In this document: positions 1 to 64,000 of the stretch, one piece after another
How the letters are laid out: every line of letters starts with the position of its first letter
Numbering within the stretch: position 1 is the stretch's first letter
NCBI GenBank assembly: GCA_020851635.1
Contig: JADZCJ010000053.1
Location: forward strand, 1 to 64,000
DNA from: Anaerolineae bacterium
GTDB taxonomy: Bacteria > Chloroflexota > Anaerolineae > UBA4142 > SHND01
DNA length: 64,000 nucleotides
Reading direction: 5' to 3'
Notes under the pieces: model-generated
Seen by the model: only the letters and a program-made list of their open reading frames with translations
Database searches by the model: none
Told to the model about the DNA's origin: nothing
Made by a program: the position numbers and the translations under genes

Positions 1-285
1 AGGCAGGATGCTCAACGCGAGGATGTCGCCAATGAGGCCCAGGGTGGGCAGCTTTTCGGGGAGGCGGCGGTAACGCACACCGATGCTCAGGAGGGCATTG
101 AAAACCGCATAGACGATGAGCCACAGCAAAAAATAGCTCTCGGGCAAGGGATTGCCGGTGCTCAGCGTGACGGTGAGCCACACCAGCCCGATCAAAATCC
201 AGCGTAGGTTGACGAGCGCGCCATCAACCTGACGCGAGACGCGCGAGGTAAGGTTGAACGAGGATTCTTCGACCAGGGCGGACAT
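1..285 (-). CDS. N-terminus of a membrane protein (cut by window edge)
   Basis: The first 95 codons of a gene that leaves the window on the left. The start is the ATG whose complement lies at 283-285. A charged stretch of about 25 residues is followed by hydrophobic segments: LRWILIGLVWLTVTL (about residues 28-42), a second one near residues 51-68 (FLLWLIVYAVFNALL) and the start of a third (LGLIGDILALSILP). Paired helices at the N-terminus are common in membrane-bound histidine kinases and diguanylate cyclases, but no output domain is visible, so the function is not assigned. A tRNA-Val gene lies 57 bp upstream on the same strand. Confidence 0.6.
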   Translation of the reverse strand, partial: MSALVEESSFNLTSRVSRQVDGALVNLRWILIGLVWLTVTLSTGNPLPESYFLLWLIVYAVFNALLSIGVRYRRLPEKLPTLGLIGDILALSILP

Positions 286-341
286 GATAAAAAAACCGTG
301 GCGCGATAAACGGCGACCACGGCGAGGACCGGACTCGAAAA

Positions 342-414
342 TGGGCGGTATAGGACTTGAACCTATGACCTTTGCCATGTGAGGGCAACGCTCTACCGAC
401 TGAGCCAACCGCCC
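342..414 (-). tRNA. tRNA-Val (anticodon CAC)
   Basis: Read on the minus strand this folds as a 73-nt tRNA. The acceptor stem is GGGCGGT/ACCGCCC with discriminator A, and the D arm is GCTC-AGTCGGTA-GAGC. The anticodon arm is TTGCC-CTCACAT-GGCAA, giving anticodon CAC (Val, codon GUG). The T arm is ATAGG-TTCAAGT-CCTAT, containing the TTCAAGT form of the T loop. The 3' CCA is not encoded. Confidence 0.95.
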
Positions 415-616
415 AGGTTGTGGTCGTTATTTTAGTGCGTTATCTTGTGGTGTCAAATAACTGCGGCATGGTGGGGTATGCGTCAAATCGTGACGCAGAT
501 CCGACATGATACGGCAGAGTTACGACGAACAACGAAATTATAGCATCCCGCGCGAGAGGGTCAAGGGGGATTTTGGACGGGGACGCCTTGTGTTCCTTTG
601 ATTCGCTTTGATTGTT

Positions 617-646
617 TTGATTAATTTTTTGGAAAATGCCTATAAA
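617..646 (+). promoter_or_regulatory. Sigma-70-type promoter ahead of the restriction-modification genes
   Basis: TTGATT (617-622), an 18-bp spacer and TATAAA (641-646) sit in an AT-rich patch that stands out from the GC-rich surroundings. Transcription would start near 653, giving a leader of about 450 nt before the methyltransferase start at 1105. No other comparably good promoter is visible closer to that gene. Confidence 0.5.
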
Positions 647-835
647 TAGGGCGCGGTATGATTGATTGATTATTCAAAGAATTTGGAATGGTCGAGGCGC
701 GCGGGAGCGAGAAAGTTTGGCGCGGCGACGGATACAGGTAACACGGAGAGTATAGAAGAGGTGTTGGGGGATGTAAATACGTGTTGCACGTATATTTCAC
801 GTATCTTTGGTATTTTTTGGGACAGGGGCGTCTCT

Positions 836-945
836 ACCGCCATGCCGCGATTTGCCGGAGGGCTTGGGAACACGCAATGGGGTAAAGCACAGAGCCGCGA
901 AAGGGCGGAGTGTCAGCGCAGGTCGGCAAGGTCGCAAGAGGGTCT
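836..945 (+). ncRNA. Possible structured leader RNA (unassigned; weak c-di-AMP riboswitch resemblance)
   Basis: Within the 690-bp gap between the tRNA and the methyltransferase, this GC-rich block carries short strings reminiscent of the ydaO/yuaA (c-di-AMP) riboswitch core. They are GGGAAC (866-871), GGGGTAAA (879-886) and GTCAGC followed by A and TCG (912-925), in the same order as in that family. The spacing and flanking stems do not match well from memory, and the downstream genes are not typical targets. It may be an unrelated structured RNA or chance. The rest of the gap (415-835) holds only the promoter listed separately, and no convincing gene. Confidence 0.2.
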
Positions 946-1104
946 ATATTTCAGATATGTTTGACGTGTAGGATGGATTGCGCCGAATCTCGCCCGCAAA
1001 ATGAAATGTGCCCATTTTGGAAGATTGGTTTGCATCAGTGATTGTTCGTCGTTATACTGCAAATGAGCGCTAAAAATAATCTGCTGAGGCGTAACGAGAG
1101 AGGC

Positions 1105-2001
1105 ATGAAAATACCGCATTTTGATGAAATTGTGCTGGGTGATTGCACGGAAATCCTCAAAGATCTTCCGGCAGATTGTGTTGACCTTGTATTCACATCA
1201 CCCCCGTACGCTGACCAAAGGCAAAAAACGTATGGTGGTGTTCACCCAAATGACTATGTTGAATGGTTCTTGCCAAAGGCAGATCAGTTTTTTCGCGTGT
1301 TGAAGCCGACGGGGACTTTTATTCTCAATATTAAAGAGAAAGTCGTTGATGGCGAGCGTCATACATATGTAATGGAATTGATCTTGGAGATGAGGAAACG
1401 GGGCTGGCTTTGGACTGAGGAGTTCATATGGCACAAAAAGAATTCGTATCCTGGGAAATGGCCGAATCGATTCCGGGATAACTGGGAGAGGTTACTACAA
1501 TTCAACAAACAAAAGCAATTTAGGATGTTCCAGGAGGAGGTAATGGTGCCCGTTGGCGATTGGTCCAAGACGCGCTTGTCCAATTTGAGTGAGACAGACA
1601 AGACGCGCGATGAATCACGCGTTGGAAGCGGCTTTGGTAAGAATGTTTCAAATTGGGTTGGTCGAAATCTGGTCTATCCGACTAATGTTTTGCATCTAGC
1701 GACCGAATCATCGAATCAGAACCACAGTGCTACCTTCCCTCGCGCATTGCCGAACTGGTTCATACGTCTGTTTACCCAGCGGGGTGATTTGGTGCTCGAC
1801 CCATTTGTCGGCTCTGGAACAACCGCCTTGGCAGCAATTGAATTAGGCAGACACTATACCGGCATAGACATAAGCAAACAGTATGTAGAGCTGGCGCGCG
1901 AACGTATCTCTGTCGCACAAATTCGACTTCCACACGTCGCGGAGCATAGAGAAAAATACAAAACGATCCGAAAGAATGGAGCAATAAAGGGAAAGCGATG
2001 A
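1105..2001 (+). CDS. DNA methyltransferase of a type II restriction-modification system (beta-class motif order)
   Basis: S-adenosylmethionine-dependent methylation of an amino group on A or C in DNA. The catalytic motif IV is TSPPY, about 30 residues from the start. The AdoMet-binding motif I, DPFVGSGTT, lies near the C-terminus, so the order is IV then I (beta class). SPPY-type motifs occur in N4-cytosine as well as some N6-adenine enzymes, so the methylated base is uncertain. The start at 1105 (MKIPHFDEIVLGD) places the conserved opening of the domain at the N-terminus and has GAGAG before it; an ATG at 1063 in the same frame is the alternative. Its stop overlaps the endonuclease start by 4 nt, indicating translational coupling. 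Confidence 0.9.
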   Translation: MKIPHFDEIVLGDCTEILKDLPADCVDLVFTSPPYADQRQKTYGGVHPNDYVEWFLPKADQFFRVLKPTGTFILNIKEKVVDGERHTYVMELILEMRKRGWLWTEEFIWHKKNSYPGKWPNRFRDNWERLLQFNKQKQFRMFQEEVMVPVGDWSKTRLSNLSETDKTRDESRVGSGFGKNVSNWVGRNLVYPTNVLHLATESSNQNHSATFPRALPNWFIRLFTQRGDLVLDPFVGSGTTALAAIELGRHYTGIDISKQYVELARERISVAQIRLPHVAEHREKYKTIRKNGAIKGKR

Positions 2002-2759
2002 ACCCACTCGACCCGAGTCTCGTACGCGCCTATGTCAATGAAAACATTGACGATTTTCATAAACGACGCATCAATTCGCTAGCACAGCTAGACCTACGAA
2101 AACTGTTGACAAAGAATCCATATCTTTTCAAAGCCAAGAATATTGTAACCGCCGGGGAGCTAGTCACTGGGCTGCTTGAGGCATTTCTTTCGTCATCGGA
2201 GGAAAAACTATTCGGAGATTTTTTGGAGCACCTTGCGTTATTTGTAGCAGAGAGTACCTGTAATGGCCACAAATCTACTGCTCCGGGCATAGACTTGGAA
2301 TTTTCGAACCGCGGAGTCTATTATGTTGTCTCTATAAAATCTGGGCCGAATTGGGGTAATAATTCGCAACAGTTGAAACAAGAACAAGATCTAAGGACAG
2401 CGGTAGTTCGTGTCAAGCAGGCAAATCGCCGTGCAAATATCCAGCCGGTTCTTGGCATCTGTTACGGAAAAACGCGCACAACCTTTTTGCGCGGATATAT
2501 GAAAGTGGTTGGTCAGAATTTTTGGTATCTGATCAGCGACAACAAGAATTTGTATACGGACATCGTCGAGCCAATTGGGTATCGGGCCCAAGAACACAAT
2601 GAGCAATTTCAGGGTGAAAAGGTAAAAATCATAAACCTTTTCACTGGCAAGTTCATTTCCGAGTTTTGTGATTCCTCGGGAGCAATTAATTGGGTACGGC
2701 TTGTGCAATACAACAGCGGCAATTTTGATTTGGATGAGGTTTTGGGCACTGTGCAGTAG
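1998..2759 (+). CDS. PmeII-family type II restriction endonuclease
   Basis: A 253-residue protein that cuts DNA unless its partner methyltransferase has protected the site. The N-terminus (FHKRRINSL, KNPYLFKAKN, SSSEEKLFGDFLE) matches the PmeII-like endonuclease family as I remember it. The probable PD-(D/E)xK core is GIDLEF (residues about 97-102) followed by VVSIKSG (about 110-116), where D and the I-K pair would be the metal-binding and catalytic residues. It overlaps the methyltransferase by 4 nt (ATGA), as expected for a cognate pair. The recognition sequence cannot be read from the sequence. Confidence 0.75.
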   Translation: MNPLDPSLVRAYVNENIDDFHKRRINSLAQLDLRKLLTKNPYLFKAKNIVTAGELVTGLLEAFLSSSEEKLFGDFLEHLALFVAESTCNGHKSTAPGIDLEFSNRGVYYVVSIKSGPNWGNNSQQLKQEQDLRTAVVRVKQANRRANIQPVLGICYGKTRTTFLRGYMKVVGQNFWYLISDNKNLYTDIVEPIGYRAQEHNEQFQGEKVKIINLFTGKFISEFCDSSGAINWVRLVQYNSGNFDLDEVLGTVQ

Positions 2760-2775
2760 GCGGGAGGATGCTGAA

Positions 2776-3024
2776 ATGGTCTATGAAGCGGTTTATTATG
2801 ATGGAAATTCTGATTTTGCCGGGTATGTTTTGATAGACGGCGTTGAGGGAGATACGCCGGAACAAGCACTGGCAATTCACATTGATTCACTTACCAGCCA
2901 AGTGATAGAGATGTACGGATTTGAAGATAGCGCATCCACGCGTAACTCTATCCAAAAAACACTTTACCTGTTACGGCCAAACGGTTTGGTATCGTTGTCG
3001 TCGCTTGAGAGAGCTACAGAGTGA
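2776..3024 (+). CDS. Small hypothetical protein following the R-M pair
   Basis: An 82-residue protein starting MVYEAVYYDG, with a good GGGAGG ribosome-binding site at 2762-2767. It lies 16 bp downstream of the endonuclease and probably belongs to the same transcript. I do not recognise the family. It has no membrane segment, is acidic in the middle (GVEGDTPEQAL) and lacks Cys motifs. It could be an accessory or immunity-type protein of the R-M module, or simply a neighbour. Confidence 0.6.
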   Translation: MVYEAVYYDGNSDFAGYVLIDGVEGDTPEQALAIHIDSLTSQVIEMYGFEDSASTRNSIQKTLYLLRPNGLVSLSSLERATE

Positions 3025-3046
3025 ACTGTTTCGGAGTGTTGACTTG

Positions 3047-3751
3047 ATGAGCATGCAAGACCGCGCCTATGCGGCGGCGATTTTTATCATCATCGGGTTG
3101 TGCTGTATCGGCGCCTATGTAGCGGTCAGCGGATTCATGAATGCGAACCCCGAGGGGCTGTCCATTGCTTTGAGCGCGGCGACCGCGACGGCAACCGTGG
3201 GGGTGACGATCGAAATCCCCACCGAGACGCCGGCTCCTCCGACCAATACGCCTCTGCCGCCGACGCAAACGCCCGAAGGGTTCCAGCCGACCGCCATTCC
3301 CGAGGCGACGCGCGGACCGACGCTGGATTTTATCCCGACGATTCCGACGCCCGAGCCGACGCCTACGCTTGCAGTGACGGCAACTCCGCCCGGATGTGGG
3401 GCAGGATTCTGTCCGCGGCTGGGTCCGCCTGACCCGCGCGCGCCGACGGGCAATCCATGTCCCGGCAACTATCTGTGGGGATTTGTCACGGATGCCAATG
3501 GCGTTGGCATTCCCGGAGTGCGCGTGAGATTTCGCGAGCAGGGCGGAGGCGGTGACATCAAGGAAACAAAAGCGGAAAGCCCGAATGACCCGGCCGGACG
3601 TTATGATTTTCCGGCAGCATCGGGGATTTGGACGGTGACCGTGGTGGACCGCCAGGAAGACCCGTTGGGACCTTCGTTCCAGGTGCAGGCGGGGCAGTCG
3701 TGGACGGGGAGTGGGAATTGTCCGACGCGGGTGGATTTTATTCAGCAATAA
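3047..3751 (+). CDS. Membrane-anchored protein with Thr/Pro linker and carboxypeptidase-regulatory-like domain
   Basis: Starts at ATG 3047 (GGAG at 3032) and encodes about 234 residues. One hydrophobic anchor (AAAIFIIIGLCCIGAYVAV) is followed by a Thr/Pro-rich linker with TPLPPTQTP and TPEPTPT units, which should hold the C-terminal domain away from the membrane. The last 75 residues (GFVTDANGVGIPGVRVRF... GRYDFPAASGIWTVTV) look like a beta-sandwich CarboxypepD_reg / Ig-like domain. The likely topology is outside-facing. There are no catalytic motifs and the role is unknown. The next gene starts 5 bp after its stop. Confidence 0.65.
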   Translation: MSMQDRAYAAAIFIIIGLCCIGAYVAVSGFMNANPEGLSIALSAATATATVGVTIEIPTETPAPPTNTPLPPTQTPEGFQPTAIPEATRGPTLDFIPTIPTPEPTPTLAVTATPPGCGAGFCPRLGPPDPRAPTGNPCPGNYLWGFVTDANGVGIPGVRVRFREQGGGGDIKETKAESPNDPAGRYDFPAASGIWTVTVVDRQEDPLGPSFQVQAGQSWTGSGNCPTRVDFIQQ

Positions 3752-3756
3752 GAGAA

Positions 3757-4545
3757 ATGAGACAACGTTCGCCCTGGTTGTTTTTTCTGTTGGTTTTCAT
3801 CCTCTCTATACCCTTTTGGGTATTGGGGGCAATAGCTACAAGCCAACCGCTGCCCATCAATGTCCCAATCAGCGCGCTTATGGCAGTTTGCCCCATGATC
3901 GCTGCATCGGTACTTGTTTACCGAGAAACCGGATGGGAGGACGTCAAGAAGCTGTTCAAGCGGTGCTTGGATGTTGGGCGCGTCAAAAGTAAAATTTGGA
4001 TTCTGGTCGCGTTTACCTTTATGCCGTTGCTTCTCCTGATGCAGTACGGAGTGATGCGTTGGCTGGGCGTACCTCTGCCGTCCCTGGGAGTCCCCGATAT
4101 GACGGCATTGGTGTCATTATTTGTGGTGATTTTCATCCTGGGAATTGGAGAAGAATTGGGATGGATGGGGTATGCCGCCGAACCGATGCAGGAACGATGG
4201 GGAGCGCTGATCGCGGCGATCATGATAGGGGTCGTCTGGGGCGTTTGGCACACAGTTCCATTTCTTCAGAACAATGTGACGCCTACATGGATTTTCTGGC
4301 AATACGCCAATACAATTGGGCTGCGCGTCTTGATTTTCTGGGTCTATAATAACGCGGGCAAGAGCGTTTTTGTCGCCATCCTCTTTCACACCATGTCAAA
4401 CATTGCCGAACTCGTCTGGCCCTTTTCAGGAGACAGTTATGACCCCTTCTTTAACACAATCTTTGTGACTGTTGCTGTGGTCATCGTCACCATCCTATGG
4501 GGACCAAAAACGTTGGCACATTTTCGCCTGGGACGCGAGAGATAA
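3757..4545 (+). CDS. CPBP-family intramembrane metalloprotease
   Basis: About 262 residues, hydrophobic throughout with roughly seven to eight membrane helices. The CPBP (Abi/CAAX protease) motifs are visible: motif 1 EELGWMGY (usual form EExxWRG, here with M in place of R), motif 2 VVWGVWHTVPF with the metal-binding His, and a later FHTMSN. The family cleaves prenylated or other peptides in the membrane in eukaryotes; most bacterial members are of unknown substrate or linked to bacteriocin immunity. The start ATG 3757 follows the previous stop by 5 bp, so the two are co-transcribed. Confidence 0.85.
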   Translation: MRQRSPWLFFLLVFILSIPFWVLGAIATSQPLPINVPISALMAVCPMIAASVLVYRETGWEDVKKLFKRCLDVGRVKSKIWILVAFTFMPLLLLMQYGVMRWLGVPLPSLGVPDMTALVSLFVVIFILGIGEELGWMGYAAEPMQERWGALIAAIMIGVVWGVWHTVPFLQNNVTPTWIFWQYANTIGLRVLIFWVYNNAGKSVFVAILFHTMSNIAELVWPFSGDSYDPFFNTIFVTVAVVIVTILWGPKTLAHFRLGRER

Positions 4546-4573
4546 ATGGACGTATCGAACCTACCGGGCAAAC

Positions 4574-4617
4574 AAAAGAGCCGATTTCAAATCTTGGATT
4601 TGAAATCGGCTCTTTTT
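4574..4617. terminator. Bidirectional Rho-independent terminator
   Basis: A perfect stem pairs GAGCCGATTTCAAATC (4578-4593) with its complement at 4597-4612 around a 3-nt loop, with A residues before and T residues after. It can terminate the CPBP gene on the plus strand and the glycosidase lipoprotein gene on the minus strand. Confidence 0.9.
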
Positions 4618-4618
4618 C

Positions 4619-6136
4619 CTATTTCGGCATCGCCTTAAGCGCATTGTATGCGGGTCGCGCTGTCCCGTCGGGGTTGGTGATTGCCCACCAATATTGTTCT
4701 TCGCTGCCGTTCCAATCGGCGTTGCCCATAAAGATGAGGCTCATGACGCCGATCCAGGGCTGCCAGTTTTGCCTGGCGTATTGGTAGGCGCGGACGATGC
4801 GGGCGGCTTTTTCCTGTTCGGGAACGGCAAACCAGGAATAGGCGGGATTAACCTGATCGCTCGTCCAGCCAAATTCGAGGATGGCGATCTGCTTGTCGCC
4901 GTCGCCGCGTTCCTCCATCAAGCGCCGCACGTCTTCGACATGGCGAAAGGCATAGATGCGTTTCGCTTCCGGGGGACTGGGGTCGTTGTTGGTGAGCACG
5001 GGGTCCTGGGCAACAACGCCGGGATCGGCTTCGGGGTCGGCTTTGAATCCCGCGCCGTGAACGCCGAGCAGGTCAAAATAGCCGTCGCTGTTGTTGCCCA
5101 TGGCATCATACATGCGCGCGAAGAATTTCATGTCGGGCATCGCCTGGTCAAAGTCGGCGGAGGTGGGGGTCAGACCGCCGCTGATGATGAGGGCGTTGGG
5201 GTCAACGCTCTTGATGGCGGTATAGGACGCTTTCAGGAACGCGGCGTACTCTTCGGGATTTGGCGGACGCATGCACCATTCGCGGGCGAGGTTTGGCTCG
5301 TTCCAAATTTGATATGCGCGCACGCGCCCTTTATAGCGCGTGGCGAAAGCTTTCAAGAAATCAGTCCAATCGCTCGTGTTGCGGGGTGGACCCATTGAGT
5401 TGCGGGAGGGATCAAAACAGCCCGGCGCCGCCCAATCGGGCGCATTGTCCATGCGCGCGAGCACGTCAAGCCCCTTGACGTTGGCGGCATAGATGACCTC
5501 ATCAGAACGGCTCCAGTCAAAAGCGCCTTTGGCGGCGCCTTCGATGTCACGCCAGGCGAACTGCTGTTTGACCCAGCCAAAGCCCATGTCCTTGATCTGG
5601 TTCATGTCACGGTCGGCGATCTCGGGGCGATACCACATGAACGCCTGGATGCCGTATTCGGGCGAATTGAGCCGCGCGGACTTGGGCGCAGGAAGCGCGG
5701 GCGGCGTGGCTGTTGGTTCAAAACCTTCCGGGATTTCGGTGGGTTCGGCGCCGGGCGGGTTGGTTGTCTCGGCGGCGGGCGGCGGAGGGGGCTGACCGCT
5801 CGCAACCGCAGTTCTGGCGGCGCGGGTTTCGGCGACGCGCGTTTGTTTGGCGCTGCGCTGTTCGTTACTCTCGCCCTCGCCCTCTGCGCCGGGAGTGTTG
5901 GTGAATTCGGGGCGGGCGACCTTGGTGCCGAGAAAACTGGCGGGCGTGCCCTGGGCGATCATGGTCTGCGCGGCGCTTTGAGCGGCGTTCGGAGTCGGCA
6001 GCTCGGATGAGCCGCCACAGGCGGCAAGAAGCAGGAGCGCGCCGGTCAAAGCTGTGCCGAGCGCGATTATGGCTGCACGCCGCGCGTTCCCGGAAGGACG
6101 GGGTGCAGGTAGGTTGTCGCAAGGATTCAATTTCAT
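4619..6136 (-). CDS. Lipoprotein with clan-A glycoside-hydrolase-like TIM barrel
   Basis: A 505-residue secreted lipoprotein. The signal peptide ends in the lipobox LLLLAAC (cysteine about residue 40), followed by a disordered Thr/Pro/Ala-rich linker to about residue 150. The C-terminal 350 residues resemble the clan GH-A (GH5/GH39-like) barrel. IWNEPNLAREW carries the NE pair of the acid/base glutamate, and ILEFGWTSD offers the candidate nucleophile. It would act on a polysaccharide or glycan at the cell surface; the substrate is unknown. No Shine-Dalgarno is visible, but a TAAAAT -10 box lies 8 nt before the ATG, suggesting a leaderless message. Confidence 0.8.
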   Translation of the reverse strand: MKLNPCDNLPAPRPSGNARRAAIIALGTALTGALLLLAACGGSSELPTPNAAQSAAQTMIAQGTPASFLGTKVARPEFTNTPGAEGEGESNEQRSAKQTRVAETRAARTAVASGQPPPPPAAETTNPPGAEPTEIPEGFEPTATPPALPAPKSARLNSPEYGIQAFMWYRPEIADRDMNQIKDMGFGWVKQQFAWRDIEGAAKGAFDWSRSDEVIYAANVKGLDVLARMDNAPDWAAPGCFDPSRNSMGPPRNTSDWTDFLKAFATRYKGRVRAYQIWNEPNLAREWCMRPPNPEEYAAFLKASYTAIKSVDPNALIISGGLTPTSADFDQAMPDMKFFARMYDAMGNNSDGYFDLLGVHGAGFKADPEADPGVVAQDPVLTNNDPSPPEAKRIYAFRHVEDVRRLMEERGDGDKQIAILEFGWTSDQVNPAYSWFAVPEQEKAARIVRAYQYARQNWQPWIGVMSLIFMGNADWNGSEEQYWWAITNPDGTARPAYNALKAMPK

Positions 6137-6144
6137 CGGTCGCT

Positions 6145-6150
6145 ATTTTA
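6145..6150 (-). promoter_or_regulatory. -10 box for an apparently leaderless lipoprotein gene
   Basis: On the minus strand TAAAAT lies 8 nt before the ATG at 6136, and no ribosome-binding site is present between them. A start of transcription 6-8 nt downstream of the box would fall on or next to the start codon. Confidence 0.4.
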
Positions 6151-6212
6151 TGCGGAATTGCTCAGGGGTGAAATCGAGACATTGATAGATCACACGCTCA
6201 ATTTGACCAGCG

Positions 6213-6266
6213 GAGGAAAACGCGAATCTCCGCGAATCGTAACGAATTTAGAGGGTACGCGTTTTC
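6213..6266. repeat. Palindromic intergenic repeat, family ACGCGAAT-x-CGCGAAT (copy 1)
   Basis: Lies in the 183-bp gap between the lipoprotein and the GT2 gene. GGAAAACGCGAATCTCCGCG (6214-6233) is followed by AACGAAT and closes with TACGCGTTTTC (6256-6266), complementary to its left end. Nearly the same GGAAA-CGCGAAT string recurs at 61596-61620 and, inverted, at 61650-61673. Two intergenic copies 55 kb apart point to a dispersed REP/MITE-like element. Confidence 0.6.
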
Positions 6267-6319
6267 TGTCCGCGTGCTCTATGATGCGCCGAGTCTGCAA
6301 GACACAAATGTACAGCCGC

Positions 6320-7813
6320 TCAGGCGGGGGCGACGAGCGTTTTTTTGCGGTGGTGGCGCACCTGGAGGTTTTGGGCGATGGATAGACCCGAGACGAACAC
6401 GGCGCCTACGAAAAAGATGCCGACGTATAAAGCCGTGACCCAATTTGAGGTGCGGCAGGCATAGATCATGGTAAGCAGACTCCAACCCGCGACAAAGAAT
6501 TCCAAGACGATCCAAAAATCGAGCCGGAGTTGGTATTTCTTGTTGACCCATGCTTCGTTGTTGTTGGCAACACCGAACTTGGGGGTGCGTTCGAAACTCG
6601 CGCCTCGTCCGGTGACGATTTCCCATGCCGCGCGCACGGTATTGGTCATCATGCCCGCGCCAAGCGCCATGATAAAAAGGATGGCGGGGATTTTACGCAG
6701 CCACCCGTTGCCCAATTCTCTCTGGGCAAGCGTAAAGTACATGGTCGGAGCAAGCCCTGACAAACTCAGCAGCGCGCCGACGCCATACAATGTGAGCAGG
6801 CCCGGAAACTGCTGCGAATACAAGATGACCGCGGGATAGACCAAAAGCAACACAAACATGAACAGGTGGATGGAATATCCCGTGAGATGAAAAGTGGCTT
6901 CGAGCTTGCGGCTCAAGCCGATGGGCGCGCTCCAGACCTGCGGCAAGAGTTTGCGCGCGCATTCGAGCGACCCTTTTGCCCAGCGGTGCTGCTGACGCTG
7001 ATATGCGCTAAAGGTGACAGGGAGTTCTGCCGGTGTGACCACATCGCGCAAATAGAGCGCGGTCCAACCCTTGAGGAACGCGCGATACGACAAGTCCAAA
7101 TCTTCGGTGAGGGTGTCTTGCTTCCAGCCGCCCGCATCTTTAATTGCCTCGCGCCGCCAGACGCCCGCCGTGCCGTTGAAGTTGAACCAGTGCCCCGCGC
7201 GGGAACGCGCAAATTGTTCAACGACAAAATGCGCATCAATGGCGAGACCCTGCAAAAACGTAAGCAGGGAATAATCGCGGTTGATGTGCCCCCAGCGCGT
7301 TTGGATGAATGCCAACTTGTCATCGGCAAAATGAGGGATTGTCTTGAGCAGGAAATCGCGCGGCGGCACAAAGTCGGCATCAAAGTAGGCAATAAAAGGC
7401 GCCTGTGAGAGAGCCATGCCTGCGGCGAGCGCGCCCGCTTTGTAGCCCGCGCGGTCGGTGCGCTGAATATGTCGGATGTTGACACCCTGCTGCTTGAGAC
7501 GCTCGACGGCACGGGCGACAATGTCGCGCGTCTCGTCGGCGGAATCGTCCAATACCAGAATTTCGAGCTTGTCGGGGTCCCAATCGAATCTGGAGACAGA
7601 GTCAATCAGCCGTTCTGCCACATACAGTTCGTTAAAGATGGGCAGCTGGACGCTGACAAACGGTTTGGATGCCATCGGCGGCGGTGTCGGATCGGAGTGG
7701 TTTGTGCGTGCCGTGACGACGGCGAGATAGAAAAAGTTGATACCGAATGCAAAGAGGATGATGAGAACCAGGACATATAGCAGAATGGCAAAGACAAAGA
7801 GGAGACTACTCAT
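6320..7813 (-). CDS. Cellulose-synthase-like glycosyltransferase family 2, membrane-bound
   Basis: A 497-residue processive-type GT2. The start ATG at 7813 has a GAGGTG ribosome-binding site. One N-terminal helix (residues about 2-30) precedes the GT-A domain with VSVQLPIFNE, LVLDDSADET (first Asp pair), YFDADF (DxD), TEDLDLS (catalytic base region) and QQHRWAKG (the QxxRW motif). Four to five C-terminal helices follow. These features match bacterial CslA/BcsA-like synthases that polymerise and export beta-linked hexose chains from nucleotide sugars. No cellulose operon partners (bcsB, bcsZ, PilZ) are nearby, so a mannan- or glucomannan-like product is equally possible. A decayed O-antigen-ligase-like gene lies just upstream. 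Confidence 0.85.
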   Translation of the reverse strand: MSSLLFVFAILLYVLVLIILFAFGINFFYLAVVTARTNHSDPTPPPMASKPFVSVQLPIFNELYVAERLIDSVSRFDWDPDKLEILVLDDSADETRDIVARAVERLKQQGVNIRHIQRTDRAGYKAGALAAGMALSQAPFIAYFDADFVPPRDFLLKTIPHFADDKLAFIQTRWGHINRDYSLLTFLQGLAIDAHFVVEQFARSRAGHWFNFNGTAGVWRREAIKDAGGWKQDTLTEDLDLSYRAFLKGWTALYLRDVVTPAELPVTFSAYQRQQHRWAKGSLECARKLLPQVWSAPIGLSRKLEATFHLTGYSIHLFMFVLLLVYPAVILYSQQFPGLLTLYGVGALLSLSGLAPTMYFTLAQRELGNGWLRKIPAILFIMALGAGMMTNTVRAAWEIVTGRGASFERTPKFGVANNNEAWVNKKYQLRLDFWIVLEFFVAGWSLLTMIYACRTSNWVTALYVGIFFVGAVFVSGLSIAQNLQVRHHRKKTLVAPA

Positions 7814-7829
7814 TGACACCTCGACTGGA

Positions 7830-8388
7830 AAATACGGCAGCAAACAAGCCCCATGTGCTCCATTGCCAGAGGCGACCCGATTGCCAGAGCCACGGATAAT
7901 AATCAAAAAAGCGACGGTGAGCAGAACGATGACGGCGGCGGCGACGGCAGCTATCCGCGGTTTGGCGACGATTTGCGCGCGCTGCCGCCAAATGACGATC
8001 AGCGGCGCGAGCATGAGCCAGAGCAATCCGCCAAAAATTCCCAACTCGGCTGCGACGACCAGGATCACGAGGTGCGCCGGTTGGTGACCATCGGCACACT
8101 CAGCGCGGCGAGTAGGACCATTGACGCGAGACCCAAATCGAACAACGTCCGACGACAATGCAAGTGCAGTCGCAGACGCGCAAGAGGAGGAAAGTCGCGC
8201 CCAAGCCAAACGCCAGTTGGGATGCGCGTGAAAAAGTACAAGGGAGCGCAACTGTCCCCAGCGCGAGCGGAATGAGAAATGCGTATCGCAAGCGGTCAAA
8301 GGCGCCGTTCCCAGAATCGAGATAATAGCCGAGAATAAAAATCAAGGCAAAAGCGCGCAGCCCTGCCGTGCGACCGCAGAATGGAGCG
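7830..8388 (-). pseudogene. Decayed O-antigen-ligase-like (Wzy/WaaL-type) membrane gene
   Basis: Two conserved pieces appear on the minus strand in different frames. First is an open stretch (8100-8345 and a little upstream) with LIFILGYYLDSGNGAFDRLR and SRASQLAFGLGATFLLLR, resembling the TGSRG-type helix of ligases. Then another frame (about 7860-8080) gives HLVILVVAAELGIFGGLLWL, the typical HNxxLxxxAExGxxG region. The order fits one gene, but there is at least one frameshift, the section between the two motifs is too short, the N-terminus is missing and the C-terminus fades out. No intact reading frame covers the region. Confidence 0.55.
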
Positions 8389-8471
8389 ATACGTCATATG
8401 GCAGTTTCAGTCGAGGTGGTATACTGGGGCGACAAATCGCCAATCTGTTATACCGGCGTCGCGGAGGAAAT

Positions 8472-9107
8472 ATGATTTTGCAGATGATGCAGGTGGGGCC
8501 TTTAGGAACAAATTGTTATATTGTGGGTGATGACGATTCGCGTGAGGTGACGGTCATTGATCCCGGCGGACACGCGCGGCAGATCCTGGAAACGATTCGC
8601 AGTTTGCGGGCGACGGTGACAGGAATCATTTTGACGCACGCGCATTTTGACCACGTGATGGGCGTCGAAATGCTCAAACGCGCCACGCAGGCGCCGTTGT
8701 ATGTTGGTGAAAACGAAAAGCCGGTATTCGAGAATGTGGAACAACAGGGCGAGAGATTCGGCGTTGCCGTGTCGCCGCTGCCCGACCCCGAGCATTGGTT
8801 AAAAGAGGGCGACGAGATCAAGGTGGGCAAGTTGACCCTGCATGTGCTCAATGTGCCGGGACATTCGCCGGGTTCGATAGCGCTCTATGAACCTGAAAAT
8901 GGCGTGGTCTTTGTCGGGGATGTGTTGATGCGCGGGACCATCGGGCGGACCGATTTTCCGGGCTGTTCGTTGGCGGAACTGCTCCGCTCGATACGGGGCA
9001 AGCTGTTTACGCTGCCCGATGAGACGCAGGTGTATTCGGGGCACGGACCGATGACGACTATCGGCGAAGAAAAGATGTTGAACCCCTTTACCAAGAATTA
9101 CGTCTAG
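8472..9107 (+). CDS. MBL-fold metallo-hydrolase (glyoxalase II-like)
   Basis: 211 residues, starting at an ATG with a strong GGAGG site 5 nt upstream. The binuclear metal site is complete: THAHFDH (motif 2), PGHSPGS (third His), GDVL (bridging Asp) and SGHGP (last His). The layout resembles short glyoxalase-II-like hydrolases that cleave thioesters such as S-lactoylglutathione or related thiols; the substrate cannot be told from sequence. It stands alone, convergent with glcF across a shared terminator. Confidence 0.9.
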   Translation: MILQMMQVGPLGTNCYIVGDDDSREVTVIDPGGHARQILETIRSLRATVTGIILTHAHFDHVMGVEMLKRATQAPLYVGENEKPVFENVEQQGERFGVAVSPLPDPEHWLKEGDEIKVGKLTLHVLNVPGHSPGSIALYEPENGVVFVGDVLMRGTIGRTDFPGCSLAELLRSIRGKLFTLPDETQVYSGHGPMTTIGEEKMLNPFTKNYV

Positions 9108-9108
9108 A

Positions 9109-9142
9109 AAAAAAAGCGGACGGCACAGCCGTCCGCTTTTTT
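9109..9142. terminator. Bidirectional Rho-independent terminator
   Basis: AAAAAAGCGGACGG and its complement CCGTCCGCTTTTTT enclose the loop CACAG. It lies exactly between the stop of the MBL gene and the stop of glcF, which ends inside its right arm. Confidence 0.9.
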
Positions 9143-10511
9143 ATACAGAGCCGACTTGCCGATACGCCTCATCCAACAGTTCTACAAGGTGCAAGACGCG
9201 TCCGCTCCATCCGGCGCGTTTTTTGCCGTATTCGAGTTGGAGCAGACAGCCGATATTGCCCGTGACGACGATTTCGGCGCGGGTGTCGGCGGTGTTGACC
9301 AGTTTTTCGTCAATGAGTTGGTCGGAGATTTCGGGATGGATGACGTTGTAGATGCCCGCGCTGCCGCAGCAGCGGTCGCTGGCGCGCATTTCGATCAGTT
9401 CGACGTTGCCGATTTGCTTGATGATCTGACGCGGTTCGAGGCGAATCTTTTGGGCGTGGGCAAGATGGCACGCATCCTGATAAGTGACGCGCGTTTTGGA
9501 CGGAAATGCGGCGTTGGGCGCAATGGTAGGCGCGAGCAGTTCGCTCACATCCTTGACGCGTTTGGCAAACTCTTTGGCGCGATGAAAATAGACCGGATCG
9601 GCTCGAAGGAGTTCGGCATATTCTTTGAGCTGCGCGCCGCAGCCCGCCGCGTTAATGACGATGGCATCCCATTGTTCCTTTAGGAATAGATCAATATTGT
9701 ATTTTGCCATCTGGCGCGCCATGTCGCGCTCGCCCGCGTGAACGTGAAGCGCGGCACAACAAGTCTGTCCTTCGGGAACGATCACCTCGTAATGATTCTG
9801 CTCGAGGACGCGCACAGTCGCCTCGTGAATGTTGGCAAAGCCCGCGCGCATGAGGCAGCCGGTAAAGAGTGCAACGCGCCCGCGACTGACACGCGGGCGC
9901 GGGGGGCGCGTCGGGGTGCGAAGTGCGCCCTGAACCTCAGCCACAGGTTTTTTGGGCTTTGGCGGGACATAGCGACGGAGTTTGCGCGAGGGCAAGAGCG
10001 CCTCCAACTCACCGAGACGACCAAACAGTTTGAGGATGCCGGACTCGCGGACGATCGGTTGAAGGGTCCGTTGGTAAAGCCCGGTGGCGCCCGCCACCAG
10101 ATCGAGACGACGCGGATACGGAAAAAGCTGCTTGAGAATTGCCCAGCGAATGAATTTTTCAGTTGTAGAGAGCTTGCCCGTGCGAACGATCTCTCCGCGC
10201 GCGGCTTCAAGCAGGACGGAATAGCGTACGCCGCTCGGGCAGACGGTCTCGCAGTTGCGGCAATCGAGACAAAGCCCGATGTGCTCCTGGAACAGGTCGT
10301 TGACTTGCTGCTTGCCCTCGGCAAGTTCTTTGATCAGAAAGATTCGACCGCGCGGGGACTCGGTTTCACGGGACGTGAGACGGTATGTAGGGCAGTGGTT
10401 GAGACACAAGCCGCAGTGCACACAACGCAACAAATCTGCTTCGTTCGGCGGGTCGGGAATGGTAAAGCCGGGGAGGTTGATTTCTTGTACCGGGATAAGA
10501 GTCTCAGACAT
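9141..10511 (-). CDS. glcF: Glycolate oxidase iron-sulfur subunit (GlcF)
   Basis: 456 residues. Two 4Fe-4S ferredoxin-type motifs are near the N-terminus: CVHCGLCLNHCP (about residues 30-42) and CLDCRNCETVCP (about 79-90). Two CCG-type domains follow (GQTCCAALHVHAG and SDRCCGSAGIYN), which bind a further Fe-S cofactor in this family. GlcF accepts electrons from the flavin subunits GlcD/GlcE during oxidation of glycolate to glyoxylate and passes them to the membrane chain. glcD and glcE lie 1.1 kb upstream on the same strand but are separated from glcF by two unrelated genes. A 9-bp gap to the GxxExxY gene suggests co-transcription with that one. Confidence 0.93.
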   Translation of the reverse strand: MSETLIPVQEINLPGFTIPDPPNEADLLRCVHCGLCLNHCPTYRLTSRETESPRGRIFLIKELAEGKQQVNDLFQEHIGLCLDCRNCETVCPSGVRYSVLLEAARGEIVRTGKLSTTEKFIRWAILKQLFPYPRRLDLVAGATGLYQRTLQPIVRESGILKLFGRLGELEALLPSRKLRRYVPPKPKKPVAEVQGALRTPTRPPRPRVSRGRVALFTGCLMRAGFANIHEATVRVLEQNHYEVIVPEGQTCCAALHVHAGERDMARQMAKYNIDLFLKEQWDAIVINAAGCGAQLKEYAELLRADPVYFHRAKEFAKRVKDVSELLAPTIAPNAAFPSKTRVTYQDACHLAHAQKIRLEPRQIIKQIGNVELIEMRASDRCCGSAGIYNVIHPEISDQLIDEKLVNTADTRAEIVVTGNIGCLLQLEYGKKRAGWSGRVLHLVELLDEAYRQVGSV

Positions 10512-10520
10512 GATGTGTTC

Positions 10521-11096
10521 CTAAACTATCGCTGCCAGCGGATAGGGAAAGCGGATAAGCGGATGGGCGCGTGTAGGTGATGTTGGGTCGTTTTTCGTAA
10601 CTGGCTCGTCTTGATCGGTCTTGGCTCGTTGAGGCGGAACGTCACCGTCGGGCCGCGAGAGAAAGCGTGTGATGTGTTTTTTCCAATCTTGCAGGTTTTT
10701 GGGGAGCAAGATGCGTTGATAATCGAGGCGCTTTCTTCCAAAATTGATCAGCAAGCCAACAGGTGAATTTGTTGCTGCCAAAGAACCGATAGTTTGCGCA
10801 ATTTCCGCTTTTGTCAGGAAATGAGGGAACGCCTCTACTTTGACAACCACCTTGTTTTCCACCCAATGATCCGGAAAGGTAGTCCCAATCCAGACTTGAC
10901 CATCATAAACGTCCACGCGATATTCTTTAATAACTTGCAATCCCGCGCTTTTCATCTCTGCTGTGAGCGCGCGCTGATACATTCGTTCTCGCAGACCCGG
11001 TCCCAGTCGGTTGTGAACGTTGATGGCGCAACCAGTGATTTTATATGTAACATCCTGATAAGGAATTTTAGGATCAAGTTTCAAGTTGGTCACCAA
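10521..11096 (-). CDS. GxxExxY-family protein (PD-(D/E)xK-like)
   Basis: 191 residues of the small GxxExxY family: the signature is GLRERMY about 35 residues from the start, after ITGCAINVHNRLGPG. It continues with EYRVDVYDG, VENKVVVKVEA and LLINFGRKRLDYQRI, which match the nuclease-like fold of the family. The usual core Lys pair (ELKxxxxL) is represented by ENKVVVKVEA. The role in bacteria is not established. The start codon is TTG (11096) or GTG (11093); no good ribosome-binding site is seen. The last about 50 residues are a low-complexity tail beyond the domain. It sits between glcF and the ATL gene. Confidence 0.8.
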   Translation of the reverse strand: MVTNLKLDPKIPYQDVTYKITGCAINVHNRLGPGLRERMYQRALTAEMKSAGLQVIKEYRVDVYDGQVWIGTTFPDHWVENKVVVKVEAFPHFLTKAEIAQTIGSLAATNSPVGLLINFGRKRLDYQRILLPKNLQDWKKHITRFLSRPDGDVPPQRAKTDQDEPVTKNDPTSPTRAHPLIRFPYPLAAIV

Positions 11097-11166
11097 GAGA
11101 GCTGGGTTACGATGCGCGGAGCATCCGTTTAGCCGCTTTCAAAATCCGCTGGCAGGCATTCTCACT

Positions 11167-11172
11167 TATAAT
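11167..11172 (+). promoter_or_regulatory. TATAAT box for an apparently leaderless ATL gene
   Basis: A perfect TATAAT lies 8 nt upstream of the ATG at 11181. No Shine-Dalgarno fits in the intervening 8 nt, so transcription probably begins at or within a base or two of the start codon. Confidence 0.55.
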
Positions 11173-11180
11173 CATATCCG

Positions 11181-11567
11181 ATGGATAAACCCAATCCTTT
11201 TCAAGAGCGTGTGCTGGATATTGTACGGGCGATTCCGCGCGGCAAAGTATTGTCGTATGGTCAAGTGGCGATGCTCGCGGGCGCGCCGCGCGGCGCGCGT
11301 CAGGTCGGGCGGATTTTGTATGCGCGCGGGCGGACTGTGCCGTGGCAGCGCGTGATCAACCGGTTCGGCGGGATTTCGACCTATAAAGTCGGGACGGGCG
11401 CCGAGCAGCGCGCGCTTTTGGAAAAAGAAGGCGTCGCTTTTACAAAAGATGGAGTGGTAGATTTGAAAAAGCATCAATGGCGTCCCGGCGCGCATATAGT
11501 AGAGAAAATGCATTTGCCCGAAGATGTAGTGTTTGAAATCAACCGCAAACTGCCGTTTTCAAAATAG
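11181..11567 (+). CDS. Alkyltransferase-like (ATL) DNA-damage protein, MGMT family
   Basis: 128 residues with the O6-alkylguanine-DNA alkyltransferase C-terminal fold: VLDIVRAIPRGKVLSYGQVA, the helix-turn-helix AGAPRGARQVGRIL with the base-flipping Arg, and the active-site region. The acceptor motif is PWQRVI instead of PCHRV, so the reactive cysteine is replaced by Trp. By family knowledge, ATL proteins bind O6-alkylguanine and recruit nucleotide excision repair rather than transferring the alkyl group. The gene is transcribed against the glc genes on both sides, and it probably starts without a leader (TATAAT at 11167). Confidence 0.9.
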   Translation: MDKPNPFQERVLDIVRAIPRGKVLSYGQVAMLAGAPRGARQVGRILYARGRTVPWQRVINRFGGISTYKVGTGAEQRALLEKEGVAFTKDGVVDLKKHQWRPGAHIVEKMHLPEDVVFEINRKLPFSK

Positions 11568-11621
11568 GAATGGGATGAGACGCAGACCGGTCGAGTCGGA
11601 GCAACTTGCTTGCGTCGGTCA

Positions 11622-12875
11622 CTAAATGCCCCCCACGAAACGGCAGGGATTGAGAATGTTGTTGGGGTCGAATTTGGATTTGAGCGACTGCATCATTTTG
11701 AGCGCGGGACCGACCTCTTGCCACCTGTCCAGATTTTCGAGCGGAGGCGGCGCGCTTGTCAGCATCAAATGTCCGCCGACGCTGTGGAGCTGCGCGCGCA
11801 AGGCGGTGACGAGCGCGGCAAGCGCGGAGGCATCGCCATCGAACGAGGCGTAGATAGATGCGAGCGCCGCGTGCGCAAACAAGCGCGGCGCCGGAATGTT
11901 TTGCGCGGCGGCGGCTGATAACAACAATTCCGCTGCTGTCTTGAATTCTTTGGGCGGCACGCTGACACGCATCAAGAGTGCGTCGGGAAATTGCTCGACG
12001 AGCGTCGCGGGAATGTCCGCGAGGGCGCGCCAGAATTTTTCGTGGGTGGTCACGCTTGAAACACTGAACGCGTTTTTTTCTTTTGCAATCTGTCCGCATA
12101 GATCACGCGCCGCTGCCATTGTCGTATGCGGGCCGCCAAACCGGGCGACGACGAACCATGCGCCCTGCGCACCGGGTTCAACCATCCGGACAGTCACCGC
12201 GTCCAGAAATTCGATTGCCAATGGAGGCGTGTTGAGATTCCAGAGGGGCGGGACGGCGGCGCAGGCATCTGCCAAGTTCTCGAACGAGGCAAGGACCGAG
12301 ATTTCGGCGGGTGGTTTGGGGAAAACCTTGAAGGTTGCCTCGGTCAGGATGCCGAGCGTACCGAATGCGCCGACCTGCACTTTGTGGAGCTCGTAACCCG
12401 CGACATTCTTGACGACCTTGGAGCCCGCTTTGATGATGCTGCCGTCTACGGTCGCAAAGCGATTGCCGAGCATGTAATCGCGCGTCGGACCATAGCGCAG
12501 GCGGAGCGGACCGTTGACGCCCGCCGCAAGCACGCCGCCGAGCGTTGCGCGTTCGGGGTGCGGCACGTCGAGCGGGAGGAATTGTCCATTTTCTGCCAGA
12601 ATCCGGGCGATTTGATCAATCGTCATTCCCGCGCCAAAAGTTGCAGTAAGGTCGTCCGCGGCGTATTCGATCACTTGATTGAGGCGGGTCGTCTGCAAGA
12701 CGTTGTCATAGCGCGCGGGCGGGTTGCCGAGATGCTGAAGCGTGCCGCCGCCCCAGGGAACCACGGATGATTTTTCGGCATTGCATTGCGCCAGGAGCTG
12801 TGCCAGTTCGTCGGCATCATGCGGCACAAGGATGTTTTTTGGTGTGAGATTACGCAGTGAGAATTGGGATGTCAT
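11622..12875 (-). CDS. glcE: Glycolate oxidase FAD-binding subunit (GlcE-like)
   Basis: 417 residues with the PCMH-type FAD-binding domain at the N-terminus (VVPWGGGTLQHLGNPP near residue 40, then PERATLGGVLAAGVNGPLR). The GlcE-type C-terminus ends in KSKFDPNNILNPCRF. It pairs with GlcD and GlcF in oxidising glycolate to glyoxylate at the membrane. It lies 26 bp downstream of glcD on the same strand. GlcE is shorter than GlcD in known operons, as here. Confidence 0.88.
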   Translation of the reverse strand: MTSQFSLRNLTPKNILVPHDADELAQLLAQCNAEKSSVVPWGGGTLQHLGNPPARYDNVLQTTRLNQVIEYAADDLTATFGAGMTIDQIARILAENGQFLPLDVPHPERATLGGVLAAGVNGPLRLRYGPTRDYMLGNRFATVDGSIIKAGSKVVKNVAGYELHKVQVGAFGTLGILTEATFKVFPKPPAEISVLASFENLADACAAVPPLWNLNTPPLAIEFLDAVTVRMVEPGAQGAWFVVARFGGPHTTMAAARDLCGQIAKEKNAFSVSSVTTHEKFWRALADIPATLVEQFPDALLMRVSVPPKEFKTAAELLLSAAAAQNIPAPRLFAHAALASIYASFDGDASALAALVTALRAQLHSVGGHLMLTSAPPPLENLDRWQEVGPALKMMQSLKSKFDPNNILNPCRFVGGI

Positions 12876-12901
12876 CAGGACAAGACAGGTTCGTCAGGAA
12901 A

Positions 12902-14353
12902 TCAGATCCACACATCAGTATTGCCCGCGATCGCGGACGGTAAATTGCTCTTGGTGACTTCGCCACAGCGGCTGCCCTGGGGCAGCATTTTGCAGGGATT
13001 CAAGATACGCGTCGGCGCAATTGCATCGCGCAGTCTCGCTTGCGCGTCAAGGTCAGCGGGCGTAAAGAGCAAAGGCATGTAATCGAGTTTTTCGATTCCA
13101 ACCCCATGCTCGCCGCTGATGGTGCCCCCAACCTTGACACAGAGTTTGAGAATCTCGCCGCCGACTTGACGGACCCGCTCGTATGCGCCTTGTTCGCGCG
13201 CATCAAACAGGATGTTCGGATGCAGATTGCCGTCGCCCGCGTGAAGCACATTTGCAATGGTGACGTTGTATTTTTTTGCGATGGCGTCCTGCTGCTCCAG
13301 CACATAGGGCAATTTGGAACGCGGCACGACGCCATCCTGGATGTAATAGTTGGGCGCGAGGCGACCCAGCGCGCCGAGGGCAGTCTTGCGCGCTTTCCAG
13401 AGGTCGGCGCGTTCTTGCTCGTTCCGGGCGATGCGCACGTCGCGCGCGCCGTACTCGATACAAAAGTCGGCGAGCATTTGCTGAAGTTCGTCAATGCCGG
13501 CTTTTGGACCGTCCACTTCAATCAAGAGGACGGCATCAGCGTCCAACGGCAAGCCGATGTTGTAGGCGGCTTCGACCGCGCGAATGGTGGTGCCGTCAAT
13601 CATTTCGATGGCGGCGGGGATGATGCCTGCGCCAATGACGCCGCTGACGGTGCGGGAGGCCTGCTCGATGGTGTTAAAGACGGCGAGCAGGGTGCGCGTG
13701 GTCTCGGGCAGGGGCATGATGCGAACGAGGATCTTGGTGATAATGCCGAGCGTGCCCTCACTGCCGATGAACGCGGCGACGAGGTCATAGCCCTGTTCAT
13801 CGGGCGCCGCGCCGCCCAGCCATACAATTTCGCCATCTTCGAGGACCACTTCAATACCCAGCACATGATTTGCCGTGACGCCATACAGCAGGCAGTGTGG
13901 TCCGCCGGAATTGTTGGCAACATTGCCGCCGATGCTGCAAGCCGCTTGCGACGACGGGTCGGGCGCATAGAAATAGCGGTAGGGCGCGAGGGCGGTGGAA
14001 ACGTCGAGATTGATGACGCCCGGTTCGACGAGGGCGGTCCGATTTTCCAGATCAATATTGAGGATTTGCTTCATGCGGGCAAAGACAATCATGATGCCGC
14101 CCGCAATGGGCGTAATCGCGCCGCATAGACCGGTGCCCGATCCGCGCGGCACGATTGCCATGTTGTAGCGGCGGGCGAGTTTGATGATCCGGCTGATCTG
14201 GCTTGCCGTGGAGGGAAGAACGACAAGGTCGGGCGTCGCCATGTTGTTCGAGCCGTCATACGAATAAACGCGCAAATCGTCGGGCCGCCACAAGACGTTG
14301 CTTTCGCCGAGCAGCTGTTGGAGTTCCTTGACAGCGGGTGAAATGGGATTCAT
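12902..14353 (-). CDS. glcD: Glycolate oxidase / D-lactate-type FAD-linked oxidase (GlcD)
   Basis: 483 residues from the ATG at 14353, which has AGGA 4 nt before it. The FAD-binding half has VPRGSGTGLCGAITPIAGG and the GGNVANNSGGPHCLLYG loop. The cap half ends in TISGEHGVGIEKLDYMP and RILNPCKM, characteristic of GlcD and of D-lactate or D-2-hydroxyglutarate dehydrogenases. The adjacent glcE and nearby glcF make glycolate the most likely substrate. A frame extension to 14512 would run into the palindromic repeat and lacks family similarity, so the shorter start was chosen. Confidence 0.9.
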   Translation of the reverse strand: MNPISPAVKELQQLLGESNVLWRPDDLRVYSYDGSNNMATPDLVVLPSTASQISRIIKLARRYNMAIVPRGSGTGLCGAITPIAGGIMIVFARMKQILNIDLENRTALVEPGVINLDVSTALAPYRYFYAPDPSSQAACSIGGNVANNSGGPHCLLYGVTANHVLGIEVVLEDGEIVWLGGAAPDEQGYDLVAAFIGSEGTLGIITKILVRIMPLPETTRTLLAVFNTIEQASRTVSGVIGAGIIPAAIEMIDGTTIRAVEAAYNIGLPLDADAVLLIEVDGPKAGIDELQQMLADFCIEYGARDVRIARNEQERADLWKARKTALGALGRLAPNYYIQDGVVPRSKLPYVLEQQDAIAKKYNVTIANVLHAGDGNLHPNILFDAREQGAYERVRQVGGEILKLCVKVGGTISGEHGVGIEKLDYMPLLFTPADLDAQARLRDAIAPTRILNPCKMLPQGSRCGEVTKSNLPSAIAGNTDVWI

Positions 14354-14372
14354 TAGGTCCTGGTCATTCACC

Positions 14373-14464
14373 TTACGCATGTTATTTCGAACAAAGTGAG
14401 AAATCTCGGTTTTCCCAAGAGAGATTTCTCGTAAAGACGGCTCGAAATGACATTTACTGCGTAA
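14373..14464. repeat. Nested palindromic element (REP/MITE-like, gagaaatctc / ttcgaaatga type)
   Basis: Three nested inverted pairs are present: TTACGCA (14373-14379) with TGCGTAA (14458-14464), TTATTTCGA (14382-14390) with TCGAAATGA (14442-14450; one mismatch), and GAGAAATCTC (14398-14407) with GAGATTTCTC (14421-14430). The segment can fold into one long hairpin of about 92 nt. Strings of the form ATTTCGAgc...GAGAAATCTC recur as dispersed palindromes in many bacterial genomes, so this is probably a mobile or formerly mobile non-coding repeat. It sits in the upstream region of glcD. Confidence 0.6.
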
Positions 14465-14541
14465 CATGAGCTGGTCACATACTTGATTTTGATCGGTGCA
14501 TTGATTATACAACAGTCGGAGAGTGGGGTCGTTGTAATCTT

Positions 14542-14570
14542 TTGACGCGGCATGGGCGGCATGTTACACT
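14542..14570 (+). promoter_or_regulatory. Sigma-70-type promoter of the CPBP protease gene
   Basis: TTGACG (14542-14547), a 17-bp spacer and TACACT (14565-14570). The expected start of transcription at about 14577 leaves a leader of some 20 nt that contains the AGAGGA ribosome-binding site. Confidence 0.6.
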
Positions 14571-14597
14571 CGCCGCGATTTGGCAGAGGATAAATGA

Positions 14598-15461
14598 ATG
14601 ATACGAATGGTGCGGACAGAGGCACAGTCGGTCATTACGGATGGTCGGGCGACGATACGGGCATTTGCGCGGAATCGGTCGGCGCTGATCGTTGCGAATC
14701 TGGTGTTGCTGCCGTGGTTTCTGACAATTGTTTCGGGGCGTAACACGAACCCCTGGTATTCGTTCGGCATTATTTTCGGCATCATGATTGTGTATTGGTT
14801 TTTTACGCGGCGGCGCGAGACGGAAATGCCGCGCGTGAGCCGACCAATCATCGAATCGGCGATGGCGCTGGGGCTGGTCCTGCTCTGGATGGTCTTTCGG
14901 GTAGGGCAGTTTGGAGACTGGTTTGAATTGCCAAGCGCAGATTTCTTTTCAATCACCAACGTGTACGAGTCCGTCGCGCCAAAAATGATCGAGATGGTGA
15001 TCGCGCCGCTGGCGATCTGGTTGTCGCTCAAATACCGCCCGCGCGAGCTGGGACTGCGCGCGTTGCCGAAAGATTGGGCGCCCGCACTGCTGCCGCTTGC
15101 AGCGCTCGCCGTGGTCGGCTTGCAGAACAATACACGCGAGGAATGGGGCGCGAGTTTGCTCTATTTCTATTTTGGCGCAGGACTGCCCGAAGAGCTGCTG
15201 TTTCGCGGGATTCTGCAATCGCGTCTGGAGGCATTGCTCAAAAATCCGGTCTGGGGGTTGTATCTTGCCTCTTTTGTTTTTGGCGCATCGCACCTGCCGA
15301 TAAATCTATCAAACACTGCGGCAAATAACTGGATTTCCGCGTTCGAGACTGCATTCACGTTTCAGTTGAGCATCGGGTTTGCGCTGGGCTATGCGTTCCA
15401 ACGGGCGCGGAATGTGCTTCCATTGTCGGTAGTTCATACGTTCATCAACGCGGCGCCGTAG
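14598..15461 (+). CDS. CPBP-family intramembrane metalloprotease
   Basis: 287 residues, multi-membrane. The active motif PEELLFRGILQSRLE (about residues 196-210) has the EExxxR glutamates and arginine. The metal-binding histidines follow in FGASHLPINL and VVHTFINA. It is more canonical than the CPBP protein at 3757, which has EELGWMGY. The substrate is unknown. Start ATG 14598 has AGAGGA 7 nt upstream; another ATG at 14594 is in a different frame. No protein gene partner is evident; ybaK follows after about 95 bp. Confidence 0.9.
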   Translation: MIRMVRTEAQSVITDGRATIRAFARNRSALIVANLVLLPWFLTIVSGRNTNPWYSFGIIFGIMIVYWFFTRRRETEMPRVSRPIIESAMALGLVLLWMVFRVGQFGDWFELPSADFFSITNVYESVAPKMIEMVIAPLAIWLSLKYRPRELGLRALPKDWAPALLPLAALAVVGLQNNTREEWGASLLYFYFGAGLPEELLFRGILQSRLEALLKNPVWGLYLASFVFGASHLPINLSNTAANNWISAFETAFTFQLSIGFALGYAFQRARNVLPLSVVHTFINAAP

Positions 15462-15556
15462 GGCGGGGGATGCCCGGTGCGAAAGGCATACGGCGAAAAG
15501 GGTCTGGGGACCGGAGGGTGGAGATCTGTGACACGCGATTCGCGGCGAGTGAGGAC

Positions 15557-16063
15557 ATGATCAAGACGAATGTGATGCGGATGCTGGATGCGCAAAAGGT
15601 GGCGTATGAGGCAAGGGTGTATGACGCCTCGCAAGAATTCCATTCGGCGGATGAGGCCGCCGCGCTGATCGGCGCTCCCGTCGGGCAAGTGTACAAGACG
15701 CTGGTGGTTCTGAGCCAAGATGCGCCCAAGGGAGGTGGGCGCAACAAGCCGATGCTGGTGATGGTCGCTTCCGACCGAGAGGTGGACTTGAGGTTGTTGG
15801 CAAAGAGCGTACAAGCAAAGAAATTGCGAATGGCGACAAAAAAAGAAGCCGAAGAGATGACAGGGGCGCAGATTGGCGGAATTTCGGCGCTGGCGCAATT
15901 GAACAAGGGGTTCGAAATCTTGCTCGACGCGCGCGCGCTGGAAATCCAGACAATTCATGTCAGCGGAGGTGTGCGCGGAGTTGATGTTGCCCTGCGTGTG
16001 ACGGATTTGGCGCGCGTGACGAATGCCAAGCTCGTGCAGGCGACATCGTCGGAACTAAAATGA
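15557..16063 (+). CDS. ybaK: Cys-tRNA(Pro) deacylase, YbaK/EbsC family
   Basis: 168 residues of the YbaK/ProX editing family, which hydrolyses Cys mis-attached to tRNA-Pro in trans. Characteristic parts are KTNVMRMLDAQKVAYE, VGQVYKTLVV (with the conserved catalytic-region Lys), TGAQIGGISAL and VSGGVRGVDVAL near the C-terminus. The start at 15557 has GTGAGG just upstream and fits the family length; an extended frame to 15470 adds a non-conserved region. It is followed by a terminator. Confidence 0.9.
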   Translation: MIKTNVMRMLDAQKVAYEARVYDASQEFHSADEAAALIGAPVGQVYKTLVVLSQDAPKGGGRNKPMLVMVASDREVDLRLLAKSVQAKKLRMATKKEAEEMTGAQIGGISALAQLNKGFEILLDARALEIQTIHVSGGVRGVDVALRVTDLARVTNAKLVQATSSELK

Positions 16064-16093
16064 GTCGTGCAGCGTCATGTAAGCAAGAAAACG

Positions 16094-16126
16094 AACCGCC
16101 GGTTGCTGTCGCGCAGGCGGTTTTTT
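16094..16126 (+). terminator. Rho-independent terminator after ybaK
   Basis: Stem AACCGCC (16094-16100) / GGCGGTT (16116-16122), a 15-nt loop and a T run. It lies 30 bp after the ybaK stop and before the lipoprotein gene. Confidence 0.75.
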
Positions 16127-16156
16127 GACGCGCCGAATCACAGGATCGGAGGAATT

Positions 16157-17995
16157 GTGTCACCAGGTCCGCTGACAAGTCTGTCAACTCGTCCATTAGC
16201 TCGCCTTGCGATTCTTGCCACCTTTTTGTTGCTTGTCGGTTGTGTGAGCTCTCGAGCCACGCCCACGGCTGCGCCCGCGCCCACGCTGCCCGCCGCGACG
16301 GGGATACCGGTCACGCCGCGCCCCAAGGCGACGGGAGTTGTGTTGCCGACGGCGACGGTCGAAACCCTGCCCACGCCGGAGAACGTGGGGGGACTTTTTG
16401 CCAAAGCGAACGACTTGCTGGCAGAGTATCAACCCCCCGATACCGACCCCAGACCGTTGTATGATGCGTTGGCGCTTGGCATTGGCGAATTTTTGTTGGC
16501 GACGGCGAATGGTGATGTTTCGATGGAAGGACAACCCGCGCTGGACCAGGTCCGCGAGGCATTGAACGCGATCGAGAACCTGCCCGAGGGCACCCAGACG
16601 CAGGTGGCGGCAATTCATATCGGTGATGATCAGGGCGGCAGCCGCGATTTGATCTTGGCAACGCTGGACAAGGTCAAGGGACTGCCTGTGATTGGCGTCA
16701 AGCGGCTTGGCGCATCCTATGAACCCTTGCCGCCAATCGGCGTCGGTGACAATGCGACACCCGAAGAGCGCAATTTTTATCCCCTTGGTGTTGAAACGCA
16801 GGATATGACAGGCGATGGAGTGCGCGACTTGATCTATGCCCTGGAGTATCCCGGAGCGAGCGGGACGACAAACGAACTGACGGTGGCGCGACGGACGAGC
16901 GACGACGAGACATGGAAGCAGATTTTTCAGGCGGCGCTCGTCAATTGGGCAGGAGAATCTGAATATCAGATCGAAACGGCAGCCGATTCGACAAGCATCA
17001 GACTTTATTTCCCGTGGTTTGGCGCGTTTGATGCCAAGCTTTTGGCGCACCCCAACGCGACCCAGACGTGGGAATACGATGAAGAACAAGACCGCTTTAT
17101 GCGTCGGAGTCAGGAAATTGAAGCGCCCAAGACGCCGCGCCAAGCGCTTAATGCGGGCGAGTATGCGTTTCGCAACGGCGACTTGAACAATGCGCTGATG
17201 TTGTACGAGCGCGCCTGGACCGACCCGAGTTTGGAGCAAGAGGATTTTTCCGAATCGCAAGCAGACCCTGCCGCGTTCGCCAAATTTCGCCAGGTGATGG
17301 TCTTGAATTTATTGAACCGGGGTGACGAGTCGAGAAAATTGCTTACCGATTCGCAAGCGAGCGGCGATGCGCTTGCCACATTGGCAAACACGTTTGCGCG
17401 CAATTCGACGGGGAACGAACCCGCGCTGCGGGGTTGGATCGCGATGGCGAACGCGGGCGATTTGTATGACCTGATTTATGAGAGCCGCGCCGGAAATCTC
17501 GATTTTCCATTCGAGGCGCGCGAGATCTATTTTGCGGGCGGCGTTGTGTCTACCTATTTGAACACGCATCCCGACGCGAACAAGAATCCTCAAGCCGTCT
17601 GGGACGCGCTCGATGCGTTGGGTTTCAAGCCACTGCAGCACACGTCTGCGGATTTGGATGGAGATGGCATCAACGAGTTTTTGATGGTGGTGCAGGAGGG
17701 CGGCTCTACGCCGAACCAGTCCCAGGACTTGTGGTTTGTTTACAAGCGGGACGATGCGTGGCGCGTGCGCGCGCTGGATATTGCTGACACGGTGCAATTC
17801 GAGGGCAGCGCGGTGCCGCTGCCCAATGGGGACGGGCGAGCACTGCGGCTGAAATTGCCCGAAGCATACACGCCGAATCAGATCGCTCTGACCTGGGATG
17901 GTTCGCGCATCGTGTGGCTGGACGTTCTGACGCTAGAGCCGCGAGCGGACCCCGGCACAAGTGTAGGCGGCGGGATATTGCAGGATGATTTTTAG
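16157..17995 (+). CDS. Lipoprotein with TPR-like and FG-GAP/calcium-loop-like segments
   Basis: Start chosen at GTG 16157, which has GGAGG 5 nt upstream and gives a clean signal peptide ending in FLLLVGC (lipobox). The protein has about 612 residues. After an Ala/Thr/Pro linker come DMTGDGVRDLIYALE and DLDGDGINEFLMVVQ, which resemble Asp-rich metal loops of FG-GAP/VCBS repeats. A helical stretch between them (AGEYAFRNGDLNNALMLYER) looks like a TPR hairpin. It is probably a cell-surface protein of unknown role. It is isolated, with terminators on both sides. Confidence 0.75.
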   Translation: MSPGPLTSLSTRPLARLAILATFLLLVGCVSSRATPTAAPAPTLPAATGIPVTPRPKATGVVLPTATVETLPTPENVGGLFAKANDLLAEYQPPDTDPRPLYDALALGIGEFLLATANGDVSMEGQPALDQVREALNAIENLPEGTQTQVAAIHIGDDQGGSRDLILATLDKVKGLPVIGVKRLGASYEPLPPIGVGDNATPEERNFYPLGVETQDMTGDGVRDLIYALEYPGASGTTNELTVARRTSDDETWKQIFQAALVNWAGESEYQIETAADSTSIRLYFPWFGAFDAKLLAHPNATQTWEYDEEQDRFMRRSQEIEAPKTPRQALNAGEYAFRNGDLNNALMLYERAWTDPSLEQEDFSESQADPAAFAKFRQVMVLNLLNRGDESRKLLTDSQASGDALATLANTFARNSTGNEPALRGWIAMANAGDLYDLIYESRAGNLDFPFEAREIYFAGGVVSTYLNTHPDANKNPQAVWDALDALGFKPLQHTSADLDGDGINEFLMVVQEGGSTPNQSQDLWFVYKRDDAWRVRALDIADTVQFEGSAVPLPNGDGRALRLKLPEAYTPNQIALTWDGSRIVWLDVLTLEPRADPGTSVGGGILQDDF

Positions 17996-18004
17996 CCATT
18001 GACG

Positions 18005-18050
18005 AAAACCCCGTTTTCTTTTGGCAATCGCCGCATGAAACGGGGTTTTT
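18005..18050 (+). terminator. Rho-independent terminator
   Basis: AAAACCCCGTTTT (18005-18017) pairs with GAAACGGGGTTTTT (18037-18050), with a T run on the plus strand. It follows the lipoprotein stop by 10 bp. Confidence 0.85.
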
Positions 18051-18067
18051 GTTTGGCGCTATTTTGT

Positions 18068-18096
18068 TTGACATGCACTGATGGCGTTGTTAATAT
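18068..18096 (+). promoter_or_regulatory. Strong sigma-70-type promoter of the dehydrogenase gene
   Basis: A consensus TTGACA (18068-18073), a 17-bp spacer and TAATAT (18091-18096). It is the best-matching promoter in the window and gives a leader of about 140 nt before the ATG at 18243. Confidence 0.8.
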
Positions 18097-18132
18097 CGGA
18101 CGGGTGTGTGTCTTGATTTTTAGCTGCGAGAG

Positions 18133-18237
18133 GGGCACGCTCGGTGGAGGGTGCCGGCTGGGGAACGAAACAGCGTTCGTTCCTTACTCTGACAAACTGC
18201 AAGATAGGGGCAAAGTTGTAATTTGTCCTATCGGGAG
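18133..18237 (+). promoter_or_regulatory. Structured 5' leader (three hairpins) of the dehydrogenase gene
   Basis: Three consecutive stem-loops can form between promoter and gene: GGCAC/GTGCC (18134-18138 with 18151-18155), GGAACGAA/TTCGTTCC (18162-18169 with 18176-18183) and GATAGG..CAAA/TTTG.CCTATC (18203-18214 with 18222-18232). The last one abuts the GGGAG ribosome-binding site (18233-18237). None ends in a T run, so any control would be on translation or RNA stability. No known riboswitch family was recognised. Confidence 0.35.
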
Positions 18238-18242
18238 AAACC

Positions 18243-19271
18243 ATGAAAGCAGTCGCCATTTATGAACACGGTGGGGTCGAAAAATTGCAGTTGGTGGATT
18301 TGCCCAAGCCCGAACCGGGCGCGGACGATGTCATTATCAATGTCAAAGCGGTGGCGCTGAACCGCCTGGATGTTTGGGTGCGCGAGGGGCTGCCCGGTCT
18401 CAAGCTGCAAATGCCGTTCACTCTGGGTTCCGATGTCGCGGGGGTGATTGATGCGGTGGGCGCCAATGTGACGGAATTCCAGCCGGGACAGCGCGTGACC
18501 ATCAATCCCGGTTGGTGGGATACGACTTGTGAATTTTGCAAGCGCGGCGAGGAATCGTTGTGTATCAATTTCAAGATCTATGGCGAGCATCTGCCCGGCG
18601 GATACGCCGAGTATATCCAAGTGCCGCAGCGAAATGTGCTTGCGATTCCCGATGATTTTGATTATGTGGACATTTGCGCCATGCCCCTGGCATTTCTAAC
18701 GGCATGGCGGGCGTTGATTACGCGCGGGCGTTTGAAAGCGGGTGAAGATGTGGTCGTTCTGGGGGCGGGCAGCGGGGTCTCGACCGCCGCGATTCAGATT
18801 GCCAAGTACGCGGGGGCGCGGGTTTTTGCGACCTCACACAGCGACGAAAAACTGGGACGCGCACAAGAACTGGGCGCAGACGTGTTGATCAATTACACGA
18901 CAAGTGAGTGGGAAAAACAAGTGTTTCGGATGACCAACAAGCGCGGCGCAGACCTGGTTGTGGATTCGGTGGGCGAGGCAACCTGGCTGAAATCGTTGCG
19001 CGCGCTGCGCAAGGGCGGACGTTTGGTCACCTATGGCGCGACGACAGGTCCAAACCCCGCCGAAGAGATTCGCCTGATTTTCTGGAAACAGCTGGAAATC
19101 ATCGGAACGACCATGTCGAACCAGGGCGAGTTTATGGATGTGATGAAGCTGGTGTTTCAACGCAAGTTCAAACCGGTGGTGGACGTGGTCATGCCGCTGG
19201 AGAGCGCTGCGGAAGCGCATGAACGGCTGGCGAAAAATGAACAGTTTGGCAAGATCGTGCTGACGGTGTAG
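18243..19271 (+). CDS. Zinc-binding-type alcohol dehydrogenase / quinone oxidoreductase (MDR family)
   Basis: 342 residues of the medium-chain dehydrogenase/reductase superfamily. The GroES-like N-terminal domain includes TLGSDVAGVIDAVG. Structural-zinc-type cysteines are in CEFCKRGEESLC. The NAD(P)-binding Rossmann motif is VVLGAGSGVSTAAIQIAKYAG (about residues 172-192). The catalytic-zinc cysteine usually near residue 40 is replaced (NRLDVWVREG), so this is closer to quinone-reductase-type or partially zinc-less members than to classical ADH. Substrate not predictable. It has its own promoter and an unusual structured leader. Confidence 0.85.
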   Translation: MKAVAIYEHGGVEKLQLVDLPKPEPGADDVIINVKAVALNRLDVWVREGLPGLKLQMPFTLGSDVAGVIDAVGANVTEFQPGQRVTINPGWWDTTCEFCKRGEESLCINFKIYGEHLPGGYAEYIQVPQRNVLAIPDDFDYVDICAMPLAFLTAWRALITRGRLKAGEDVVVLGAGSGVSTAAIQIAKYAGARVFATSHSDEKLGRAQELGADVLINYTTSEWEKQVFRMTNKRGADLVVDSVGEATWLKSLRALRKGGRLVTYGATTGPNPAEEIRLIFWKQLEIIGTTMSNQGEFMDVMKLVFQRKFKPVVDVVMPLESAAEAHERLAKNEQFGKIVLTV

Positions 19272-19351
19272 AGATGTTTAACGGTCGTGGGCGGCGGTTA
19301 ACGCCGGTGCGGGGGCATTCAATGGACCACCCCTGCGGACGCGGATGACTG

Positions 19352-20149
19352 ATGATTCGAACTGATGATTTGATCGAGGACCGTTTTATAGAGCAATTCC
19401 ATCCGCATTGGGTGCGCTTTGCTGTTGGGAACAGCGCCATCGAGTTGTCGCCGGGGATTGCGCGGCTGGTGGTTGACGGCGCGGTGGCGAATGAATTGTC
19501 GGATGCCGAGATTGACGATCATCGGACCGCGCCGCGTTGGGACTTGCGATGGACTCCGCCGTTGACCTTGACGGTCCGCGCGCGATTCAGCCACCCGGCG
19601 GGAGAATTGCTTGGAACGGCGGGTTTTGGTTTTTGGAATGACCCGTTCGACTGGTCGGGCAATGTGCAAGCTCCTCCCAATGCGCTGTGGTTTTTCTATG
19701 CGTCACGGCAGAGCGACATGTCGTTTGTGCGGGGTATGCGCGGGCATGGACTGCGCGCAGGTTTTTTGAACGGCGGCAAGCGCGATGCGGTGATGATGGC
19801 ATTGGGCAATGCGTTGTTCAAGATGCCGGGAATGGACAAGGTCATCTTTTCGGCGGCGGAGAAATTGATGGGCGCAGAGGAGCAGCTGCTCGACGAGATT
19901 GACATGACCCAGTGGCACGAGTACAAAATCGAGTGGGGCGTCAAGGAAGCGGTGTTTTGGGTGGATGCGCAGGAAAAATTTCGCGCCAAGAATCCGCCGA
20001 CTGTGCCGCTGGGTTTTGTGGCATGGATAGACAATAACGCGACGACGATGGGTCCGGGCAAGGAATTTTCATTTCAGCGAGTGCCGGTGCCGATGCGCGA
20101 GTGGATGGAACTGTCATACGTCAAAATCGAGCGCGGAGAGCCGGCGTAA
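19352..20149 (+). CDS. Concanavalin A-like lectin/glucanase-fold protein, function unknown
   Basis: 265 residues. LTVRARFSHPAGELLGTAGF, FGFWNDPFDWSG and HEYKIEWGVKEAVFWVDAQ are the sort of strand patterns found in GH16/LamG-like beta-sandwich proteins. The GH16 catalytic ExDxxE signature is absent, so enzymatic activity is unlikely or different. There is no signal peptide. Its stop codon overlaps the start of the DUF309 gene by one base, so the two are co-translated. Confidence 0.55.
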   Translation: MIRTDDLIEDRFIEQFHPHWVRFAVGNSAIELSPGIARLVVDGAVANELSDAEIDDHRTAPRWDLRWTPPLTLTVRARFSHPAGELLGTAGFGFWNDPFDWSGNVQAPPNALWFFYASRQSDMSFVRGMRGHGLRAGFLNGGKRDAVMMALGNALFKMPGMDKVIFSAAEKLMGAEEQLLDEIDMTQWHEYKIEWGVKEAVFWVDAQEKFRAKNPPTVPLGFVAWIDNNATTMGPGKEFSFQRVPVPMREWMELSYVKIERGEPA

Positions 20150-20631
20150 TGGGCGATCAGGAAATTCCCGCCGTTATCTCCGGGCGTGACTCGCCTACCC
20201 GTGATTGCTGTGGGCGCGCGCCGACGCCCGAAATGCTTTTTGCGTTCGAGCAGTTTAATCGGGGTGAATTTTGGGAGCAGCACGAGACGCTGGAATTGGT
20301 GTGGCGCGCCGAAAAGGACACGACGATCCGTAACCTGTACAAAGGGATCTTGCAGGTGGGCGTCGGGTTTTATCACCTGACCAGGAGCAATTACAATGGC
20401 GCGACAAAGGTTTTGGGGCGCGGAATCAAGTATTTGAAACCGTACGAACCATCCTGTTATGGAGTGGATGTGACGCGGTTGATTCGAGAGGCGAGTCTCG
20501 TCTGGTGGAAGGTGCGGGATGCCGGTCCGGAAGGGATTGGTGAGCTAAAGGATATGGAACTGCCGCGAATCCACCCGGCACAAGCTCAAGTTGGTTCTCA
20601 TGCCCCAGATTCACGGGTTGAGTCAGGGTGA
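20149..20631 (+). CDS. DUF309-family protein
   Basis: 160 residues. FNRGEFWEQHETLELVWRAE, LYKGILQVGVGFYHLTRSN and ARKVL-like ATKVLGRGIKYL are the signature of DUF309 (PF03745-type helical proteins with conserved E-x-H-E and W). The biochemical role is unknown; the conserved Glu/His residues suggest metal binding. The start ATG overlaps the previous stop (TAATG). The C-terminal 20 residues are non-conserved. Confidence 0.85.
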   Translation: MGDQEIPAVISGRDSPTRDCCGRAPTPEMLFAFEQFNRGEFWEQHETLELVWRAEKDTTIRNLYKGILQVGVGFYHLTRSNYNGATKVLGRGIKYLKPYEPSCYGVDVTRLIREASLVWWKVRDAGPEGIGELKDMELPRIHPAQAQVGSHAPDSRVESG

Positions 20632-20655
20632 CAGCCAAAAGAATTGGAGGGTCGT

Positions 20656-21352
20656 ATGTTGACACCCGTCAATTTGGATGAACGATTTCAGCGAGAGTTA
20701 CAGGTGCTCATGACTGCAGAGGAGTTTTTGGCGTGGGATCACGAGGATATTCATGCGGAATGGGTGAACGGGGAAGTGACAGTCTTTATGCCCGCATCGC
20801 TCCGACATCAGCTGATTGTCAGCTTGCTGAATACGCTACTCGGGCTCTATTTGCGCCTGTTGAATTTAGGCACAGTGTTGACCGCGCCGTACTCGATGCG
20901 CGCGGCGCCGGGGGGGGGTGGTACGCGAACCTGATTTGCTGTATGTGGCGACAGAGCATGCGGACAGAATCAAGCCAATGTATTTGGAGGGACCCGCCGA
21001 TTTGGTCGTTGAGGTCATTTCGGATACGAGTGTAACGCGCGACCGCGCTGACAAGTTTTACGAGTATCAAGAGTCGGGGGTGCGCGAATACCTGATTATT
21101 GATTCACGCCCGGGCAAGCAGCGCGTGGATTATTATGGGTTGGATGAGAATGGGAGTTATCAGCCGATCGTGGCGGACGAAAAGGGCAGATTTCAATCTC
21201 GGGTAATCCGCGGATTTTGGTTTCACAGTGAATGGTTGTTTCAAGAAAAGGAGCCGGATGCACTGATGTTGCTGGGGGAAATTCGCGGTTTGAGCAGCGC
21301 GGAAATCGAATCAATTCAAAGGCTGTTGGGCAGGGAGAGCCCGAACGCATAG
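20656..21352 (+). pseudogene. Uma2-family restriction-endonuclease-like gene, frameshifted at a run of nine G
   Basis: The reading frame opens with ATG 20656 (GGAGG at 20646-20650) and runs through MTAEEFLAWDHEDIHAEWVNG and APYSMRAAP, then hits a stop soon after G9 at 20910-20918. In the next frame the family continues with VREPDLLYVATEHADRI, GPADLVVEVISDTSVTRDRA, KFYEYQESGVREYLIIDSR. Removing one G restores a single Uma2 (DUF820) protein of about 231 residues with the nuclease-like D...ExS core. The cause may be a sequencing error in the homopolymer, a true mutation, or slipped-strand phase variation. Confidence 0.85.
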
Positions 21353-21365
21353 AAAAGGAAAATGT

Positions 21366-21614
21366 ATGGCGTATATCATTGCCGAGCCGTGTATAGATGT
21401 TAAAGATGCCTCGTGCGTTGCCGTGTGTCCCGTGGACTGTATTCACGGCGGCGAAGAGGACAATATGTTGTTTATCAACCCGGATGAATGTATTGACTGT
21501 GGCGCGTGTGTGCCCGAGTGTCCCGTGAGCGCGATTTTTCCCGAAAATCAGGTGCCCGAACAGTGGCGGCACTTTATCGAAATGAATTATGCGTATTTTC
21601 GCAAGACCGAGTAG
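21366..21614 (+). CDS. fdxA: Seven-iron-type ferredoxin (3Fe-4S/4Fe-4S)
   Basis: 82 residues, starting [12 protein letters not shown], with GGAA upstream. The first cluster motif is [19 protein letters not shown] and the second [12 protein letters not shown], matching the 7Fe ferredoxins of Thermus and Mycobacterium (C-x7-C-x3-CPVDC). These are soluble electron carriers, often for P450 or 2-oxoacid oxidoreductases. It is followed after 17 bp by a DUF422-type membrane protein. Confidence 0.92.
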
Positions 21615-21631
21615 GAATCGGAGCATCGCGA

Positions 21632-22699
21632 TTGGAGTTTTTGTTACAGCCCGCGCTTTTGTATGCGCTATTGCAGTTGGGCGTGGTGGTCACGTTTGCA
21701 ATCACGGCAGTGAGGGCGTGGAGACATTCGCGGGCGCGGTTTCTTGAACTCGTAACCGCGTTCCTCTTTGGTTTGCTCCTCGAACAGGGCGATATTTTTT
21801 TGTTTGGGACGTATCGCTATAACCCGAACTGGGTTTTGCTCGGCGACGTGCCCATCGCGATTGCGCTGACGTGGGCGATGATTATCGCAGGGGCGATGAA
21901 TATTACGGATGCGCTGGGCATCAGAGATGTGGGGGAGGGGAGCTCGAGAGCGGCGGACAGAGCGACGGTTGACGAGAAACGTGAAACGTCAAGCGCAAAA
22001 AGCGCGGCAGCTAGAGCGCGTTGGTTGGTGCGGGGGCTGCCCGCGCCAATGTCGGATGCAATATGGGCGATTGTGCTGGATTTGGCGATTGACGCGGTGG
22101 CGATACGACTCGGATTGTGGACCTGGACGATTCGGGCGGATGAGGGTTGGTTCGGAGTGCCCTGGGGAAATTTCTTTGCCTGGCTTTTTGTCGCATTCTG
22201 GTTTTCTTTTTTTACGCGGATTGTGCGGGCGCGACAGTCGGAAGGAACGGTGCGCGGCTGGTCGCGGCAGTGGTTGGTCCCCTTGCAGGCGTTTGGCGGC
22301 TTGATTGCGGCGCTGGCGCTGTTTGTCGCCATCGAGAATACAGCGGCGCTGCCCTTGATTGCGGATACGGGACAGGCATACAACAACAACGTGTGGATTA
22401 TTTTTGCGGTCACGCTCGCCGTATTTGTCGGCGTGATGTGGCGGGCGCTGTCTGAAAAACGCACGGTCCGTGAACGCGCGGACCATTGGCTGTTGTTGGT
22501 GCGGTTTGTCATTCATCTCTTGTTTTTGGCGGCGCTTGTATTCACCGGAATGTATTTGAGCGCGCCGGCGCTGCTGGCGGCGGCTCTCGCGATGTTTGCC
22601 GGCGAGCTGAGTTTGCTGTGGCACTGGCGGAACGAATTGCGCGAGGTGTTACGAACGCGACATGAAACACGTAAAAGAAATGTGCCCACGCATTTTTGA
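21632..22699 (+). CDS. Carotenoid biosynthesis protein-like membrane protein (DUF422)
   Basis: About 355 residues. The start is placed at TTG 21632, with GGAG 10 nt upstream, because no ATG/GTG lies near the first helix. Two similar halves, DIFLFGTYRYNPNWVLLGDVPIA and DLAIDAVAIRLGLWTW...GVPWGNFFAWLF, have the G-VP-x-N-x-W pattern of the DUF422/CruF-like family, whose studied members hydrate the psi end of carotenoids such as gamma-carotene. No other carotenoid genes are in the window, so the exact reaction is open. An inserted hydrophilic segment (about residues 108-135) separates the halves. Confidence 0.6.
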   Translation: MEFLLQPALLYALLQLGVVVTFAITAVRAWRHSRARFLELVTAFLFGLLLEQGDIFLFGTYRYNPNWVLLGDVPIAIALTWAMIIAGAMNITDALGIRDVGEGSSRAADRATVDEKRETSSAKSAAARARWLVRGLPAPMSDAIWAIVLDLAIDAVAIRLGLWTWTIRADEGWFGVPWGNFFAWLFVAFWFSFFTRIVRARQSEGTVRGWSRQWLVPLQAFGGLIAALALFVAIENTAALPLIADTGQAYNNNVWIIFAVTLAVFVGVMWRALSEKRTVRERADHWLLLVRFVIHLLFLAALVFTGMYLSAPALLAAALAMFAGELSLLWHWRNELREVLRTRHETRKRNVPTHF

Positions 22700-22752
22700 T
22701 GGGTGAGCCGAACAAGATTGCGCAAGCGCGTTTGAGGCAAGGAGCACAAGAC

Positions 22753-23502
22753 ATGGGCAAGACAGGCAAGAAACTTTTTGGAAATCTGTTGAGCAGCGGC
22801 AAGAACGAGTCCAAAGGACTGGCGCGGGTGGACCGTCCGATCACTCAAGAGACACTGCTGGCGACACGCGGCAAGAGTGTGGACCTGGTGTTTGTGATTG
22901 ACACGACCGGCTCGATGTCCGACAAGATCAAGAGTCTGCTGCAGACTGCGACGAAATTTGTGGACCGTTTTGGTTGGCTGCAAATGGACTCGAGGATTGC
23001 GATTGTGGCGTTTGGCGATTTGAACGTCAAAAGTGACAAGATCGTGGCGACGGGTTTTACGCGCAATATTGAGACGACCAAACAGAGTTTGCAGAAAATT
23101 CCGCGTTTCAGCGGCGGGGCAAACCGGGGCGAATCTTCGCTAGAGGCACTGCAAAAGGCGATGGGGATGGATTTCCGCGACAATGTGGTCAAGGTGGCGC
23201 TGTTGATCACGGATGAGCCGGCGCTGCAAACCCGGCAGGTCAAGGCGAGCGATATTATCGAGCAGCTTGTGGACAGGGAGATACTCACTTTTGTCGTCTC
23301 GACGCCCGAAAAATACTTTAAAGAGATGGCGGCGGTGACGGGCGGTCGCTGGTACCGGATTTCCGCCCAGACGGATTTTACGGACCTGCTCGAAATGTTT
23401 GGTGACATTGCTGACAGGGTCTCGGAAACGGTGGCAGATGTGTATTGTATCGGTGATGGGCGAGTGTCGGACTATTTGCGGCTGGCGGCGCCTGAAAAAT
23501 GA
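22753..23502 (+). CDS. Von Willebrand factor A-domain protein
   Basis: 249 residues. Start at ATG 22753 with AAGGAG 9 nt upstream; an in-frame start at 22699 is possible. The MIDAS metal site is complete: FVIDTTGSMSDKIK (DxTxS), a later GGANRGESS, and LLITDEPAL. Such domains mediate metal-dependent protein contacts. The protein is not secreted. It overlaps the DUF1444 gene by 4 nt, so the pair is likely to work together. Confidence 0.85.
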   Translation: MGKTGKKLFGNLLSSGKNESKGLARVDRPITQETLLATRGKSVDLVFVIDTTGSMSDKIKSLLQTATKFVDRFGWLQMDSRIAIVAFGDLNVKSDKIVATGFTRNIETTKQSLQKIPRFSGGANRGESSLEALQKAMGMDFRDNVVKVALLITDEPALQTRQVKASDIIEQLVDREILTFVVSTPEKYFKEMAAVTGGRWYRISAQTDFTDLLEMFGDIADRVSETVADVYCIGDGRVSDYLRLAAPEK

Positions 23503-24314
23503 TGAATTGGGACCCGGACGACCGCGCAATCCCCCCGATGAGCGCCGAAATGTTTTCGACGCTCGTCGTCTCGCGGCTGCGTGCAATCGAACATGTGGAA
23601 ATCATCGGCGGCAAGGGACTGGCGCTCTCGCTCCGAGTGCGGGGGAAGGATACGACGGCACAATTGGAGCGAGCTTATGCGCGCTATCGGACCAATCCCG
23701 AGGCAGTGTCTCCGATCATTGACCTGTATATTGACAACCTGGTGAACGGCGAGAATGTGGAACGCGCGGGCAATGAGAACTTCGCCGCGGTGCGCGAGCT
23801 GCTGTTGCCGCGTTTGATGACCGCGCGGCAGTGGATGGACAGGCGCGAGGACGGGCTGCGGCTGGTGATACGCGCGCTTGCGGACGATGTAGGTGAGGGG
23901 CTGGTGATAGACCGCGGCGAGGAATTGGAATACGTGCAGGTGGAAATGATTTCCGTCTGGGAGATTGATTCGCAAAGCGCGTTCGATGCCGCGCAAGAAA
24001 ATCTCGCGCGTCTTGCGGTCAATGCTCCATATTTGACGCGCGGCGAGGGTGAGGAAACACTGCTGATGGACCATTCGCCGAATGCGGCGGCGCGCGTCCT
24101 GTTGTCCGAACGGATGCAAGAGTGGCAGGCGCGCGTTGGCGGTGAGTTGCTTGTGGGGTTGCCCACGCATGATTTGATGCTGGGATTTGCGCGAACACAT
24201 CCGGCGTTTCAAGAGCTGCGGGCGCAGGTGGCAGAGGATGCTGCTGCGTCGCCGAACGGCTTGTTGGGGACGCTTTTGCGCCCGCACCAAGGTGCGATAG
24301 AATTGTTCACTTGA
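23499..24314 (+). CDS. DUF1444-family protein
   Basis: 271 residues with the DUF1444 pattern: MFSTLVVSRLRAIEHVEI, LERAYARYRTNPEAVSPIID, LLPRLMTARQWMDRR and LMDHSPNAAARVLL. Cytoplasmic, function unknown. It overlaps the vWA gene (ATGATGA), a pairing that suggests a shared complex, and is followed by a fatty-acid-type hydratase 35 bp downstream. Confidence 0.75.
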   Translation: MMNWDPDDRAIPPMSAEMFSTLVVSRLRAIEHVEIIGGKGLALSLRVRGKDTTAQLERAYARYRTNPEAVSPIIDLYIDNLVNGENVERAGNENFAAVRELLLPRLMTARQWMDRREDGLRLVIRALADDVGEGLVIDRGEELEYVQVEMISVWEIDSQSAFDAAQENLARLAVNAPYLTRGEGEETLLMDHSPNAAARVLLSERMQEWQARVGGELLVGLPTHDLMLGFARTHPAFQELRAQVAEDAAASPNGLLGTLLRPHQGAIELFT

Positions 24315-24349
24315 CGCGACGAATGACAAAGGACCGGAAACGACAAGAA

Positions 24350-25123
24350 ATGGCATACGAGTTTATTCTGATACATCGCCAGGAACCCATTGCGGTTGTG
24401 CAAATCAACCGGCCCCAGCAGCTGAATGCGCTCAACAGCCGCGTGATGCAAGAGATCACCGATGCGCTCGCGGAACTGGACGACGATCCCGCGATACGCT
24501 GTCTCATCGTGACGGGCAACGAGCGGGCGTTTGGCGCGGGCGCGGATATCAGAGATATGGCGAGCGCCACGGCGGTCGAGATGTTGGAGCGCAATTGGAT
24601 CGCGTATTGGGACCGGATTAAAAAGATCACGAAACCCGTCATTGCCGCCGTGAGTGGGTTTGCGTTTGGCGGCGGTTGTGAGTTGGCGATGGCGTGCGAT
24701 TTGATTGTCGCGTCCGAGAGCGCGCAATTTGCCCAGCCCGAGATCAATCTGGGTGTGATTCCCGGCGCGGGCGGCACTCAGCGGCTCACGCGGGCGGTTG
24801 GCAAGTCCAAAGCGATGGAAATGGTTTTGACGGGCAAGCCAATGACGGCGCGGGAAGCCGAAGCGCGCGGACTCGTTGCGCGGGTCTTGCCAACCGAAGT
24901 GTATCTGGATGAGGCGAAAAACCTGGCGCTTGAAATTGCGTCCAAAGCGCCGATTGCGGCGCGCCTTGCCAAAGAGGCGGTCAACAAGGCATTCGAGTCG
25001 TCGCTGAGCGACGGAATGGACTATGAACGGAAATTGTTTTACTTTTTGTTTGGCACGATAGATGGGCACGAAGGTTTGACCGCGTTTGTCGAAAAGCGCA
25101 AGCCGGAGTGGAAAGGGAAATAA
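24350..25123 (+). CDS. Enoyl-CoA hydratase (crotonase family)
   Basis: 257 residues. Both catalytic glutamates expected for 2-enoyl-CoA hydratases are present: FGGGCELAMACD and PEINLGVIPGAGGTQRL. The oxyanion loop RAFGAGADIRDM is also complete. It adds water to trans-2-enoyl-CoA to give 3-hydroxyacyl-CoA. Neighbours within 3.5 kb include a second crotonase and a thiolase, suggesting a beta-oxidation or butyrate-type segment. The start at 24350 fits the family; the ribosome-binding site is weak. Confidence 0.93.
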   Translation: MAYEFILIHRQEPIAVVQINRPQQLNALNSRVMQEITDALAELDDDPAIRCLIVTGNERAFGAGADIRDMASATAVEMLERNWIAYWDRIKKITKPVIAAVSGFAFGGGCELAMACDLIVASESAQFAQPEINLGVIPGAGGTQRLTRAVGKSKAMEMVLTGKPMTAREAEARGLVARVLPTEVYLDEAKNLALEIASKAPIAARLAKEAVNKAFESSLSDGMDYERKLFYFLFGTIDGHEGLTAFVEKRKPEWKGK

Positions 25124-25133
25124 AAGAGCGCGC

Positions 25134-25505
25134 ATGGAAGCCGAGCCCGAACTGATTACCATTGTCGAAGGACCGCCGCCGGAATTCAAGACGGTGAACG
25201 ACGAGTGGATGTACTCGTTGATTGATTCTTCGCGGCCATTTTTTATTTCATTGTGCCAGGTGCGTTCGCTCAAGGGGCAAATGCTGATGGAACGCTGTCA
25301 GCGCGCCTGGCATACGCAGCGCCCGATTCGGTTGGATTTTCCAACGATGAGCGGGATGCGCAAGCAGCTGGAAATTGTGGCGGCAAGATATGAGGCGCTC
25401 CCCGAAGGGGATTTGCTGAACCTGTGGGTGCGCCATCAGCCGCAGGATATTCAGGACAATATGCCGCGCCGCACCGACCAAGACCAGGACCAAGACCCCG
25501 AATGA
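25134..25505 (+). CDS. Conserved hypothetical protein, 123 aa
   Basis: Small soluble protein starting MEAEPELITIVEGPPP, with FISLCQVRSLKGQMLMERC and QLEIVAARYEALPEGDLLNL in the middle and an acidic/Gln tail (DQDQDQDPE). No family was recognised. It lies 10 bp after the hydratase and overlaps the next oxidoreductase by 4 nt, so it is translated as part of this operon. Confidence 0.65.
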   Translation: MEAEPELITIVEGPPPEFKTVNDEWMYSLIDSSRPFFISLCQVRSLKGQMLMERCQRAWHTQRPIRLDFPTMSGMRKQLEIVAARYEALPEGDLLNLWVRHQPQDIQDNMPRRTDQDQDQDPE

Positions 25506-26572
25506 GTGAGTTGCGCGCGGCGGTGATCGGGTTGGCATGGGGACAATTGCATATTGATGCTCTGCGGCGCATCAAGGATGTGGAGGTGGTCGCCGTTTGT
25601 GACACGGACGGAGACCGCGCCAAAGTGGTTGCCAAGAATGCGGGCATCAAGTATGCATCGAATAATCCCGCCGAGATTCTGGGACGCGAAGAAATCCAAC
25701 TGGTGACGATCGCCACGCCGCCGCAAACCCAGCGCGATCTGGCAAACAAGGCGATGCTGGCGAATAAAACTGTGCTGGTCGAATCGCCGGGCGGGCTGAA
25801 TTCGCAGGAAGCGCAAGCTCTTGTTGAAACGGCGAGGCAGCGCGAGATTCAAAACGCGGTCGCCTTTCAGACGCGCTATTTGCCTTCGTATGCGTATGCC
25901 AAGGAATTGATTGACGAAGAGTATCTGGGTCAGTTTTTGCGCGCCACCGTGAATTTTGTGATGGCGCAGCCGTGGGGGCTAAACGGACGATGGGCGGCGG
26001 ATGACAAAAAGGGCGGCGGCGTGATGCGAAATGTGGCGGTGCATTTTATTGACGCCCTGCAGTGGTGGCTCGGACCCGTCGAATCGGTTTTTTCGGACCG
26101 CGAAACGTTGTTTTCCGAAGTGCGGCGACCCGTTCAAGTGGGACGCGAGACCAAGATGGAAAAATTCACCGCGACCGCCGACGATGCGTTTTTGTCGTTG
26201 GTCAGATTTCGCGGCGGCGGCACCGCGATTCTGAATTTCATGACCGGAGCGCGCCAGGACCAACCATGGAGTATTTCGCTGGTCGGCTCGCAAGCAACCT
26301 TGCAAATCACGAGTGGGAGTCTTGCGGGCAAGCGCGACACCGAGCGCGATTTTGGCAAACTTGAAATCCCGCGTCGTCTGGAGCTGCCTGACCGTCCGCG
26401 CGAGCCGTTGATGTGGGCATTGTGCGAGTTGGCGACGGGATTGGCTGGGCAGGCGCGCGGCGCGGAAGCCGCGCGGAAACCGCCCACGTTTCGGGATGCG
26501 GTGCAGGCACACAAGGTGATGGAGGCGATTCAACGCTCGTCCGATGATATGTTGTGGGCGAGTGTGGGGTGA
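25502..26572 (+). CDS. Gfo/Idh/MocA-family oxidoreductase
   Basis: 356 residues: an N-terminal Rossmann domain (AAVIGLAWGQLHIDALRR, VVAVCDTDGDRA) and a C-terminal alpha/beta domain (GGGVMRNVAVHFIDALQWW). Members oxidise or reduce sugars and related alcohols with NAD(P). Two family signatures are altered: the glycine-rich loop is GLAWGQ rather than GxGxxG, and the catalytic-Lys motif EKP reads ESP (TVLVESPGGLNSQEA). This enzyme may therefore differ in chemistry or be non-catalytic. It overlaps the upstream gene by 4 nt and precedes a crotonase by 3 bp. Confidence 0.85.
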   Translation: MSELRAAVIGLAWGQLHIDALRRIKDVEVVAVCDTDGDRAKVVAKNAGIKYASNNPAEILGREEIQLVTIATPPQTQRDLANKAMLANKTVLVESPGGLNSQEAQALVETARQREIQNAVAFQTRYLPSYAYAKELIDEEYLGQFLRATVNFVMAQPWGLNGRWAADDKKGGGVMRNVAVHFIDALQWWLGPVESVFSDRETLFSEVRRPVQVGRETKMEKFTATADDAFLSLVRFRGGGTAILNFMTGARQDQPWSISLVGSQATLQITSGSLAGKRDTERDFGKLEIPRRLELPDRPREPLMWALCELATGLAGQARGAEAARKPPTFRDAVQAHKVMEAIQRSSDDMLWASVG

Positions 26573-26575
26573 GCA

Positions 26576-27373
26576 ATGGCAGATTACAAAAAGATACTGT
26601 TTGGAGTAGACGGCGGCGTCGCGACGTTGACGTTCAATCGCCCCGACCGCTCGAACGCGTTCGACGACGAGATGACGGCGGAAACGCTGGACGCGCTAAA
26701 ACAAATCGAGCGGGATGCGTCCATTCGCGCGATTGTGCTGACCGGGGCGGGCAAGAATTTTTGCGCGGGACAGGACCTGGTAACATTTGTGGAAGGGCGG
26801 CAAAAGGACAAACAGTTCACTCTGCGAGAGCATTTGCTGCACGGTTATAACCGCATCGTGACCAAGATTCGCACGATCGAAAAGCCGTTTGTCGCGGCAG
26901 TGAATGGCGCGGCGGCGGGCGCGGGTCTGGGCATTTGCTGCGCCTGTGACATGCGGTATGTGTCCGAGAATGCGAAATTTCGGATGGCGTTTATCGGCAT
27001 TGGTTTGGCTCCCGACTCGGGCACCTCGTTCCTGCTTCCCCGTCTGATTGGTTACGGGCGCGCGCTTGAAATGGCGATGACGAACGAGCTGTTGGATGCG
27101 CAAGAAGCATTTGCGGCGGGATTGGCGAACAAAGTGTTTCCGCCCGACGAATTGATGGAAGCAACCATGACGATGGCTAAACAATTGGCAAACGCGCCGA
27201 CGCGCGGCATCGGGCTGACCAAACGCGCGTTTAATCGCGCGCTAGTCACCGACCTGGAGGGCGCGCTCGATTATGAAGCGTATGCGCAGAATATTGCAGT
27301 CGCGACGCAGGACCATCAAGAAGGACTGAGCTCGTTTCTGGAGAAACGAAGCCCGGTGTATCAAGGCAAATGA
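26576..27373 (+). CDS. Enoyl-CoA hydratase/isomerase, PaaG-like
   Basis: 265 residues of the crotonase family. The first catalytic position is in AAGAGLGICCACDMRY (Gly where hydratases have Glu). The second is GLAPDSGTSFLLPRLIG, where Asp replaces Glu. This pattern is that of PaaG-type isomerases (phenylacetate epoxide-CoA isomerase or delta3-delta2-enoyl-CoA isomerase), which use one acid residue. With the upstream hydratase and the downstream thiolase it could form a set analogous to PaaF/PaaG/PaaJ. The ring oxygenase genes (paaABCE) are not in the window, so isomerisation in ordinary beta-oxidation is equally likely. Confidence 0.88.
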   Translation: MADYKKILFGVDGGVATLTFNRPDRSNAFDDEMTAETLDALKQIERDASIRAIVLTGAGKNFCAGQDLVTFVEGRQKDKQFTLREHLLHGYNRIVTKIRTIEKPFVAAVNGAAAGAGLGICCACDMRYVSENAKFRMAFIGIGLAPDSGTSFLLPRLIGYGRALEMAMTNELLDAQEAFAAGLANKVFPPDELMEATMTMAKQLANAPTRGIGLTKRAFNRALVTDLEGALDYEAYAQNIAVATQDHQEGLSSFLEKRSPVYQGK

Positions 27374-27376
27374 GAC

Positions 27377-27408
27377 GCCGCGCACGCAAAGGTGCGCGGC
27401 ATTTTTTT
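27377..27408 (+). terminator. Rho-independent terminator
   Basis: Stem GCCGCGCAC (27377-27385) / GTGCGCGGC (27392-27400) followed by a run of seven T. It lies 4 bp after the crotonase stop and ends the operon that starts near the hydratase. Confidence 0.88.
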
Positions 27409-27432
27409 GTCAACGGTCGTCGGCGACTTGTC

Positions 27433-27460
27433 TTGCCAACCGGGATGCGCCGCGTATAAT
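27433..27460 (+). promoter_or_regulatory. Sigma-70-type promoter of the thiolase gene
   Basis: TTGCCA (27433-27438), a 16-bp spacer and a perfect TATAAT (27455-27460). The transcript would carry a leader of about 80 nt before ATG 27549. Confidence 0.6.
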
Positions 27461-27548
27461 CTTGCGAGCAATATGGTGATATGGTTGTTGGCGGAGGAGC
27501 GCAGGCATTCGCACACGATAATTTCGACGCGATGAAATGAGAGTAGAA

Positions 27549-28772
27549 ATGAATCAAGCGGTTATTGTTGAATCTGTACGGACGCCGATTGGGCGGCACG
27601 GGGGAGCGCTCAGGGATGTGCGTCCCGACGATCTTGCGGCGCTGGTCTTGCAAGAGGTTGTCAAGCGCGGGGGGATTGATTCGGCGCTCGTTGAAGAAGT
27701 GTATTTGGGGTGTGCCAATCAGGCGGGCGAGGACAATCGCAATGTCGCGCGCATGGCGACCTTGCTGGCAGGATTTCCCCATCACATCGCGGCGATGACG
27801 GTGAATCGCCTGTGCGCGTCGGGGCTGGCGGCGATCAATCAGGCGGCGCGCGCAATCAAGGCGGGTGAGGGCGATGTGTTTATAGCCGGGGGCGTCGAGT
27901 CCATGACGCGTGCTCCATTTGCCCTGCCGAAAAGCGAGAGCGGTTTTCCGACGGGCAATCTGACGGTATATGACACGACGCTCGGCTGGCGTTTTCCCAA
28001 CGAGCGAATAAAGCAGTTGTTTCCCCTGGAGAGCATGGGCGAGACTGCCGAAAACATTGCGGCGATGGAGCAAGAAATCACGCGGCAGGAGCAGGATGCC
28101 TTTGCGCTGGAATCGCACCGGCGCGCGGTGGCGGCGCAGGATGCGGGCAAGTTCGCGCAAGAGATTGTGCCGGTTGTGATTCCCCAGAAAAAGGGTGAGC
28201 CGAAGGTGGTTGATACGGACGAGCACCCGCGCCGCGATACATCGCCGGAAAAGCTTGCAATGTTGAAACCCGCCTACCGCGCCGGCGGCTCGGTTACGGC
28301 GGGAAATGCGTCGGGGATCAATGACGGCGCGGCGGCTGTGCTGTTGATGAGCGAGGGCAAGGCGCGCGCGTTGGGGCTGAAACCACAAGCGCGCATTATC
28401 GCATCCGCTGCCGCAGGGATTGACCCGCGCACGATGGGGTATGGTCCGGTGCCCGCGACGCAAAAGGCGCTGGCGCGCGCGGGCTTGACGATAGACGCGA
28501 TTGGCTTGATCGAGCTCAACGAGGCGTTTGCCGTGCAGGCGCTTGCCGTGATGAAACATGCGGGGTTTCGGCGCGAGATAACGAATGTGAACGGCGGCGC
28601 GGTCGCGTTGGGACATCCCCTGGGGGCTTCGGGGGCGCGCTTGATGACAACATTGGTGCACGAAATGGCGCGACGCGCGCCCAACGAGAAACGCCCGTAT
28701 TATGGACTGGCAACGTTATGCGTGGGCGTCGGACAAGGCGAAACGACGATTGTTGAATGGATTGGGGATTGA
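27549..28772 (+). CDS. Acetyl-CoA acyltransferase (thiolase)
   Basis: 407 residues from ATG 27549 (an in-frame ATG at 27537 would add four residues). The catalytic residues are all present: [20 protein letters not shown] with the nucleophilic Cys, [17 protein letters not shown] with the active-site His, and [10 protein letters not shown] with the second Cys. It cleaves or forms 3-ketoacyl-CoA. It has its own promoter after a terminator, but lies in line with the two crotonases, so beta-oxidation or an aromatic-degradation-type pathway is the inferred context. Confidence 0.93.
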
Positions 28773-28824
28773 GGATCGGACGCCGCGCGCGCGAGAGCTG
28801 AATTTTGCAATTGGAGAGTAGATC

Positions 28825-29892
28825 ATGGCACGCCCACTGACCGGCAGAAAAGACCTGGATGAGTTGACGACGAGCGTTCGTAAGGCGGCAGCATTGAAGG
28901 CGGCGATCGAACTGGATATTTTTTCGCGGATTGCGGAAGGGAATTATTCCTTGCCCGCGTTTTGTCGCGTGACCGGCTTGAACGAACGCGCGGCGCGCCT
29001 GCTTCTCGATGCGTTGGCGAATATGGGGTATCTCTCACGCACGGATTTTGAATATACCCTGTCGCCGACGGCAGAAACGTATCTGGTCAGAGGCGGACGC
29101 GAGTATTTGGGCGAGGTGTTTTTGGCGCAGTGGGCATGGGACGCACGCGGCAACACGGCGCGCGCCGTCCGCACCAACAAACCTCTGAATGCGTGGGCGG
29201 AGACGTATCGCGGGCTGCCGCGGGCGCTGGCGACCTGGCACGATCCCGAAGCGGCGCGCCAAGAATTTGCGCCGGTATGGGACGAACTGGCGCTTGAATT
29301 TCAACCGAACGCACAACTACAGTTTTTGGCGTTTGGGATCGAGGCGGGTCTGCGTATGCTTTCGCTGCTGCAAAAATTCGGGCGCGCGCGACTGACCGTG
29401 CGGGACGAACAACAATATCTGGAGCGTTTGAATGTGGTGGTGGAGGGAATGCAACTGCACAAGCGCGTGGAAGCAAGCGCTGCCGAATGGTTGGCGCCGC
29501 TGCCGGCAGACACATTTGACGCCGCCATGTTGGATACCATCACGGAAGCGCACAGCATCGAGATGAACATTGGCATCTTGCATAACGTGCATGATTCGCT
29601 CAAGATGGGAGGGTGGGTTGCGCTGCGCGCGGCGATGGAAGAAGATGATCGCCGAGGTCCCGGCATGGTGCCGCTGTGGGCGCTGGACATTTTGCTCGGA
29701 AGCGCGGACGCCGATGTATATACGCGCACGGAATATCGCGGCATGTTGGAGGCATCGGGTTTTTTCAAAGTCGAAGCGGTTGGCGAACGTCTGAACCTTT
29801 GGACGGCGCGCCGTCTGCCTCCGCCGCCACCACCGCCTGCGGTGCCTGACCTCGCGCCCGACTTTATTCCGGCGCCGGAAGTTTTCAATTGA
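28825..29892 (+). CDS. O-methyltransferase-fold protein with degenerate SAM site and proline tail
   Basis: 355 residues. The N-terminus is a winged-helix dimerisation domain of small-molecule O-methyltransferases (AAIELDIFSRIAEG, LNERAARLLLDALANMGYL). The C-terminal half has the shape of a Rossmann methyltransferase (LKMGGWVALRAAMEEDD), but the usual DVGGGxG motif is replaced by FLAFGIEAGLRMLSLLQKFG, so SAM binding is doubtful. Eight consecutive prolines are followed by an acidic tail. GGAG lies 10 nt before the ATG. Alternative: a catalytically dead homologue. Confidence 0.65.
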   Translation: MARPLTGRKDLDELTTSVRKAAALKAAIELDIFSRIAEGNYSLPAFCRVTGLNERAARLLLDALANMGYLSRTDFEYTLSPTAETYLVRGGREYLGEVFLAQWAWDARGNTARAVRTNKPLNAWAETYRGLPRALATWHDPEAARQEFAPVWDELALEFQPNAQLQFLAFGIEAGLRMLSLLQKFGRARLTVRDEQQYLERLNVVVEGMQLHKRVEASAAEWLAPLPADTFDAAMLDTITEAHSIEMNIGILHNVHDSLKMGGWVALRAAMEEDDRRGPGMVPLWALDILLGSADADVYTRTEYRGMLEASGFFKVEAVGERLNLWTARRLPPPPPPPAVPDLAPDFIPAPEVFN

Positions 29893-29910
29893 CCGTGCAG
29901 TCGTCCGTTA

Positions 29911-29959
29911 AAAAAAAGAACGCCGCGCAATCGTTTGTTGCGCGGCGTTCTTTTTTTTT
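29911..29959. terminator. Bidirectional Rho-independent terminator
   Basis: GAACGCCGCGCAA / TTGCGCGGCGTTC around the loop TCGTTTG, with A runs on the left and T runs on the right. It separates the methyltransferase (plus) from the glycosidase pair (minus). Confidence 0.9.
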
Positions 29960-31284
29960 CAAAACTCGCTATTGCGCGTAAAGCGGTCATTGAGAATGAT
30001 TTCAAGGGCATTGAGATCGCCCAGCCAGCGTTCGACGCGGACCCCCGCGTCCTTGAGTTTGGCTTCGTCTTCAAGACTGACCTGCGAGGCGTCGCCGATG
30101 ATCGTGACGCGGCGCGCGTGAAACGCATCCTGAACAGAAAAGGCGAATGCGATATTAAAGCGGCGCGCGTAATTGCGCGCGAGGACGAGGCGATGCCATT
30201 TTTCACGACCGGTTGTGCCGAACAAGAGGAGATGGCGCACCGGCGGGAGGCGCGGGACATCGGGGGGCGGCGTGAGCGGCGAGCGGGGCGCAGCTGCAGG
30301 CGCGGCGGCTGCGGTCGCGGTCGCTTGCTCGATGCCCGCCGCTGGCCGGTCGCGCGTAAACGGCGGGATCGCCTTGACGGCGTCAATTGTTTTTTGGCGG
30401 ATGCCTGTAGTGGTGCTGAACCACGCGTCCGCTTCGGGTCCATAAAGAATCCACGGACAAAAGCAATAGCAAAAGTCGGGCAGGGGCGCGCCGTTCGCCA
30501 GTTTGTTGGTCCGGAGCATGTCAAACAACGCGGCGTGATATTCGGCGTGATGGTCGTCGTCAATCCCGGGATAACGCGGGTCAGAGGCATCCCCATACTG
30601 CCAGCCGGCTTCGCCCGCGAGAAAGGGCGGGACGAAACCGATCTCGCGTTCAAAGACCGGAGCAAATTCCAGAAATTGGAGAATAGTGTCCGGGTCGTCA
30701 TTCAAGGTCGCGCCGGGATGATCGCGCTGATTTAGCTCGTCGTACGGATAGGCGGGCGGGTGATTGCCGCCGTATGGATGGGGACAGAACCACATGCGTT
30801 CGATCACTCCGGCAGCATTGAGCAGTTTGAGTTCGTGCAGCACCGCTTCCAGTTCTTGAACATGCAAGACCTGCAGTCCGGGAAAACCATCGGCGGCGAC
30901 GACGCGCGCGGCATGTTCGCACCAGCGGGCGGTAAAGGCGCGGGGCTTGGGGACGCCATCACGCCATTCCTGGGGGTTGGACGGCTCGTTAAAGATCTGG
31001 ATATAGGCGGGCAGATTCATCGCGCGCAGAAAAGCAGCATAGCGCGCAAAATCAATGACGTTTTCGTCAATAGTACACAGCCAGCGCGCGATGGGCATGA
31101 TGCCGCGTGTGGCAACCGCGTAGGCAGCGCGGCCCAGATCGTCCTGACTGCGATGCGGAATCAAGCACCAGCTGGCATGGAGTTGCTCAAGCACAGGCAC
31201 ATAGCGATCGAGCATGGACGCCGAAAGGTCCAAGCCCAGATGCATGCCAATACCGTTGTCACCGGGGGAGCGCGGAAAATTCAT
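29959..31284 (-). CDS. Clan-A glycoside-hydrolase-like protein (paralogue 1)
   Basis: 441 residues. The N-terminal 310 residues form a putative TIM barrel, with candidate catalytic glutamates in QIFNEPSNPQEW and FLAGEAGWQYG (compare QIFNEPGDSREW and IGGEGGWQW in the next gene). An Ala/Pro linker leads to a C-terminal Rossmann-like segment (HLLLFGTTGREKWHR... VTIIGDASQVS). There is no signal peptide, so either cytoplasmic action or a non-standard export route is implied. It lies 8 bp downstream of its paralogue, and the two are clearly a tandem duplication. Glycan substrate unknown. Confidence 0.7.
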   Translation of the reverse strand: MNFPRSPGDNGIGMHLGLDLSASMLDRYVPVLEQLHASWCLIPHRSQDDLGRAAYAVATRGIMPIARWLCTIDENVIDFARYAAFLRAMNLPAYIQIFNEPSNPQEWRDGVPKPRAFTARWCEHAARVVAADGFPGLQVLHVQELEAVLHELKLLNAAGVIERMWFCPHPYGGNHPPAYPYDELNQRDHPGATLNDDPDTILQFLEFAPVFEREIGFVPPFLAGEAGWQYGDASDPRYPGIDDDHHAEYHAALFDMLRTNKLANGAPLPDFCYCFCPWILYGPEADAWFSTTTGIRQKTIDAVKAIPPFTRDRPAAGIEQATATAAAAPAAAPRSPLTPPPDVPRLPPVRHLLLFGTTGREKWHRLVLARNYARRFNIAFAFSVQDAFHARRVTIIGDASQVSLEDEAKLKDAGVRVERWLGDLNALEIILNDRFTRNSEF

Positions 31285-31292
31285 GGGGACGG

Positions 31293-32741
31293 TCAGCGCG
31301 GGATGATCAGTCTTTGACCCGCGCGGATTTTGCTGCGGTCGGAAATGTTGTTGGCTTGGACGAGCGCATCAACTGTCGTGCCGAATTTTTTGGCGATACC
31401 CCAAAGTGTTTCACCTTGTTGAACAGTATACGTCAGACTCGTCGCCGGGAGCGGTTTGGCAGGGGTCTCGGGCGCGGGCGGCGTTGCCGGTTCCGGTTCG
31501 GAAATTGGCGGCTCAACCACGGGTGGCTGTTGAACCACGGGTGGCTGTTCTATCACAGGTGGTTCGACGATGGGTGGCTCAACGACAGGTGGTGGTTCGA
31601 CAACGGGCGGCTGTTCGACCATTGGAGGTTCATCGGCGGGGGGCGTCACAATGACGATGGGTTGTGGCTCAGTTGGTAGCGTCTCATCCCAGCTGAATTT
31701 GCGCGTAAACGTTGGAATTGACGCGACCGCGTCTATCGTCCCTTGCTTGGTGCCGAGCGGACCAAACCACCACGAATCCGCCTGCCCGTCCGCCTCAATC
31801 CACGCGGTCACACAAAACAGCTCATCCGGCAGGGGTGTGCCGTCGGACAATTTGCCGGTGCGAAACCACTCGAACATTTCGCGGGTATAGCCGGCGTGAA
31901 ATTCATCGGGCAGTTTGGGATAGCGCAAATCTTCTTCGGTCTGCCACTGCCAGCCGCCCTCGCCGCCAATCATCGGCAGACAATATCCCAGCGAGTCCTC
32001 CATCCACTTTTTGAACGTCAGCACGCGCAGGACGGTCGTGTCGTCATCGTGGACGGTATCGCCGGGGTTTGCATCGCGGGCGCGTTTCTCGTTCAATTCG
32101 TCCAACGGCATCGAAAAATGGTATTTGGCATATTCGGCGGGTGTGACGGGAATGCCCTTTTGATTGACCTCATCATAGGGATAGTTTGGCGGGTGATTGC
32201 TGCCGTAATTGTGAACGCAAAACCATGCCCTGGTCCACAACTCGGCGCTGCCCGCCGTCTTGACGGCATTGAATGCCGCTTCCCATTCATCCAACGCGAG
32301 GATGCCGCCCATGCCCGGGTAGCCCCCCGCTTGAAACACGCGCGCGGCTGCATCCGCCCACCGTTGAGCAAACTGTGGAATATCGGGCTGTTCGTTCCGC
32401 CACTCGCGCGAATCACCCGGCTCGTTGAAAATCTGCAGATACGCGGGGATTCCCAGGTCGTGGAGAGTTTTGACCCCTTCCGCCCAGTCTATGAACGGGC
32501 GATCAATGGGGGTCACCAAACGGCAAACCGGCATGATGCCTGCGTCCCACAGGAGGCGCGCGGCTTTGGCGATTTGCTCCCAGTCACCGCCCGCGACCAG
32601 TGTCCATTTGGCATTGATGGACAAGAGCCACTCGACGCCCTCGGTAATCAGGGGGCGGGAGGTTGTTTCACGCAAGTCAAGCCGAAAATGCAAACCGATG
32701 CCGTTATCATTCTTGGGACGGGGATAATCGCGGAGGTTCAT
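31293..32741 (-). CDS. Clan-A glycoside-hydrolase-like protein with C-terminal LysM domain (paralogue 2)
   Basis: 482 residues from ATG 32741 (AAGGAG 6 nt upstream). The N-terminal barrel resembles paralogue 1 (NGIGLHFRLDLRE, QIFNEPGDSREW, GEGGWQWQTEEDL). A linker of tandem PPVVEPP/PPVVQQPP units (about residues 385-420) leads to a LysM domain at the very end (YTVQQGETLWGIAKKFGTTV... AGQRLIIPR), which binds GlcNAc-containing polymers such as peptidoglycan. No signal peptide is visible despite this cell-wall module. The linker is encoded by short DNA repeats (see repeat entry). Confidence 0.82.
   Translation of the reverse strand: MNLRDYPRPKNDNGIGLHFRLDLRETTSRPLITEGVEWLLSINAKWTLVAGGDWEQIAKAARLLWDAGIMPVCRLVTPIDRPFIDWAEGVKTLHDLGIPAYLQIFNEPGDSREWRNEQPDIPQFAQRWADAAARVFQAGGYPGMGGILALDEWEAAFNAVKTAGSAELWTRAWFCVHNYGSNHPPNYPYDEVNQKGIPVTPAEYAKYHFSMPLDELNEKRARDANPGDTVHDDDTTVLRVLTFKKWMEDSLGYCLPMIGGEGGWQWQTEEDLRYPKLPDEFHAGYTREMFEWFRTGKLSDGTPLPDELFCVTAWIEADGQADSWWFGPLGTKQGTIDAVASIPTFTRKFSWDETLPTEPQPIVIVTPPADEPPMVEQPPVVEPPPVVEPPIVEPPVIEQPPVVQQPPVVEPPISEPEPATPPAPETPAKPLPATSLTYTVQQGETLWGIAKKFGTTVDALVQANNISDRSKIRAGQRLIIPR
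31508..31630. repeat. Short tandem repeats encoding the Pro/Val/Glu linker
   Basis: Degenerate units built on CACGGGTGGCTGTTGAACCA (plus strand) repeat about every 18-24 bp. They are in frame with the minus-strand LysM protein, where they encode PPVV(E/Q)(P/Q) units. Unit number may vary between strains by slippage. Confidence 0.6.
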
Positions 32742-32860
32742 GGTGGTCTCCTTGTGCCCGAGAGCGAAGCGAGAGATGGGTACGGTCAAAAATAATGCAA
32801 GCAGGATAGAATTGCGAGCGCGATTGCAGGACCGCTTGCGATTCTAGCACAAATCAAGGT

Positions 32861-34783
32861 TCACGGCGCAACGGTGATATGCGCTAACGAAATCACGCGG
32901 TCGCCGTTTGGCATTGTCAAGGGCGAACCATCGGCGGAAAGATATGCGACCAGTTGTAATGTATAGTCCCCGGGCGCGAGATTTTTGGGCAGGGCGAGCG
33001 CGCGGCGAACGGGTGTCGAGCCGCCGGGAATCAGATCGTCCTGTTGTGCAATCTTGTTGCCCGCCTCGTCCACAACTCGGAGGGAATACGCGTATTGATC
33101 GTTTGCGGCATGCCACAGCACACGCGCGAGCGCAAGATTTGGCTTGTTCGGCGGCTCGAATGCCGCGTATTGGATGCGCAGGGTGAGCTCGGGTGAAATC
33201 TCGATAGGTATCAGTTCGAAATCAGTCATACTGCCCTGCGCAAAGTATTCCAATCGCGTGTTGCCATAGGTCCGGTCGAGAATCATATAGTCGTTGCTGT
33301 ACTCGTTCGTCAGACGGTCCTCAAGTCTGCGCCCTTGAACCTGGTACGCCAGAATCCACGCGCGCGGGTATCTGTCACGCAGGCGCGCGAGTTCATTGGA
33401 CATGAGTTCCGGCGAAGATGTCCACGCTTCGCCGTCCACCTCGTAGAGCGCGAGCGGAGGACCATCGTAATAGGATGCCAGATAACCGAGCTGCCAGGGG
33501 TACAGCCCATAGACCAGATCATTCTCTGAAGCGGTGCGGGACATTTCCGCGATCAATGGGCGATAGTCTTCGTCCGGATAGCGCGGCACGGTATAAAAGT
33601 CGAAAAGGGATGCGGCGCACAGCGCGACAATGACGCCGGTGGCGAGCAAGCCAAGCGCGCGTTCGCGTTCAAAGAGGGCGACGAGACCGCACGCGACATA
33701 GATGAGAAAAAATGGCGCGGCGAACAACAACAGCCGCTCATAACGCACGGGATGAAAAGGATAGACGAGGTTGACGAGAAAACCGAGCGCAAGCGGCGTC
33801 AGTAAATAGATGCCAGCGAGATAATTCTGGATTGCCAGGACCGAATTACCCTCGCCAAAATGCATTTGGCGGCTCGCCAAGACACCTACCACTGCAACGA
33901 GCGCAAATGCGATTGCGCCCCATGTCAACCAGTTCCATTGTGTCACATGACCGACCGAAAATGCCGCGAGATGCTGAACCAAATATGTGAGCGGATCAAG
34001 GCGCGCATATTGTTCGATGCCCACCTTGGCGGTGACATAGACAAATAATTTGGGTCCGGCATAAATCACCCAGGGCAAATACAGCAGCCCAATCGCAGCC
34101 CACGCAATCAGCCACCTGGACCATTCGATCCGCCAACGCGCGCGCAAGGCGAGATAGGCGACGACCGTCATTTCCGCAGCGATGATGAATGCGGCAAAGT
34201 ATTGGGTATAGAGGGCGAGCGCGGTGACCAAAACATAGCCGACAAACAAGCCGAATTGGTTTACGCCGGGCTTGCCACTTGTGGCGAGAATGCGGAGCTG
34301 GAGCGCGACCGATGCAAGCGCAAGGAACATGACCAATCCATACATCCGCAGTTCCTGTGAATAATAGATCGGCAGGGGCGCGATGGCGAGGAGAAATGCG
34401 GAGGCAAGCCCGACGCGCGGGTTGAAAAGGTCACGGGCGACAAGATAGAGTAGTGGAATGGAAGCCGCGCCGATGAGCACCGAGAGCAAGCGCAGCGTGG
34501 GCGGACCGGAGCCGACCGCGCCGAGCCACGCTTGCAGCAGGACATAATAGAGTGGAGGATGAATATCCACCGCCGTGCGCGCGAGCAGGGTCGAAAAATC
34601 GCGCGTGGCAAAGAACACGCTGTAGCCCTCATCCCACCACAAGGGTTGGAAATCGAGCTGCAGAACGCGCAAGACGACTCCGAGGACGATAATGCCCACG
34701 AGAGCGAGCCGGCGATCAAGCGCAGAGAGTGAACGGTCGGGAGACAAGGTCATAGAAAAAGGCGTTCTTGCGTCAGCGCGCAT
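32861..34783 (-). CDS. GT39-like membrane glycosyltransferase (GT-C fold)
   Basis: 640 residues with roughly ten to twelve membrane helices. The first extracytoplasmic loop has the acidic pair of GT-C enzymes (QPLWWDEGYSVFFATRD) followed by DIHPPLYYVLLQAWLGAVG, the ArnT/PMT-like signature. A soluble C-terminal domain from about residue 430 to the end follows the last helix. It would transfer a sugar from a polyprenyl-phosphate donor on the outer face of the membrane; donor and acceptor are unknown. Start 34783 has GAGG 5 nt upstream. First member of the large GT-C cluster, and one of two on the minus strand. Confidence 0.85.
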   Translation of the reverse strand: MRADARTPFSMTLSPDRSLSALDRRLALVGIIVLGVVLRVLQLDFQPLWWDEGYSVFFATRDFSTLLARTAVDIHPPLYYVLLQAWLGAVGSGPPTLRLLSVLIGAASIPLLYLVARDLFNPRVGLASAFLLAIAPLPIYYSQELRMYGLVMFLALASVALQLRILATSGKPGVNQFGLFVGYVLVTALALYTQYFAAFIIAAEMTVVAYLALRARWRIEWSRWLIAWAAIGLLYLPWVIYAGPKLFVYVTAKVGIEQYARLDPLTYLVQHLAAFSVGHVTQWNWLTWGAIAFALVAVVGVLASRQMHFGEGNSVLAIQNYLAGIYLLTPLALGFLVNLVYPFHPVRYERLLLFAAPFFLIYVACGLVALFERERALGLLATGVIVALCAASLFDFYTVPRYPDEDYRPLIAEMSRTASENDLVYGLYPWQLGYLASYYDGPPLALYEVDGEAWTSSPELMSNELARLRDRYPRAWILAYQVQGRRLEDRLTNEYSNDYMILDRTYGNTRLEYFAQGSMTDFELIPIEISPELTLRIQYAAFEPPNKPNLALARVLWHAANDQYAYSLRVVDEAGNKIAQQDDLIPGGSTPVRRALALPKNLAPGDYTLQLVAYLSADGSPLTMPNGDRVISLAHITVAP

Positions 34784-34852
34784 GAACGCCTCGAATACAA
34801 AGGAATAGTTTGGCAGCTTGGACCAGAATTGTCAATGCGTGCAAGGCGCCGC

Positions 34853-35593
34853 TTATTGGGTGTTTGTGTAAATCCAGTATTGTCCGCCCTCTCCGAAATT
34901 GATCAACAAGTTATCGGAAATCGGAGTGAGGTCGTCGGCGGATTTTACAAAGCGCAAGACCAGCGGATTGTTGCCCTGACGGACGGCATCGCTGACATCG
35001 AGCTCGCCATTCGAGGAATTTGGATTGACAAAATCGGATTCTACGCGGCAGTTGGAGCCGATAGAGATGTTGATGTCACCTTGCGTCACGCCGATCAAAT
35101 TCTTGCCTGCGCCGTCCTGTAACAAGCGACCGCCCTGGTCAAAGACGCCAAAGGTCTGACCACCTGCAAAGGTCTTGCCGTTCTTTGCATTAATAATGAT
35201 TTTGTAGACGCCCTGTTGGTCGCACAGGTAATTGCCGCCAAACTTGATCTGAAACGCCGGAGGCGCGGTGGCGACGGGTGGCGGGGGCTGGGTCGGTTGT
35301 GGCGGTGCGGGGGGACGTGTGGGCTTGACCTGCGGCGCTTCTGTAGCGGGCACAGGCACCTCCGTGGGAGGCGCGGGCTCGTCTGTCGGTTCCGGTTGCT
35401 CGGTTGGCGCCACTTGCTCTGTCGGTTGAATCTCTTGGGTGGGGGTGGCGCGGGCTCGTGGTGTAAATGTGGGTCGTGGCGCGCGTCGAGTTGCAGTCGG
35501 CTCCTCTTGCCCGACAAAGGGCAGTGAACCACATGCTGAAAACGCGGTGAGCAGAATCAGACAGCCGGCGAGGACGCTGAAAAACTTGTTCAA
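34853..35593 (-). CDS. Lipoprotein with Thr/Pro-rich linker
   Basis: 246 residues. The start is TTG 35593, with a strong GGAGG 5 nt upstream, giving a signal peptide ending in LTAFSAC (lipobox). About 90 residues of Thr/Pro/Glu repeats (PTEQVAPTEQPEPTDEPAPP) lead to a C-terminal beta-rich domain (NYLCDQQGVYKIIINAKNG... QYWIYTNTQ). Cell-surface; no recognised enzymatic motif. Lies 69 bp upstream of the GT39 gene on the same strand and is divergent from the prenyltransferase-repeat gene. Confidence 0.7.
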   Translation of the reverse strand: MNKFFSVLAGCLILLTAFSACGSLPFVGQEEPTATRRAPRPTFTPRARATPTQEIQPTEQVAPTEQPEPTDEPAPPTEVPVPATEAPQVKPTRPPAPPQPTQPPPPVATAPPAFQIKFGGNYLCDQQGVYKIIINAKNGKTFAGGQTFGVFDQGGRLLQDGAGKNLIGVTQGDINISIGSNCRVESDFVNPNSSNGELDVSDAVRQGNNPLVLRFVKSADDLTPISDNLLINFGEGGQYWIYTNTQ

Positions 35594-35695
35594 ACAAACC
35601 TCCGCGCAAAATTATAACTGTGGTATGGGGAAATGCCAAAAGGCAGACCCCTGTGCCTATTGACGCCCTGTTGGGGCTTGTGATAGGGTCATACA

Positions 35696-36541
35696 ATGAG
35701 TCGGGCGCCGGTTTTTTTGCGTGAATCACAGAATGCGGATGGCGGATGGGGCTATAAACGCGGGGGTATGTCCTTTGTGGAACCAACCGCCGCCGTCATG
35801 CTCGCCCTGTTCCGGAGCAAAGAATCGGACGCTCAAGTTCAGCACGCGCGCCGATTTCTCACGTCGCTCCAGCACGCCGATGGGGGTTGGGGGGTTGCCG
35901 CAGTGGACGAGGAAAGCGGGTGGATGACCGCGTGGGCGATGTGGGCGCTGGCAACTGCAGAGAACGAGGCGACAGCGCGCGGGCAGTCCTGGCTGCTCGA
36001 GTCTGTGGGTATCCGGGTAACAGACCCGAAGCAGGTGCAGGGCATTCAGAAGGTCTTGAAGATTGACCCGCGCGTTACCGGATGGGCATGGCAGCCGGGT
36101 GATGCCGCCTGGGTTTTTCCCACCGCGCTCACGCTGCTGGCGCTCGACGCGCTGGGTGTGCGCGACCACCCGCGCGCGCAAGAAGGGATTCAGTATCTTT
36201 TGGACCGCGCAATTCCGTCCGGCGGGTGGAACATTGGCAATCCGTTTATGGTTTCGGGAACGCTGCCGCCGACGGTCGAGTGCACTGCGCTCGCGCTGAT
36301 GGCGCTGCACGCGTTCAGGGTGGAAAACGCAAGCACGGGACGCGCGCGCGACTATATCGCGCGCGAGGACTTTACACAGACCGCGTTCGAATGGGTCTGG
36401 CGCGCGCTGTGCTGGCAGAAAACCGGTGCGCCAACGAAACGCGCATTTGACGCGCTGGCGAGACTGGAGAGCGCGGATGGAAGTTTTGACGGGAATGTGT
36501 TTACGACGGCGCTGGCGGTAATGGCAGGGTTGGGACAATGA
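35696..36541 (+). CDS. Prenyltransferase / squalene-cyclase-type repeat protein
   Basis: 281 residues of helical alpha/alpha repeats. Several QW-like motifs are visible: LRESQNADGGWGYKRGG, TSLQHADGGWGVAAVD, LLDRAIPSGGWNIGNPF and ARLESADGSFDGNVF. It is shorter than squalene-hopene cyclases (over 600 residues), and the catalytic DxDD motif is not seen. It may therefore bind an isoprenoid rather than cyclise one. It overlaps the DUF362 gene by 4 nt and heads the plus-strand glycosyltransferase cluster. No ribosome-binding site is clear. Confidence 0.75.
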   Translation: MSRAPVFLRESQNADGGWGYKRGGMSFVEPTAAVMLALFRSKESDAQVQHARRFLTSLQHADGGWGVAAVDEESGWMTAWAMWALATAENEATARGQSWLLESVGIRVTDPKQVQGIQKVLKIDPRVTGWAWQPGDAAWVFPTALTLLALDALGVRDHPRAQEGIQYLLDRAIPSGGWNIGNPFMVSGTLPPTVECTALALMALHAFRVENASTGRARDYIAREDFTQTAFEWVWRALCWQKTGAPTKRAFDALARLESADGSFDGNVFTTALAVMAGLGQ

Positions 36542-37557
36542 GAATTTCGCGGCGGGCGCTGCTGCGGTTGACGCTGGCAGGGGGAATTGTCGCGGGCGGC
36601 GCGGTCATTTTCAAACAGACAGAGGATGTTGGATTTGATAAATGGCTGCGCTGGATGGCGCGCGGGCAGGCGGCGCGTTTTGCGATGGGGTCAAGGGTCG
36701 CGCTTGCGGGGGTCCCTTCCTATGAAGCCGACATTCGCGCGGCGATTCGCGCCATCTGGCGCGACGCGCAAGGACCGGATTTGAGGGGCGCGAGGGTTGT
36801 CGTCAAGCCGAACCTTGTTGATTTTGTGGCGGGGCGCCCGTGTTACACCATGCCCCAGGTGACAGGCGCATTGATTGATTTTCTGCGCGACGAAGCGGGC
36901 GTGCGCTCGGTCGTCGCGGCAGAGGGCGTGACGTTTCGGCGAGACCCGCACGCGATTTTGATAGACACGGGGTATCGCGATTTGCTGCAACAAAAAGATG
37001 TCGAGTTTGTGGACTTGAATTATGACGACCTGGTGAAAATTCCTTTACGCGGCGGTTATGCCAAAATGGATTCGCTATTTATGGCGCGGACGGTTGTGGA
37101 AGCGGATGCGCTGATTTCAGTGCCCAAACTCAAGACGCATCATTGGACTCGCATTTCGGCGAGTTTGAAAAATCTGTTTGGGATTGTGCCGGGCGCAAAA
37201 TACGGCTTTCCAAAGAACACCCTCCATTTTCACGGGATTGATGCCTTTGTCGCGGAATTGTGGGACTCGCTGCCGACGCCCAACCGGTTTGCGCTGGTGG
37301 ATGGAATCGTGGGTTCGCAGGGTGATGGTCCGCTGTTGGGAACGCCTGTCGCCAGTGGTGTTTTGATTGGTGGCAGCGATTTTCTGGCGGTGGATGCAAC
37401 CGCCGCGCGCGTGATGGGGTTCGAACCTGCCAACATCGAGATTCTGGCGTTCATGGCGTGGGCGGGGTTGGGGCAAATTGATACCCACAAGATTCAATTG
37501 AGCGGCACGCCGCTCGATGCGTTGCGCCGCGACTATGAACCCGCGCCGCAGGTGTGA
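36538..37557 (+). CDS. DUF362 domain protein with TAT-like leader
   Basis: 339 residues. The N-terminus SRRALLRLTLAGGIVAGGA resembles a twin-arginine signal. The DUF362 core is present: VVVKPNLVDF, DALISVPKLKTHHWTRISAS, LKNLFGIVPGAKYG and DATAARVMGFEP. No 4Fe-4S motif is present, unlike many family members. Family function is not established; some members sit in electron-transfer or cofactor pathways. The start overlaps the preceding gene (ATGA), indicating they are made together. The next glycosyltransferase begins 15 bp downstream. Confidence 0.8.
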   Translation: MRISRRALLRLTLAGGIVAGGAVIFKQTEDVGFDKWLRWMARGQAARFAMGSRVALAGVPSYEADIRAAIRAIWRDAQGPDLRGARVVVKPNLVDFVAGRPCYTMPQVTGALIDFLRDEAGVRSVVAAEGVTFRRDPHAILIDTGYRDLLQQKDVEFVDLNYDDLVKIPLRGGYAKMDSLFMARTVVEADALISVPKLKTHHWTRISASLKNLFGIVPGAKYGFPKNTLHFHGIDAFVAELWDSLPTPNRFALVDGIVGSQGDGPLLGTPVASGVLIGGSDFLAVDATAARVMGFEPANIEILAFMAWAGLGQIDTHKIQLSGTPLDALRRDYEPAPQV

Positions 37558-37572
37558 TGAGATGACACGGTC

Positions 37573-39621
37573 ATGAAAAACTCGCCGCGGCAATCGTTTC
37601 TCGTCCTGCTCGCCATTTTGTGGATGTTTGTTGTCGTCCTCCCGTATTACCTGTTTCACCATCCGTTCGATCAGAATAATGTTTTGGGGATTGTCAGCAC
37701 ACTGGGCGATCTGGGCGTCGTGACGCTGTTGATTGTGCTCGCGAGCGCGCTGGGGCATCGTGTTTTGCGCGCGTTCGAGTTTCTTTCGGCGCTCGAAGCA
37801 TTAGTGATCCAGACTGCGGTCGGCTATGGAATAATCGCATTCGCGGTTTATGCGCTTGGATTTGTGGGACTGGTGCAGCCGCCGGTCTTTTGGGTGCTGA
37901 CGGTTGGCGGGACGCTGGCGTTATTTCGGGACGTGCGGTCCGTTGCAATCCAGGCGCGTTCGATAGCGCTGCCGCGCGGGACGCGCGGCGGGCAGCTCCT
38001 GGCGTTGTTTGTTGGTTTTTCGCTTGTGCTGGCGCTGGCGTTTGCGCTGACGCCGCCGACGGGTTGGGATGGGATTCAATATCATTTGGTGTTTCCCAAG
38101 CTGGCGCTGGAAGCGGGACGTTTTGCCACTCCGCCGGATAATCTTTCGCTGAGCAATCCGTCGCTGGTCGAACTGCTTTTTCTTGCGGCGATGGGGCTCA
38201 AGAGCGACAGCGCGGCGCAGGTCATTCATTGGAGTTTTCTGGTTTTGACCGTGGGGGCGGCGCTGGCGTTTGCGGCGCGCTATTTTACATGGCGCATCGG
38301 GTGGCTCGCGGCAGCTCTGTTGGTGGGAGCGCCTTCTGTGCTTGCCGTTGCAACGTGGGCATACAACGACGCGGCATTGATGTTGTATACGCTGACCGCG
38401 CTGTTTTGGACGCTGCGGGCGCTGGAAACGGGCAAGGCGCGCGATTTTTTGTTGGCGGGCGTGTTGGCGGGGCTGGCGCTGGGCGAAAAGTATACGGCAT
38501 CGTTTGTGCCGCTTGCGCTGGGGGCTGTGGTGTTGTTTCGGGGTGGGTTGAAATTTCCAAGCGCGCGGGCGTGGCGCAACGCGATTTTGTTGGGCGGCGC
38601 CGCCTTTGCGCTGGCTCTGCCGTGGTATGTGCGAAATTATTTTCTGGTCGGGAACCCCGTGTATCCATTTGTGTTTGGCGGGCTGTATTGGGATGCGTGG
38701 CGCACGGCATGGTATTCGCGTTTTGGCACGGGACTGTTGAACGAGCCGCTTCAATTGCTGTTTGTGCCGTGGACGGCGACGGTAATGGGGTTCCAGGGCG
38801 GCGAGTTTGACGCGACGATTGGCGCGCTGTTGCTCGCACTGCTGCCGTTCAATCTGCTCAAGCGGACGGAAGCGACGTCAAGCGCGCCGACCCGCGTCAT
38901 GTGGTTCCTGGTCGCGGTGTTGTTTGCTTTCTGGCTGGTTGGGGTCGCGCAATCGAAACTGTTGTGGCAGACACGTTTGCTGTTTCCCGCGTTTCCAATT
39001 CTGGCAATCCTTGCGGCGGAGGGGTGGAATCGGCTGTCGCAGATCCAGACGGCGCGTTTGTCGGCGCAGCGATTTGCCTCGCTCGTCATTGCGCTGGCAT
39101 TGGGTCTGAATGTGGCGAGCAATGTGCTGGCGACGATTCGCAATCGTCCGTTCGAGATACTGACGGGGATCGAGACGCGGCAGGAATATCTGGCGCGGAA
39201 TCTGGGCGCGCATTTTGCCATGACGGAATGGGTGAATGCGAATTTGCCGCCGGACGCGCGTATTGTCGCGCTCTGGGAGCCGCGTTCGTATTATGTGGAC
39301 CGCGCGATGGAACCCGACGCGATTTTGGACCGCCTGGCGCATCTGACCTCGCTGACGGAGGGAAATGCCGATGTGATCGCCGAGCGGTGGCGGCAACAAG
39401 GGTTCACGCACGTACTGTTGTTTCGCGAGGGCTTGAACGGGATGCTGCAATCGGGGTATGACCCCGTTGGAGCTGTGGAAATGGAAACCTTGCAGGCATT
39501 GGAGCAGAAACACTTGCAGCTGGTGTATGGGGGCGCCGCGTTGGAGCTGGCGAGCTGGGGCGGGATGCCCGCCCTCGCCGATCCGGAAACAGAACCGTAT
39601 GCGATCTATGTCCTCAGATAA
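37573..39621 (+). CDS. GT39-like multi-membrane glycosyltransferase
   Basis: 682 residues with about twelve helices. The large first outer loop contains LTPPTGWDGIQYHLVFPKLA and DNLSLSNPSLVELLFLAAMG, in the position of the GT-C acidic motif (WD). A soluble tail of about 100 residues has EWVNANLPPDARIVALWEPR, a pattern also found in several neighbours and typical of GT39-like bacterial proteins. Presumed to use a lipid-linked sugar donor. It is followed by a GT87-like gene overlapping its last 14 bases. Confidence 0.75.
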   Translation: MKNSPRQSFLVLLAILWMFVVVLPYYLFHHPFDQNNVLGIVSTLGDLGVVTLLIVLASALGHRVLRAFEFLSALEALVIQTAVGYGIIAFAVYALGFVGLVQPPVFWVLTVGGTLALFRDVRSVAIQARSIALPRGTRGGQLLALFVGFSLVLALAFALTPPTGWDGIQYHLVFPKLALEAGRFATPPDNLSLSNPSLVELLFLAAMGLKSDSAAQVIHWSFLVLTVGAALAFAARYFTWRIGWLAAALLVGAPSVLAVATWAYNDAALMLYTLTALFWTLRALETGKARDFLLAGVLAGLALGEKYTASFVPLALGAVVLFRGGLKFPSARAWRNAILLGGAAFALALPWYVRNYFLVGNPVYPFVFGGLYWDAWRTAWYSRFGTGLLNEPLQLLFVPWTATVMGFQGGEFDATIGALLLALLPFNLLKRTEATSSAPTRVMWFLVAVLFAFWLVGVAQSKLLWQTRLLFPAFPILAILAAEGWNRLSQIQTARLSAQRFASLVIALALGLNVASNVLATIRNRPFEILTGIETRQEYLARNLGAHFAMTEWVNANLPPDARIVALWEPRSYYVDRAMEPDAILDRLAHLTSLTEGNADVIAERWRQQGFTHVLLFREGLNGMLQSGYDPVGAVEMETLQALEQKHLQLVYGGAALELASWGGMPALADPETEPYAIYVLR

Positions 39622-40861
39622 CGTTTACGCAAAAGAGCTGGTCGTAAAAGGGGAGAGTCGCCGCGTGTGGATGTGGATTACGGCGGCAATAGGTCTGGTT
39701 GTGTTGTATGCGGCGCTGGCGTTTGGAATTTACAGCGGCTTGACGCGGACGGCGCAGGGGGCGAATGATTTTTATTCGCGCTGGATGGGCGCGCGGGCAT
39801 TATTTGTGAACGGACAGAACCCCTATTCTGACGCGGTGACGCGCGATATTCAGATGGGGATGTATGGACGACTCGCGCGACCTGACGAGGACCAGGTCGC
39901 GTTTGCGTATCCGCTGTTTGCCGCGTATATCGCCGCGCCGCTCGTGCTGCTGCCGTATCCGATGGCACAAGCATTGTGGATGGCGCTGCTGGTCGTCGGT
40001 GTGGTCGCAGGCGCACTGGCGCTGGCAAAAGTGAATCAGATTCCATTGCCACCCGGCACGCTCGCGTTCGTTTTGCTGGGGGTATTGCTTTTTTATCCCA
40101 CGGTGCGCGGGATCATGCTCGGACAATACGCGTTGGTGTCGTTCGCCTGTGTGGCAATCGGGATTCTGATGATTGCAGAGGGGCGCGAGACAAGCGCGGG
40201 CGTGCTGCTGGCGCTGGCGGCGGTCAAGCCACAACCAATCGTGCTGCTGCTGCCCGTGATCCTGATGTGGGCATGGTGGAACCGCAAGCGGTCGGTGGTG
40301 TGGAGCGCGTTTGGGACATTGGGGCTGCTGGTCATTTCATCGTTTTTGCTCGTTCCGACATGGGTGAGCGATTTTTTGGCGGGATTGGGGAACTATGCGC
40401 GGTATGCGCCAGTAGGTCCGCCGCTAGAGACGTTTTTCACGTTGCTCCTGCCGGGTGTTTGGGCGTCGGTTTTTACCTGGGGCGCGAGCGCGGCGCTGCT
40501 GATGTGGGCGGGCGTCGTGACGTGGCGCACGCGCAATTATACCTGGTATGAATTTCAGCCAACATTGGGTTTTGTGGCGTTGGTGACGACGCTGGCGGCG
40601 GGACGCATCGGGACGCCGGACCAGGTTTTGCTGCTGCTGCCGTGGATGGCATGGTTCGGGGTTTGGCGCGCGCAAGGCACACCCGTCGTGACAATCCTGT
40701 GCGCGGCGGCGCTGCTGGCGATTCCGTGGTTTGTATTTTTGAGATTGCTCGAAGGGAACCGGGAAGCAATTGTGGTGACGACGCTCCTGCCAGTGTTGAC
40801 GTTGGGTGTGTATTTGATCGTGACGCTGTTTGCGGCGCGCCCGCGCGGGTTGGCGACATGA
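39608..40861 (+). CDS. GT87-like (DUF2029) membrane glycosyltransferase
   Basis: 417 residues, start ATG 39608 inside the end of the previous gene. GANDFYSRWMGARALFVNGQ and NPYSD in the first loop, LGQYALVSFACVAIGI in the middle and LALAAVKPQPIVLLLPV are the DUF2029/GT87 signature. Mycobacterial members add alpha-mannosyl residues from polyprenyl-phosphate mannose to surface lipoglycans; here the sugar is unknown. It overlaps the next gene by 4 nt. Confidence 0.85.
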   Translation: MSSDNVYAKELVVKGESRRVWMWITAAIGLVVLYAALAFGIYSGLTRTAQGANDFYSRWMGARALFVNGQNPYSDAVTRDIQMGMYGRLARPDEDQVAFAYPLFAAYIAAPLVLLPYPMAQALWMALLVVGVVAGALALAKVNQIPLPPGTLAFVLLGVLLFYPTVRGIMLGQYALVSFACVAIGILMIAEGRETSAGVLLALAAVKPQPIVLLLPVILMWAWWNRKRSVVWSAFGTLGLLVISSFLLVPTWVSDFLAGLGNYARYAPVGPPLETFFTLLLPGVWASVFTWGASAALLMWAGVVTWRTRNYTWYEFQPTLGFVALVTTLAAGRIGTPDQVLLLLPWMAWFGVWRAQGTPVVTILCAAALLAIPWFVFLRLLEGNREAIVVTTLLPVLTLGVYLIVTLFAARPRGLAT

Positions 40862-42396
40862 CATGGCTGCGATGGAAATACGCGCCCATCGCGGCGATTC
40901 TCGCGTTGGCGTTTGCGCTGCGTCTGGTGGCGATCGAGACGCGCCCTTTGTGGTATGACGACGCATTCAGCGTGTTGTTGGCGGAACGGGGTCCCGCCGC
41001 GATCGCGCGGGGGACCGCGGCGGATACGATGCCGCCGGGTTATTACTTGATGCTCTATGGCTGGATGAGCGTGATGGGGCAGACGCCGCTTGCGATGCGG
41101 ATGCTTTCGGTCGCGCTTGCGATGTTGGTGGTTGCGCTGACATATGCGGTCGCCAAACGCGGGTTTGGGGCGGGCGCGGGGAATTGGGCAGCGCTGCTTG
41201 TGGCGTTGATGCCGTTCCAGATCTATCACGCGCAAGAACTGCGGATGTATACGCTGTTGGCTCTGGGGGGATTGATCTATGTGTACGGGGTATTGGTGTT
41301 GGCATTGCCGACGAATGGGATTCGACCGTCGAACGGGGCAGAGCCGGACGCATCGCACAATCGCGGTAAGGCAATTACATTTATTGCAGTGGGGACAGCG
41401 CTGGCATTGTACGCGCACAATTTGGCGTTTGTGACATTGTTGGCGGGGAACATTTACTTGGTCTTGCGCGCGGCGGTGTATCGGCAGGCATGGCGCATGC
41501 AAGGCGAACTGATTGCGGGGCAGCTGCTCGGGACGATTCTGTTCGTTCCGTGGCTGTTTTACGTACCGACTCAGCTGGAAAAGATTCAGACCGCCTTTTG
41601 GACGCAGACGCCCGGATTGGTGGATGCGGTGCAGATGGCGCTGGTGTTTACAACGTATCTGCCTCTGCCGCCGTCGTTGATTGTGTTTGCATTGATCGTT
41701 TCGATGCTGGTCTTGATTTTTGCGTGCTGGCAGTTGGTCCGATTGGCTCGAAAGAAAAGAATGCCCGCGCTCGGACTGGTTTCGGCATTTTTGGTGATTC
41801 CGCCGTTGATCCTGTTTGCGCTTTCCTATCTGATTCGTCCCGTGTTTGTGCCGCGGGCAGTGATTGTGTCGGCACTGGTGTATGCGATGCTGTTGGGCAT
41901 GTTGGTGGCACGCGCCTCGCGAAAACTGCAGATTGGCTTGGGTGTGGTCGCGTTCGGGCTTGCGGCGGCGCTGCTGCCTTTTTATTATTCCGCTTTTGGG
42001 GAATGGCGGCGCGCGCCGTATGTCGGCGCGGACGCGTTCTTGCGGGCACAAGTGATGAATGGGGATGCTGTCGTTCACGACAATAAGCTTTCGTTTTTTC
42101 CGATGCATCTCTACGACAGGGCGCTCGCGCAGGTGTTTCTCGCGGACCCGCCGCAATCGGACAATGACACACTGGCGCCCGCGTCGCAAGAGGCAATGGA
42201 ATTGTTTCCGACCGAATTCCGGGCGGCGGTCGCCGGACGGGAGCGTGTGTGGTTTGTGATTTATCGGACGGCGATTCAAGAAGCGCAAGCCGCGGGGAAA
42301 CCTCATGGAAATCTCGCGCGGCTGGATGGACAGTTTGAGCGCGTGCAGGAAACGAATTATGGCGACCTGGTCATCGTTCTCTATACAGCTCGCTGA
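40858..42396 (+). CDS. GT39-like membrane glycosyltransferase
   Basis: 512 residues. IETRPLWYDDAFSVLLAERG carries the acidic GT-C motif, TMPPGYYLMLYGWMSVMG follows it, and PFQIYHAQELRMYTLLALGG is the loop typical of the ArnT/PMT superfamily. About ten helices and a short soluble C-terminus. Translationally coupled to the GT87-like gene before it (ATGA overlap) and overlapping the PIG-V-like gene after it by 38 nt. Confidence 0.85.
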   Translation: MTWLRWKYAPIAAILALAFALRLVAIETRPLWYDDAFSVLLAERGPAAIARGTAADTMPPGYYLMLYGWMSVMGQTPLAMRMLSVALAMLVVALTYAVAKRGFGAGAGNWAALLVALMPFQIYHAQELRMYTLLALGGLIYVYGVLVLALPTNGIRPSNGAEPDASHNRGKAITFIAVGTALALYAHNLAFVTLLAGNIYLVLRAAVYRQAWRMQGELIAGQLLGTILFVPWLFYVPTQLEKIQTAFWTQTPGLVDAVQMALVFTTYLPLPPSLIVFALIVSMLVLIFACWQLVRLARKKRMPALGLVSAFLVIPPLILFALSYLIRPVFVPRAVIVSALVYAMLLGMLVARASRKLQIGLGVVAFGLAAALLPFYYSAFGEWRRAPYVGADAFLRAQVMNGDAVVHDNKLSFFPMHLYDRALAQVFLADPPQSDNDTLAPASQEAMELFPTEFRAAVAGRERVWFVIYRTAIQEAQAAGKPHGNLARLDGQFERVQETNYGDLVIVLYTAR

Positions 42397-43753
42397 ACGA
42401 TGGCGGGCGCTCGATCCCGCGTGGCGTTGGTCTTGTGGGGTATTTGTCATGGCGCGGGTCTTGTATTCGTTGTGGACAGTTTTGATTTTGATGTTTGTGC
42501 CTGCCGTGACCCAGAATCTGGACCTGTTTGGCAGTCCGATTCTTGCGACTTTCGATTTGGGCACGAGCGAACGGTATGTGTATTCGCGACAGGTGGGCGA
42601 GCGCGTGTTGACGTTTCGCGGCGGCGAAAATGGGGCGGTGACAGATAACGAGACCGGGAGCGTCTGGTCGCTGCGTGAGGGGGTGGCGACCGGAGGAGCG
42701 TTGGCAGGCACGTCGCTGCACGGTTCGACCATCACAGCGGAAGAGGTTTTTCCCTATCATGGCGTGAGCGCGGAAGGTGGTTGGTTTGGCATCTGGCAGC
42801 GTTTTGATGTGTTGTGGTATCAGGCAATTGCCGAAAAAGGGTATGGCGCGACGGCGGGCGACGCGCACTTTCCGCCATTGTTTCCTCTGATGGAGCGCGC
42901 GTTGGGGACGCTGTTGGGCGGACGCAATTTTCTTGCGGGTTGGCTGATTTCGCAGATGGCGCTGGTCTGGAGTCTGGCGCTGTTGTATCAATTGACCAAA
43001 CGGTGGCGTGATGCGGGCGCGGCGCGGCGGGCGGTTGTGTTTGCAGTTTTGCTGCCGACCGCCTTTTTCTATTTTACGGCGTATTCCGAGTCGCTCTTTT
43101 TGTTGTTGTCGCTCTTGGTATTTGTCATGTTGGAGCGTGAACGATGGGTGTGGGCGGGTGTGTTTGTGTTTCTTGCCATTCTGGCGCGCTTGCAGGGAAT
43201 CGCGCTGCTGGCGCCGCTTGTATATTGCGCGTGGCAAAATTGGCGCGCGGGCAAAAGAGTCCCGGTGGAGCAGATATTGATGTTTGTGTTTCCGTTTGCG
43301 GCGGGCTTGGGATATCTCGCGCTGCGCGCGTGGGCGGGCGAAACAAATATTTTGCCGACGAGCGAACCGCAGTTGAACGCGCGACTCGCGCCTCCGTGGG
43401 AGAATGTGTTTTACGCAGTTCGGGTGATTGCTTCCGGTCAATTTCTGGTCGCGGACGTCTTGAATCTTGCGGCGACCACGCTGGCGCTCTTGCTTGTCGT
43501 GCGCGGGTGGCGTATCTTGCCGCGGGCGTACGCGCTCTATAGCGTGGCGATGATCGTGGTGGTGATGCTGCGCTATGTGGATACTCAGCCGTTGAACAGC
43601 ATGACGCGATATTTGTTGACGCTTTTTCCGCTCGTCATGCTGTTGGCGTATTGGAGCAAGAATCGTTGGATCGAACGCGCCGTGGTGTATGTGTGTGCGC
43701 CGCTGAACCTCTATTTGTGCGCGCAGTTTTTTACGTGGGGGTGGGTGGCTTAG
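42359..43753 (+). CDS. PIG-V-like (mannosyltransferase-type) membrane glycosyltransferase
   Basis: 464 residues from ATG 42359. IWQRFDVLWYQAIAEKGYG gives the D-x-x-W-Y motif. AHFPPLFPLMERALGTLLGG, LPTAFFYFTAYSESLFLLLS and ILARLQGIALLAPLVY are the signature loops of the PIG-V/GT76-like family, which transfers mannose from dolichyl/polyprenyl-phosphate mannose. A long first outer loop (about residues 45-135) is unusual. It overlaps the convergent GT87-like gene by 4 nt at the 3' ends. Confidence 0.82.
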   Translation: MATWSSFSIQLAERWRALDPAWRWSCGVFVMARVLYSLWTVLILMFVPAVTQNLDLFGSPILATFDLGTSERYVYSRQVGERVLTFRGGENGAVTDNETGSVWSLREGVATGGALAGTSLHGSTITAEEVFPYHGVSAEGGWFGIWQRFDVLWYQAIAEKGYGATAGDAHFPPLFPLMERALGTLLGGRNFLAGWLISQMALVWSLALLYQLTKRWRDAGAARRAVVFAVLLPTAFFYFTAYSESLFLLLSLLVFVMLERERWVWAGVFVFLAILARLQGIALLAPLVYCAWQNWRAGKRVPVEQILMFVFPFAAGLGYLALRAWAGETNILPTSEPQLNARLAPPWENVFYAVRVIASGQFLVADVLNLAATTLALLLVVRGWRILPRAYALYSVAMIVVVMLRYVDTQPLNSMTRYLLTLFPLVMLLAYWSKNRWIERAVVYVCAPLNLYLCAQFFTWGWVA

Positions 43754-44754
43754 ATTGCAGCGACCGGTGTGCGGCGTTCGAGGAGCGCCGGATTGGTCAA
43801 AAGCCACAAGGTGGTGAGGGGCAAGACCACATACGCGCCGCCAAAGACGTTAAAGAGTCCATCCAGCATCACGCCAAGCCAGGAAGCCAGGACCAGCAAA
43901 ACAATATTACGCGTGCCTTTGACAAGCGGGATGAGCATTACCATGTTTGAAGCATAGAGCACCGGCGTCAAGAGCAGGTTGACGCATTGGGCGGTGTGGA
44001 GTGGTTTTGTGCGAGCTGTGCGATAGGCGAGATACGCCGCGAGTCCAAGCACAAACGGGACGAACCACAGCAGCCAGCCGCCGTACCACGAGACCCAACC
44101 CCAAATGGAAGCGCCGCGTGTGGGGATGATGCTTTCATTGGCGCGCAGCAGGAGGGGATGAACGACCTCGAGGAGCCAGAGTGGGCGGATGACAAAGGAA
44201 GGGAGCCAGAGGACGAGAAAAAGGGTTCCAAAGACAAGCAGGTTCTCGCGGTCACGGTGCTTGAGCCACAAAATGAGGGCGATCAAGACGGGCAGCCATG
44301 CCAATTGTGGTTTGAGCAAGAGAAGGACTGCGCCTACGCCAGCCCATCGCCTACGGTTGTCCAGCAACCAGATGAGCGGGACCCAGAGCCAGGCGTCCAT
44401 TTGTCCCGTTGCGCTTTGAATCAGCATGGGGTAATACAAAACCCAGAGGATGCCCATTCTGCCAAAGAGCATCAAGAGCAGGAGATAGGGACCGATTGTC
44501 CAGACGATCTTGAACCAGGGCGGAAGATAAGAGAGGGGCACAAAAACAAAGAGAGTGGTGGGCAGGGGATAAGGATTTTCCTTTTCGGGCGGAAAAAAGA
44601 CGCCCCGGCGCGCCGAGAGACCGCGCTCGACATAGACGTCATAGTCAATCAGGGGAGAGGCAACCCAATTGCGCCCCAGGGTAAAGAGGACGACTCCGAG
44701 AGCGCCAAGCGCGAACGCAAGCATCAAGCCGAGGACGAGATTGCGCCGGGTCAT
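43750..44754 (-). CDS. GT87-like (DUF2029) membrane glycosyltransferase
   Basis: 334 residues. The start is placed at ATG 44754 (GGAG 4 nt upstream); ATG 44775 lacks a ribosome-binding site. IDYDVYVERGLSARRGVFF and NPYPLPTTLFVFVPLSYLPP, then LIQSATGQMDAWLWVPLIWL and LLLLKPQLAWLPVLIALI, are the GT87 features. It is the only gene of the 35.7-57.9 kb cluster on the minus strand, convergent with the PIG-V-like gene and divergent from the next GT39-like gene. Confidence 0.8.
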   Translation of the reverse strand: MTRRNLVLGLMLAFALGALGVVLFTLGRNWVASPLIDYDVYVERGLSARRGVFFPPEKENPYPLPTTLFVFVPLSYLPPWFKIVWTIGPYLLLLMLFGRMGILWVLYYPMLIQSATGQMDAWLWVPLIWLLDNRRRWAGVGAVLLLLKPQLAWLPVLIALILWLKHRDRENLLVFGTLFLVLWLPSFVIRPLWLLEVVHPLLLRANESIIPTRGASIWGWVSWYGGWLLWFVPFVLGLAAYLAYRTARTKPLHTAQCVNLLLTPVLYASNMVMLIPLVKGTRNIVLLVLASWLGVMLDGLFNVFGGAYVVLPLTTLWLLTNPALLERRTPVAAI

Positions 44755-44919
44755 GGCGCTCCGTAAAGTAGTCATAGCAAGCCAGCGCCGCGAAACTATC
44801 TCAAATGAAAGGCGAGACCGTAGGGATGCGAAATCCGCCGCTTGTCACAAGATCATCCGGTTGCAAGCAGTCGTTCTGAGCGAGTTTCCAAAGTAAACAT
44901 CGAGAGAATTGTGAAAAGA

Positions 44920-46599
44920 ATGGTAACACGCTCCGGCGCGCGAGACAATGCCCCTTTGGTTCCTGTGCGCGATTGGCTGATTGCGGGCGCGATTGCAATG
45001 CTGTGCATGGCGACGCTGCAGCTGCCGTATACGTTGGGCTATCTGACGGCAGCGCCAGAAACGATGTATACCGGTTTGTTGGTGAACGTCGAGGATGCAA
45101 ATTACCTTACGATTATTCAGCGCGGTAGTGAGGGCTCATGGAGCCATTCGCTGCGATTCACCTCAGAACCGGATGCGCCTGCCCACTTGTATTTGTTTTA
45201 TCTTGCGCTGGGACATCTGGCGCGCGTGTTGGGGCTGGATGCGACCGCGATGTGGCATGTGGCGCGCGCGGTCATGACGCTCGTCACCTTTGGATTGACG
45301 TTTGGGTTCATCTGTGCGTTCGTGCGGGAAAGAGGGGCGCGCTGGGTTGCCTTTTTGTTTGCGATACTGGGAGCTGGGTTTGATTGGGTGGCATTGCCGT
45401 GGGAGACGCTTGACCCGACCAGCGCAACGCCCGCCGATTTGAAAATGGCGGACGCGCATTTGTTTCATTCTGCGCTTACGTTTCCGCACTATCTCGCTTC
45501 GATTGCTTTGCTGCTCATTTTGTTTTGGTGCGCCGTCCGCTTGTTGAATGAAAATCACGCGCGCAGCAAGATCTTTTTGCTGGCGGGAATAGGCGCATGC
45601 GCCAATGTGGGCGTGGCGCTGGTCTACCCGTTCTTTGTTCTCTTGTCCTGCGGTGTGCTCGCCGGGTATCTGGGTTTATTGATGCTGCGCGCCAAGAGAT
45701 TCCTGCCACGCGAAACCCTGCGGGTGGCAGCGTTGATCGCCGCCGTCGTTCCTGTAGTGGCATATTATGCGAATGCCCTTGCGTCGTCTGAACTGCTGTG
45801 GGTCTGGTCGGCGCAATCGCAGACGCTGTCGCCAAACCCTCTGCACTATCTTTTGACCTTTGCGCCGTATCTGATTCTTGCCGGATTGGGGCTATGGCGA
45901 AATGGCTTGGGCGACAATCGCCGCGCGTTTTTGTGGGTGTGGGTGTTGGTTGTTGTCTTTTTAGTGTATGCCCCGTTTGGACCGCAGAGGCGGTTTTTGC
46001 AGGGCGTGCAGATACCGCTGGCGATTCTGGCGACATGCGGTTTGTATGAGGTGTTTTTGCCGCGGGTGGGCAGAGCGCGCTGGTTCGTCAGTTTGGCAAA
46101 ACGTCCCAACTATAGCGCGAAGGGGCTTCAACGGCTGTTGGTTGTGCTTGTGGCGCTCACTTTATCAATTTCGTCGGTCTATCAATGGATCAGCGCGGTG
46201 GCATTGGCAACTGCTGCGCAGCCGTATCCGATTTTTCGTCCGCGCGGAGAGGTGGCGGCGATGGACTGGCTGCGCGGACGAGCGGCAGCGGATGACGTGG
46301 TATTGAGCGCGTATCTGACGGGAAGCTATTTACCCCTGCGGAGCGGGGCGCGCGTTTATCTGGGACATGTCTACGAGACGGTGCATTTTCAATCCAAGCA
46401 GCGCGCGGTAGACAAGTTCTTTTCAGAGGCGGCGAACGATGTCGCGCGAAAGCATTGGGTGCGCGAGAACCGGATCAGGTATGTGTTTTATGGAGAGGCA
46501 GAAAGGGCATTGGGCGCGTTCGACCCCGCAGGCGCGGAATATCTACAAAAGGTGTTTGCGAATAAAGACGCTGTGATCTACAGGGTGAGGGAGAATTGA
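44920..46599 (+). CDS. GT39-like multi-membrane protein of the glycan cluster
   Basis: 559 residues from ATG 44920; upstream in-frame TTG/GTG codons exist but lack support. It begins with a helix (WLIAGAIAMLCMATLQLPY) and a loop with VNVEDANYLTIIQRGSEG, where the ED pair may be the GT-C acidic motif. About ten helices and a C-terminal soluble domain with EVAAMDWLRGRAAADDVVLS and GARVYLGHVYETVHF follow. Similar proteins are annotated only as membrane proteins; glycosyltransferase activity is inferred from topology and neighbours. Stop and next start overlap by one base. Confidence 0.65.
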   Translation: MVTRSGARDNAPLVPVRDWLIAGAIAMLCMATLQLPYTLGYLTAAPETMYTGLLVNVEDANYLTIIQRGSEGSWSHSLRFTSEPDAPAHLYLFYLALGHLARVLGLDATAMWHVARAVMTLVTFGLTFGFICAFVRERGARWVAFLFAILGAGFDWVALPWETLDPTSATPADLKMADAHLFHSALTFPHYLASIALLLILFWCAVRLLNENHARSKIFLLAGIGACANVGVALVYPFFVLLSCGVLAGYLGLLMLRAKRFLPRETLRVAALIAAVVPVVAYYANALASSELLWVWSAQSQTLSPNPLHYLLTFAPYLILAGLGLWRNGLGDNRRAFLWVWVLVVVFLVYAPFGPQRRFLQGVQIPLAILATCGLYEVFLPRVGRARWFVSLAKRPNYSAKGLQRLLVVLVALTLSISSVYQWISAVALATAAQPYPIFRPRGEVAAMDWLRGRAAADDVVLSAYLTGSYLPLRSGARVYLGHVYETVHFQSKQRAVDKFFSEAANDVARKHWVRENRIRYVFYGEAERALGAFDPAGAEYLQKVFANKDAVIYRVREN

Positions 46600-48224
46600 T
46601 GGTCGAGGGCGCGCGCTTGAAGTGGGGTCCCTATGCGGGGTTGGGATTGATTGTGTTGGCGCTTCGGTTGGTGACCGCGCTGCCACTGGAACACGCGGGG
46701 TATATGGACGCATCATACACCGTGCATGTGGGGCAGAACCTGGCGCAAGGGCGCGGATTTGTGCAGGATATTGTATGGAACTATTTGGATGGACCTCTGC
46801 CGATTCCACAACCGAGCAATTCGTACTGGCTGCCTCTGCCCGCGATGCTGGCGGGATTTTCGATGACGTTGTTTGGAGATTCGTATCGCGCGGCGCAAGT
46901 GCCTTTTATCTTGCTCTCGCTCGTGCCGCCGCTGCTTGCGTTTTATCTGGCGCGGCGAATCTATGGACGCGATGATTATGCGTGGATGGCGGGGCTGCTG
47001 ACGGCGTTCAGCGGGTTTTACACAATTTACTGGAACAGTCCCGACAACTTTACCCCCTTTGCGGTAACCGCAGGGCTTGCGCTTTTGTTTCTGGCAAAGG
47101 GGGTCATGCAATCCAGTCCCGGGCAGTTTCTGGTCGGGGGGATTTTTGTCGGTTTGTCCCAGCTCGCGCGCACGGATGCGATACTGCTCATGGGCGTTGC
47201 GCCGATCTTGATGTGGGTGAATCGCAAACGCGAGCCGCGCGTCTCGATCCTGCGGGCGCTGGGCGCGCTGATAATGGGATTCTTGGTGGTGCTGGGACCC
47301 TGGCTGCTGCGTAATTATCTGGCGTTCGGTTCGCCCCTGGCGCCCGGGGGGGCACGGTCGTTGTTTTTGTTGAATTACGACGAATTCTTTAGCTATGACG
47401 CGGCGCGTTTGACGTTGGAACGATATCTGGGCTGGGGCATTGGAAATATTCTTGGGTCCAAATTCGAGGCAATGGGTTTTGTGTTGTCGGTGCTCTTGTT
47501 TGGCGTCTGGCAGATTTTTCTGGCTCCGTTCGCTGCACTCGGATTCTGGAAAATGCGGGAGCGGGTGGAACTGCAAGCCGCGCTCATTTATCTGGCGCTG
47601 CTCGTGACGGCAATGGCGTTTGTGTTTACGTTCCCGGCGACGCACGGCAGCATGTTCCATTCGGCGACCGCGCTGATCGTTTATGGAATGGTTGCGGTCC
47701 CGCCCGGTCTGGATGCGGCGATTGTATGGGTTGGCAAACGACGCAAGTCCTGGAATGTGCCGCAAGCGCAAAGATTTTTTCGCGCGGGCGTGGTTGTCCT
47801 CGCTGTTTTTTTTAGTCTGTTTTTGTATGCGGGCGGGGTGTGGATTCTACCGGGAGAGGGGGCGACCGTGCCGTTGTGGAACGCGCGGGATACGGAATAT
47901 GTCGAAATTGACCGCGCGCTGGATGCGTTTGGCGTGCGCGACGATGTGCCGATCATGACGGTTGACCCGCCATCGTTCGTGAACCGCACGGGGCGACATT
48001 CGATCTATATGCCGACCGAGAGCGTAGATGCGATTTTTCAGGCGGCAAAACAATACGACGCAGAGTATCTGGTGCTGCAGTATGACAAGCCCGCAACGAT
48101 GGTCGCTTTGTACCAAGGTCACGCGGCGATAGCGGGGCTCGAACCTGTGGCGATGACAGCGGATGCATTGGGACGCCCCGTCACTTTGTTTCGGATCAAC
48201 CAACGAGAGACCGGCTCAAAATGA
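46599..48224 (+). CDS. GT39-like membrane glycosyltransferase
   Basis: 541 residues. LEHAGYMDASYTVHVGQNLA contains the acidic position in the first outer loop, then GFVQDIVWNYLDGPLPIPQP. LTAFSGFYTIYWNSPDNFTP and LSQLARTDAILLMGVAPIL are the typical inner loops. About ten helices and a soluble tail (ALDAFGVRDDVPIMTVDPPS). Start at ATG 46599, overlapping the previous stop by one base. Confidence 0.78.
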   Translation: MVEGARLKWGPYAGLGLIVLALRLVTALPLEHAGYMDASYTVHVGQNLAQGRGFVQDIVWNYLDGPLPIPQPSNSYWLPLPAMLAGFSMTLFGDSYRAAQVPFILLSLVPPLLAFYLARRIYGRDDYAWMAGLLTAFSGFYTIYWNSPDNFTPFAVTAGLALLFLAKGVMQSSPGQFLVGGIFVGLSQLARTDAILLMGVAPILMWVNRKREPRVSILRALGALIMGFLVVLGPWLLRNYLAFGSPLAPGGARSLFLLNYDEFFSYDAARLTLERYLGWGIGNILGSKFEAMGFVLSVLLFGVWQIFLAPFAALGFWKMRERVELQAALIYLALLVTAMAFVFTFPATHGSMFHSATALIVYGMVAVPPGLDAAIVWVGKRRKSWNVPQAQRFFRAGVVVLAVFFSLFLYAGGVWILPGEGATVPLWNARDTEYVEIDRALDAFGVRDDVPIMTVDPPSFVNRTGRHSIYMPTESVDAIFQAAKQYDAEYLVLQYDKPATMVALYQGHAAIAGLEPVAMTADALGRPVTLFRINQRETGSK

Positions 48225-48268
48225 TGATCGGCTAGTTTTTTTGAAATAGCTTCCAAAGCCGCCTCGAA

Positions 48269-49174
48269 ATGCCATTCAACGATTTTGACGTTTTCTATCG
48301 CGCCGCGCAGGCGGTCATGAACGGACAGGACCCGTACAGCGTGTTCGGGGTCTATCATCCCTATCCGTTCTTTATTCTTTTTTTGCCGCTGGCTGCGCTT
48401 CCGCTCGAAATCGCTCATGTGGTGTGGACGCTCATCGAGCTGGTGATTTTTGTGGCGATTGTGCGGCGGCGGGCGTTGTTTGCGATGTTGTTTTTGCCGG
48501 TCATCCTGGCATTTTTGATGGGGCAAATTGTGATGCCGATGCTAGCGATGTTTGCGCTGCTGCGCCTGCAAAAACTTCAAGGTGTTGCGCTGGCGTGGTT
48601 GTGCCTCAAACCGCAGTTGATCGGGCTGATGCTGCCCTTTGTGTTTTGGCGTATGTGGAAAAATGAGCGACGCGGCTTTTTGTGGTTTGGCGGAATCTGG
48701 TTTGCGCTGCTGAGCGCGTCGTTTTTGCTCCAGCCGGATTGGGTCCAGCGGTGGTTGGCGGTGAGCGGTGAACGCCTGCGCGCGCCATTTGCGCCGTCGG
48801 TATGGGGCGCGCTCTCATTTCTGCCAACCCCGGTTTGGCTTGCGCTGGCGGGCGCGGCGACCATCGGGCTTGTAGTTTGGGCGTATCGGAGCCAGGATTT
48901 TGATATTTTGAGCATTGTGAATCTGCTGGTGAATCCGGTCATTGTTTCATATGACCTCACCTTGTTGACTCTATTTATCAAGTCATGGCGGATGTGGGTC
49001 GTGTTGACGATTCTGTCGTGGCTGGCATTTGCGCTCCCGGCTGCGGACCTGTGGCTTGGGGAGGGACCGACGGCGGTTGTTACGCTTGCCGCGCTGGTGT
49101 ATGTGATACGTGAAAAATGGGCAGCTCAACAGCAGGAACTGCAGCTTGCGCGAAATGCAACGTCAGCGATGTAA
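48269..49174 (+). CDS. GT87-like membrane glycosyltransferase, N-terminally short
   Basis: 301 residues; relatives are nearer 400. The protein begins directly at the conserved first outer loop (NDFDVFYRAAQAVMNGQDPY), so the usual first membrane helix is absent, and an in-frame stop at about 48240 blocks an upstream extension. LAWLCLKPQLIGLMLPF is the GT87 inner motif, and ILSIVNLLVNPVIVSYDLTL is near the C-terminus. It may be a truncated copy or have lost its start by mutation. One-base overlap with the next gene. Confidence 0.75.
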   Translation: MPFNDFDVFYRAAQAVMNGQDPYSVFGVYHPYPFFILFLPLAALPLEIAHVVWTLIELVIFVAIVRRRALFAMLFLPVILAFLMGQIVMPMLAMFALLRLQKLQGVALAWLCLKPQLIGLMLPFVFWRMWKNERRGFLWFGGIWFALLSASFLLQPDWVQRWLAVSGERLRAPFAPSVWGALSFLPTPVWLALAGAATIGLVVWAYRSQDFDILSIVNLLVNPVIVSYDLTLLTLFIKSWRMWVVLTILSWLAFALPAADLWLGEGPTAVVTLAALVYVIREKWAAQQQELQLARNATSAM

Positions 49175-50319
49175 TGTTACGCTTGATTGCTTTTGCGCGC
49201 GACAACACCTTTCCCATCGCTCTTTTTGCGGTCCTGCGCGTCTGGACACTGGTGTGGGCGAGTGTTGCAGGCGCGCTTGTTTTACCCTCGGCAGAGGCGA
49301 CAAAACATTATTATGGGATAGAGCCGTTGAAGGACGCGGTACTTGCGCCCTGGCAACGTTGGGACACGATCTGGTATTCAAAAATTGCCCTGGAAGGATA
49401 TGCGGCGGATGAGCGTATTGTGTTTGCGCCGCTGTATCCGCTGTTGATGCGATTAGTTAGCCCTCTGACGGGCAACCAAGTCGTCGCGGCGGGACTGCTG
49501 ATTTCGAGCATCGCAGTTCTGACAAGTTTCATCCTGCTGTATCGTTTGGGGCGCGAAATGTTCGACGAGTCCGCCGCGCGGCGAACGCTGCTGTTTCTGG
49601 CGGCGTTTCCGACTGCATTTTATCTGTTTGCTGCCTATACAGATGCACTCTATCTGGCGCTGGCATTAGGTTCGTATCTCTGTGCGCGCGGAAAACGGTG
49701 GGAGTGGACCGGGGTTCTTGGCGGGCTGGCTGCGTTGACGCGCCCCCAGGGCGGCGTTTTGGTGGCGGCGTTGGCCGTCGAGTTTTATTTACAATATCGC
49801 AGGCGGGAAATTTCGCTCTACAGGAGCTGGCCACTCTTGTTGGTCATTCTTGGCAGTGTGATCCATTTGGCATGGGTAACCGTGCAATTTGGCACGCCTG
49901 CCGTATGGATGCAGGCACAAACAACCTGGCACCGGGGAGTGCTGCCATGGGAGGCACTGTTCGCGACACTGCGAGTGGTTATTGCCGCACCATCGCTTTT
50001 TGACGCGGGCATTAGTTTTTTCAATTCGTTTGCAGCCCTGCTGCTTTTGAGCGGGACCGTTTGGAGTGCCCGGCGGCTGCCGCTGTCCATGACAGTCTAT
50101 ATGGCAGCAATTGCCCTTCCGCCTCTTTTTGTGATCACAACCTACTCGGCGCACTATCCCCTGACTGCCACGTCCCGGTATGTTCTGATGGCATTTCCCC
50201 TGTTTTTGCTGGTCGGCGCGCAGCACAGGAGCTGGTGGCAGCTGCCCGCACTGGCCGGCTCATTTCTACTGCAAACCGTGTGGATGATGCTGTTTGTGGG
50301 GTGGGTTTTTGTCCACTGA
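49174..50319 (+). CDS. PIG-V-like membrane glycosyltransferase
   Basis: 381 residues. PWQRWDTIWYSKIALEGYAA with the D-x-x-W-Y motif, IVFAPLYPLLMRLVSPLTGN, FPTAFYLFAAYTDALYLALA and LAALTRPQGGVLVAALAV match the PIG-V/mannosyltransferase family and its neighbour at 42359. Start at ATG 49174 overlapping the previous stop. Ends the first plus-strand run; a terminator follows. Confidence 0.85.
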   Translation: MLRLIAFARDNTFPIALFAVLRVWTLVWASVAGALVLPSAEATKHYYGIEPLKDAVLAPWQRWDTIWYSKIALEGYAADERIVFAPLYPLLMRLVSPLTGNQVVAAGLLISSIAVLTSFILLYRLGREMFDESAARRTLLFLAAFPTAFYLFAAYTDALYLALALGSYLCARGKRWEWTGVLGGLAALTRPQGGVLVAALAVEFYLQYRRREISLYRSWPLLLVILGSVIHLAWVTVQFGTPAVWMQAQTTWHRGVLPWEALFATLRVVIAAPSLFDAGISFFNSFAALLLLSGTVWSARRLPLSMTVYMAAIALPPLFVITTYSAHYPLTATSRYVLMAFPLFLLVGAQHRSWWQLPALAGSFLLQTVWMMLFVGWVFVH

Positions 50320-50380
50320 GCGCGCTTGACCAGAATCCTATTTACGCGTTGGCGATTTGATGCCAGAATTTGACGGAGCG

Positions 50381-50412
50381 GCGGAGCGATTCTCCAGCGC
50401 TCCGCTTTTTTT
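50381..50412 (+). terminator. Rho-independent terminator within the glycosyltransferase cluster
   Basis: Stem GCGGAGCG (50381-50388) / CGCTCCGC (50398-50405) followed by seven T. It lies 60 bp after the PIG-V-like gene and just before the GT2 gene. Confidence 0.85.
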
Positions 50413-50433
50413 CGCACGCGCAAGGGGTGACCT

Positions 50434-51534
50434 ATGCAATCGGGTGTGATTGTCGAACCCTCATTTAGGAACGCAACCTCACAGGTGGCGCAAACGATAC
50501 CGACACAGGACGCCGAAGCGGCGCTTGCGTTCTGCCGCACGTTGGCACAGACGCTGAATGGCAATGCGCCGCTTGCCAACACGGCTGCCGTGCAAGCCGG
50601 ATTGAACCGTCCGATCTTGTCTGTAGTGATTCCGGTGTGCAACGAGCAAGAGAACCTGGAAGAACTCTATGGGCGGCTCACGCGCGCCCTTGAGAGCGTT
50701 GAACCCGATTTCGAGATTCTGTTTGTGGACGACGGGAGCCGCGACCGCAGTCTGGGCATTCTGACGCGGATGGCACAGAACGACGTGCGCGTCTCGGTCA
50801 TTGCATTTGCGCGCAATTTCGGACATCAAGCTGCCATCAGCGCGGGATTGGACCAGGCGCGCGGAAACGCCGTGGTGGTAATGGATGCGGACCTGCAAGA
50901 CCCGCCCGAAGTGTTGGGGCAATTCATCGCCAAATGGCGGGAAGGCAATGATGTGGTATATGCCATCCGCGGGCAGCGCAAAGAGGGTTGGGTTTTGCGA
51001 ACTTGCTATGCGGCGTTCTACCGGCTTTTGCAGCGAGTGGCAAACATCGAGATTCCGCTCGATGCGGGTGATTTTTGCATCATGGACCGGCGCGTGGTGG
51101 ACCTGCTGGTCAACATGCCGGAACGCAATCGGTTTGTGCGCGGGATTCGCAGCTGGGTTGGTTTGCGGCAGATTGGTTTGAAATATGATCGCGCGGCGCG
51201 CTTTGGCGGAGCAACGAAATACAGCTACAGTCGTTTGGTTGCGCTGGCGTTGGATGGGTTGGTGTCATTCAGTTATGTGCCGCTGCGTGTGATTTCGATG
51301 GCGGGGATCGGCGTGTCTATCATTTCCATTCTGCTGGCAATCATATATGCGATTCAAAAAGTCTTTTGGGGACTGTCGCCACCCGGTTTTCCTACGACCA
51401 TCGTCGCCATTTTTTTCCTCGCGGGGATCCAGCTGATCACGATTGGGTTGATAGGCGAATATGTAGGACGGATTTTTGAGGAGGTGAAACGCCGACCGAT
51501 GTATGTAGTACGACAGGTGATCCGGAAATCGTGA
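50434..51534 (+). CDS. Polyprenyl-phosphate glycosyltransferase, GT2 (DPM1/GtrB-type)
   Basis: 366 residues. About 60 non-conserved N-terminal residues are followed by the GT2 domain: LSVVIPVCNEQENLEELYGR, FEILFVDDGSRDRS, ARNFGHQAAISAGLDQARG and VVMDADLQDPPE (DxD). Two C-terminal helices (ISMAGIGVSIISILLAIIYA and AIFFLAGIQLITIGLIGEYV) are typical of GtrB-like enzymes that make polyprenyl-phosphate-linked glucose or mannose. That product is the donor used by GT-C enzymes, which abound in this cluster. AAGGGGTG lies upstream. Stop overlaps the next start. Confidence 0.9.
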   Translation: MQSGVIVEPSFRNATSQVAQTIPTQDAEAALAFCRTLAQTLNGNAPLANTAAVQAGLNRPILSVVIPVCNEQENLEELYGRLTRALESVEPDFEILFVDDGSRDRSLGILTRMAQNDVRVSVIAFARNFGHQAAISAGLDQARGNAVVVMDADLQDPPEVLGQFIAKWREGNDVVYAIRGQRKEGWVLRTCYAAFYRLLQRVANIEIPLDAGDFCIMDRRVVDLLVNMPERNRFVRGIRSWVGLRQIGLKYDRAARFGGATKYSYSRLVALALDGLVSFSYVPLRVISMAGIGVSIISILLAIIYAIQKVFWGLSPPGFPTTIVAIFFLAGIQLITIGLIGEYVGRIFEEVKRRPMYVVRQVIRKS

Positions 51535-52724
51535 TGCGAATCCTGATGCTGAACAACGAGTTCCCGCCCATGGGCGGCGGAACAGGGACAGTGAACCGCG
51601 CACTGTTGACGCATTGGGCGCGGGTGCCAAATCTGGAAATTGACCTGGTCACCTCTGCGCTTGGACAGGATTATGGTCAAGAGAAATTTGCAGAACGCGT
51701 GCAGCTGTATTTTGTCCCGGTCAACAATCAAAACCTGCATCATTCATCGAATCGGGAGTTGTTGACATACGCCGCCCGGGCACTGCCGTATGCGTTGAAA
51801 TTGCATCGCGCTAATCCGTACGATTTTGTGTTTGCATGGAGCGCCGTCCCGGCGGGGGCGGTTGCGCTGGCGCTCAAAATGATGACGGGGTTGGGTTATT
51901 TTGTCCGCGCGTGTGGTCCTGATATCCCGGGGTTCGAGCAGCGTTACGGCGCGTTGTACCCGATCCTGACACCCACGATTCGCGCGACGTGGAGAAATGC
52001 AATGCGGGTGATCGCCAAATGCGAGGATGAAGCCAATCTGATTCGGCAGGTAGATGCAAGAGTGGGTGTTACGATCGTTCCGAATGGAGTTGAGCTTGCT
52101 GCCTTTTCACCAGCAGAGATTCCCGACAAAGGTGCGCTGCGTATTTTGTGCGTGGCGCGCCTGATCGAGCGCAAGGGGCAGCACCACTTGCTTGAAGCGG
52201 TGAAGAGATTGACCGACGAGGGTGTGGAGGTGACGCTCGATCTCGTCGGCACGGGAGATGCCCAAGACGCCAACGAGCATCAGGCGCGCACATTGGGCAT
52301 TTCGAATCGCGTCCGTTTTGTCGGCTATGTGCCCCGGGAAGAAATCGCTGTTCATTATTCGAACGCGCATATATTCTGCCTGCCTTCGTACAACGAAGGC
52401 ATGAGCGTGGCGACCTTGGAGGCAATGGCGGCAGGACTACCCCTGGTCGTGTCGCGCACGCCGGGACCGCGCGAATTGGTTCAAGAGAATGGCAACGGAT
52501 TATTGTTTGATTGGGGAGATGTGGAGGCGCTGACAAGCCATTTACGCTATATGGCAAATCATCGTGATGTAGCACGGCGCATGAGCGCAGTGTCGCGTGA
52601 GCGGGCGGCGCGGTTTGCGTGGGAGGATGCGGCGGGCAGGTATGTGGAGATGTTTCGCAGAATTTCGCGCCCCGATCCTGCCAGCGCCGCCCTGCAAACG
52701 CGGGAATTGCACGAAACAGCGTAG
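51534..52724 (+). CDS. GT4-family glycosyltransferase
   Basis: 396 residues of GT-B fold. The N-terminal MRILMLNNEFPPMGGGTGTV is the nucleotide-free half opening. The C-terminal half has LRILCVARLIERKGQHHLLE, DLVGTGDAQDANEHQ and FCLPSYNEGMSVATLEAMAA, whose two Glu residues bind the nucleotide sugar. It transfers a sugar from a nucleotide donor on the cytoplasmic side, for example in building a lipid-linked oligosaccharide. Overlaps the GT2 gene by one base. Confidence 0.92.
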   Translation: MRILMLNNEFPPMGGGTGTVNRALLTHWARVPNLEIDLVTSALGQDYGQEKFAERVQLYFVPVNNQNLHHSSNRELLTYAARALPYALKLHRANPYDFVFAWSAVPAGAVALALKMMTGLGYFVRACGPDIPGFEQRYGALYPILTPTIRATWRNAMRVIAKCEDEANLIRQVDARVGVTIVPNGVELAAFSPAEIPDKGALRILCVARLIERKGQHHLLEAVKRLTDEGVEVTLDLVGTGDAQDANEHQARTLGISNRVRFVGYVPREEIAVHYSNAHIFCLPSYNEGMSVATLEAMAAGLPLVVSRTPGPRELVQENGNGLLFDWGDVEALTSHLRYMANHRDVARRMSAVSRERAARFAWEDAAGRYVEMFRRISRPDPASAALQTRELHETA

Positions 52725-52756
52725 AGAAGGTGTCCTCTTGTTACATACCGGTCAAT

Positions 52757-53785
52757 ATGCTTGATGTTTCCTCGTTGGGTTCCTCTTTGTCCGCGCGATT
52801 GATGAGAATTCGATTCTCGCGCGCAAGCCTCTGGATCAGTGTCAAAATATTTCTCGCGTTCGGACTGTTGGCGCTTTTGCTCTCGCGTACGTCGTTTGCA
52901 GAAATTGCAACTGCGCTGCAGGGCGCTGCCCCATTGTGGTTGGCGGCGAGTTTTGTAATATTCTGCGCCAATATCTATGTCATGGCGCGGCGGTATTGGC
53001 TGCTGATCGAGAAAGCTCCCCCATTTCCGAGCCTTTTGAGCTTGGTCGTTATCCAGACTTTATTCACAAACCTGGTCGCTTCGGGCGCTGGAGCAGTTTC
53101 GTATGTGGGGATGTTGCGGGGCAAACACAAGGTAAGTGCGAGAAAAAGCATTGCTTCCCTCGTTGCAGCCAGAATAGGGGATGCGGTGATTCTGTGGATT
53201 ACGTTGGCGTATTCGAGTTGGTTGGTGTGGGAGCAGATACAGCCATTACATTGGCTTATCATTGGCATCCTGACAGGATTGACTAGTCTCTTTGTCTTTG
53301 GTGCACTCGTGCTATGTTTCCATAAGCGCATAGCCAAGCGGGCAGAGTGGTTGATATACAGAATGCACCTCAACCACGTGTCGCCCGTCAAGGACTTGAA
53401 CCGAGCATTTGCTGCGATTGCGGAAATATCCGTGTCGGATTTGGTCCGAGTCGGCATGGCTGTCACCGGATGGTCCGCGTTGCTCGGATTGCTGCACATT
53501 GCCTTTGGCTTTTGTAACATGCAAATATTTCACATCTCGGTTGCGCCCGCGGCAGTCTTGTTTACTGTCACCCTAGTCCGATTGATCAGCTTGTTGCCGA
53601 TTCAGGCGTTTGGTGGTTTGGGGGTGAATGAAGTGACCGCAATCACCCTGTACGGTTATTTTGGGGTTGATATCACGCTGTTAGCTCCCGCACTATTTGG
53701 CATGCGCGTGTTGTATTACGCATTCAATTTTTGCGCTCTGATCTATTTACCATTCGAGAAGGAGCTCGAAGCGAGGACGGGATGA
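52757..53785 (+). CDS. UPF0104/LPG-synthase-type transmembrane protein
   Basis: 342 residues with about eight helices. ANIYVMARRYWLLIEKAPPF, LVASGAGAVSYVGMLRGKHK, ISLLPIQAFGGLGVNEVTAI are the UPF0104 signature (lysylphosphatidylglycerol-synthase-TM/AglD-like family). Family members flip or handle lipid-linked sugars or aminoacyl lipids. Between a GT4 and a GT39-like gene, a role in moving polyprenyl-phosphate sugars across the membrane is a reasonable inference. Start ATG 52757 has a weak ribosome-binding site. Confidence 0.82.
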   Translation: MLDVSSLGSSLSARLMRIRFSRASLWISVKIFLAFGLLALLLSRTSFAEIATALQGAAPLWLAASFVIFCANIYVMARRYWLLIEKAPPFPSLLSLVVIQTLFTNLVASGAGAVSYVGMLRGKHKVSARKSIASLVAARIGDAVILWITLAYSSWLVWEQIQPLHWLIIGILTGLTSLFVFGALVLCFHKRIAKRAEWLIYRMHLNHVSPVKDLNRAFAAIAEISVSDLVRVGMAVTGWSALLGLLHIAFGFCNMQIFHISVAPAAVLFTVTLVRLISLLPIQAFGGLGVNEVTAITLYGYFGVDITLLAPALFGMRVLYYAFNFCALIYLPFEKELEARTG

Positions 53786-53878
53786 ATTTCAGATACATGA
53801 TGAATCGTGCAGCGCGGCAAGGGAATGTGACACACCGTAGCGCACCAGCCAACAGAGACGCATGGGACCAGGCTCCGC

Positions 53879-55408
53879 GTGGCTAGATGTTTCGGGAAAT
53901 GGATGGTAGTTGGATTCCTGGTCTTGTCAGTGATTGGGATGTTTGTGTTTCTGGATAGTACGCCCGCTGTGGATTGGGATGAGGGATGGACCTTTGATCT
54001 CGCGCGGAATTGGGTAGAGCGGGATTTTTACGGTCGAGAATTGAATGGCGCGCCCGCGCCGCCGGGGTTGGCAGCATCCTTTCCGGTCGTTGCAACGGTT
54101 GCACTCTCTTATAGACTCTTGGGGGTCGGCATATGGCAGGGGCGAGTCCCGGCGGCGGTGCTGATGTTGAGCGCGCTGGCGGTCTTTTTTTGGCTGGTCA
54201 TGCGTTTGTGGGATCTGCGTATTGGACTGGCGGCTCTTGTGCTTGTAATTTTGCTCGCCCCTCACCCGCGCGCGAATGCATGGTGGATGGCGCGACAATT
54301 GTTTGCCGAGCCGCTGATGATTATGGCGATCCTCAGCGGTTTTGCATGTCTACTCCTTGCGAGACTGCATACGCGGCTCTATTATGGCTTGGCTGCGTTG
54401 AGTTGGGGAACGGCGTTGTTTGCGAAAATACAGCCAATGCCATTTGTCGCGATCACGCTGATGATCCTGGTTCTCCTGAACCTCCTGAATCGGCGGCGTT
54501 CAATGGCGCTGTGGATTTTGGGAGTGGCTCTCGGCGCGATTGGGGTGTGGCGGTTGTGGGGCGTTGTTCATCAGTGGATGATTACCGGACACACCATGCC
54601 GGTACGAGCGATGTCCGAGTCTTACCTTGTCTTTGGCTGGGTCTTTACTCGCGAGATTCGGCTGACCGCACTGATATTTGCGCTGTTGGTCGGAACTCCC
54701 ACAATTCTGGGGTTGCTCCATTTTGTGTATTCGCGGCTGCGCGGCAGGCAGTTTCTTGTGCTGCAAGACAACGCGGATGACTTGCGGATCGGGTTATGGG
54801 TTTTTGCGTCAGCGTGGCTGGCGTGGTTCATCGGAGCGGCGCACGCGGGCATACCGCGCTATATCTTTCCGGCGGTCCTGATTGGTGCCCCATTTGCCGC
54901 CCTGATGTTTTCGGATTTGACGGCCGGGTTTGACCTGCGGACCACGTTTGCGCGCATGATGACGCCGCTGCGAGAGCTCAAATTCACACGGCAAAGCGCC
55001 GGCGCGTGGCTTGCCTTTTTGCTGATCTTGTTTTATTTGCCGCTGACTCTCTCGATTGGGTGGGCGACTTGGGATGCGGCTGAAGGGCTGGAAGTCACTG
55101 CCACTGCCGAGTACTTGAACAAAAAGACTGCGCCGACCTCGAGGATTGAAACTTATGAAAGCCCCCTTTTCTTGTATCTGGAACGAGACTATCATTTCCC
55201 TCCCGATGCCCTGCACCTGGAACTGAACAAACGTGCGGCGCACTTGGCGGCGGTGGTTCAGTATGACGCACTGCAAGCGGACCCGGATTATTTGGTGGTG
55301 GGACCGACAGGAAGAAACTGGAAATTGTACGATGACGTTATTGCGGACGGGGATTTTCGTCTAGTGAAAGCGTTCGGGCAGTACATGATTTACGAGCGGG
55401 TGCGGTAG
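53879..55408 (+). CDS. GT39-like membrane glycosyltransferase
   Basis: 509 residues from GTG 53879; ATG 53903 is a possible alternative. DSTPAVDWDEGWTFDLARNW carries the GT-C acidic motif, and PRANAWWMARQLFAEPLMIM is in the second conserved loop. About ten helices and a C-terminal soluble stretch (YDALQADPDYLVVGPTGR). Membership in the GT39/ArnT-like group is inferred from motif position and neighbours. The 93-bp gap before it holds no clear promoter or gene. Confidence 0.78.
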   Translation: MARCFGKWMVVGFLVLSVIGMFVFLDSTPAVDWDEGWTFDLARNWVERDFYGRELNGAPAPPGLAASFPVVATVALSYRLLGVGIWQGRVPAAVLMLSALAVFFWLVMRLWDLRIGLAALVLVILLAPHPRANAWWMARQLFAEPLMIMAILSGFACLLLARLHTRLYYGLAALSWGTALFAKIQPMPFVAITLMILVLLNLLNRRRSMALWILGVALGAIGVWRLWGVVHQWMITGHTMPVRAMSESYLVFGWVFTREIRLTALIFALLVGTPTILGLLHFVYSRLRGRQFLVLQDNADDLRIGLWVFASAWLAWFIGAAHAGIPRYIFPAVLIGAPFAALMFSDLTAGFDLRTTFARMMTPLRELKFTRQSAGAWLAFLLILFYLPLTLSIGWATWDAAEGLEVTATAEYLNKKTAPTSRIETYESPLFLYLERDYHFPPDALHLELNKRAAHLAAVVQYDALQADPDYLVVGPTGRNWKLYDDVIADGDFRLVKAFGQYMIYERVR

Positions 55409-55421
55409 GGGTTGACGTTCT

Positions 55422-55429
55422 GCTATAAT
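55422..55429 (+). promoter_or_regulatory. Extended -10 box of an apparently leaderless gene
   Basis: TGCTATAAT (extended -10, TG at 55421-55422 region) ends 9 nt before ATG 55439. There is no Shine-Dalgarno in between. Transcription is expected to start about 1-3 nt from the start codon. Confidence 0.5.
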
Positions 55430-55438
55430 CGCCCGGAC

Positions 55439-56389
55439 ATGGTGAAATCCCGTCGAGCTTTTTTATGGCGTTTGCTGCTCTTGCTCGTCGTTGCGGTCGT
55501 CCCGGCGAGTCTGGCAGTCGCGTTGTCGCCCCCTCCCGCCCCCGATCTCGAAGAAATCGCGGAGCGCACGGCGAACGAGTTGGACCGCTTGATTCAGCTT
55601 AGGATGCAGCAGGTGTTTACCATCGCCGCGTTTCCCTCGATTCGGGCGTATGCGGCATCCTCACCCGAGACGCGCTCGCAGCGCGCGGCGGTCGCGCTCA
55701 ATGAACTACAGTCGTGGGTGTCGTCGGATACGGATGTGCGCGAGGCGTTTCTCACCGATGCGCAGGGTATCGTGATCATGGCGACGCGCGAAGGGTGGAA
55801 CAGTGATGTGAGCGCGCGAAAGTTTGTGCAAGAGGCGCTCGGAGGACAACTGGCAGTATCGCCGATTGCCAAAGACCGCGGCGAATTTTCCACATACTAT
55901 GCCGCACCCGTGCTCAACAATAGCAAAGAGATTGCGGGCGCTCTGGTGGTTCGTGTGGCGGCGCAAGAGATGTGGGGAGTGACACCACACGGCGATGGAT
56001 ATTCGACGATTCTGACGGATGAGAACGGGGTGCGGCTGGACGATTCCGGTATGCCCGCATTTCGGCTGACGGCGTTGGGCTCGCTGGATGTCGGGCGCGC
56101 GACGGACATTCTCAATTCGCAGTTGTATGGGGCGCAGCAACCTCAAATCTTGAGCACAGGTTTGGAGCAGGCACAGGAAATTGTGCGGCGAGGCGCGCTT
56201 GACGAATTGAGACCGGCAGACCTGAACGCGGGCAGGGTGGGCGCCCGGCGGTTGGTGAGCAAACCATGGTATGTGCTGCTTGTCGCGCCGCAGGCGTCGT
56301 TCGGCGAGATGATGATCAAATATGCCATCCCGTTCGGCGCGGCGGTCTTGATGGCACTGGGCGGCGCGCTGCTGCTGGAACGGATTTGA
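55439..56389 (+). CDS. Orphan Cache-like sensor domain membrane protein without output domain
   Basis: 316 residues. One N-terminal helix (LLLLLVVAVVPASLAVAL), an extracytoplasmic region of about 250 residues with helix then PAS-like strands (REAFLTDAQGIVIMATREGW, GEFSTYYAAPVLNNSKEIAG, GYSTILTDENGVRLDDSG), and a closing helix (YAIPFGAAVLMALGGALLLE), after which the protein ends. This resembles the sensor part of dCache receptors, but the usual HAMP, kinase or GGDEF domain is missing. The stop overlaps the next gene start by one base, so it is made with a GT39-like enzyme. Confidence 0.65.
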   Translation: MVKSRRAFLWRLLLLLVVAVVPASLAVALSPPPAPDLEEIAERTANELDRLIQLRMQQVFTIAAFPSIRAYAASSPETRSQRAAVALNELQSWVSSDTDVREAFLTDAQGIVIMATREGWNSDVSARKFVQEALGGQLAVSPIAKDRGEFSTYYAAPVLNNSKEIAGALVVRVAAQEMWGVTPHGDGYSTILTDENGVRLDDSGMPAFRLTALGSLDVGRATDILNSQLYGAQQPQILSTGLEQAQEIVRRGALDELRPADLNAGRVGARRLVSKPWYVLLVAPQASFGEMMIKYAIPFGAAVLMALGGALLLERI

Positions 56390-57945
56390 TGGCAATCGAA
56401 TCGAAAACGTCGGGGCGGAACGAAATGGGTGAGGGGCAGAGAAGATGGGTCTCTGTCCTTTTTTGCTTTGTCGCGGCAGGGCTGGCGGTCACTTTTTATA
56501 TCCTGGTTGCCTATTGGCAGAATGGTGAGTTTGGTTTTCCGCTCGATGACGCATGGATTCATCAGGTCTATGCGCGAAACCTCGGAACCCGTCTCGAGTT
56601 TTCATTTTTTGCAGGCAAGCCCAGTTCCGGCTCGACCTCGCCGTTGTGGACGATATTGTTGAGCCCCGGGTATGCGCCGGGGATGGATTTTCGCGTTTGG
56701 ACGGCGCTGCTCGGCGTCGTCTTGCTCGGGGCATCGGGTTGGATGGCAGGGCGATTGGCGCGGCATTTGACGGATGACGCGCGCGTTGTGAATTGGTTTG
56801 CGCCGCTGCTGGTGGCGTTGGAATGGCACATGGTATGGGCGGCAGCGAGCGGGATGGAGATTCTGTTGTTTGTATTCCTGGCGCTGGCGCTTGTCGAGCG
56901 TTCCCTGGCGGTGGATTTTGACCGGGACGTTCGAATGCGCGGGTTTGTATTTGGCGGAGTGATAGCGGGATTGTTGACGTTGACGCGACCGGAAGGAATT
57001 GTGCTGGCGGGGTTGGTTGGGTTGGGTCTGGTCTTGGCGATCGCGCAGCGAGCGAGGGCAAGCCAAGGAATTGATGTGGGCAAGAGATTCGCCGCCGTCG
57101 GGGTGTATGGGATTGTCGTTGGCATCGTTCTTGCCCCGTATCTGTTTTTCAATCTTCAGACCGGCGGGACGCTTTTGCCCAACACATTCTATGCCAAAGG
57201 CGCCGAGTATGCGTCACTGACGCATGGCACGAGTTTTTTTGTGCGTTGGGCGACGATGTATCGGCAGCCGATGATCGGCGCGCAATTGCTGCTCATCCCG
57301 GGGTTGATTTACCTGATGCGGGTATATCTGGGTGGGCGCGAATGGCGGCGTCTGATGCCGATGATGTGGATCGTGGCGCTGCCCGCGCTGTATGCGTGGC
57401 GGCTGCCCGTCGAATATCAATTTGGGCGTTACATGATGCCCATCATTCCCTTTGTAATGGTGTTTGGCGTTGTCGGCGTCGCGCAGCTCTTGCCGCGCAT
57501 CTCGCTGCGCGCGATGAGGCGAGCGTGGGCGCTGGCGATCGGTGCGCTGCTGGTTGTGTTTCTGCTGCGCGGCTCGACGTTTTACGCGCAAGCGGCGGGA
57601 ATTGTCAATTGCGAAATGGTGGCGGTGGCGAAATGGACGCGGGCGAATCTGCCACCCGGCGCGCTGCTCGCAGTGCACGACATTGGCGCGCAGGGATACT
57701 TTGACAACCATCCAATGCTGGACCTGGCGGGGCTGGTCTCGCCTAAAGTAATTCCGTTTATTCGAGAGGAGCCAAAACTCAAAGCGTGGATGATCGAAAA
57801 TGGGGCGCGGTATGCCGTATTCTTTCCAACATGGTATGCGAATTTGGGCAAGGATGCGGAACTGACACAAATTCACTCGACCGGCTGCGCGGTGACGCGC
57901 GAATTGGGCGAAGAGAATCTGGGGGTGTATCAGTTGGGACGATGA
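56389..57945 (+). CDS. GT39-like membrane glycosyltransferase
   Basis: 518 residues. FGFPLDDAWIHQVYARNLGT carries the acidic DD motif, and FAGKPSSGSTSPLWTILLSP follows; these are conserved in a GT39-like subgroup. AGLLTLTRPEGIVLAGLVGL and TRANLPPGALLAVHDIGAQG (soluble tail) complete the pattern. Last member of the cluster; convergent with fmt (35 bp between the stops). Confidence 0.82.
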   Translation: MAIESKTSGRNEMGEGQRRWVSVLFCFVAAGLAVTFYILVAYWQNGEFGFPLDDAWIHQVYARNLGTRLEFSFFAGKPSSGSTSPLWTILLSPGYAPGMDFRVWTALLGVVLLGASGWMAGRLARHLTDDARVVNWFAPLLVALEWHMVWAAASGMEILLFVFLALALVERSLAVDFDRDVRMRGFVFGGVIAGLLTLTRPEGIVLAGLVGLGLVLAIAQRARASQGIDVGKRFAAVGVYGIVVGIVLAPYLFFNLQTGGTLLPNTFYAKGAEYASLTHGTSFFVRWATMYRQPMIGAQLLLIPGLIYLMRVYLGGREWRRLMPMMWIVALPALYAWRLPVEYQFGRYMMPIIPFVMVFGVVGVAQLLPRISLRAMRRAWALAIGALLVVFLLRGSTFYAQAAGIVNCEMVAVAKWTRANLPPGALLAVHDIGAQGYFDNHPMLDLAGLVSPKVIPFIREEPKLKAWMIENGARYAVFFPTWYANLGKDAELTQIHSTGCAVTRELGEENLGVYQLGR

Positions 57946-57980
57946 GAACGAGCGCAAGGTATCGCTCACACATGTTCCGA

Positions 57981-58907
57981 TCATTCCAGGTGGCTGCCGA
58001 CAAATTCGCGTTGACCGCGTGAGAATTCTTGGGCGCTCATGGCGCGTTTGCCCGCCAGCTGGACTTGCTTGAGCACGAGGACGCCTTTGCCCGTTGCGAC
58101 GCCGATGTCCTGTCCGATTTGCAGGACGGTCCCCGGAACTTCGGGAACGGCGTCTTGGAGGACTGTGGCGTGCAGGACTTTGAGCTGATCGCCCCGATAG
58201 CTCGAAAAAGCAGAGGGCCAGGGTTGATAGGCGCGCACCATTCGTTCAATATAGGCGGCAGATTTCTCCCAGTTGATTTTGCCGTCGTCTTTGGCAACGA
58301 GCGGGGTCATGGTTGCCTGCGAGTGGTCTTGCGGTCTGGGCGTAATTTTGCCTGTGATGTACGCGGGAATTGTTTCGAGCAAGAGCTTTGCGCCCACTTG
58401 AGATAGTTTCTCGGTCAGCGTGCCGGTCGTGTCATCGGGGGTGATCGGGATCGAACGCGCGGTCAGAATGTCGCCCGTGTCAAGTCCCGCGTCAATTTTC
58501 ATGATGGTCACACCCGATTCCGAATCTCCGGACAGAATCGCATATGCAATCGGAGACGCGCCGCGCCAGCGCGGGAGGATGGAGGCGTGTGTGTTGAGCG
58601 CGCCATAAGGCGGCGTCTCCAAAATGCCTTGCGGCAAGAGCAGCCCGTAAGCGGCAACCACAATCAGATCGGGTTTGTATTCGCGCAGATGCGCTTGCTC
58701 ACCGGCGTTGCGAAGCGAACGCGGTTGTTCGAGCGGCAGGTTGTGCTGTTGCGCGAAACTCTTGACGGGCGAGACGATTATTTGTTTCCCACGCCCGACG
58801 GGTTTGTCGGCGCGAGTATAGACGGCGACCACTTTGTAATGTTCGAGGAGCGCCTGAAGCACGGGCACGGCAAACTCGGGCGTGCCCATAAAGACGATGC
58901 GGAGCAT
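57981..58907 (-). CDS. fmt: Methionyl-tRNA formyltransferase
   Basis: 308 residues. The catalytic domain has RIVFMGTPEFAVPVLQALLE, NTHASILPRWRGASPI (Asn and His of the active site) and GLDTGDIL (Asp). A C-terminal OB-like domain (YRGDQLKVLHATVLQD... GKGVLVLKQVQLAGKRAM) completes the family length. It formylates the initiator Met-tRNA. The ATG at 58907 lacks a Shine-Dalgarno, but TGCTACAAT lies 6 nt before it on the same strand, pointing to a leaderless transcript. Divergent from recJ. Confidence 0.95.
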   Translation of the reverse strand: MLRIVFMGTPEFAVPVLQALLEHYKVVAVYTRADKPVGRGKQIIVSPVKSFAQQHNLPLEQPRSLRNAGEQAHLREYKPDLIVVAAYGLLLPQGILETPPYGALNTHASILPRWRGASPIAYAILSGDSESGVTIMKIDAGLDTGDILTARSIPITPDDTTGTLTEKLSQVGAKLLLETIPAYITGKITPRPQDHSQATMTPLVAKDDGKINWEKSAAYIERMVRAYQPWPSAFSSYRGDQLKVLHATVLQDAVPEVPGTVLQIGQDIGVATGKGVLVLKQVQLAGKRAMSAQEFSRGQREFVGSHLE

Positions 58908-58913
58908 GGGTTG

Positions 58914-58919
58914 ATTGTA
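58914..58919 (-). promoter_or_regulatory. Extended -10 box (TGC-TACAAT) of fmt
   Basis: On the minus strand TGCTACAAT is followed by 6 nt and the fmt ATG. There is no ribosome-binding site. Confidence 0.45.
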
Positions 58920-58953
58920 GCATAGCAGTCTCTTGAATTCATCATTTTTTCGT

Positions 58954-58981
58954 TTGACTTGGAGTCATGTTTCGTTACAAT
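58954..58981 (+). promoter_or_regulatory. Sigma-70-type promoter of recJ, apparently leaderless
   Basis: TTGACT (58954-58959), a 16-bp spacer and TACAAT (58976-58981). The recJ ATG follows after only 10 nt, which contain no Shine-Dalgarno. Confidence 0.65.
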
Positions 58982-58991
58982 GCATTAATCT

Positions 58992-60728
58992 ATGTCCAAA
59001 CGCCGTTGGATTGTTGCTCCCTCTGCGCCGTCTGCCTTTCTGGCGCGTTTTCCTGACTATCCTTCGTTGATCGCCCAAATTTTCTATAATCGCGGCATCA
59101 CTACGTCCGAGGATGCGAGCCAATTCGTTGGCGCGACCGGGGAAATGCCCGAGGCGCGCTTTGGCGATGACCCGTTTCTGATGAGCGGAATGTCTCGCGC
59201 AGTCGAACGGATTCGTTGCGCGATCCAGGATGACGAACCCATTGCCGTATACGGTGATTTTGATGCCGATGGAGTGTGTGCGACCGCGCTGCTGACCCAG
59301 GCGCTGAAAACGCTCGGCGCCAAGGCATTGCCGTATATTCCACATCGTGTCAACGAAGGATATGGGTTGAACGAGGACGCGCTCAAAGACCTGAAAGAAA
59401 AAGGCGCGCGGGTGGTGGTGACGGTGGATTGTGGGATTCGTTCGCTTGCCGAAGTGGATGAGGGAACGGCGCTTGGGTTGGATATGATCGTGACCGATCA
59501 CCACTCGGTCGGAGACCAACTGCCGCGCGCGGTCGCGGTGATTGACCCGAAACAAATCGGAGACGCATACCCGTTCAAAGAATTTGCAGGGGTGGGCATC
59601 GCCTTTAAATTGGCGCAGGCGCTGGCGCTCGCGCAGGCGCAGTCTCCACTACCCAACGCAAATTCACTTGACGTGTTAGAGCTGCTCGACCTCGTTGCGC
59701 TGGGCACGGTCGCGGATTTGGTGCCCCTTGTGGGCGAGAATCGAATGCTGGTGCGGTATGGGCTGACAAGTTTGAGCAAGACCGAGCGCCCCGGACTGCT
59801 GGCGATGATGCAGCAAGCGGCAGGCAAGAACCGGAGCATGACGGCGGGAACGATCGGTTTTTTTCTCGGTCCGCGGCTGAACGCGGCAGGGCGGATCGAG
59901 CACGCGCGCACGGCGTATAAACTGCTGACAACGCATTATCCCGGCGAAGCAGAAGACCTGGCAGCGAAACTGGAATCCACGAACCGCGAGCGTCAAAAGA
60001 TGACGGACGAGATGACGCAAAAAGCGCGCGAAATGGTTGCGGCGCTGCCGCCGGGTGAGTTTATTTTGGTTGCCGGTTCGCCCGAATTTCCCGAGGGCAT
60101 CATCGGGCTGATTGCCAGCAAACTCCAAGAGGATGCTTATCGTCCCGCGATCGCAATGACGCACCAGTTGGACAAAGGGTTGATGCGCGGCAGCGCGCGG
60201 AGCATTCCTGAATTCAACATTGTGGCGGCGCTGGACGAGTGTTCCGACCTCCTGGTGCGGCATGGAGGGCACGCGGCTGCGGCGGGCTTTACGGTAGAGA
60301 ACACCAAGTATGAGGCATTGTATACGCGCCTGAGACATATCGCGGCGCGTGAACTGGGACAGCTGGAGCTCAGACCGAATCTATCAATTGATGCCGAGGC
60401 GTCGCTGAGCGACATGAACTGGCGTTTGTTGGAACATCTTGACCGGCTCGCTCCGTTCGGATATGGGAATCGAGAACCCGTCTTTATGTCGAAAAATGTG
60501 ATGGTCAAAGCGGCGCGGTTGGTGGGGGTTGATCATGTCGCGCTGACCGTGTCGGATGGGGTTGTGGTGTGGGATGCGATTGCGTTCCGACAAAAAGATA
60601 TACTACCCCAGCTCACGCCTTTGCCCAGACAGGTAGATATCGTCTATAACCTGGCGTCCAAAGTGTGGCAGAACGAACCGCGGCTGCAGTTGGAGGTGAA
60701 GGATATTCGGGTGTCAGAGGGATCATGA
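58992..60728 (+). CDS. recJ: Single-stranded-DNA-specific exonuclease RecJ
   Basis: 578 residues. DHH motifs: DFDADGVCATALL (motif I), VTVDCGI (II), VTDHHSVGD (III, DHH), and the DHHA1 motif GGHAAAAGFTV near residue 425. An OB-type C-terminal part (VKAARLVGVDHVALTVSDG) is present. It degrades single-stranded DNA 5' to 3' in recombination and repair. Overlaps the Nudix gene by 4 nt. Confidence 0.95.
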   Translation: MSKRRWIVAPSAPSAFLARFPDYPSLIAQIFYNRGITTSEDASQFVGATGEMPEARFGDDPFLMSGMSRAVERIRCAIQDDEPIAVYGDFDADGVCATALLTQALKTLGAKALPYIPHRVNEGYGLNEDALKDLKEKGARVVVTVDCGIRSLAEVDEGTALGLDMIVTDHHSVGDQLPRAVAVIDPKQIGDAYPFKEFAGVGIAFKLAQALALAQAQSPLPNANSLDVLELLDLVALGTVADLVPLVGENRMLVRYGLTSLSKTERPGLLAMMQQAAGKNRSMTAGTIGFFLGPRLNAAGRIEHARTAYKLLTTHYPGEAEDLAAKLESTNRERQKMTDEMTQKAREMVAALPPGEFILVAGSPEFPEGIIGLIASKLQEDAYRPAIAMTHQLDKGLMRGSARSIPEFNIVAALDECSDLLVRHGGHAAAAGFTVENTKYEALYTRLRHIAARELGQLELRPNLSIDAEASLSDMNWRLLEHLDRLAPFGYGNREPVFMSKNVMVKAARLVGVDHVALTVSDGVVVWDAIAFRQKDILPQLTPLPRQVDIVYNLASKVWQNEPRLQLEVKDIRVSEGS

Positions 60729-61174
60729 GTTCACGCGAATATCCCACATTTCCGATTCCGGGTGTTGGCGTGGTGTGTTTTCTTGGCGAATCCGTGCTGT
60801 TGGTGCGGCGCGGCAAGGAGCCGCGGCGGGGAGAATGGAGCATTCCCGGCGGGGCAGTCGAGTTGGACGAGACGACGCGCGAAGCGGCGCTGCGCGAATT
60901 TGGCGAAGAATGCGGCGGCGCTTGCGAGCTCGGCGGTCTGGTTGAAGTGTTGGATTTGATCCAGCGAGATGAGCAGGGGCGCATCAAATACCATTATGTT
61001 TTGATTGATTTTTGGGGGGAGTGGCTGGGTGGTCAACTAAAAGCGGGCGATGATGTGATGGACGCGCATTGGGTGTCGCCGCGCGAATTGGATTCCTACG
61101 GCTTGCCGTCGTGGACGCGGGCGGTGATTGAAAAGGCGATCGCGTTGCGAAAGGAGCAATCGAGCGCGCGATGA
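60725..61174 (+). CDS. Nudix hydrolase
   Basis: 149 residues. The Nudix box is complete: GGAVELDETTREAALREFGE followed by ECG (G-x5-E-x7-RE-x2-EE-x-G). The N-terminus VGVVCFLGESVLLVRRGKEP and C-terminal WVSPRELDSYGLP are typical of ADP-ribose- or NTP-sanitising members. Start ATG 60725 overlaps the recJ stop, and its own stop overlaps the next start (ATGA). Confidence 0.93.
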   Translation: MSSREYPTFPIPGVGVVCFLGESVLLVRRGKEPRRGEWSIPGGAVELDETTREAALREFGEECGGACELGGLVEVLDLIQRDEQGRIKYHYVLIDFWGEWLGGQLKAGDDVMDAHWVSPRELDSYGLPSWTRAVIEKAIALRKEQSSAR

Positions 61175-61557
61175 GTCCGCGCTGGTCCGTCTTGATTACG
61201 GGCGCAGTGGGGCTGGTCCTCGCGGCGCTTTTTTATTTGCTGGCAGCCGAGATGAACGGGGCGCTGCGCGTGTTGATCATGATTCCCGACGCGAGCATAG
61301 TGATCTTTCTGATCCTGCTCGCCATATCGCTGCTCGAAATTGCTTTGATGATGTATGCGTTGGCGAGTCTGGCAGCGCGAGTCCCTGTTCTGTTTCTGTG
61401 TGTGATTGCGGGTGGCTATGTCGCCTTTGCGGGCGTTTACACCCTGATGTATGGGTTATTTGTGCCGGACGCGCGCGGCATGCAGGCGCTTGCAGGGCTG
61501 GCGCTCGTGCGTTGGCTTACCTTGTGGTTTCTGCCATTTCGCAAAGAAACTATGTGA
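61171..61557 (+). CDS. Small membrane protein, four helices
   Basis: 128 residues with four predicted membrane segments: LITGAVGLVLAALFYLLAAE, ASIVIFLILLAISLLEIALM, VPVLFLCVIAGGYVAFAGVY and MQALAGLALVRWLTLWFLPF. No family recognised. Coupled by a 4-nt overlap to the Nudix gene, so it forms the end of a recJ-nudix-membrane operon. Confidence 0.75.
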   Translation: MSPRWSVLITGAVGLVLAALFYLLAAEMNGALRVLIMIPDASIVIFLILLAISLLEIALMMYALASLAARVPVLFLCVIAGGYVAFAGVYTLMYGLFVPDARGMQALAGLALVRWLTLWFLPFRKETM

Positions 61558-61595
61558 GACCGTTTCTATTCCGAGTAGCTTTTATTGCCTGACAC

Positions 61596-61673
61596 AAGGA
61601 AACGCGAATTCCCGCGAATCATTTCGAATAAAGATCAGAATTAGCCCAAATTCGCGCAGATTCGCGTTTTCCT
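61596..61673. repeat. Palindromic intergenic repeat, family ACGCGAAT-x-CGCGAAT (copy 2)
   Basis: AAGGAAACGCGAATTCCCGC (61596-61615) continues to GAATC and is answered by an inverted copy, ATTCGCGCAGATTCGCGTTT (61650-61669) then TCCT. The arms are about 24 nt with a 29-nt spacer. The arms resemble copy 1 at 6213-6266. Fills most of the 165-bp gap between the membrane protein and the DUF167 gene. Confidence 0.7.
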
Positions 61674-61722
61674 ACGAGTTGTCGTGATAGAATCTGTCAG
61701 CTCATTAAAGCTAGAGGGAATA

Positions 61723-62010
61723 ATGTTTCAAGAATCGAGAGACAGAGTTACGTTCAACGTCAAAGTCATTCCGCGCGCAAAACGGGATGAGATTGTGGGT
61801 GTGGAAAATGACGCGGTCAAGATTCGACTGAACGCGCCGCCCGTAGAAGGACGCGCCAACCAAGCGCTGGTCAAATTCCTCGCCAGGGCGTTGGGCGTTT
61901 CACGATCGCAAATCGAGATTGTGGGCGGCGCCACATCGCGGCACAAGCGGGTGCGCGTCAGCGGGGTTGGGCTGCAAGTGGCACAAGCAAGACTGCTGCC
62001 ACCAAATTGA
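61723..62010 (+). CDS. DUF167-family protein (YggU-like)
   Basis: 95 residues from ATG 61723, which has GAGGGA 4 nt upstream; a GTG at 61684 is the alternative. Signature parts are VKVIPRAKRDEIVG, IRLNAPPVEGRANQALVKFL and GATSRHKRVRVSG. Small conserved protein, function unknown. It converges with the zinc-ribbon gene. Confidence 0.9.
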   Translation: MFQESRDRVTFNVKVIPRAKRDEIVGVENDAVKIRLNAPPVEGRANQALVKFLARALGVSRSQIEIVGGATSRHKRVRVSGVGLQVAQARLLPPN

Positions 62011-62087
62011 AGCGAATAAACTGCCGCTCGTCTGCAAGACAAAAAGCATCACAGCGTGGGTATGATGTCGGCATGACAAGGAAGGGG

Positions 62088-62786
62088 TCAAGGGGCGAGG
62101 ATTCTTTCGCAGTTTGTGCAGAAAACGAGTTCGTTGCCGAGTTTGAGACGAGAGATGAGACCGCTGGGGACAGCGGTCCCGCACGCGATGCACGAAGCAG
62201 CATGGACGCGCACAACAGCGCGTCCTTTTTTTGTTTCACGGAGGTAATCGTATGTCCGCAAGACCTCGATAGAGAGTTGAGCGCGGAGGGCCTGGCGCTT
62301 GAGCTCGATATCGGCGTCGTCGGCAGTGAGTTGGTCGAGCCGGCGGCGCTCCTGAGCGTGGCGGGCTTTGGTTTCCGCCGCGATTTTGGCGTGGGTGGAC
62401 TGTTTTTCGCTGACGCCGCGTTCCGCGGCTTCGAGTTGCTCCATGAGCGTGAGGGTCTGGTCTTCCAATTCGCCCTGACGACGCCGGAGCATCTGTTCGT
62501 CCCGGTTCAAATCCGCCAGTTCCTTGGCATTGGTGATGCGTCCGCTGTAGAGCCGGTCACTGACCTGCTTGAGCTTGTCGGACAAGCTGCCGGTTTCAAG
62601 TTCGAGGGCGCGCAATTTTGATTCCAGTTCCGCCTTGCCGCGTGCGTCCTGCTCATAGGCAGTGCGAGCATCGTCCATAGCTGCAACATCGGCAAGTTTT
62701 GTTTCGAGTGTATCGCGCAAATCGGCGTTCTTGTCACTTCGTGTATCCAAGTCTTGAAGTTCCGCGAGGAGGGTAATTTGATTCAT
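62088..62786 (-). CDS. Coiled-coil protein with C4 zinc ribbon
   Basis: 232 residues. A long coiled coil (residues 5-175, DTRSDKNADLRDTLETKLAD onward) is followed by a C-terminal zinc ribbon with CIACGTAVP and CTNCERIL (C-x2-C ... C-x2-C). This is the C4-type zinc ribbon family (CT398/HP0958-like), associated in other bacteria with flagellar or protein-binding roles. Here it stands alone, minus strand. A plus-strand hairpin plus T7 lies inside its coding region. Confidence 0.88.
   Translation of the reverse strand: MNQITLLAELQDLDTRSDKNADLRDTLETKLADVAAMDDARTAYEQDARGKAELESKLRALELETGSLSDKLKQVSDRLYSGRITNAKELADLNRDEQMLRRRQGELEDQTLTLMEQLEAAERGVSEKQSTHAKIAAETKARHAQERRRLDQLTADDADIELKRQALRAQLSIEVLRTYDYLRETKKGRAVVRVHAASCIACGTAVPSGLISRLKLGNELVFCTNCERILAP
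62204..62232 (+). terminator. Terminator-like hairpin on the plus strand, inside the zinc-ribbon gene
   Basis: GGACGCGC (62204-62211), loop ACAACA, GCGCGTCC (62218-62225) and seven T. Perfect stem. It would end the DUF167 transcript 190 bp past its stop, within the 3' part of the convergent gene. Confidence 0.5.
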
Positions 62787-62843
62787 GAAAACGGGAATTC
62801 CTTAAATTTTGCGCGCGCGAGCGATATAGGTGGGGAATACCTA

Positions 62844-62872
62844 TTGACATGACCCCTAAAATACGTAATAAT
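62844..62872 (+). promoter_or_regulatory. Sigma-70-type promoter of the mraZ-rsmH cluster
   Basis: Consensus TTGACA (62844-62849), a 16-17-bp spacer and TAATAA/AATAAT (62866-62872). It lies directly upstream of the MraZ operator repeats. Confidence 0.7.
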
Positions 62873-62883
62873 GTGGCACACAG

Positions 62884-62920
62884 TGGGGCGGAGTGGGAGA
62901 AAGTGGTGGAAATCTCCCAC
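62884..62920 (+). promoter_or_regulatory. MraZ operator (TGGG-type repeats)
   Basis: TGGGG (62884), TGGGA (62894) and TGGTG (62904) recur with an exact 10-bp period, the arrangement bound by MraZ at its own promoter in studied bacteria. An overlapping inverted pair, GTGGGAGA (62893-62900) and TCTCCCAC (62913-62920), can form a hairpin. Confidence 0.8.
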
Positions 62921-62968
62921 AAATGATGTCCCTGGTGGGGAATTTCAGAACGCCTGTTCTACGCGATT

Positions 62969-63415
62969 ATGTTTCTTGGCGAATATGCTCACAATCTTGA
63001 CGACAAGGGGCGTTTGACCCTTCCCGCGCGGTGGCGCGAAGAGTTGGGTCAACACGTCGTCGTCACGCGCGGGATGGAAACTTGCCTCATGGTCTTTCCC
63101 GCCGCGAAATTTGAGACCTTTTTACATGAAATCAATACGGTTGGAATGACCGCCGCGGACGCGCGCGGATTATCGCGCTTTTTTAGCAGCAAGGCAACCG
63201 ATGACGAACTCGACAAGCAGGGCAGAGTCTCGCTGCCGCTGAACCTACGCGAGTTTGCGCATTTGAACGGCGAAGTGATGGTGGTGGGCGCGTTCGATCG
63301 TATCGAGTTGTGGAGCCCCGCACAGTATACCCTGTGGGACGAGGAATTGGTCAAGAGTATTCCCGATATGTCCGAACGGGTGAATCAAGCTCTGCAGCGA
63401 ATTCGTTCCAAGTAG
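62969..63415 (+). CDS. mraZ: Transcriptional regulator MraZ
   Basis: 148 residues with two SpoVT/AbrB half-repeats: MFLGEYAHNLDDKGRLTLPA and DKQGRVSLPLNLREFAHL. MraZ forms rings and represses the division/cell-wall cluster, including itself. The operator repeats lie just upstream. rsmH begins 76 bp later. Confidence 0.97.
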   Translation: MFLGEYAHNLDDKGRLTLPARWREELGQHVVVTRGMETCLMVFPAAKFETFLHEINTVGMTAADARGLSRFFSSKATDDELDKQGRVSLPLNLREFAHLNGEVMVVGAFDRIELWSPAQYTLWDEELVKSIPDMSERVNQALQRIRSK

Positions 63416-63429
63416 CAAAGGGTTTGTGC

Positions 63430-63486
63430 GGCGCGCCGGGGACAAGCGCGCGCCATGGAACCGGATGAACGTCCGGTGGGACGTTC
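63430..63486 (+). promoter_or_regulatory. Candidate RNA switch in the mraZ-rsmH gap: mutually exclusive hairpins
   Basis: A first stem GGCGCGC (63430-63436) / GCGCGCC (63448-63454) is followed by two overlapping alternatives. One is ACCGGA (63460-63465) / TCCGGT (63472-63477). The other is GAACGTCC (63467-63474) / GGACGTTC (63479-63486). The two cannot form at once because bases 63467-63477 are shared. The second ends 5 nt before the rsmH ATG. Confidence 0.45.
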
Positions 63487-63491
63487 GAGAA

Positions 63492-64000
63492 ATGAAATCC
63501 CATATCCCTGTTTTGCTCGATGAGGTTATTCAAGCGCTCGCACTCAGGGTCAACGGGACGTATATTGACGGGACGCTCGGGGCGGGGGGGCACGCCGAAG
63601 CGATCCTCAAGGCGACGGCGCCAGCCGGAAGATTGTTGGGGTTGGATGGTGACCCGCAGGCGCTGGACATTGCCAAAGAAACACTCGCTCCCTATCAAGA
63701 CCGCGTAATTCTGGTCCGTTCGAACTTTACACAAATCTATACTGTCGCCGCCGCGCACGAATTTATTCCCGCCGATGGTGTGCTGCTGGACCTCGGGCTT
63801 TCGTCCATGCAGCTCGCAAACCTCGAACGCGGTTTTTCGTTTTTGAGCGACTCGCTCGACATGCGGATGGACAACCGCAGCGAGCTAACCGCGAGCGAGA
63901 TTGTGAACGAGTATGAGGAAAAGGAACTGGCGGACTTGATATTCAAATTGGGCGAGGAACATGCTTCACGACGAATTGCGCGGCGGATTATAGAGAATCG
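63492..64000 (+). CDS. rsmH: 16S rRNA m4C1402 methyltransferase RsmH (5' part; cut by window edge)
   Basis: The first 169 residues. HIPVLLDEVIQAL, YIDGTLGAGGHAEAIL (AdoMet-binding loop), LGLDGDPQAL and GVLLDLGLSSMQL are diagnostic of RsmH (MraW). It N4-methylates C1402 of 16S rRNA. It is always next to mraZ at the start of the division/cell-wall cluster. The start has GAGAA directly before the ATG and a structured upstream region. Confidence 0.97.
   Translation, partial: MKSHIPVLLDEVIQALALRVNGTYIDGTLGAGGHAEAILKATAPAGRLLGLDGDPQALDIAKETLAPYQDRVILVRSNFTQIYTVAAAHEFIPADGVLLDLGLSSMQLANLERGFSFLSDSLDMRMDNRSELTASEIVNEYEEKELADLIFKLGEEHASRRIARRIIEN

Follow-up and report, generated by a model that had tools for sequence, protein, structure and literature searches.

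What could a bacterium build with eleven GT-C membrane glycosyltransferases encoded side by side, and do the genes around them belong to the same system? The question is raised by a stretch of DNA from the Anaerolineae bacterium GCA_020851635.1 (contig JADZCJ010000053.1, positions 1-64,000), which we refer to as the window (64,000 nucleotides). A sequence-only reading had placed eleven GT-C genes within 22 kb and a twelfth just upstream, all as parts of one surface-glycan locus. Every gene that it named corresponds to a long open reading frame at its position. The region 35696-57945 holds 17 genes, 16 of them on the plus strand, and many overlap or sit a few bases apart. Eleven multi-span GT-C candidates lie within 37573-57945, and the twelfth, gm1, lies upstream at 32861. 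The genes are as follows.

gm1, 32861-34783, minus strand: GT39-like GT-C, divergent, upstream of the array (Pfam PMT_2, E = 1.9e-7)
g1, 35696-36541, plus strand: terpenoid-cyclase-like alpha/alpha toroid, left end (Pfam SQHop_cyclase_C, 4e-13)
g2, 36538-37557, plus strand: DUF362 protein with a twin-arginine N-terminus and a predicted LarA fold, left end (Pfam, 4e-40)
g3, 37573-39621, plus strand: GT39-like GT-C, core (Pfam PMT_2)
g4, 39605-40861, plus strand: GT87 GT-C (Pfam, 3e-11)
g5, 40858-42396, plus strand: GT39-like GT-C with a mosaic history (PMT_2 just below the Pfam cut-off as a single protein)
g6, 42359-43753, plus strand: PMT_2/PIG-V-like GT-C with a mosaic history (PMT_2 just below the cut-off as a single protein)
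g7, 43750-44775, minus strand: GT87-like GT-C, inverted
g8, 44902-46599 (open frame from 44842), plus strand: DUF6541 GT-C, core
g9, 46596-48224, plus strand: GT39-like GT-C, core (Pfam, 8e-11)
g10, 48269-49174, plus strand: GT87 GT-C (Pfam)
g11, 49168-50319, plus strand: PIG-V (Mannosyl_trans2)/PMT_2 GT-C (Pfam)
g12, 50434-51534, plus strand: GT2, PgfS/ArnC-like, accessory (Pfam, 2e-32)
g13, 51531-52724, plus strand: GT4, accessory (Pfam, 6e-39)
g14, 52757-53785, plus strand: UPF0104/LPG_synthase_TM flippase-like protein, accessory (Pfam, 2e-21)
g15, 53879-55408, plus strand: GT-C
g16, 55412-56389, plus strand: dCache domain flanked by two membrane spans, right end (Pfam, 9e-12)
g17, 56386-57945, plus strand: DUF2079-like GT-C, core, right end
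fmt, 57981-58907, minus strand: flanking housekeeping gene

Pfam places most of the array proteins. PMT_2 is matched by g3, g5, g6, g9, and g11, as well as by gm1; GT87 is matched by g4 and g10, DUF6541 by g8, and DUF2079, weakly, by g17. Neither g7 (43750, minus strand) nor g15 (53879) had a Pfam match. In profile-profile comparisons (hhalign), g7 aligned with g10 (E = 2e-55) and g15 with gm1 (E = 5e-6). By the same method, g17 (56266) aligned with g9 (E = 3e-11) and g8 (44842) with g3 (E = 1e-7). Two negative controls, the UPF0104 protein and an ABC permease, gave no match below an E value of about 0.09. Because Pfam covers most of the proteins and profile-profile comparison covers g7 and g15, the count of eleven GT-C genes in 22 kb is right, and by sequence comparison all eleven can be assigned to the GT-C superfamily. 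The twelfth also held up through its PMT_2 match, and gm1 is retained within the genus at 60-68% identity. The finer family labels of the sequence-only reading were correct in part. The six genes that it called GT39-like are GT-C relatives, but g8 belongs to DUF6541 and g17 is DUF2079-like, so that neither is GT39 in the strict sense. Similarly, of the two genes called PIG-V-like, g11 has a PIG-V match, whereas g6 matches PMT_2, though it is related to g11 by sequence.

Other properties of the array proteins are typical of the superfamily. By a simple hydropathy count, each has 7 to 12 membrane spans, compared with 7 to 13 for GT-C enzymes in general. The acidic residue of the first outer loop is invariant in 9 of the 11 ortholog groups. 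In g5 it falls under the 95% mark, and the g15 group consists of one ortholog, a single relative with 30% identity in genome G005. In g6, the acidic residue is preceded by a long outer insert, and the protein has a sub-threshold NCBIfam match (E = 6e-7) to a family named for cell surface glycopolymer formation.

The density of these genes raises the question of whether the locus is distinctive within its own genome. PMT_2 is matched 52 times in the 5.8-Mb genome, and five of these matches lie within 12 kb at this locus, so the clustering here is not due to chance. Each of 40 relatives carries 10 to 60 PMT_2 matches, however, and GT-C richness is therefore a trait of the class. What distinguishes this locus is its conservation. 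GT-C clusters also occur on four other contigs of the same genome (C69, C93, C55, and C6).

To characterize that conservation, we compared copies in which a single contig holds both ends of the locus. There are six such complete copies (the window, G003, G005, G008, G009, and G010), which come from two families and, as far as named records show, are all metagenome bins. The neighborhood, whose conservation the sequence-only reading had itself proposed as a test, is kept in all six: g1-g2 is followed by the GT-C array, then by g16-g17, and then by fmt, which occupies the same place in every copy. The span from g2 to g17 ranges from 18 to 28 kb and contains 11 to 13 multi-span genes, counting the UPF0104 gene where present. 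Counterparts of g3, g5, g6, g8, g9, and g17 were found in all six copies. Within the order, g1 is present in 17 of 20 genomes, as is the dCache gene g16.

The remaining genes with glycan-related annotations behave differently. Within the genus, G005 is the only other genome with a close copy of the GT2 gene g12, and an equivalent of the GT4 gene g13 occurs in just one other genome. The only relative of the UPF0104 gene g14 among the other copies is a protein with 29% identity in G005. Since they are not conserved in the other copies, we regard g12, g13, and g14 as accessory. The earlier suggestion that these three genes complete the locus can be set aside, and with it the idea that array, GT2, GT4, and UPF0104 form one complete system.

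The inner GT-C genes do not share a single history. In trees of g1, g2, g8, and g9, the genus forms one clade with 100/100 support, and it is also one clade in the g3 tree, with weaker support. Monophyly of the genus was rejected for g5 (AU test, P = 5e-54) and for g6 (P = 0.002). Sequence identities tell the same story: genomes G001 and G004 are 77% identical to the window in g2, but only 32-34% identical in g5 and 42-45% in g6. Compared with G009, which belongs to another family, the same two genomes show 62-63% identity in g2, 50-51% in g5, and 55-60% in g6. For g10, there are two sequence classes in the order, and the tree was not decisive. The inverted gene g7 has also moved, with relatives in G009, G011, G012, and G018 that directly follow g2. 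Exchange of the whole interior is ruled out by g3, g8, and g9, which follow the genus. The mosaic trees could have arisen because genes were exchanged between lineages, or because old gene copies were lost differentially. The GT-C locus is thus real, conserved, and partly shuffled; its protein families, conserved ends, and mosaic history are observed directly in these genomes. Variable surface-polysaccharide loci characteristically keep their ends and swap the transferases between them, and we take a locus of this kind as the best, though indirect, reading of the comparison between genomes.

Because its inner genes are inherited as a mosaic, the locus gains indirect support for a role in surface-glycan synthesis, and a surface glycan is probably its product. 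In the more specific form that we favor, and to which we give about an even chance, this is a cell-surface glycan locus with a conserved core, a variable outer set, and enzymes that act at the membrane's outer face. GT-C enzymes take lipid-linked donors outside the membrane (summarized in PMC11127046). We infer the sugar donor, the acceptor, the reaction order, and the surface location of the product as follows. Polyprenyl-phosphate sugars would be made inside the cell by g12, a possible polyprenyl-phosphate sugar synthase judging from its sequence, and by enzymes encoded elsewhere, and would then be flipped out. The GT-C enzymes would add sugars, one linkage each, onto a lipid- or wall-bound acceptor. 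The conserved set of g3, g8, g9, and g17 would build a common core, and the outer part would be varied by g5, g6, g10, g7, and the accessory genes as lineages gain, lose, invert, or exchange them. The high degree of branching and the lipid linkage that the sequence-only reading proposed for the product are likewise conjectural. The dCache protein g16, in which no output domain was found, may sense an outside ligand. Counting against a surface glycan, no gene for sugar-nucleotide synthesis, priming, or ligation was recognized in the locus, the GT2 gene is not conserved, the mosaic trees have the alternative source given above, and the complete copies are few. If fixed ends with swapped GT-C genes do vary the product, they would suggest antigen-like variation by means of outer-face transferases alone, and such a locus would offer a way to type these bacteria, most of which are uncultured. 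Our literature search found no papers on genes for Chloroflexota surface glycans or on GT-C loci in this phylum.

How the product would reach its final form bears on a second possibility. As the sequence-only reading had reported, genes for Wzx, Wzy, or an ABC exporter are absent from the Pfam results between 35696 and 58907; the 13 Wzy_C and 6 Polysacc_synt matches in the genome are all on other contigs. Those matches would suit an array that only decorates a polysaccharide made by Wzx/Wzy, in the manner of many parallel three-component (Gtr-type) systems, and GT-C enzymes with lipid-linked donors make side-chain additions of this kind (PMC11127046). However, the eleven GT-C genes here share at most one GT2, itself not conserved, and we consider decoration improbable. 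In known Gtr-type systems, a donor synthase and a flippase serve a single GT-C enzyme. The window resembles the three-component systems (GtrA/GtrB/Gtr GT-C; GT136 pentofuranose, PMC11127046) in pairing outside GT-C enzymes that would use lipid-linked donors with a GT2 of the type that makes polyprenyl-phosphate sugars. It differs in having eleven GT-C genes, in having no GtrA family match or MATE flippase among the genes scanned, and in a GT2 and a UPF0104 gene that are not conserved, so that the combination of GT-C enzyme, donor synthase, and donor flippase is not a conserved property of the locus.

In O-antigen and capsule loci, whether of the Wzx/Wzy or the ABC type, the flanks are likewise fixed and the interior is exchanged from lineage to lineage, but these loci include an exporter, and their variable genes are cytoplasmic transferases, whereas here they are GT-C membrane enzymes. 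In the assembly of mycobacterial and corynebacterial lipoglycan and arabinogalactan (PimE, a GT87 enzyme, and Mpt, Emb, and Aft), many GT-C enzymes act in series outside the membrane. The array shares with it the large number of GT-C enzymes, including GT87, but here the genes form one array, and no Emb or Aft protein was recognized among the Pfam results.

The acceptor could instead be protein. It is possible that the array glycosylates exported proteins such as S-layer proteins or adhesins, with GT39 enzymes starting O-glycans that other GT-C enzymes extend. The closest family to the GT2 protein g12 is PgfS (NCBIfam, 4e-79, below that family's cut-off), whose name comes from an operon for protein glycosylation in streptococci. 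In the DUF6541 protein g8, the C-terminal domain weakly matches that of archaeal AglB (3vu0; E = 0.004), and GT39 (PMT) enzymes act as protein O-mannosyltransferases in Actinobacteria (PMC11727336). Yet PMT_2 also includes many lipid-glycan enzymes, so GT39 membership does not decide the acceptor, and the locus contains no gene for an exported acceptor protein. We regard protein glycosylation as unlikely, though a stronger candidate than decoration.

At the left end, the toroid and DUF362 genes (g1-g2) had been taken as part of the locus, and their distribution points elsewhere. When named genomes were searched for the g2 family, they yielded 80 relatives, mostly from metagenome bins, with record labels that include Chloroflexota, Melainabacteria/Obscuribacterales, Planctomycetota, Verrucomicrobia, Acidobacteria, Binatia, Deltaproteobacteria, and Nitrospirae, among others. 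Using a g1 profile, we found that a toroid adjoins DUF362 in 58 of the 80 and is fused to it in 15, mostly in Planctomycetota. Wherever the two genes are unfused (58 of 58), the toroid lies upstream on the same strand, usually separated by a few tens of bases. GT-C genes occur within 4 kb after the pair in 21 of 27 Chloroflexota-type loci versus 5 of 53 others, and two of those five matches are strong. Several multi-span neighbors outside Chloroflexota (L107, L110, L131, and L146) had no Pfam match. With so few GT-C neighbors outside Chloroflexota, the pair is unsupported as a general glycan gene pair; for the same reason we conclude that it is an independent module, which in this lineage has been joined to the array. 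This module, for which our literature search found no published description, is a less expected result than the GT-C locus itself.

The module is probably exported. A twin-arginine motif is present in 61 of 64 unfused g2 proteins, 23 of which, outside Chloroflexota, also have a lipobox. No signal was found in g1, which would therefore be carried along with g2 or stay inside the cell. The predicted model of g2 (pLDDT, 92.9) resembles LarA-type racemases with Z scores of 15-17 over about 210 residues, and the next fold scores 5.5; g2 is thus predicted to have a LarA fold. Such a fold is not new in itself, because DUF362 and the N-domain of LarA share a Pfam clan (PMC11770544). Only the fold comparison identified LarA, which was not found in PDB sequence searches with DUF362 profiles. 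The window's g2 matched DUF362 only, with no Lar_N match, and two planctomycete fusions gave sub-threshold matches to Lar_N. The protein therefore differs from the LarA superfamily as a separate DUF362 family with a twin-arginine N-terminus and a toroid as partner or fusion. None of the six genomes of the genus has LarC, which weakens the case for g2 as an ordinary nickel-pincer racemase. The genome of the window has no LarE above the cut-off, but it does have three Lar_N proteins.

These features can be joined in a further proposal: g2, with g1 holding it, would act on the outer face as a LarA-like epimerase, and its target would be a hydroxy-acid group of the pathway's lipid-linked or glycan substrate. 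The constant orientation and occasional fusion of the two genes, the predicted fold, and the GT-C neighbors in Chloroflexota are all consistent with this role. So is the invariant pair H201 and K211 of the g2 family, ten residues apart like His174 and Lys184 of LarA (numbering from PMC11770544), although the agreement is one of spacing alone. The missing LarC, the scarcity of GT-C neighbors outside Chloroflexota, and the planctomycete fusions, which have no signal peptide, all speak against it, and we think an epimerase of this kind very improbable. Also unlikely, but less so, is a broader view of the module as an undescribed, usually exported enzyme unit of many phyla, in which a LarA-fold protein and a toroid would act on a substrate that is lipid-linked or a membrane isoprenoid, and which in Chloroflexota would head a GT-C surface-glycan pathway whose outer part varies by GT-C swaps. 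Being conserved, sometimes fused, and present in many phyla, the pair with its predicted LarA-fold protein is a clean target for biochemistry.

The toroid itself resembles squalene-hopene cyclase in its alpha/alpha toroid and QW-like repeats. It differs in being about half as long, in having DUF362 adjoining or fused in 73 of 80 relatives, and in lacking the DxDD motif, which was found in 1 of 86 g1 homologs. The model of one fused protein (L158) has a pTM of 0.91, which suggests that toroid and DUF362 domain form one rigid unit, and its toroid is about equally similar to terpene cyclases, GH76 mannanases, and C3d.

The toroid/DUF362 pair (g1, a terpenoid-cyclase-like alpha/alpha toroid, and g2, a DUF362 protein) was also found outside Chloroflexota. 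On a contig labelled Thermodesulfobacteriota (locus L097, JASEHN010000236), the pair resembles those of Chloroflexota closely in sequence (45%), which may reflect either gene transfer or a misassigned bin. In six loci from Obscuribacterales/Melainabacteria (L108, L117, L118, L139, L151, and L157), the pair is adjoined by one common gene run, made up of two permease-sized genes together with genes of 545 and 394 aa. This run resembles an ABC transporter of the peptide type. Three Verrucomicrobia-type or unassigned loci (L127, L140, and L142) are exceptions to the pairing, because a search with the g1 profile found no toroid gene beside the DUF362 gene.

g2 has a predicted LarA (lactate racemase) fold. 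The window's own genome encodes three LarA-type proteins with the LarA N-domain, Lar_N (C32:24389, C123:912, and C105:10224). A search of the same genome did not find LarC, one of the proteins that make the nickel-pincer nucleotide cofactor. Either the search overlooked this cofactor gene or the bacterium does not produce the cofactor.

Within the glycan locus, g6 (42359-43753) has an outer loop that is longer by about 100 residues ahead of the acidic residue D150, and this extension is kept across the order. Genes of the GT39-like family PMT_2 are also clustered on contigs C69, C93, C55, C6, and C27 of the same genome, with four lying within 6 kb on C93.

The locus is flanked by the following features:

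29959-32789, minus strand: a tandem pair of related proteins whose N-parts resemble glycoside hydrolases

62969-63415: mraZ (Pfam, 5e-35)

Motifs such as LQIFNEPxxxxEWR are common to the N-parts of both tandem proteins. The Pfam scan returned no match for the first protein, and a C-terminal LysM domain was the only match for the second. On the other side, recJ and a NUDIX gene are followed a short way on by mraZ, whose position may mark the start of a division/cell-wall cluster beside the glycan locus.
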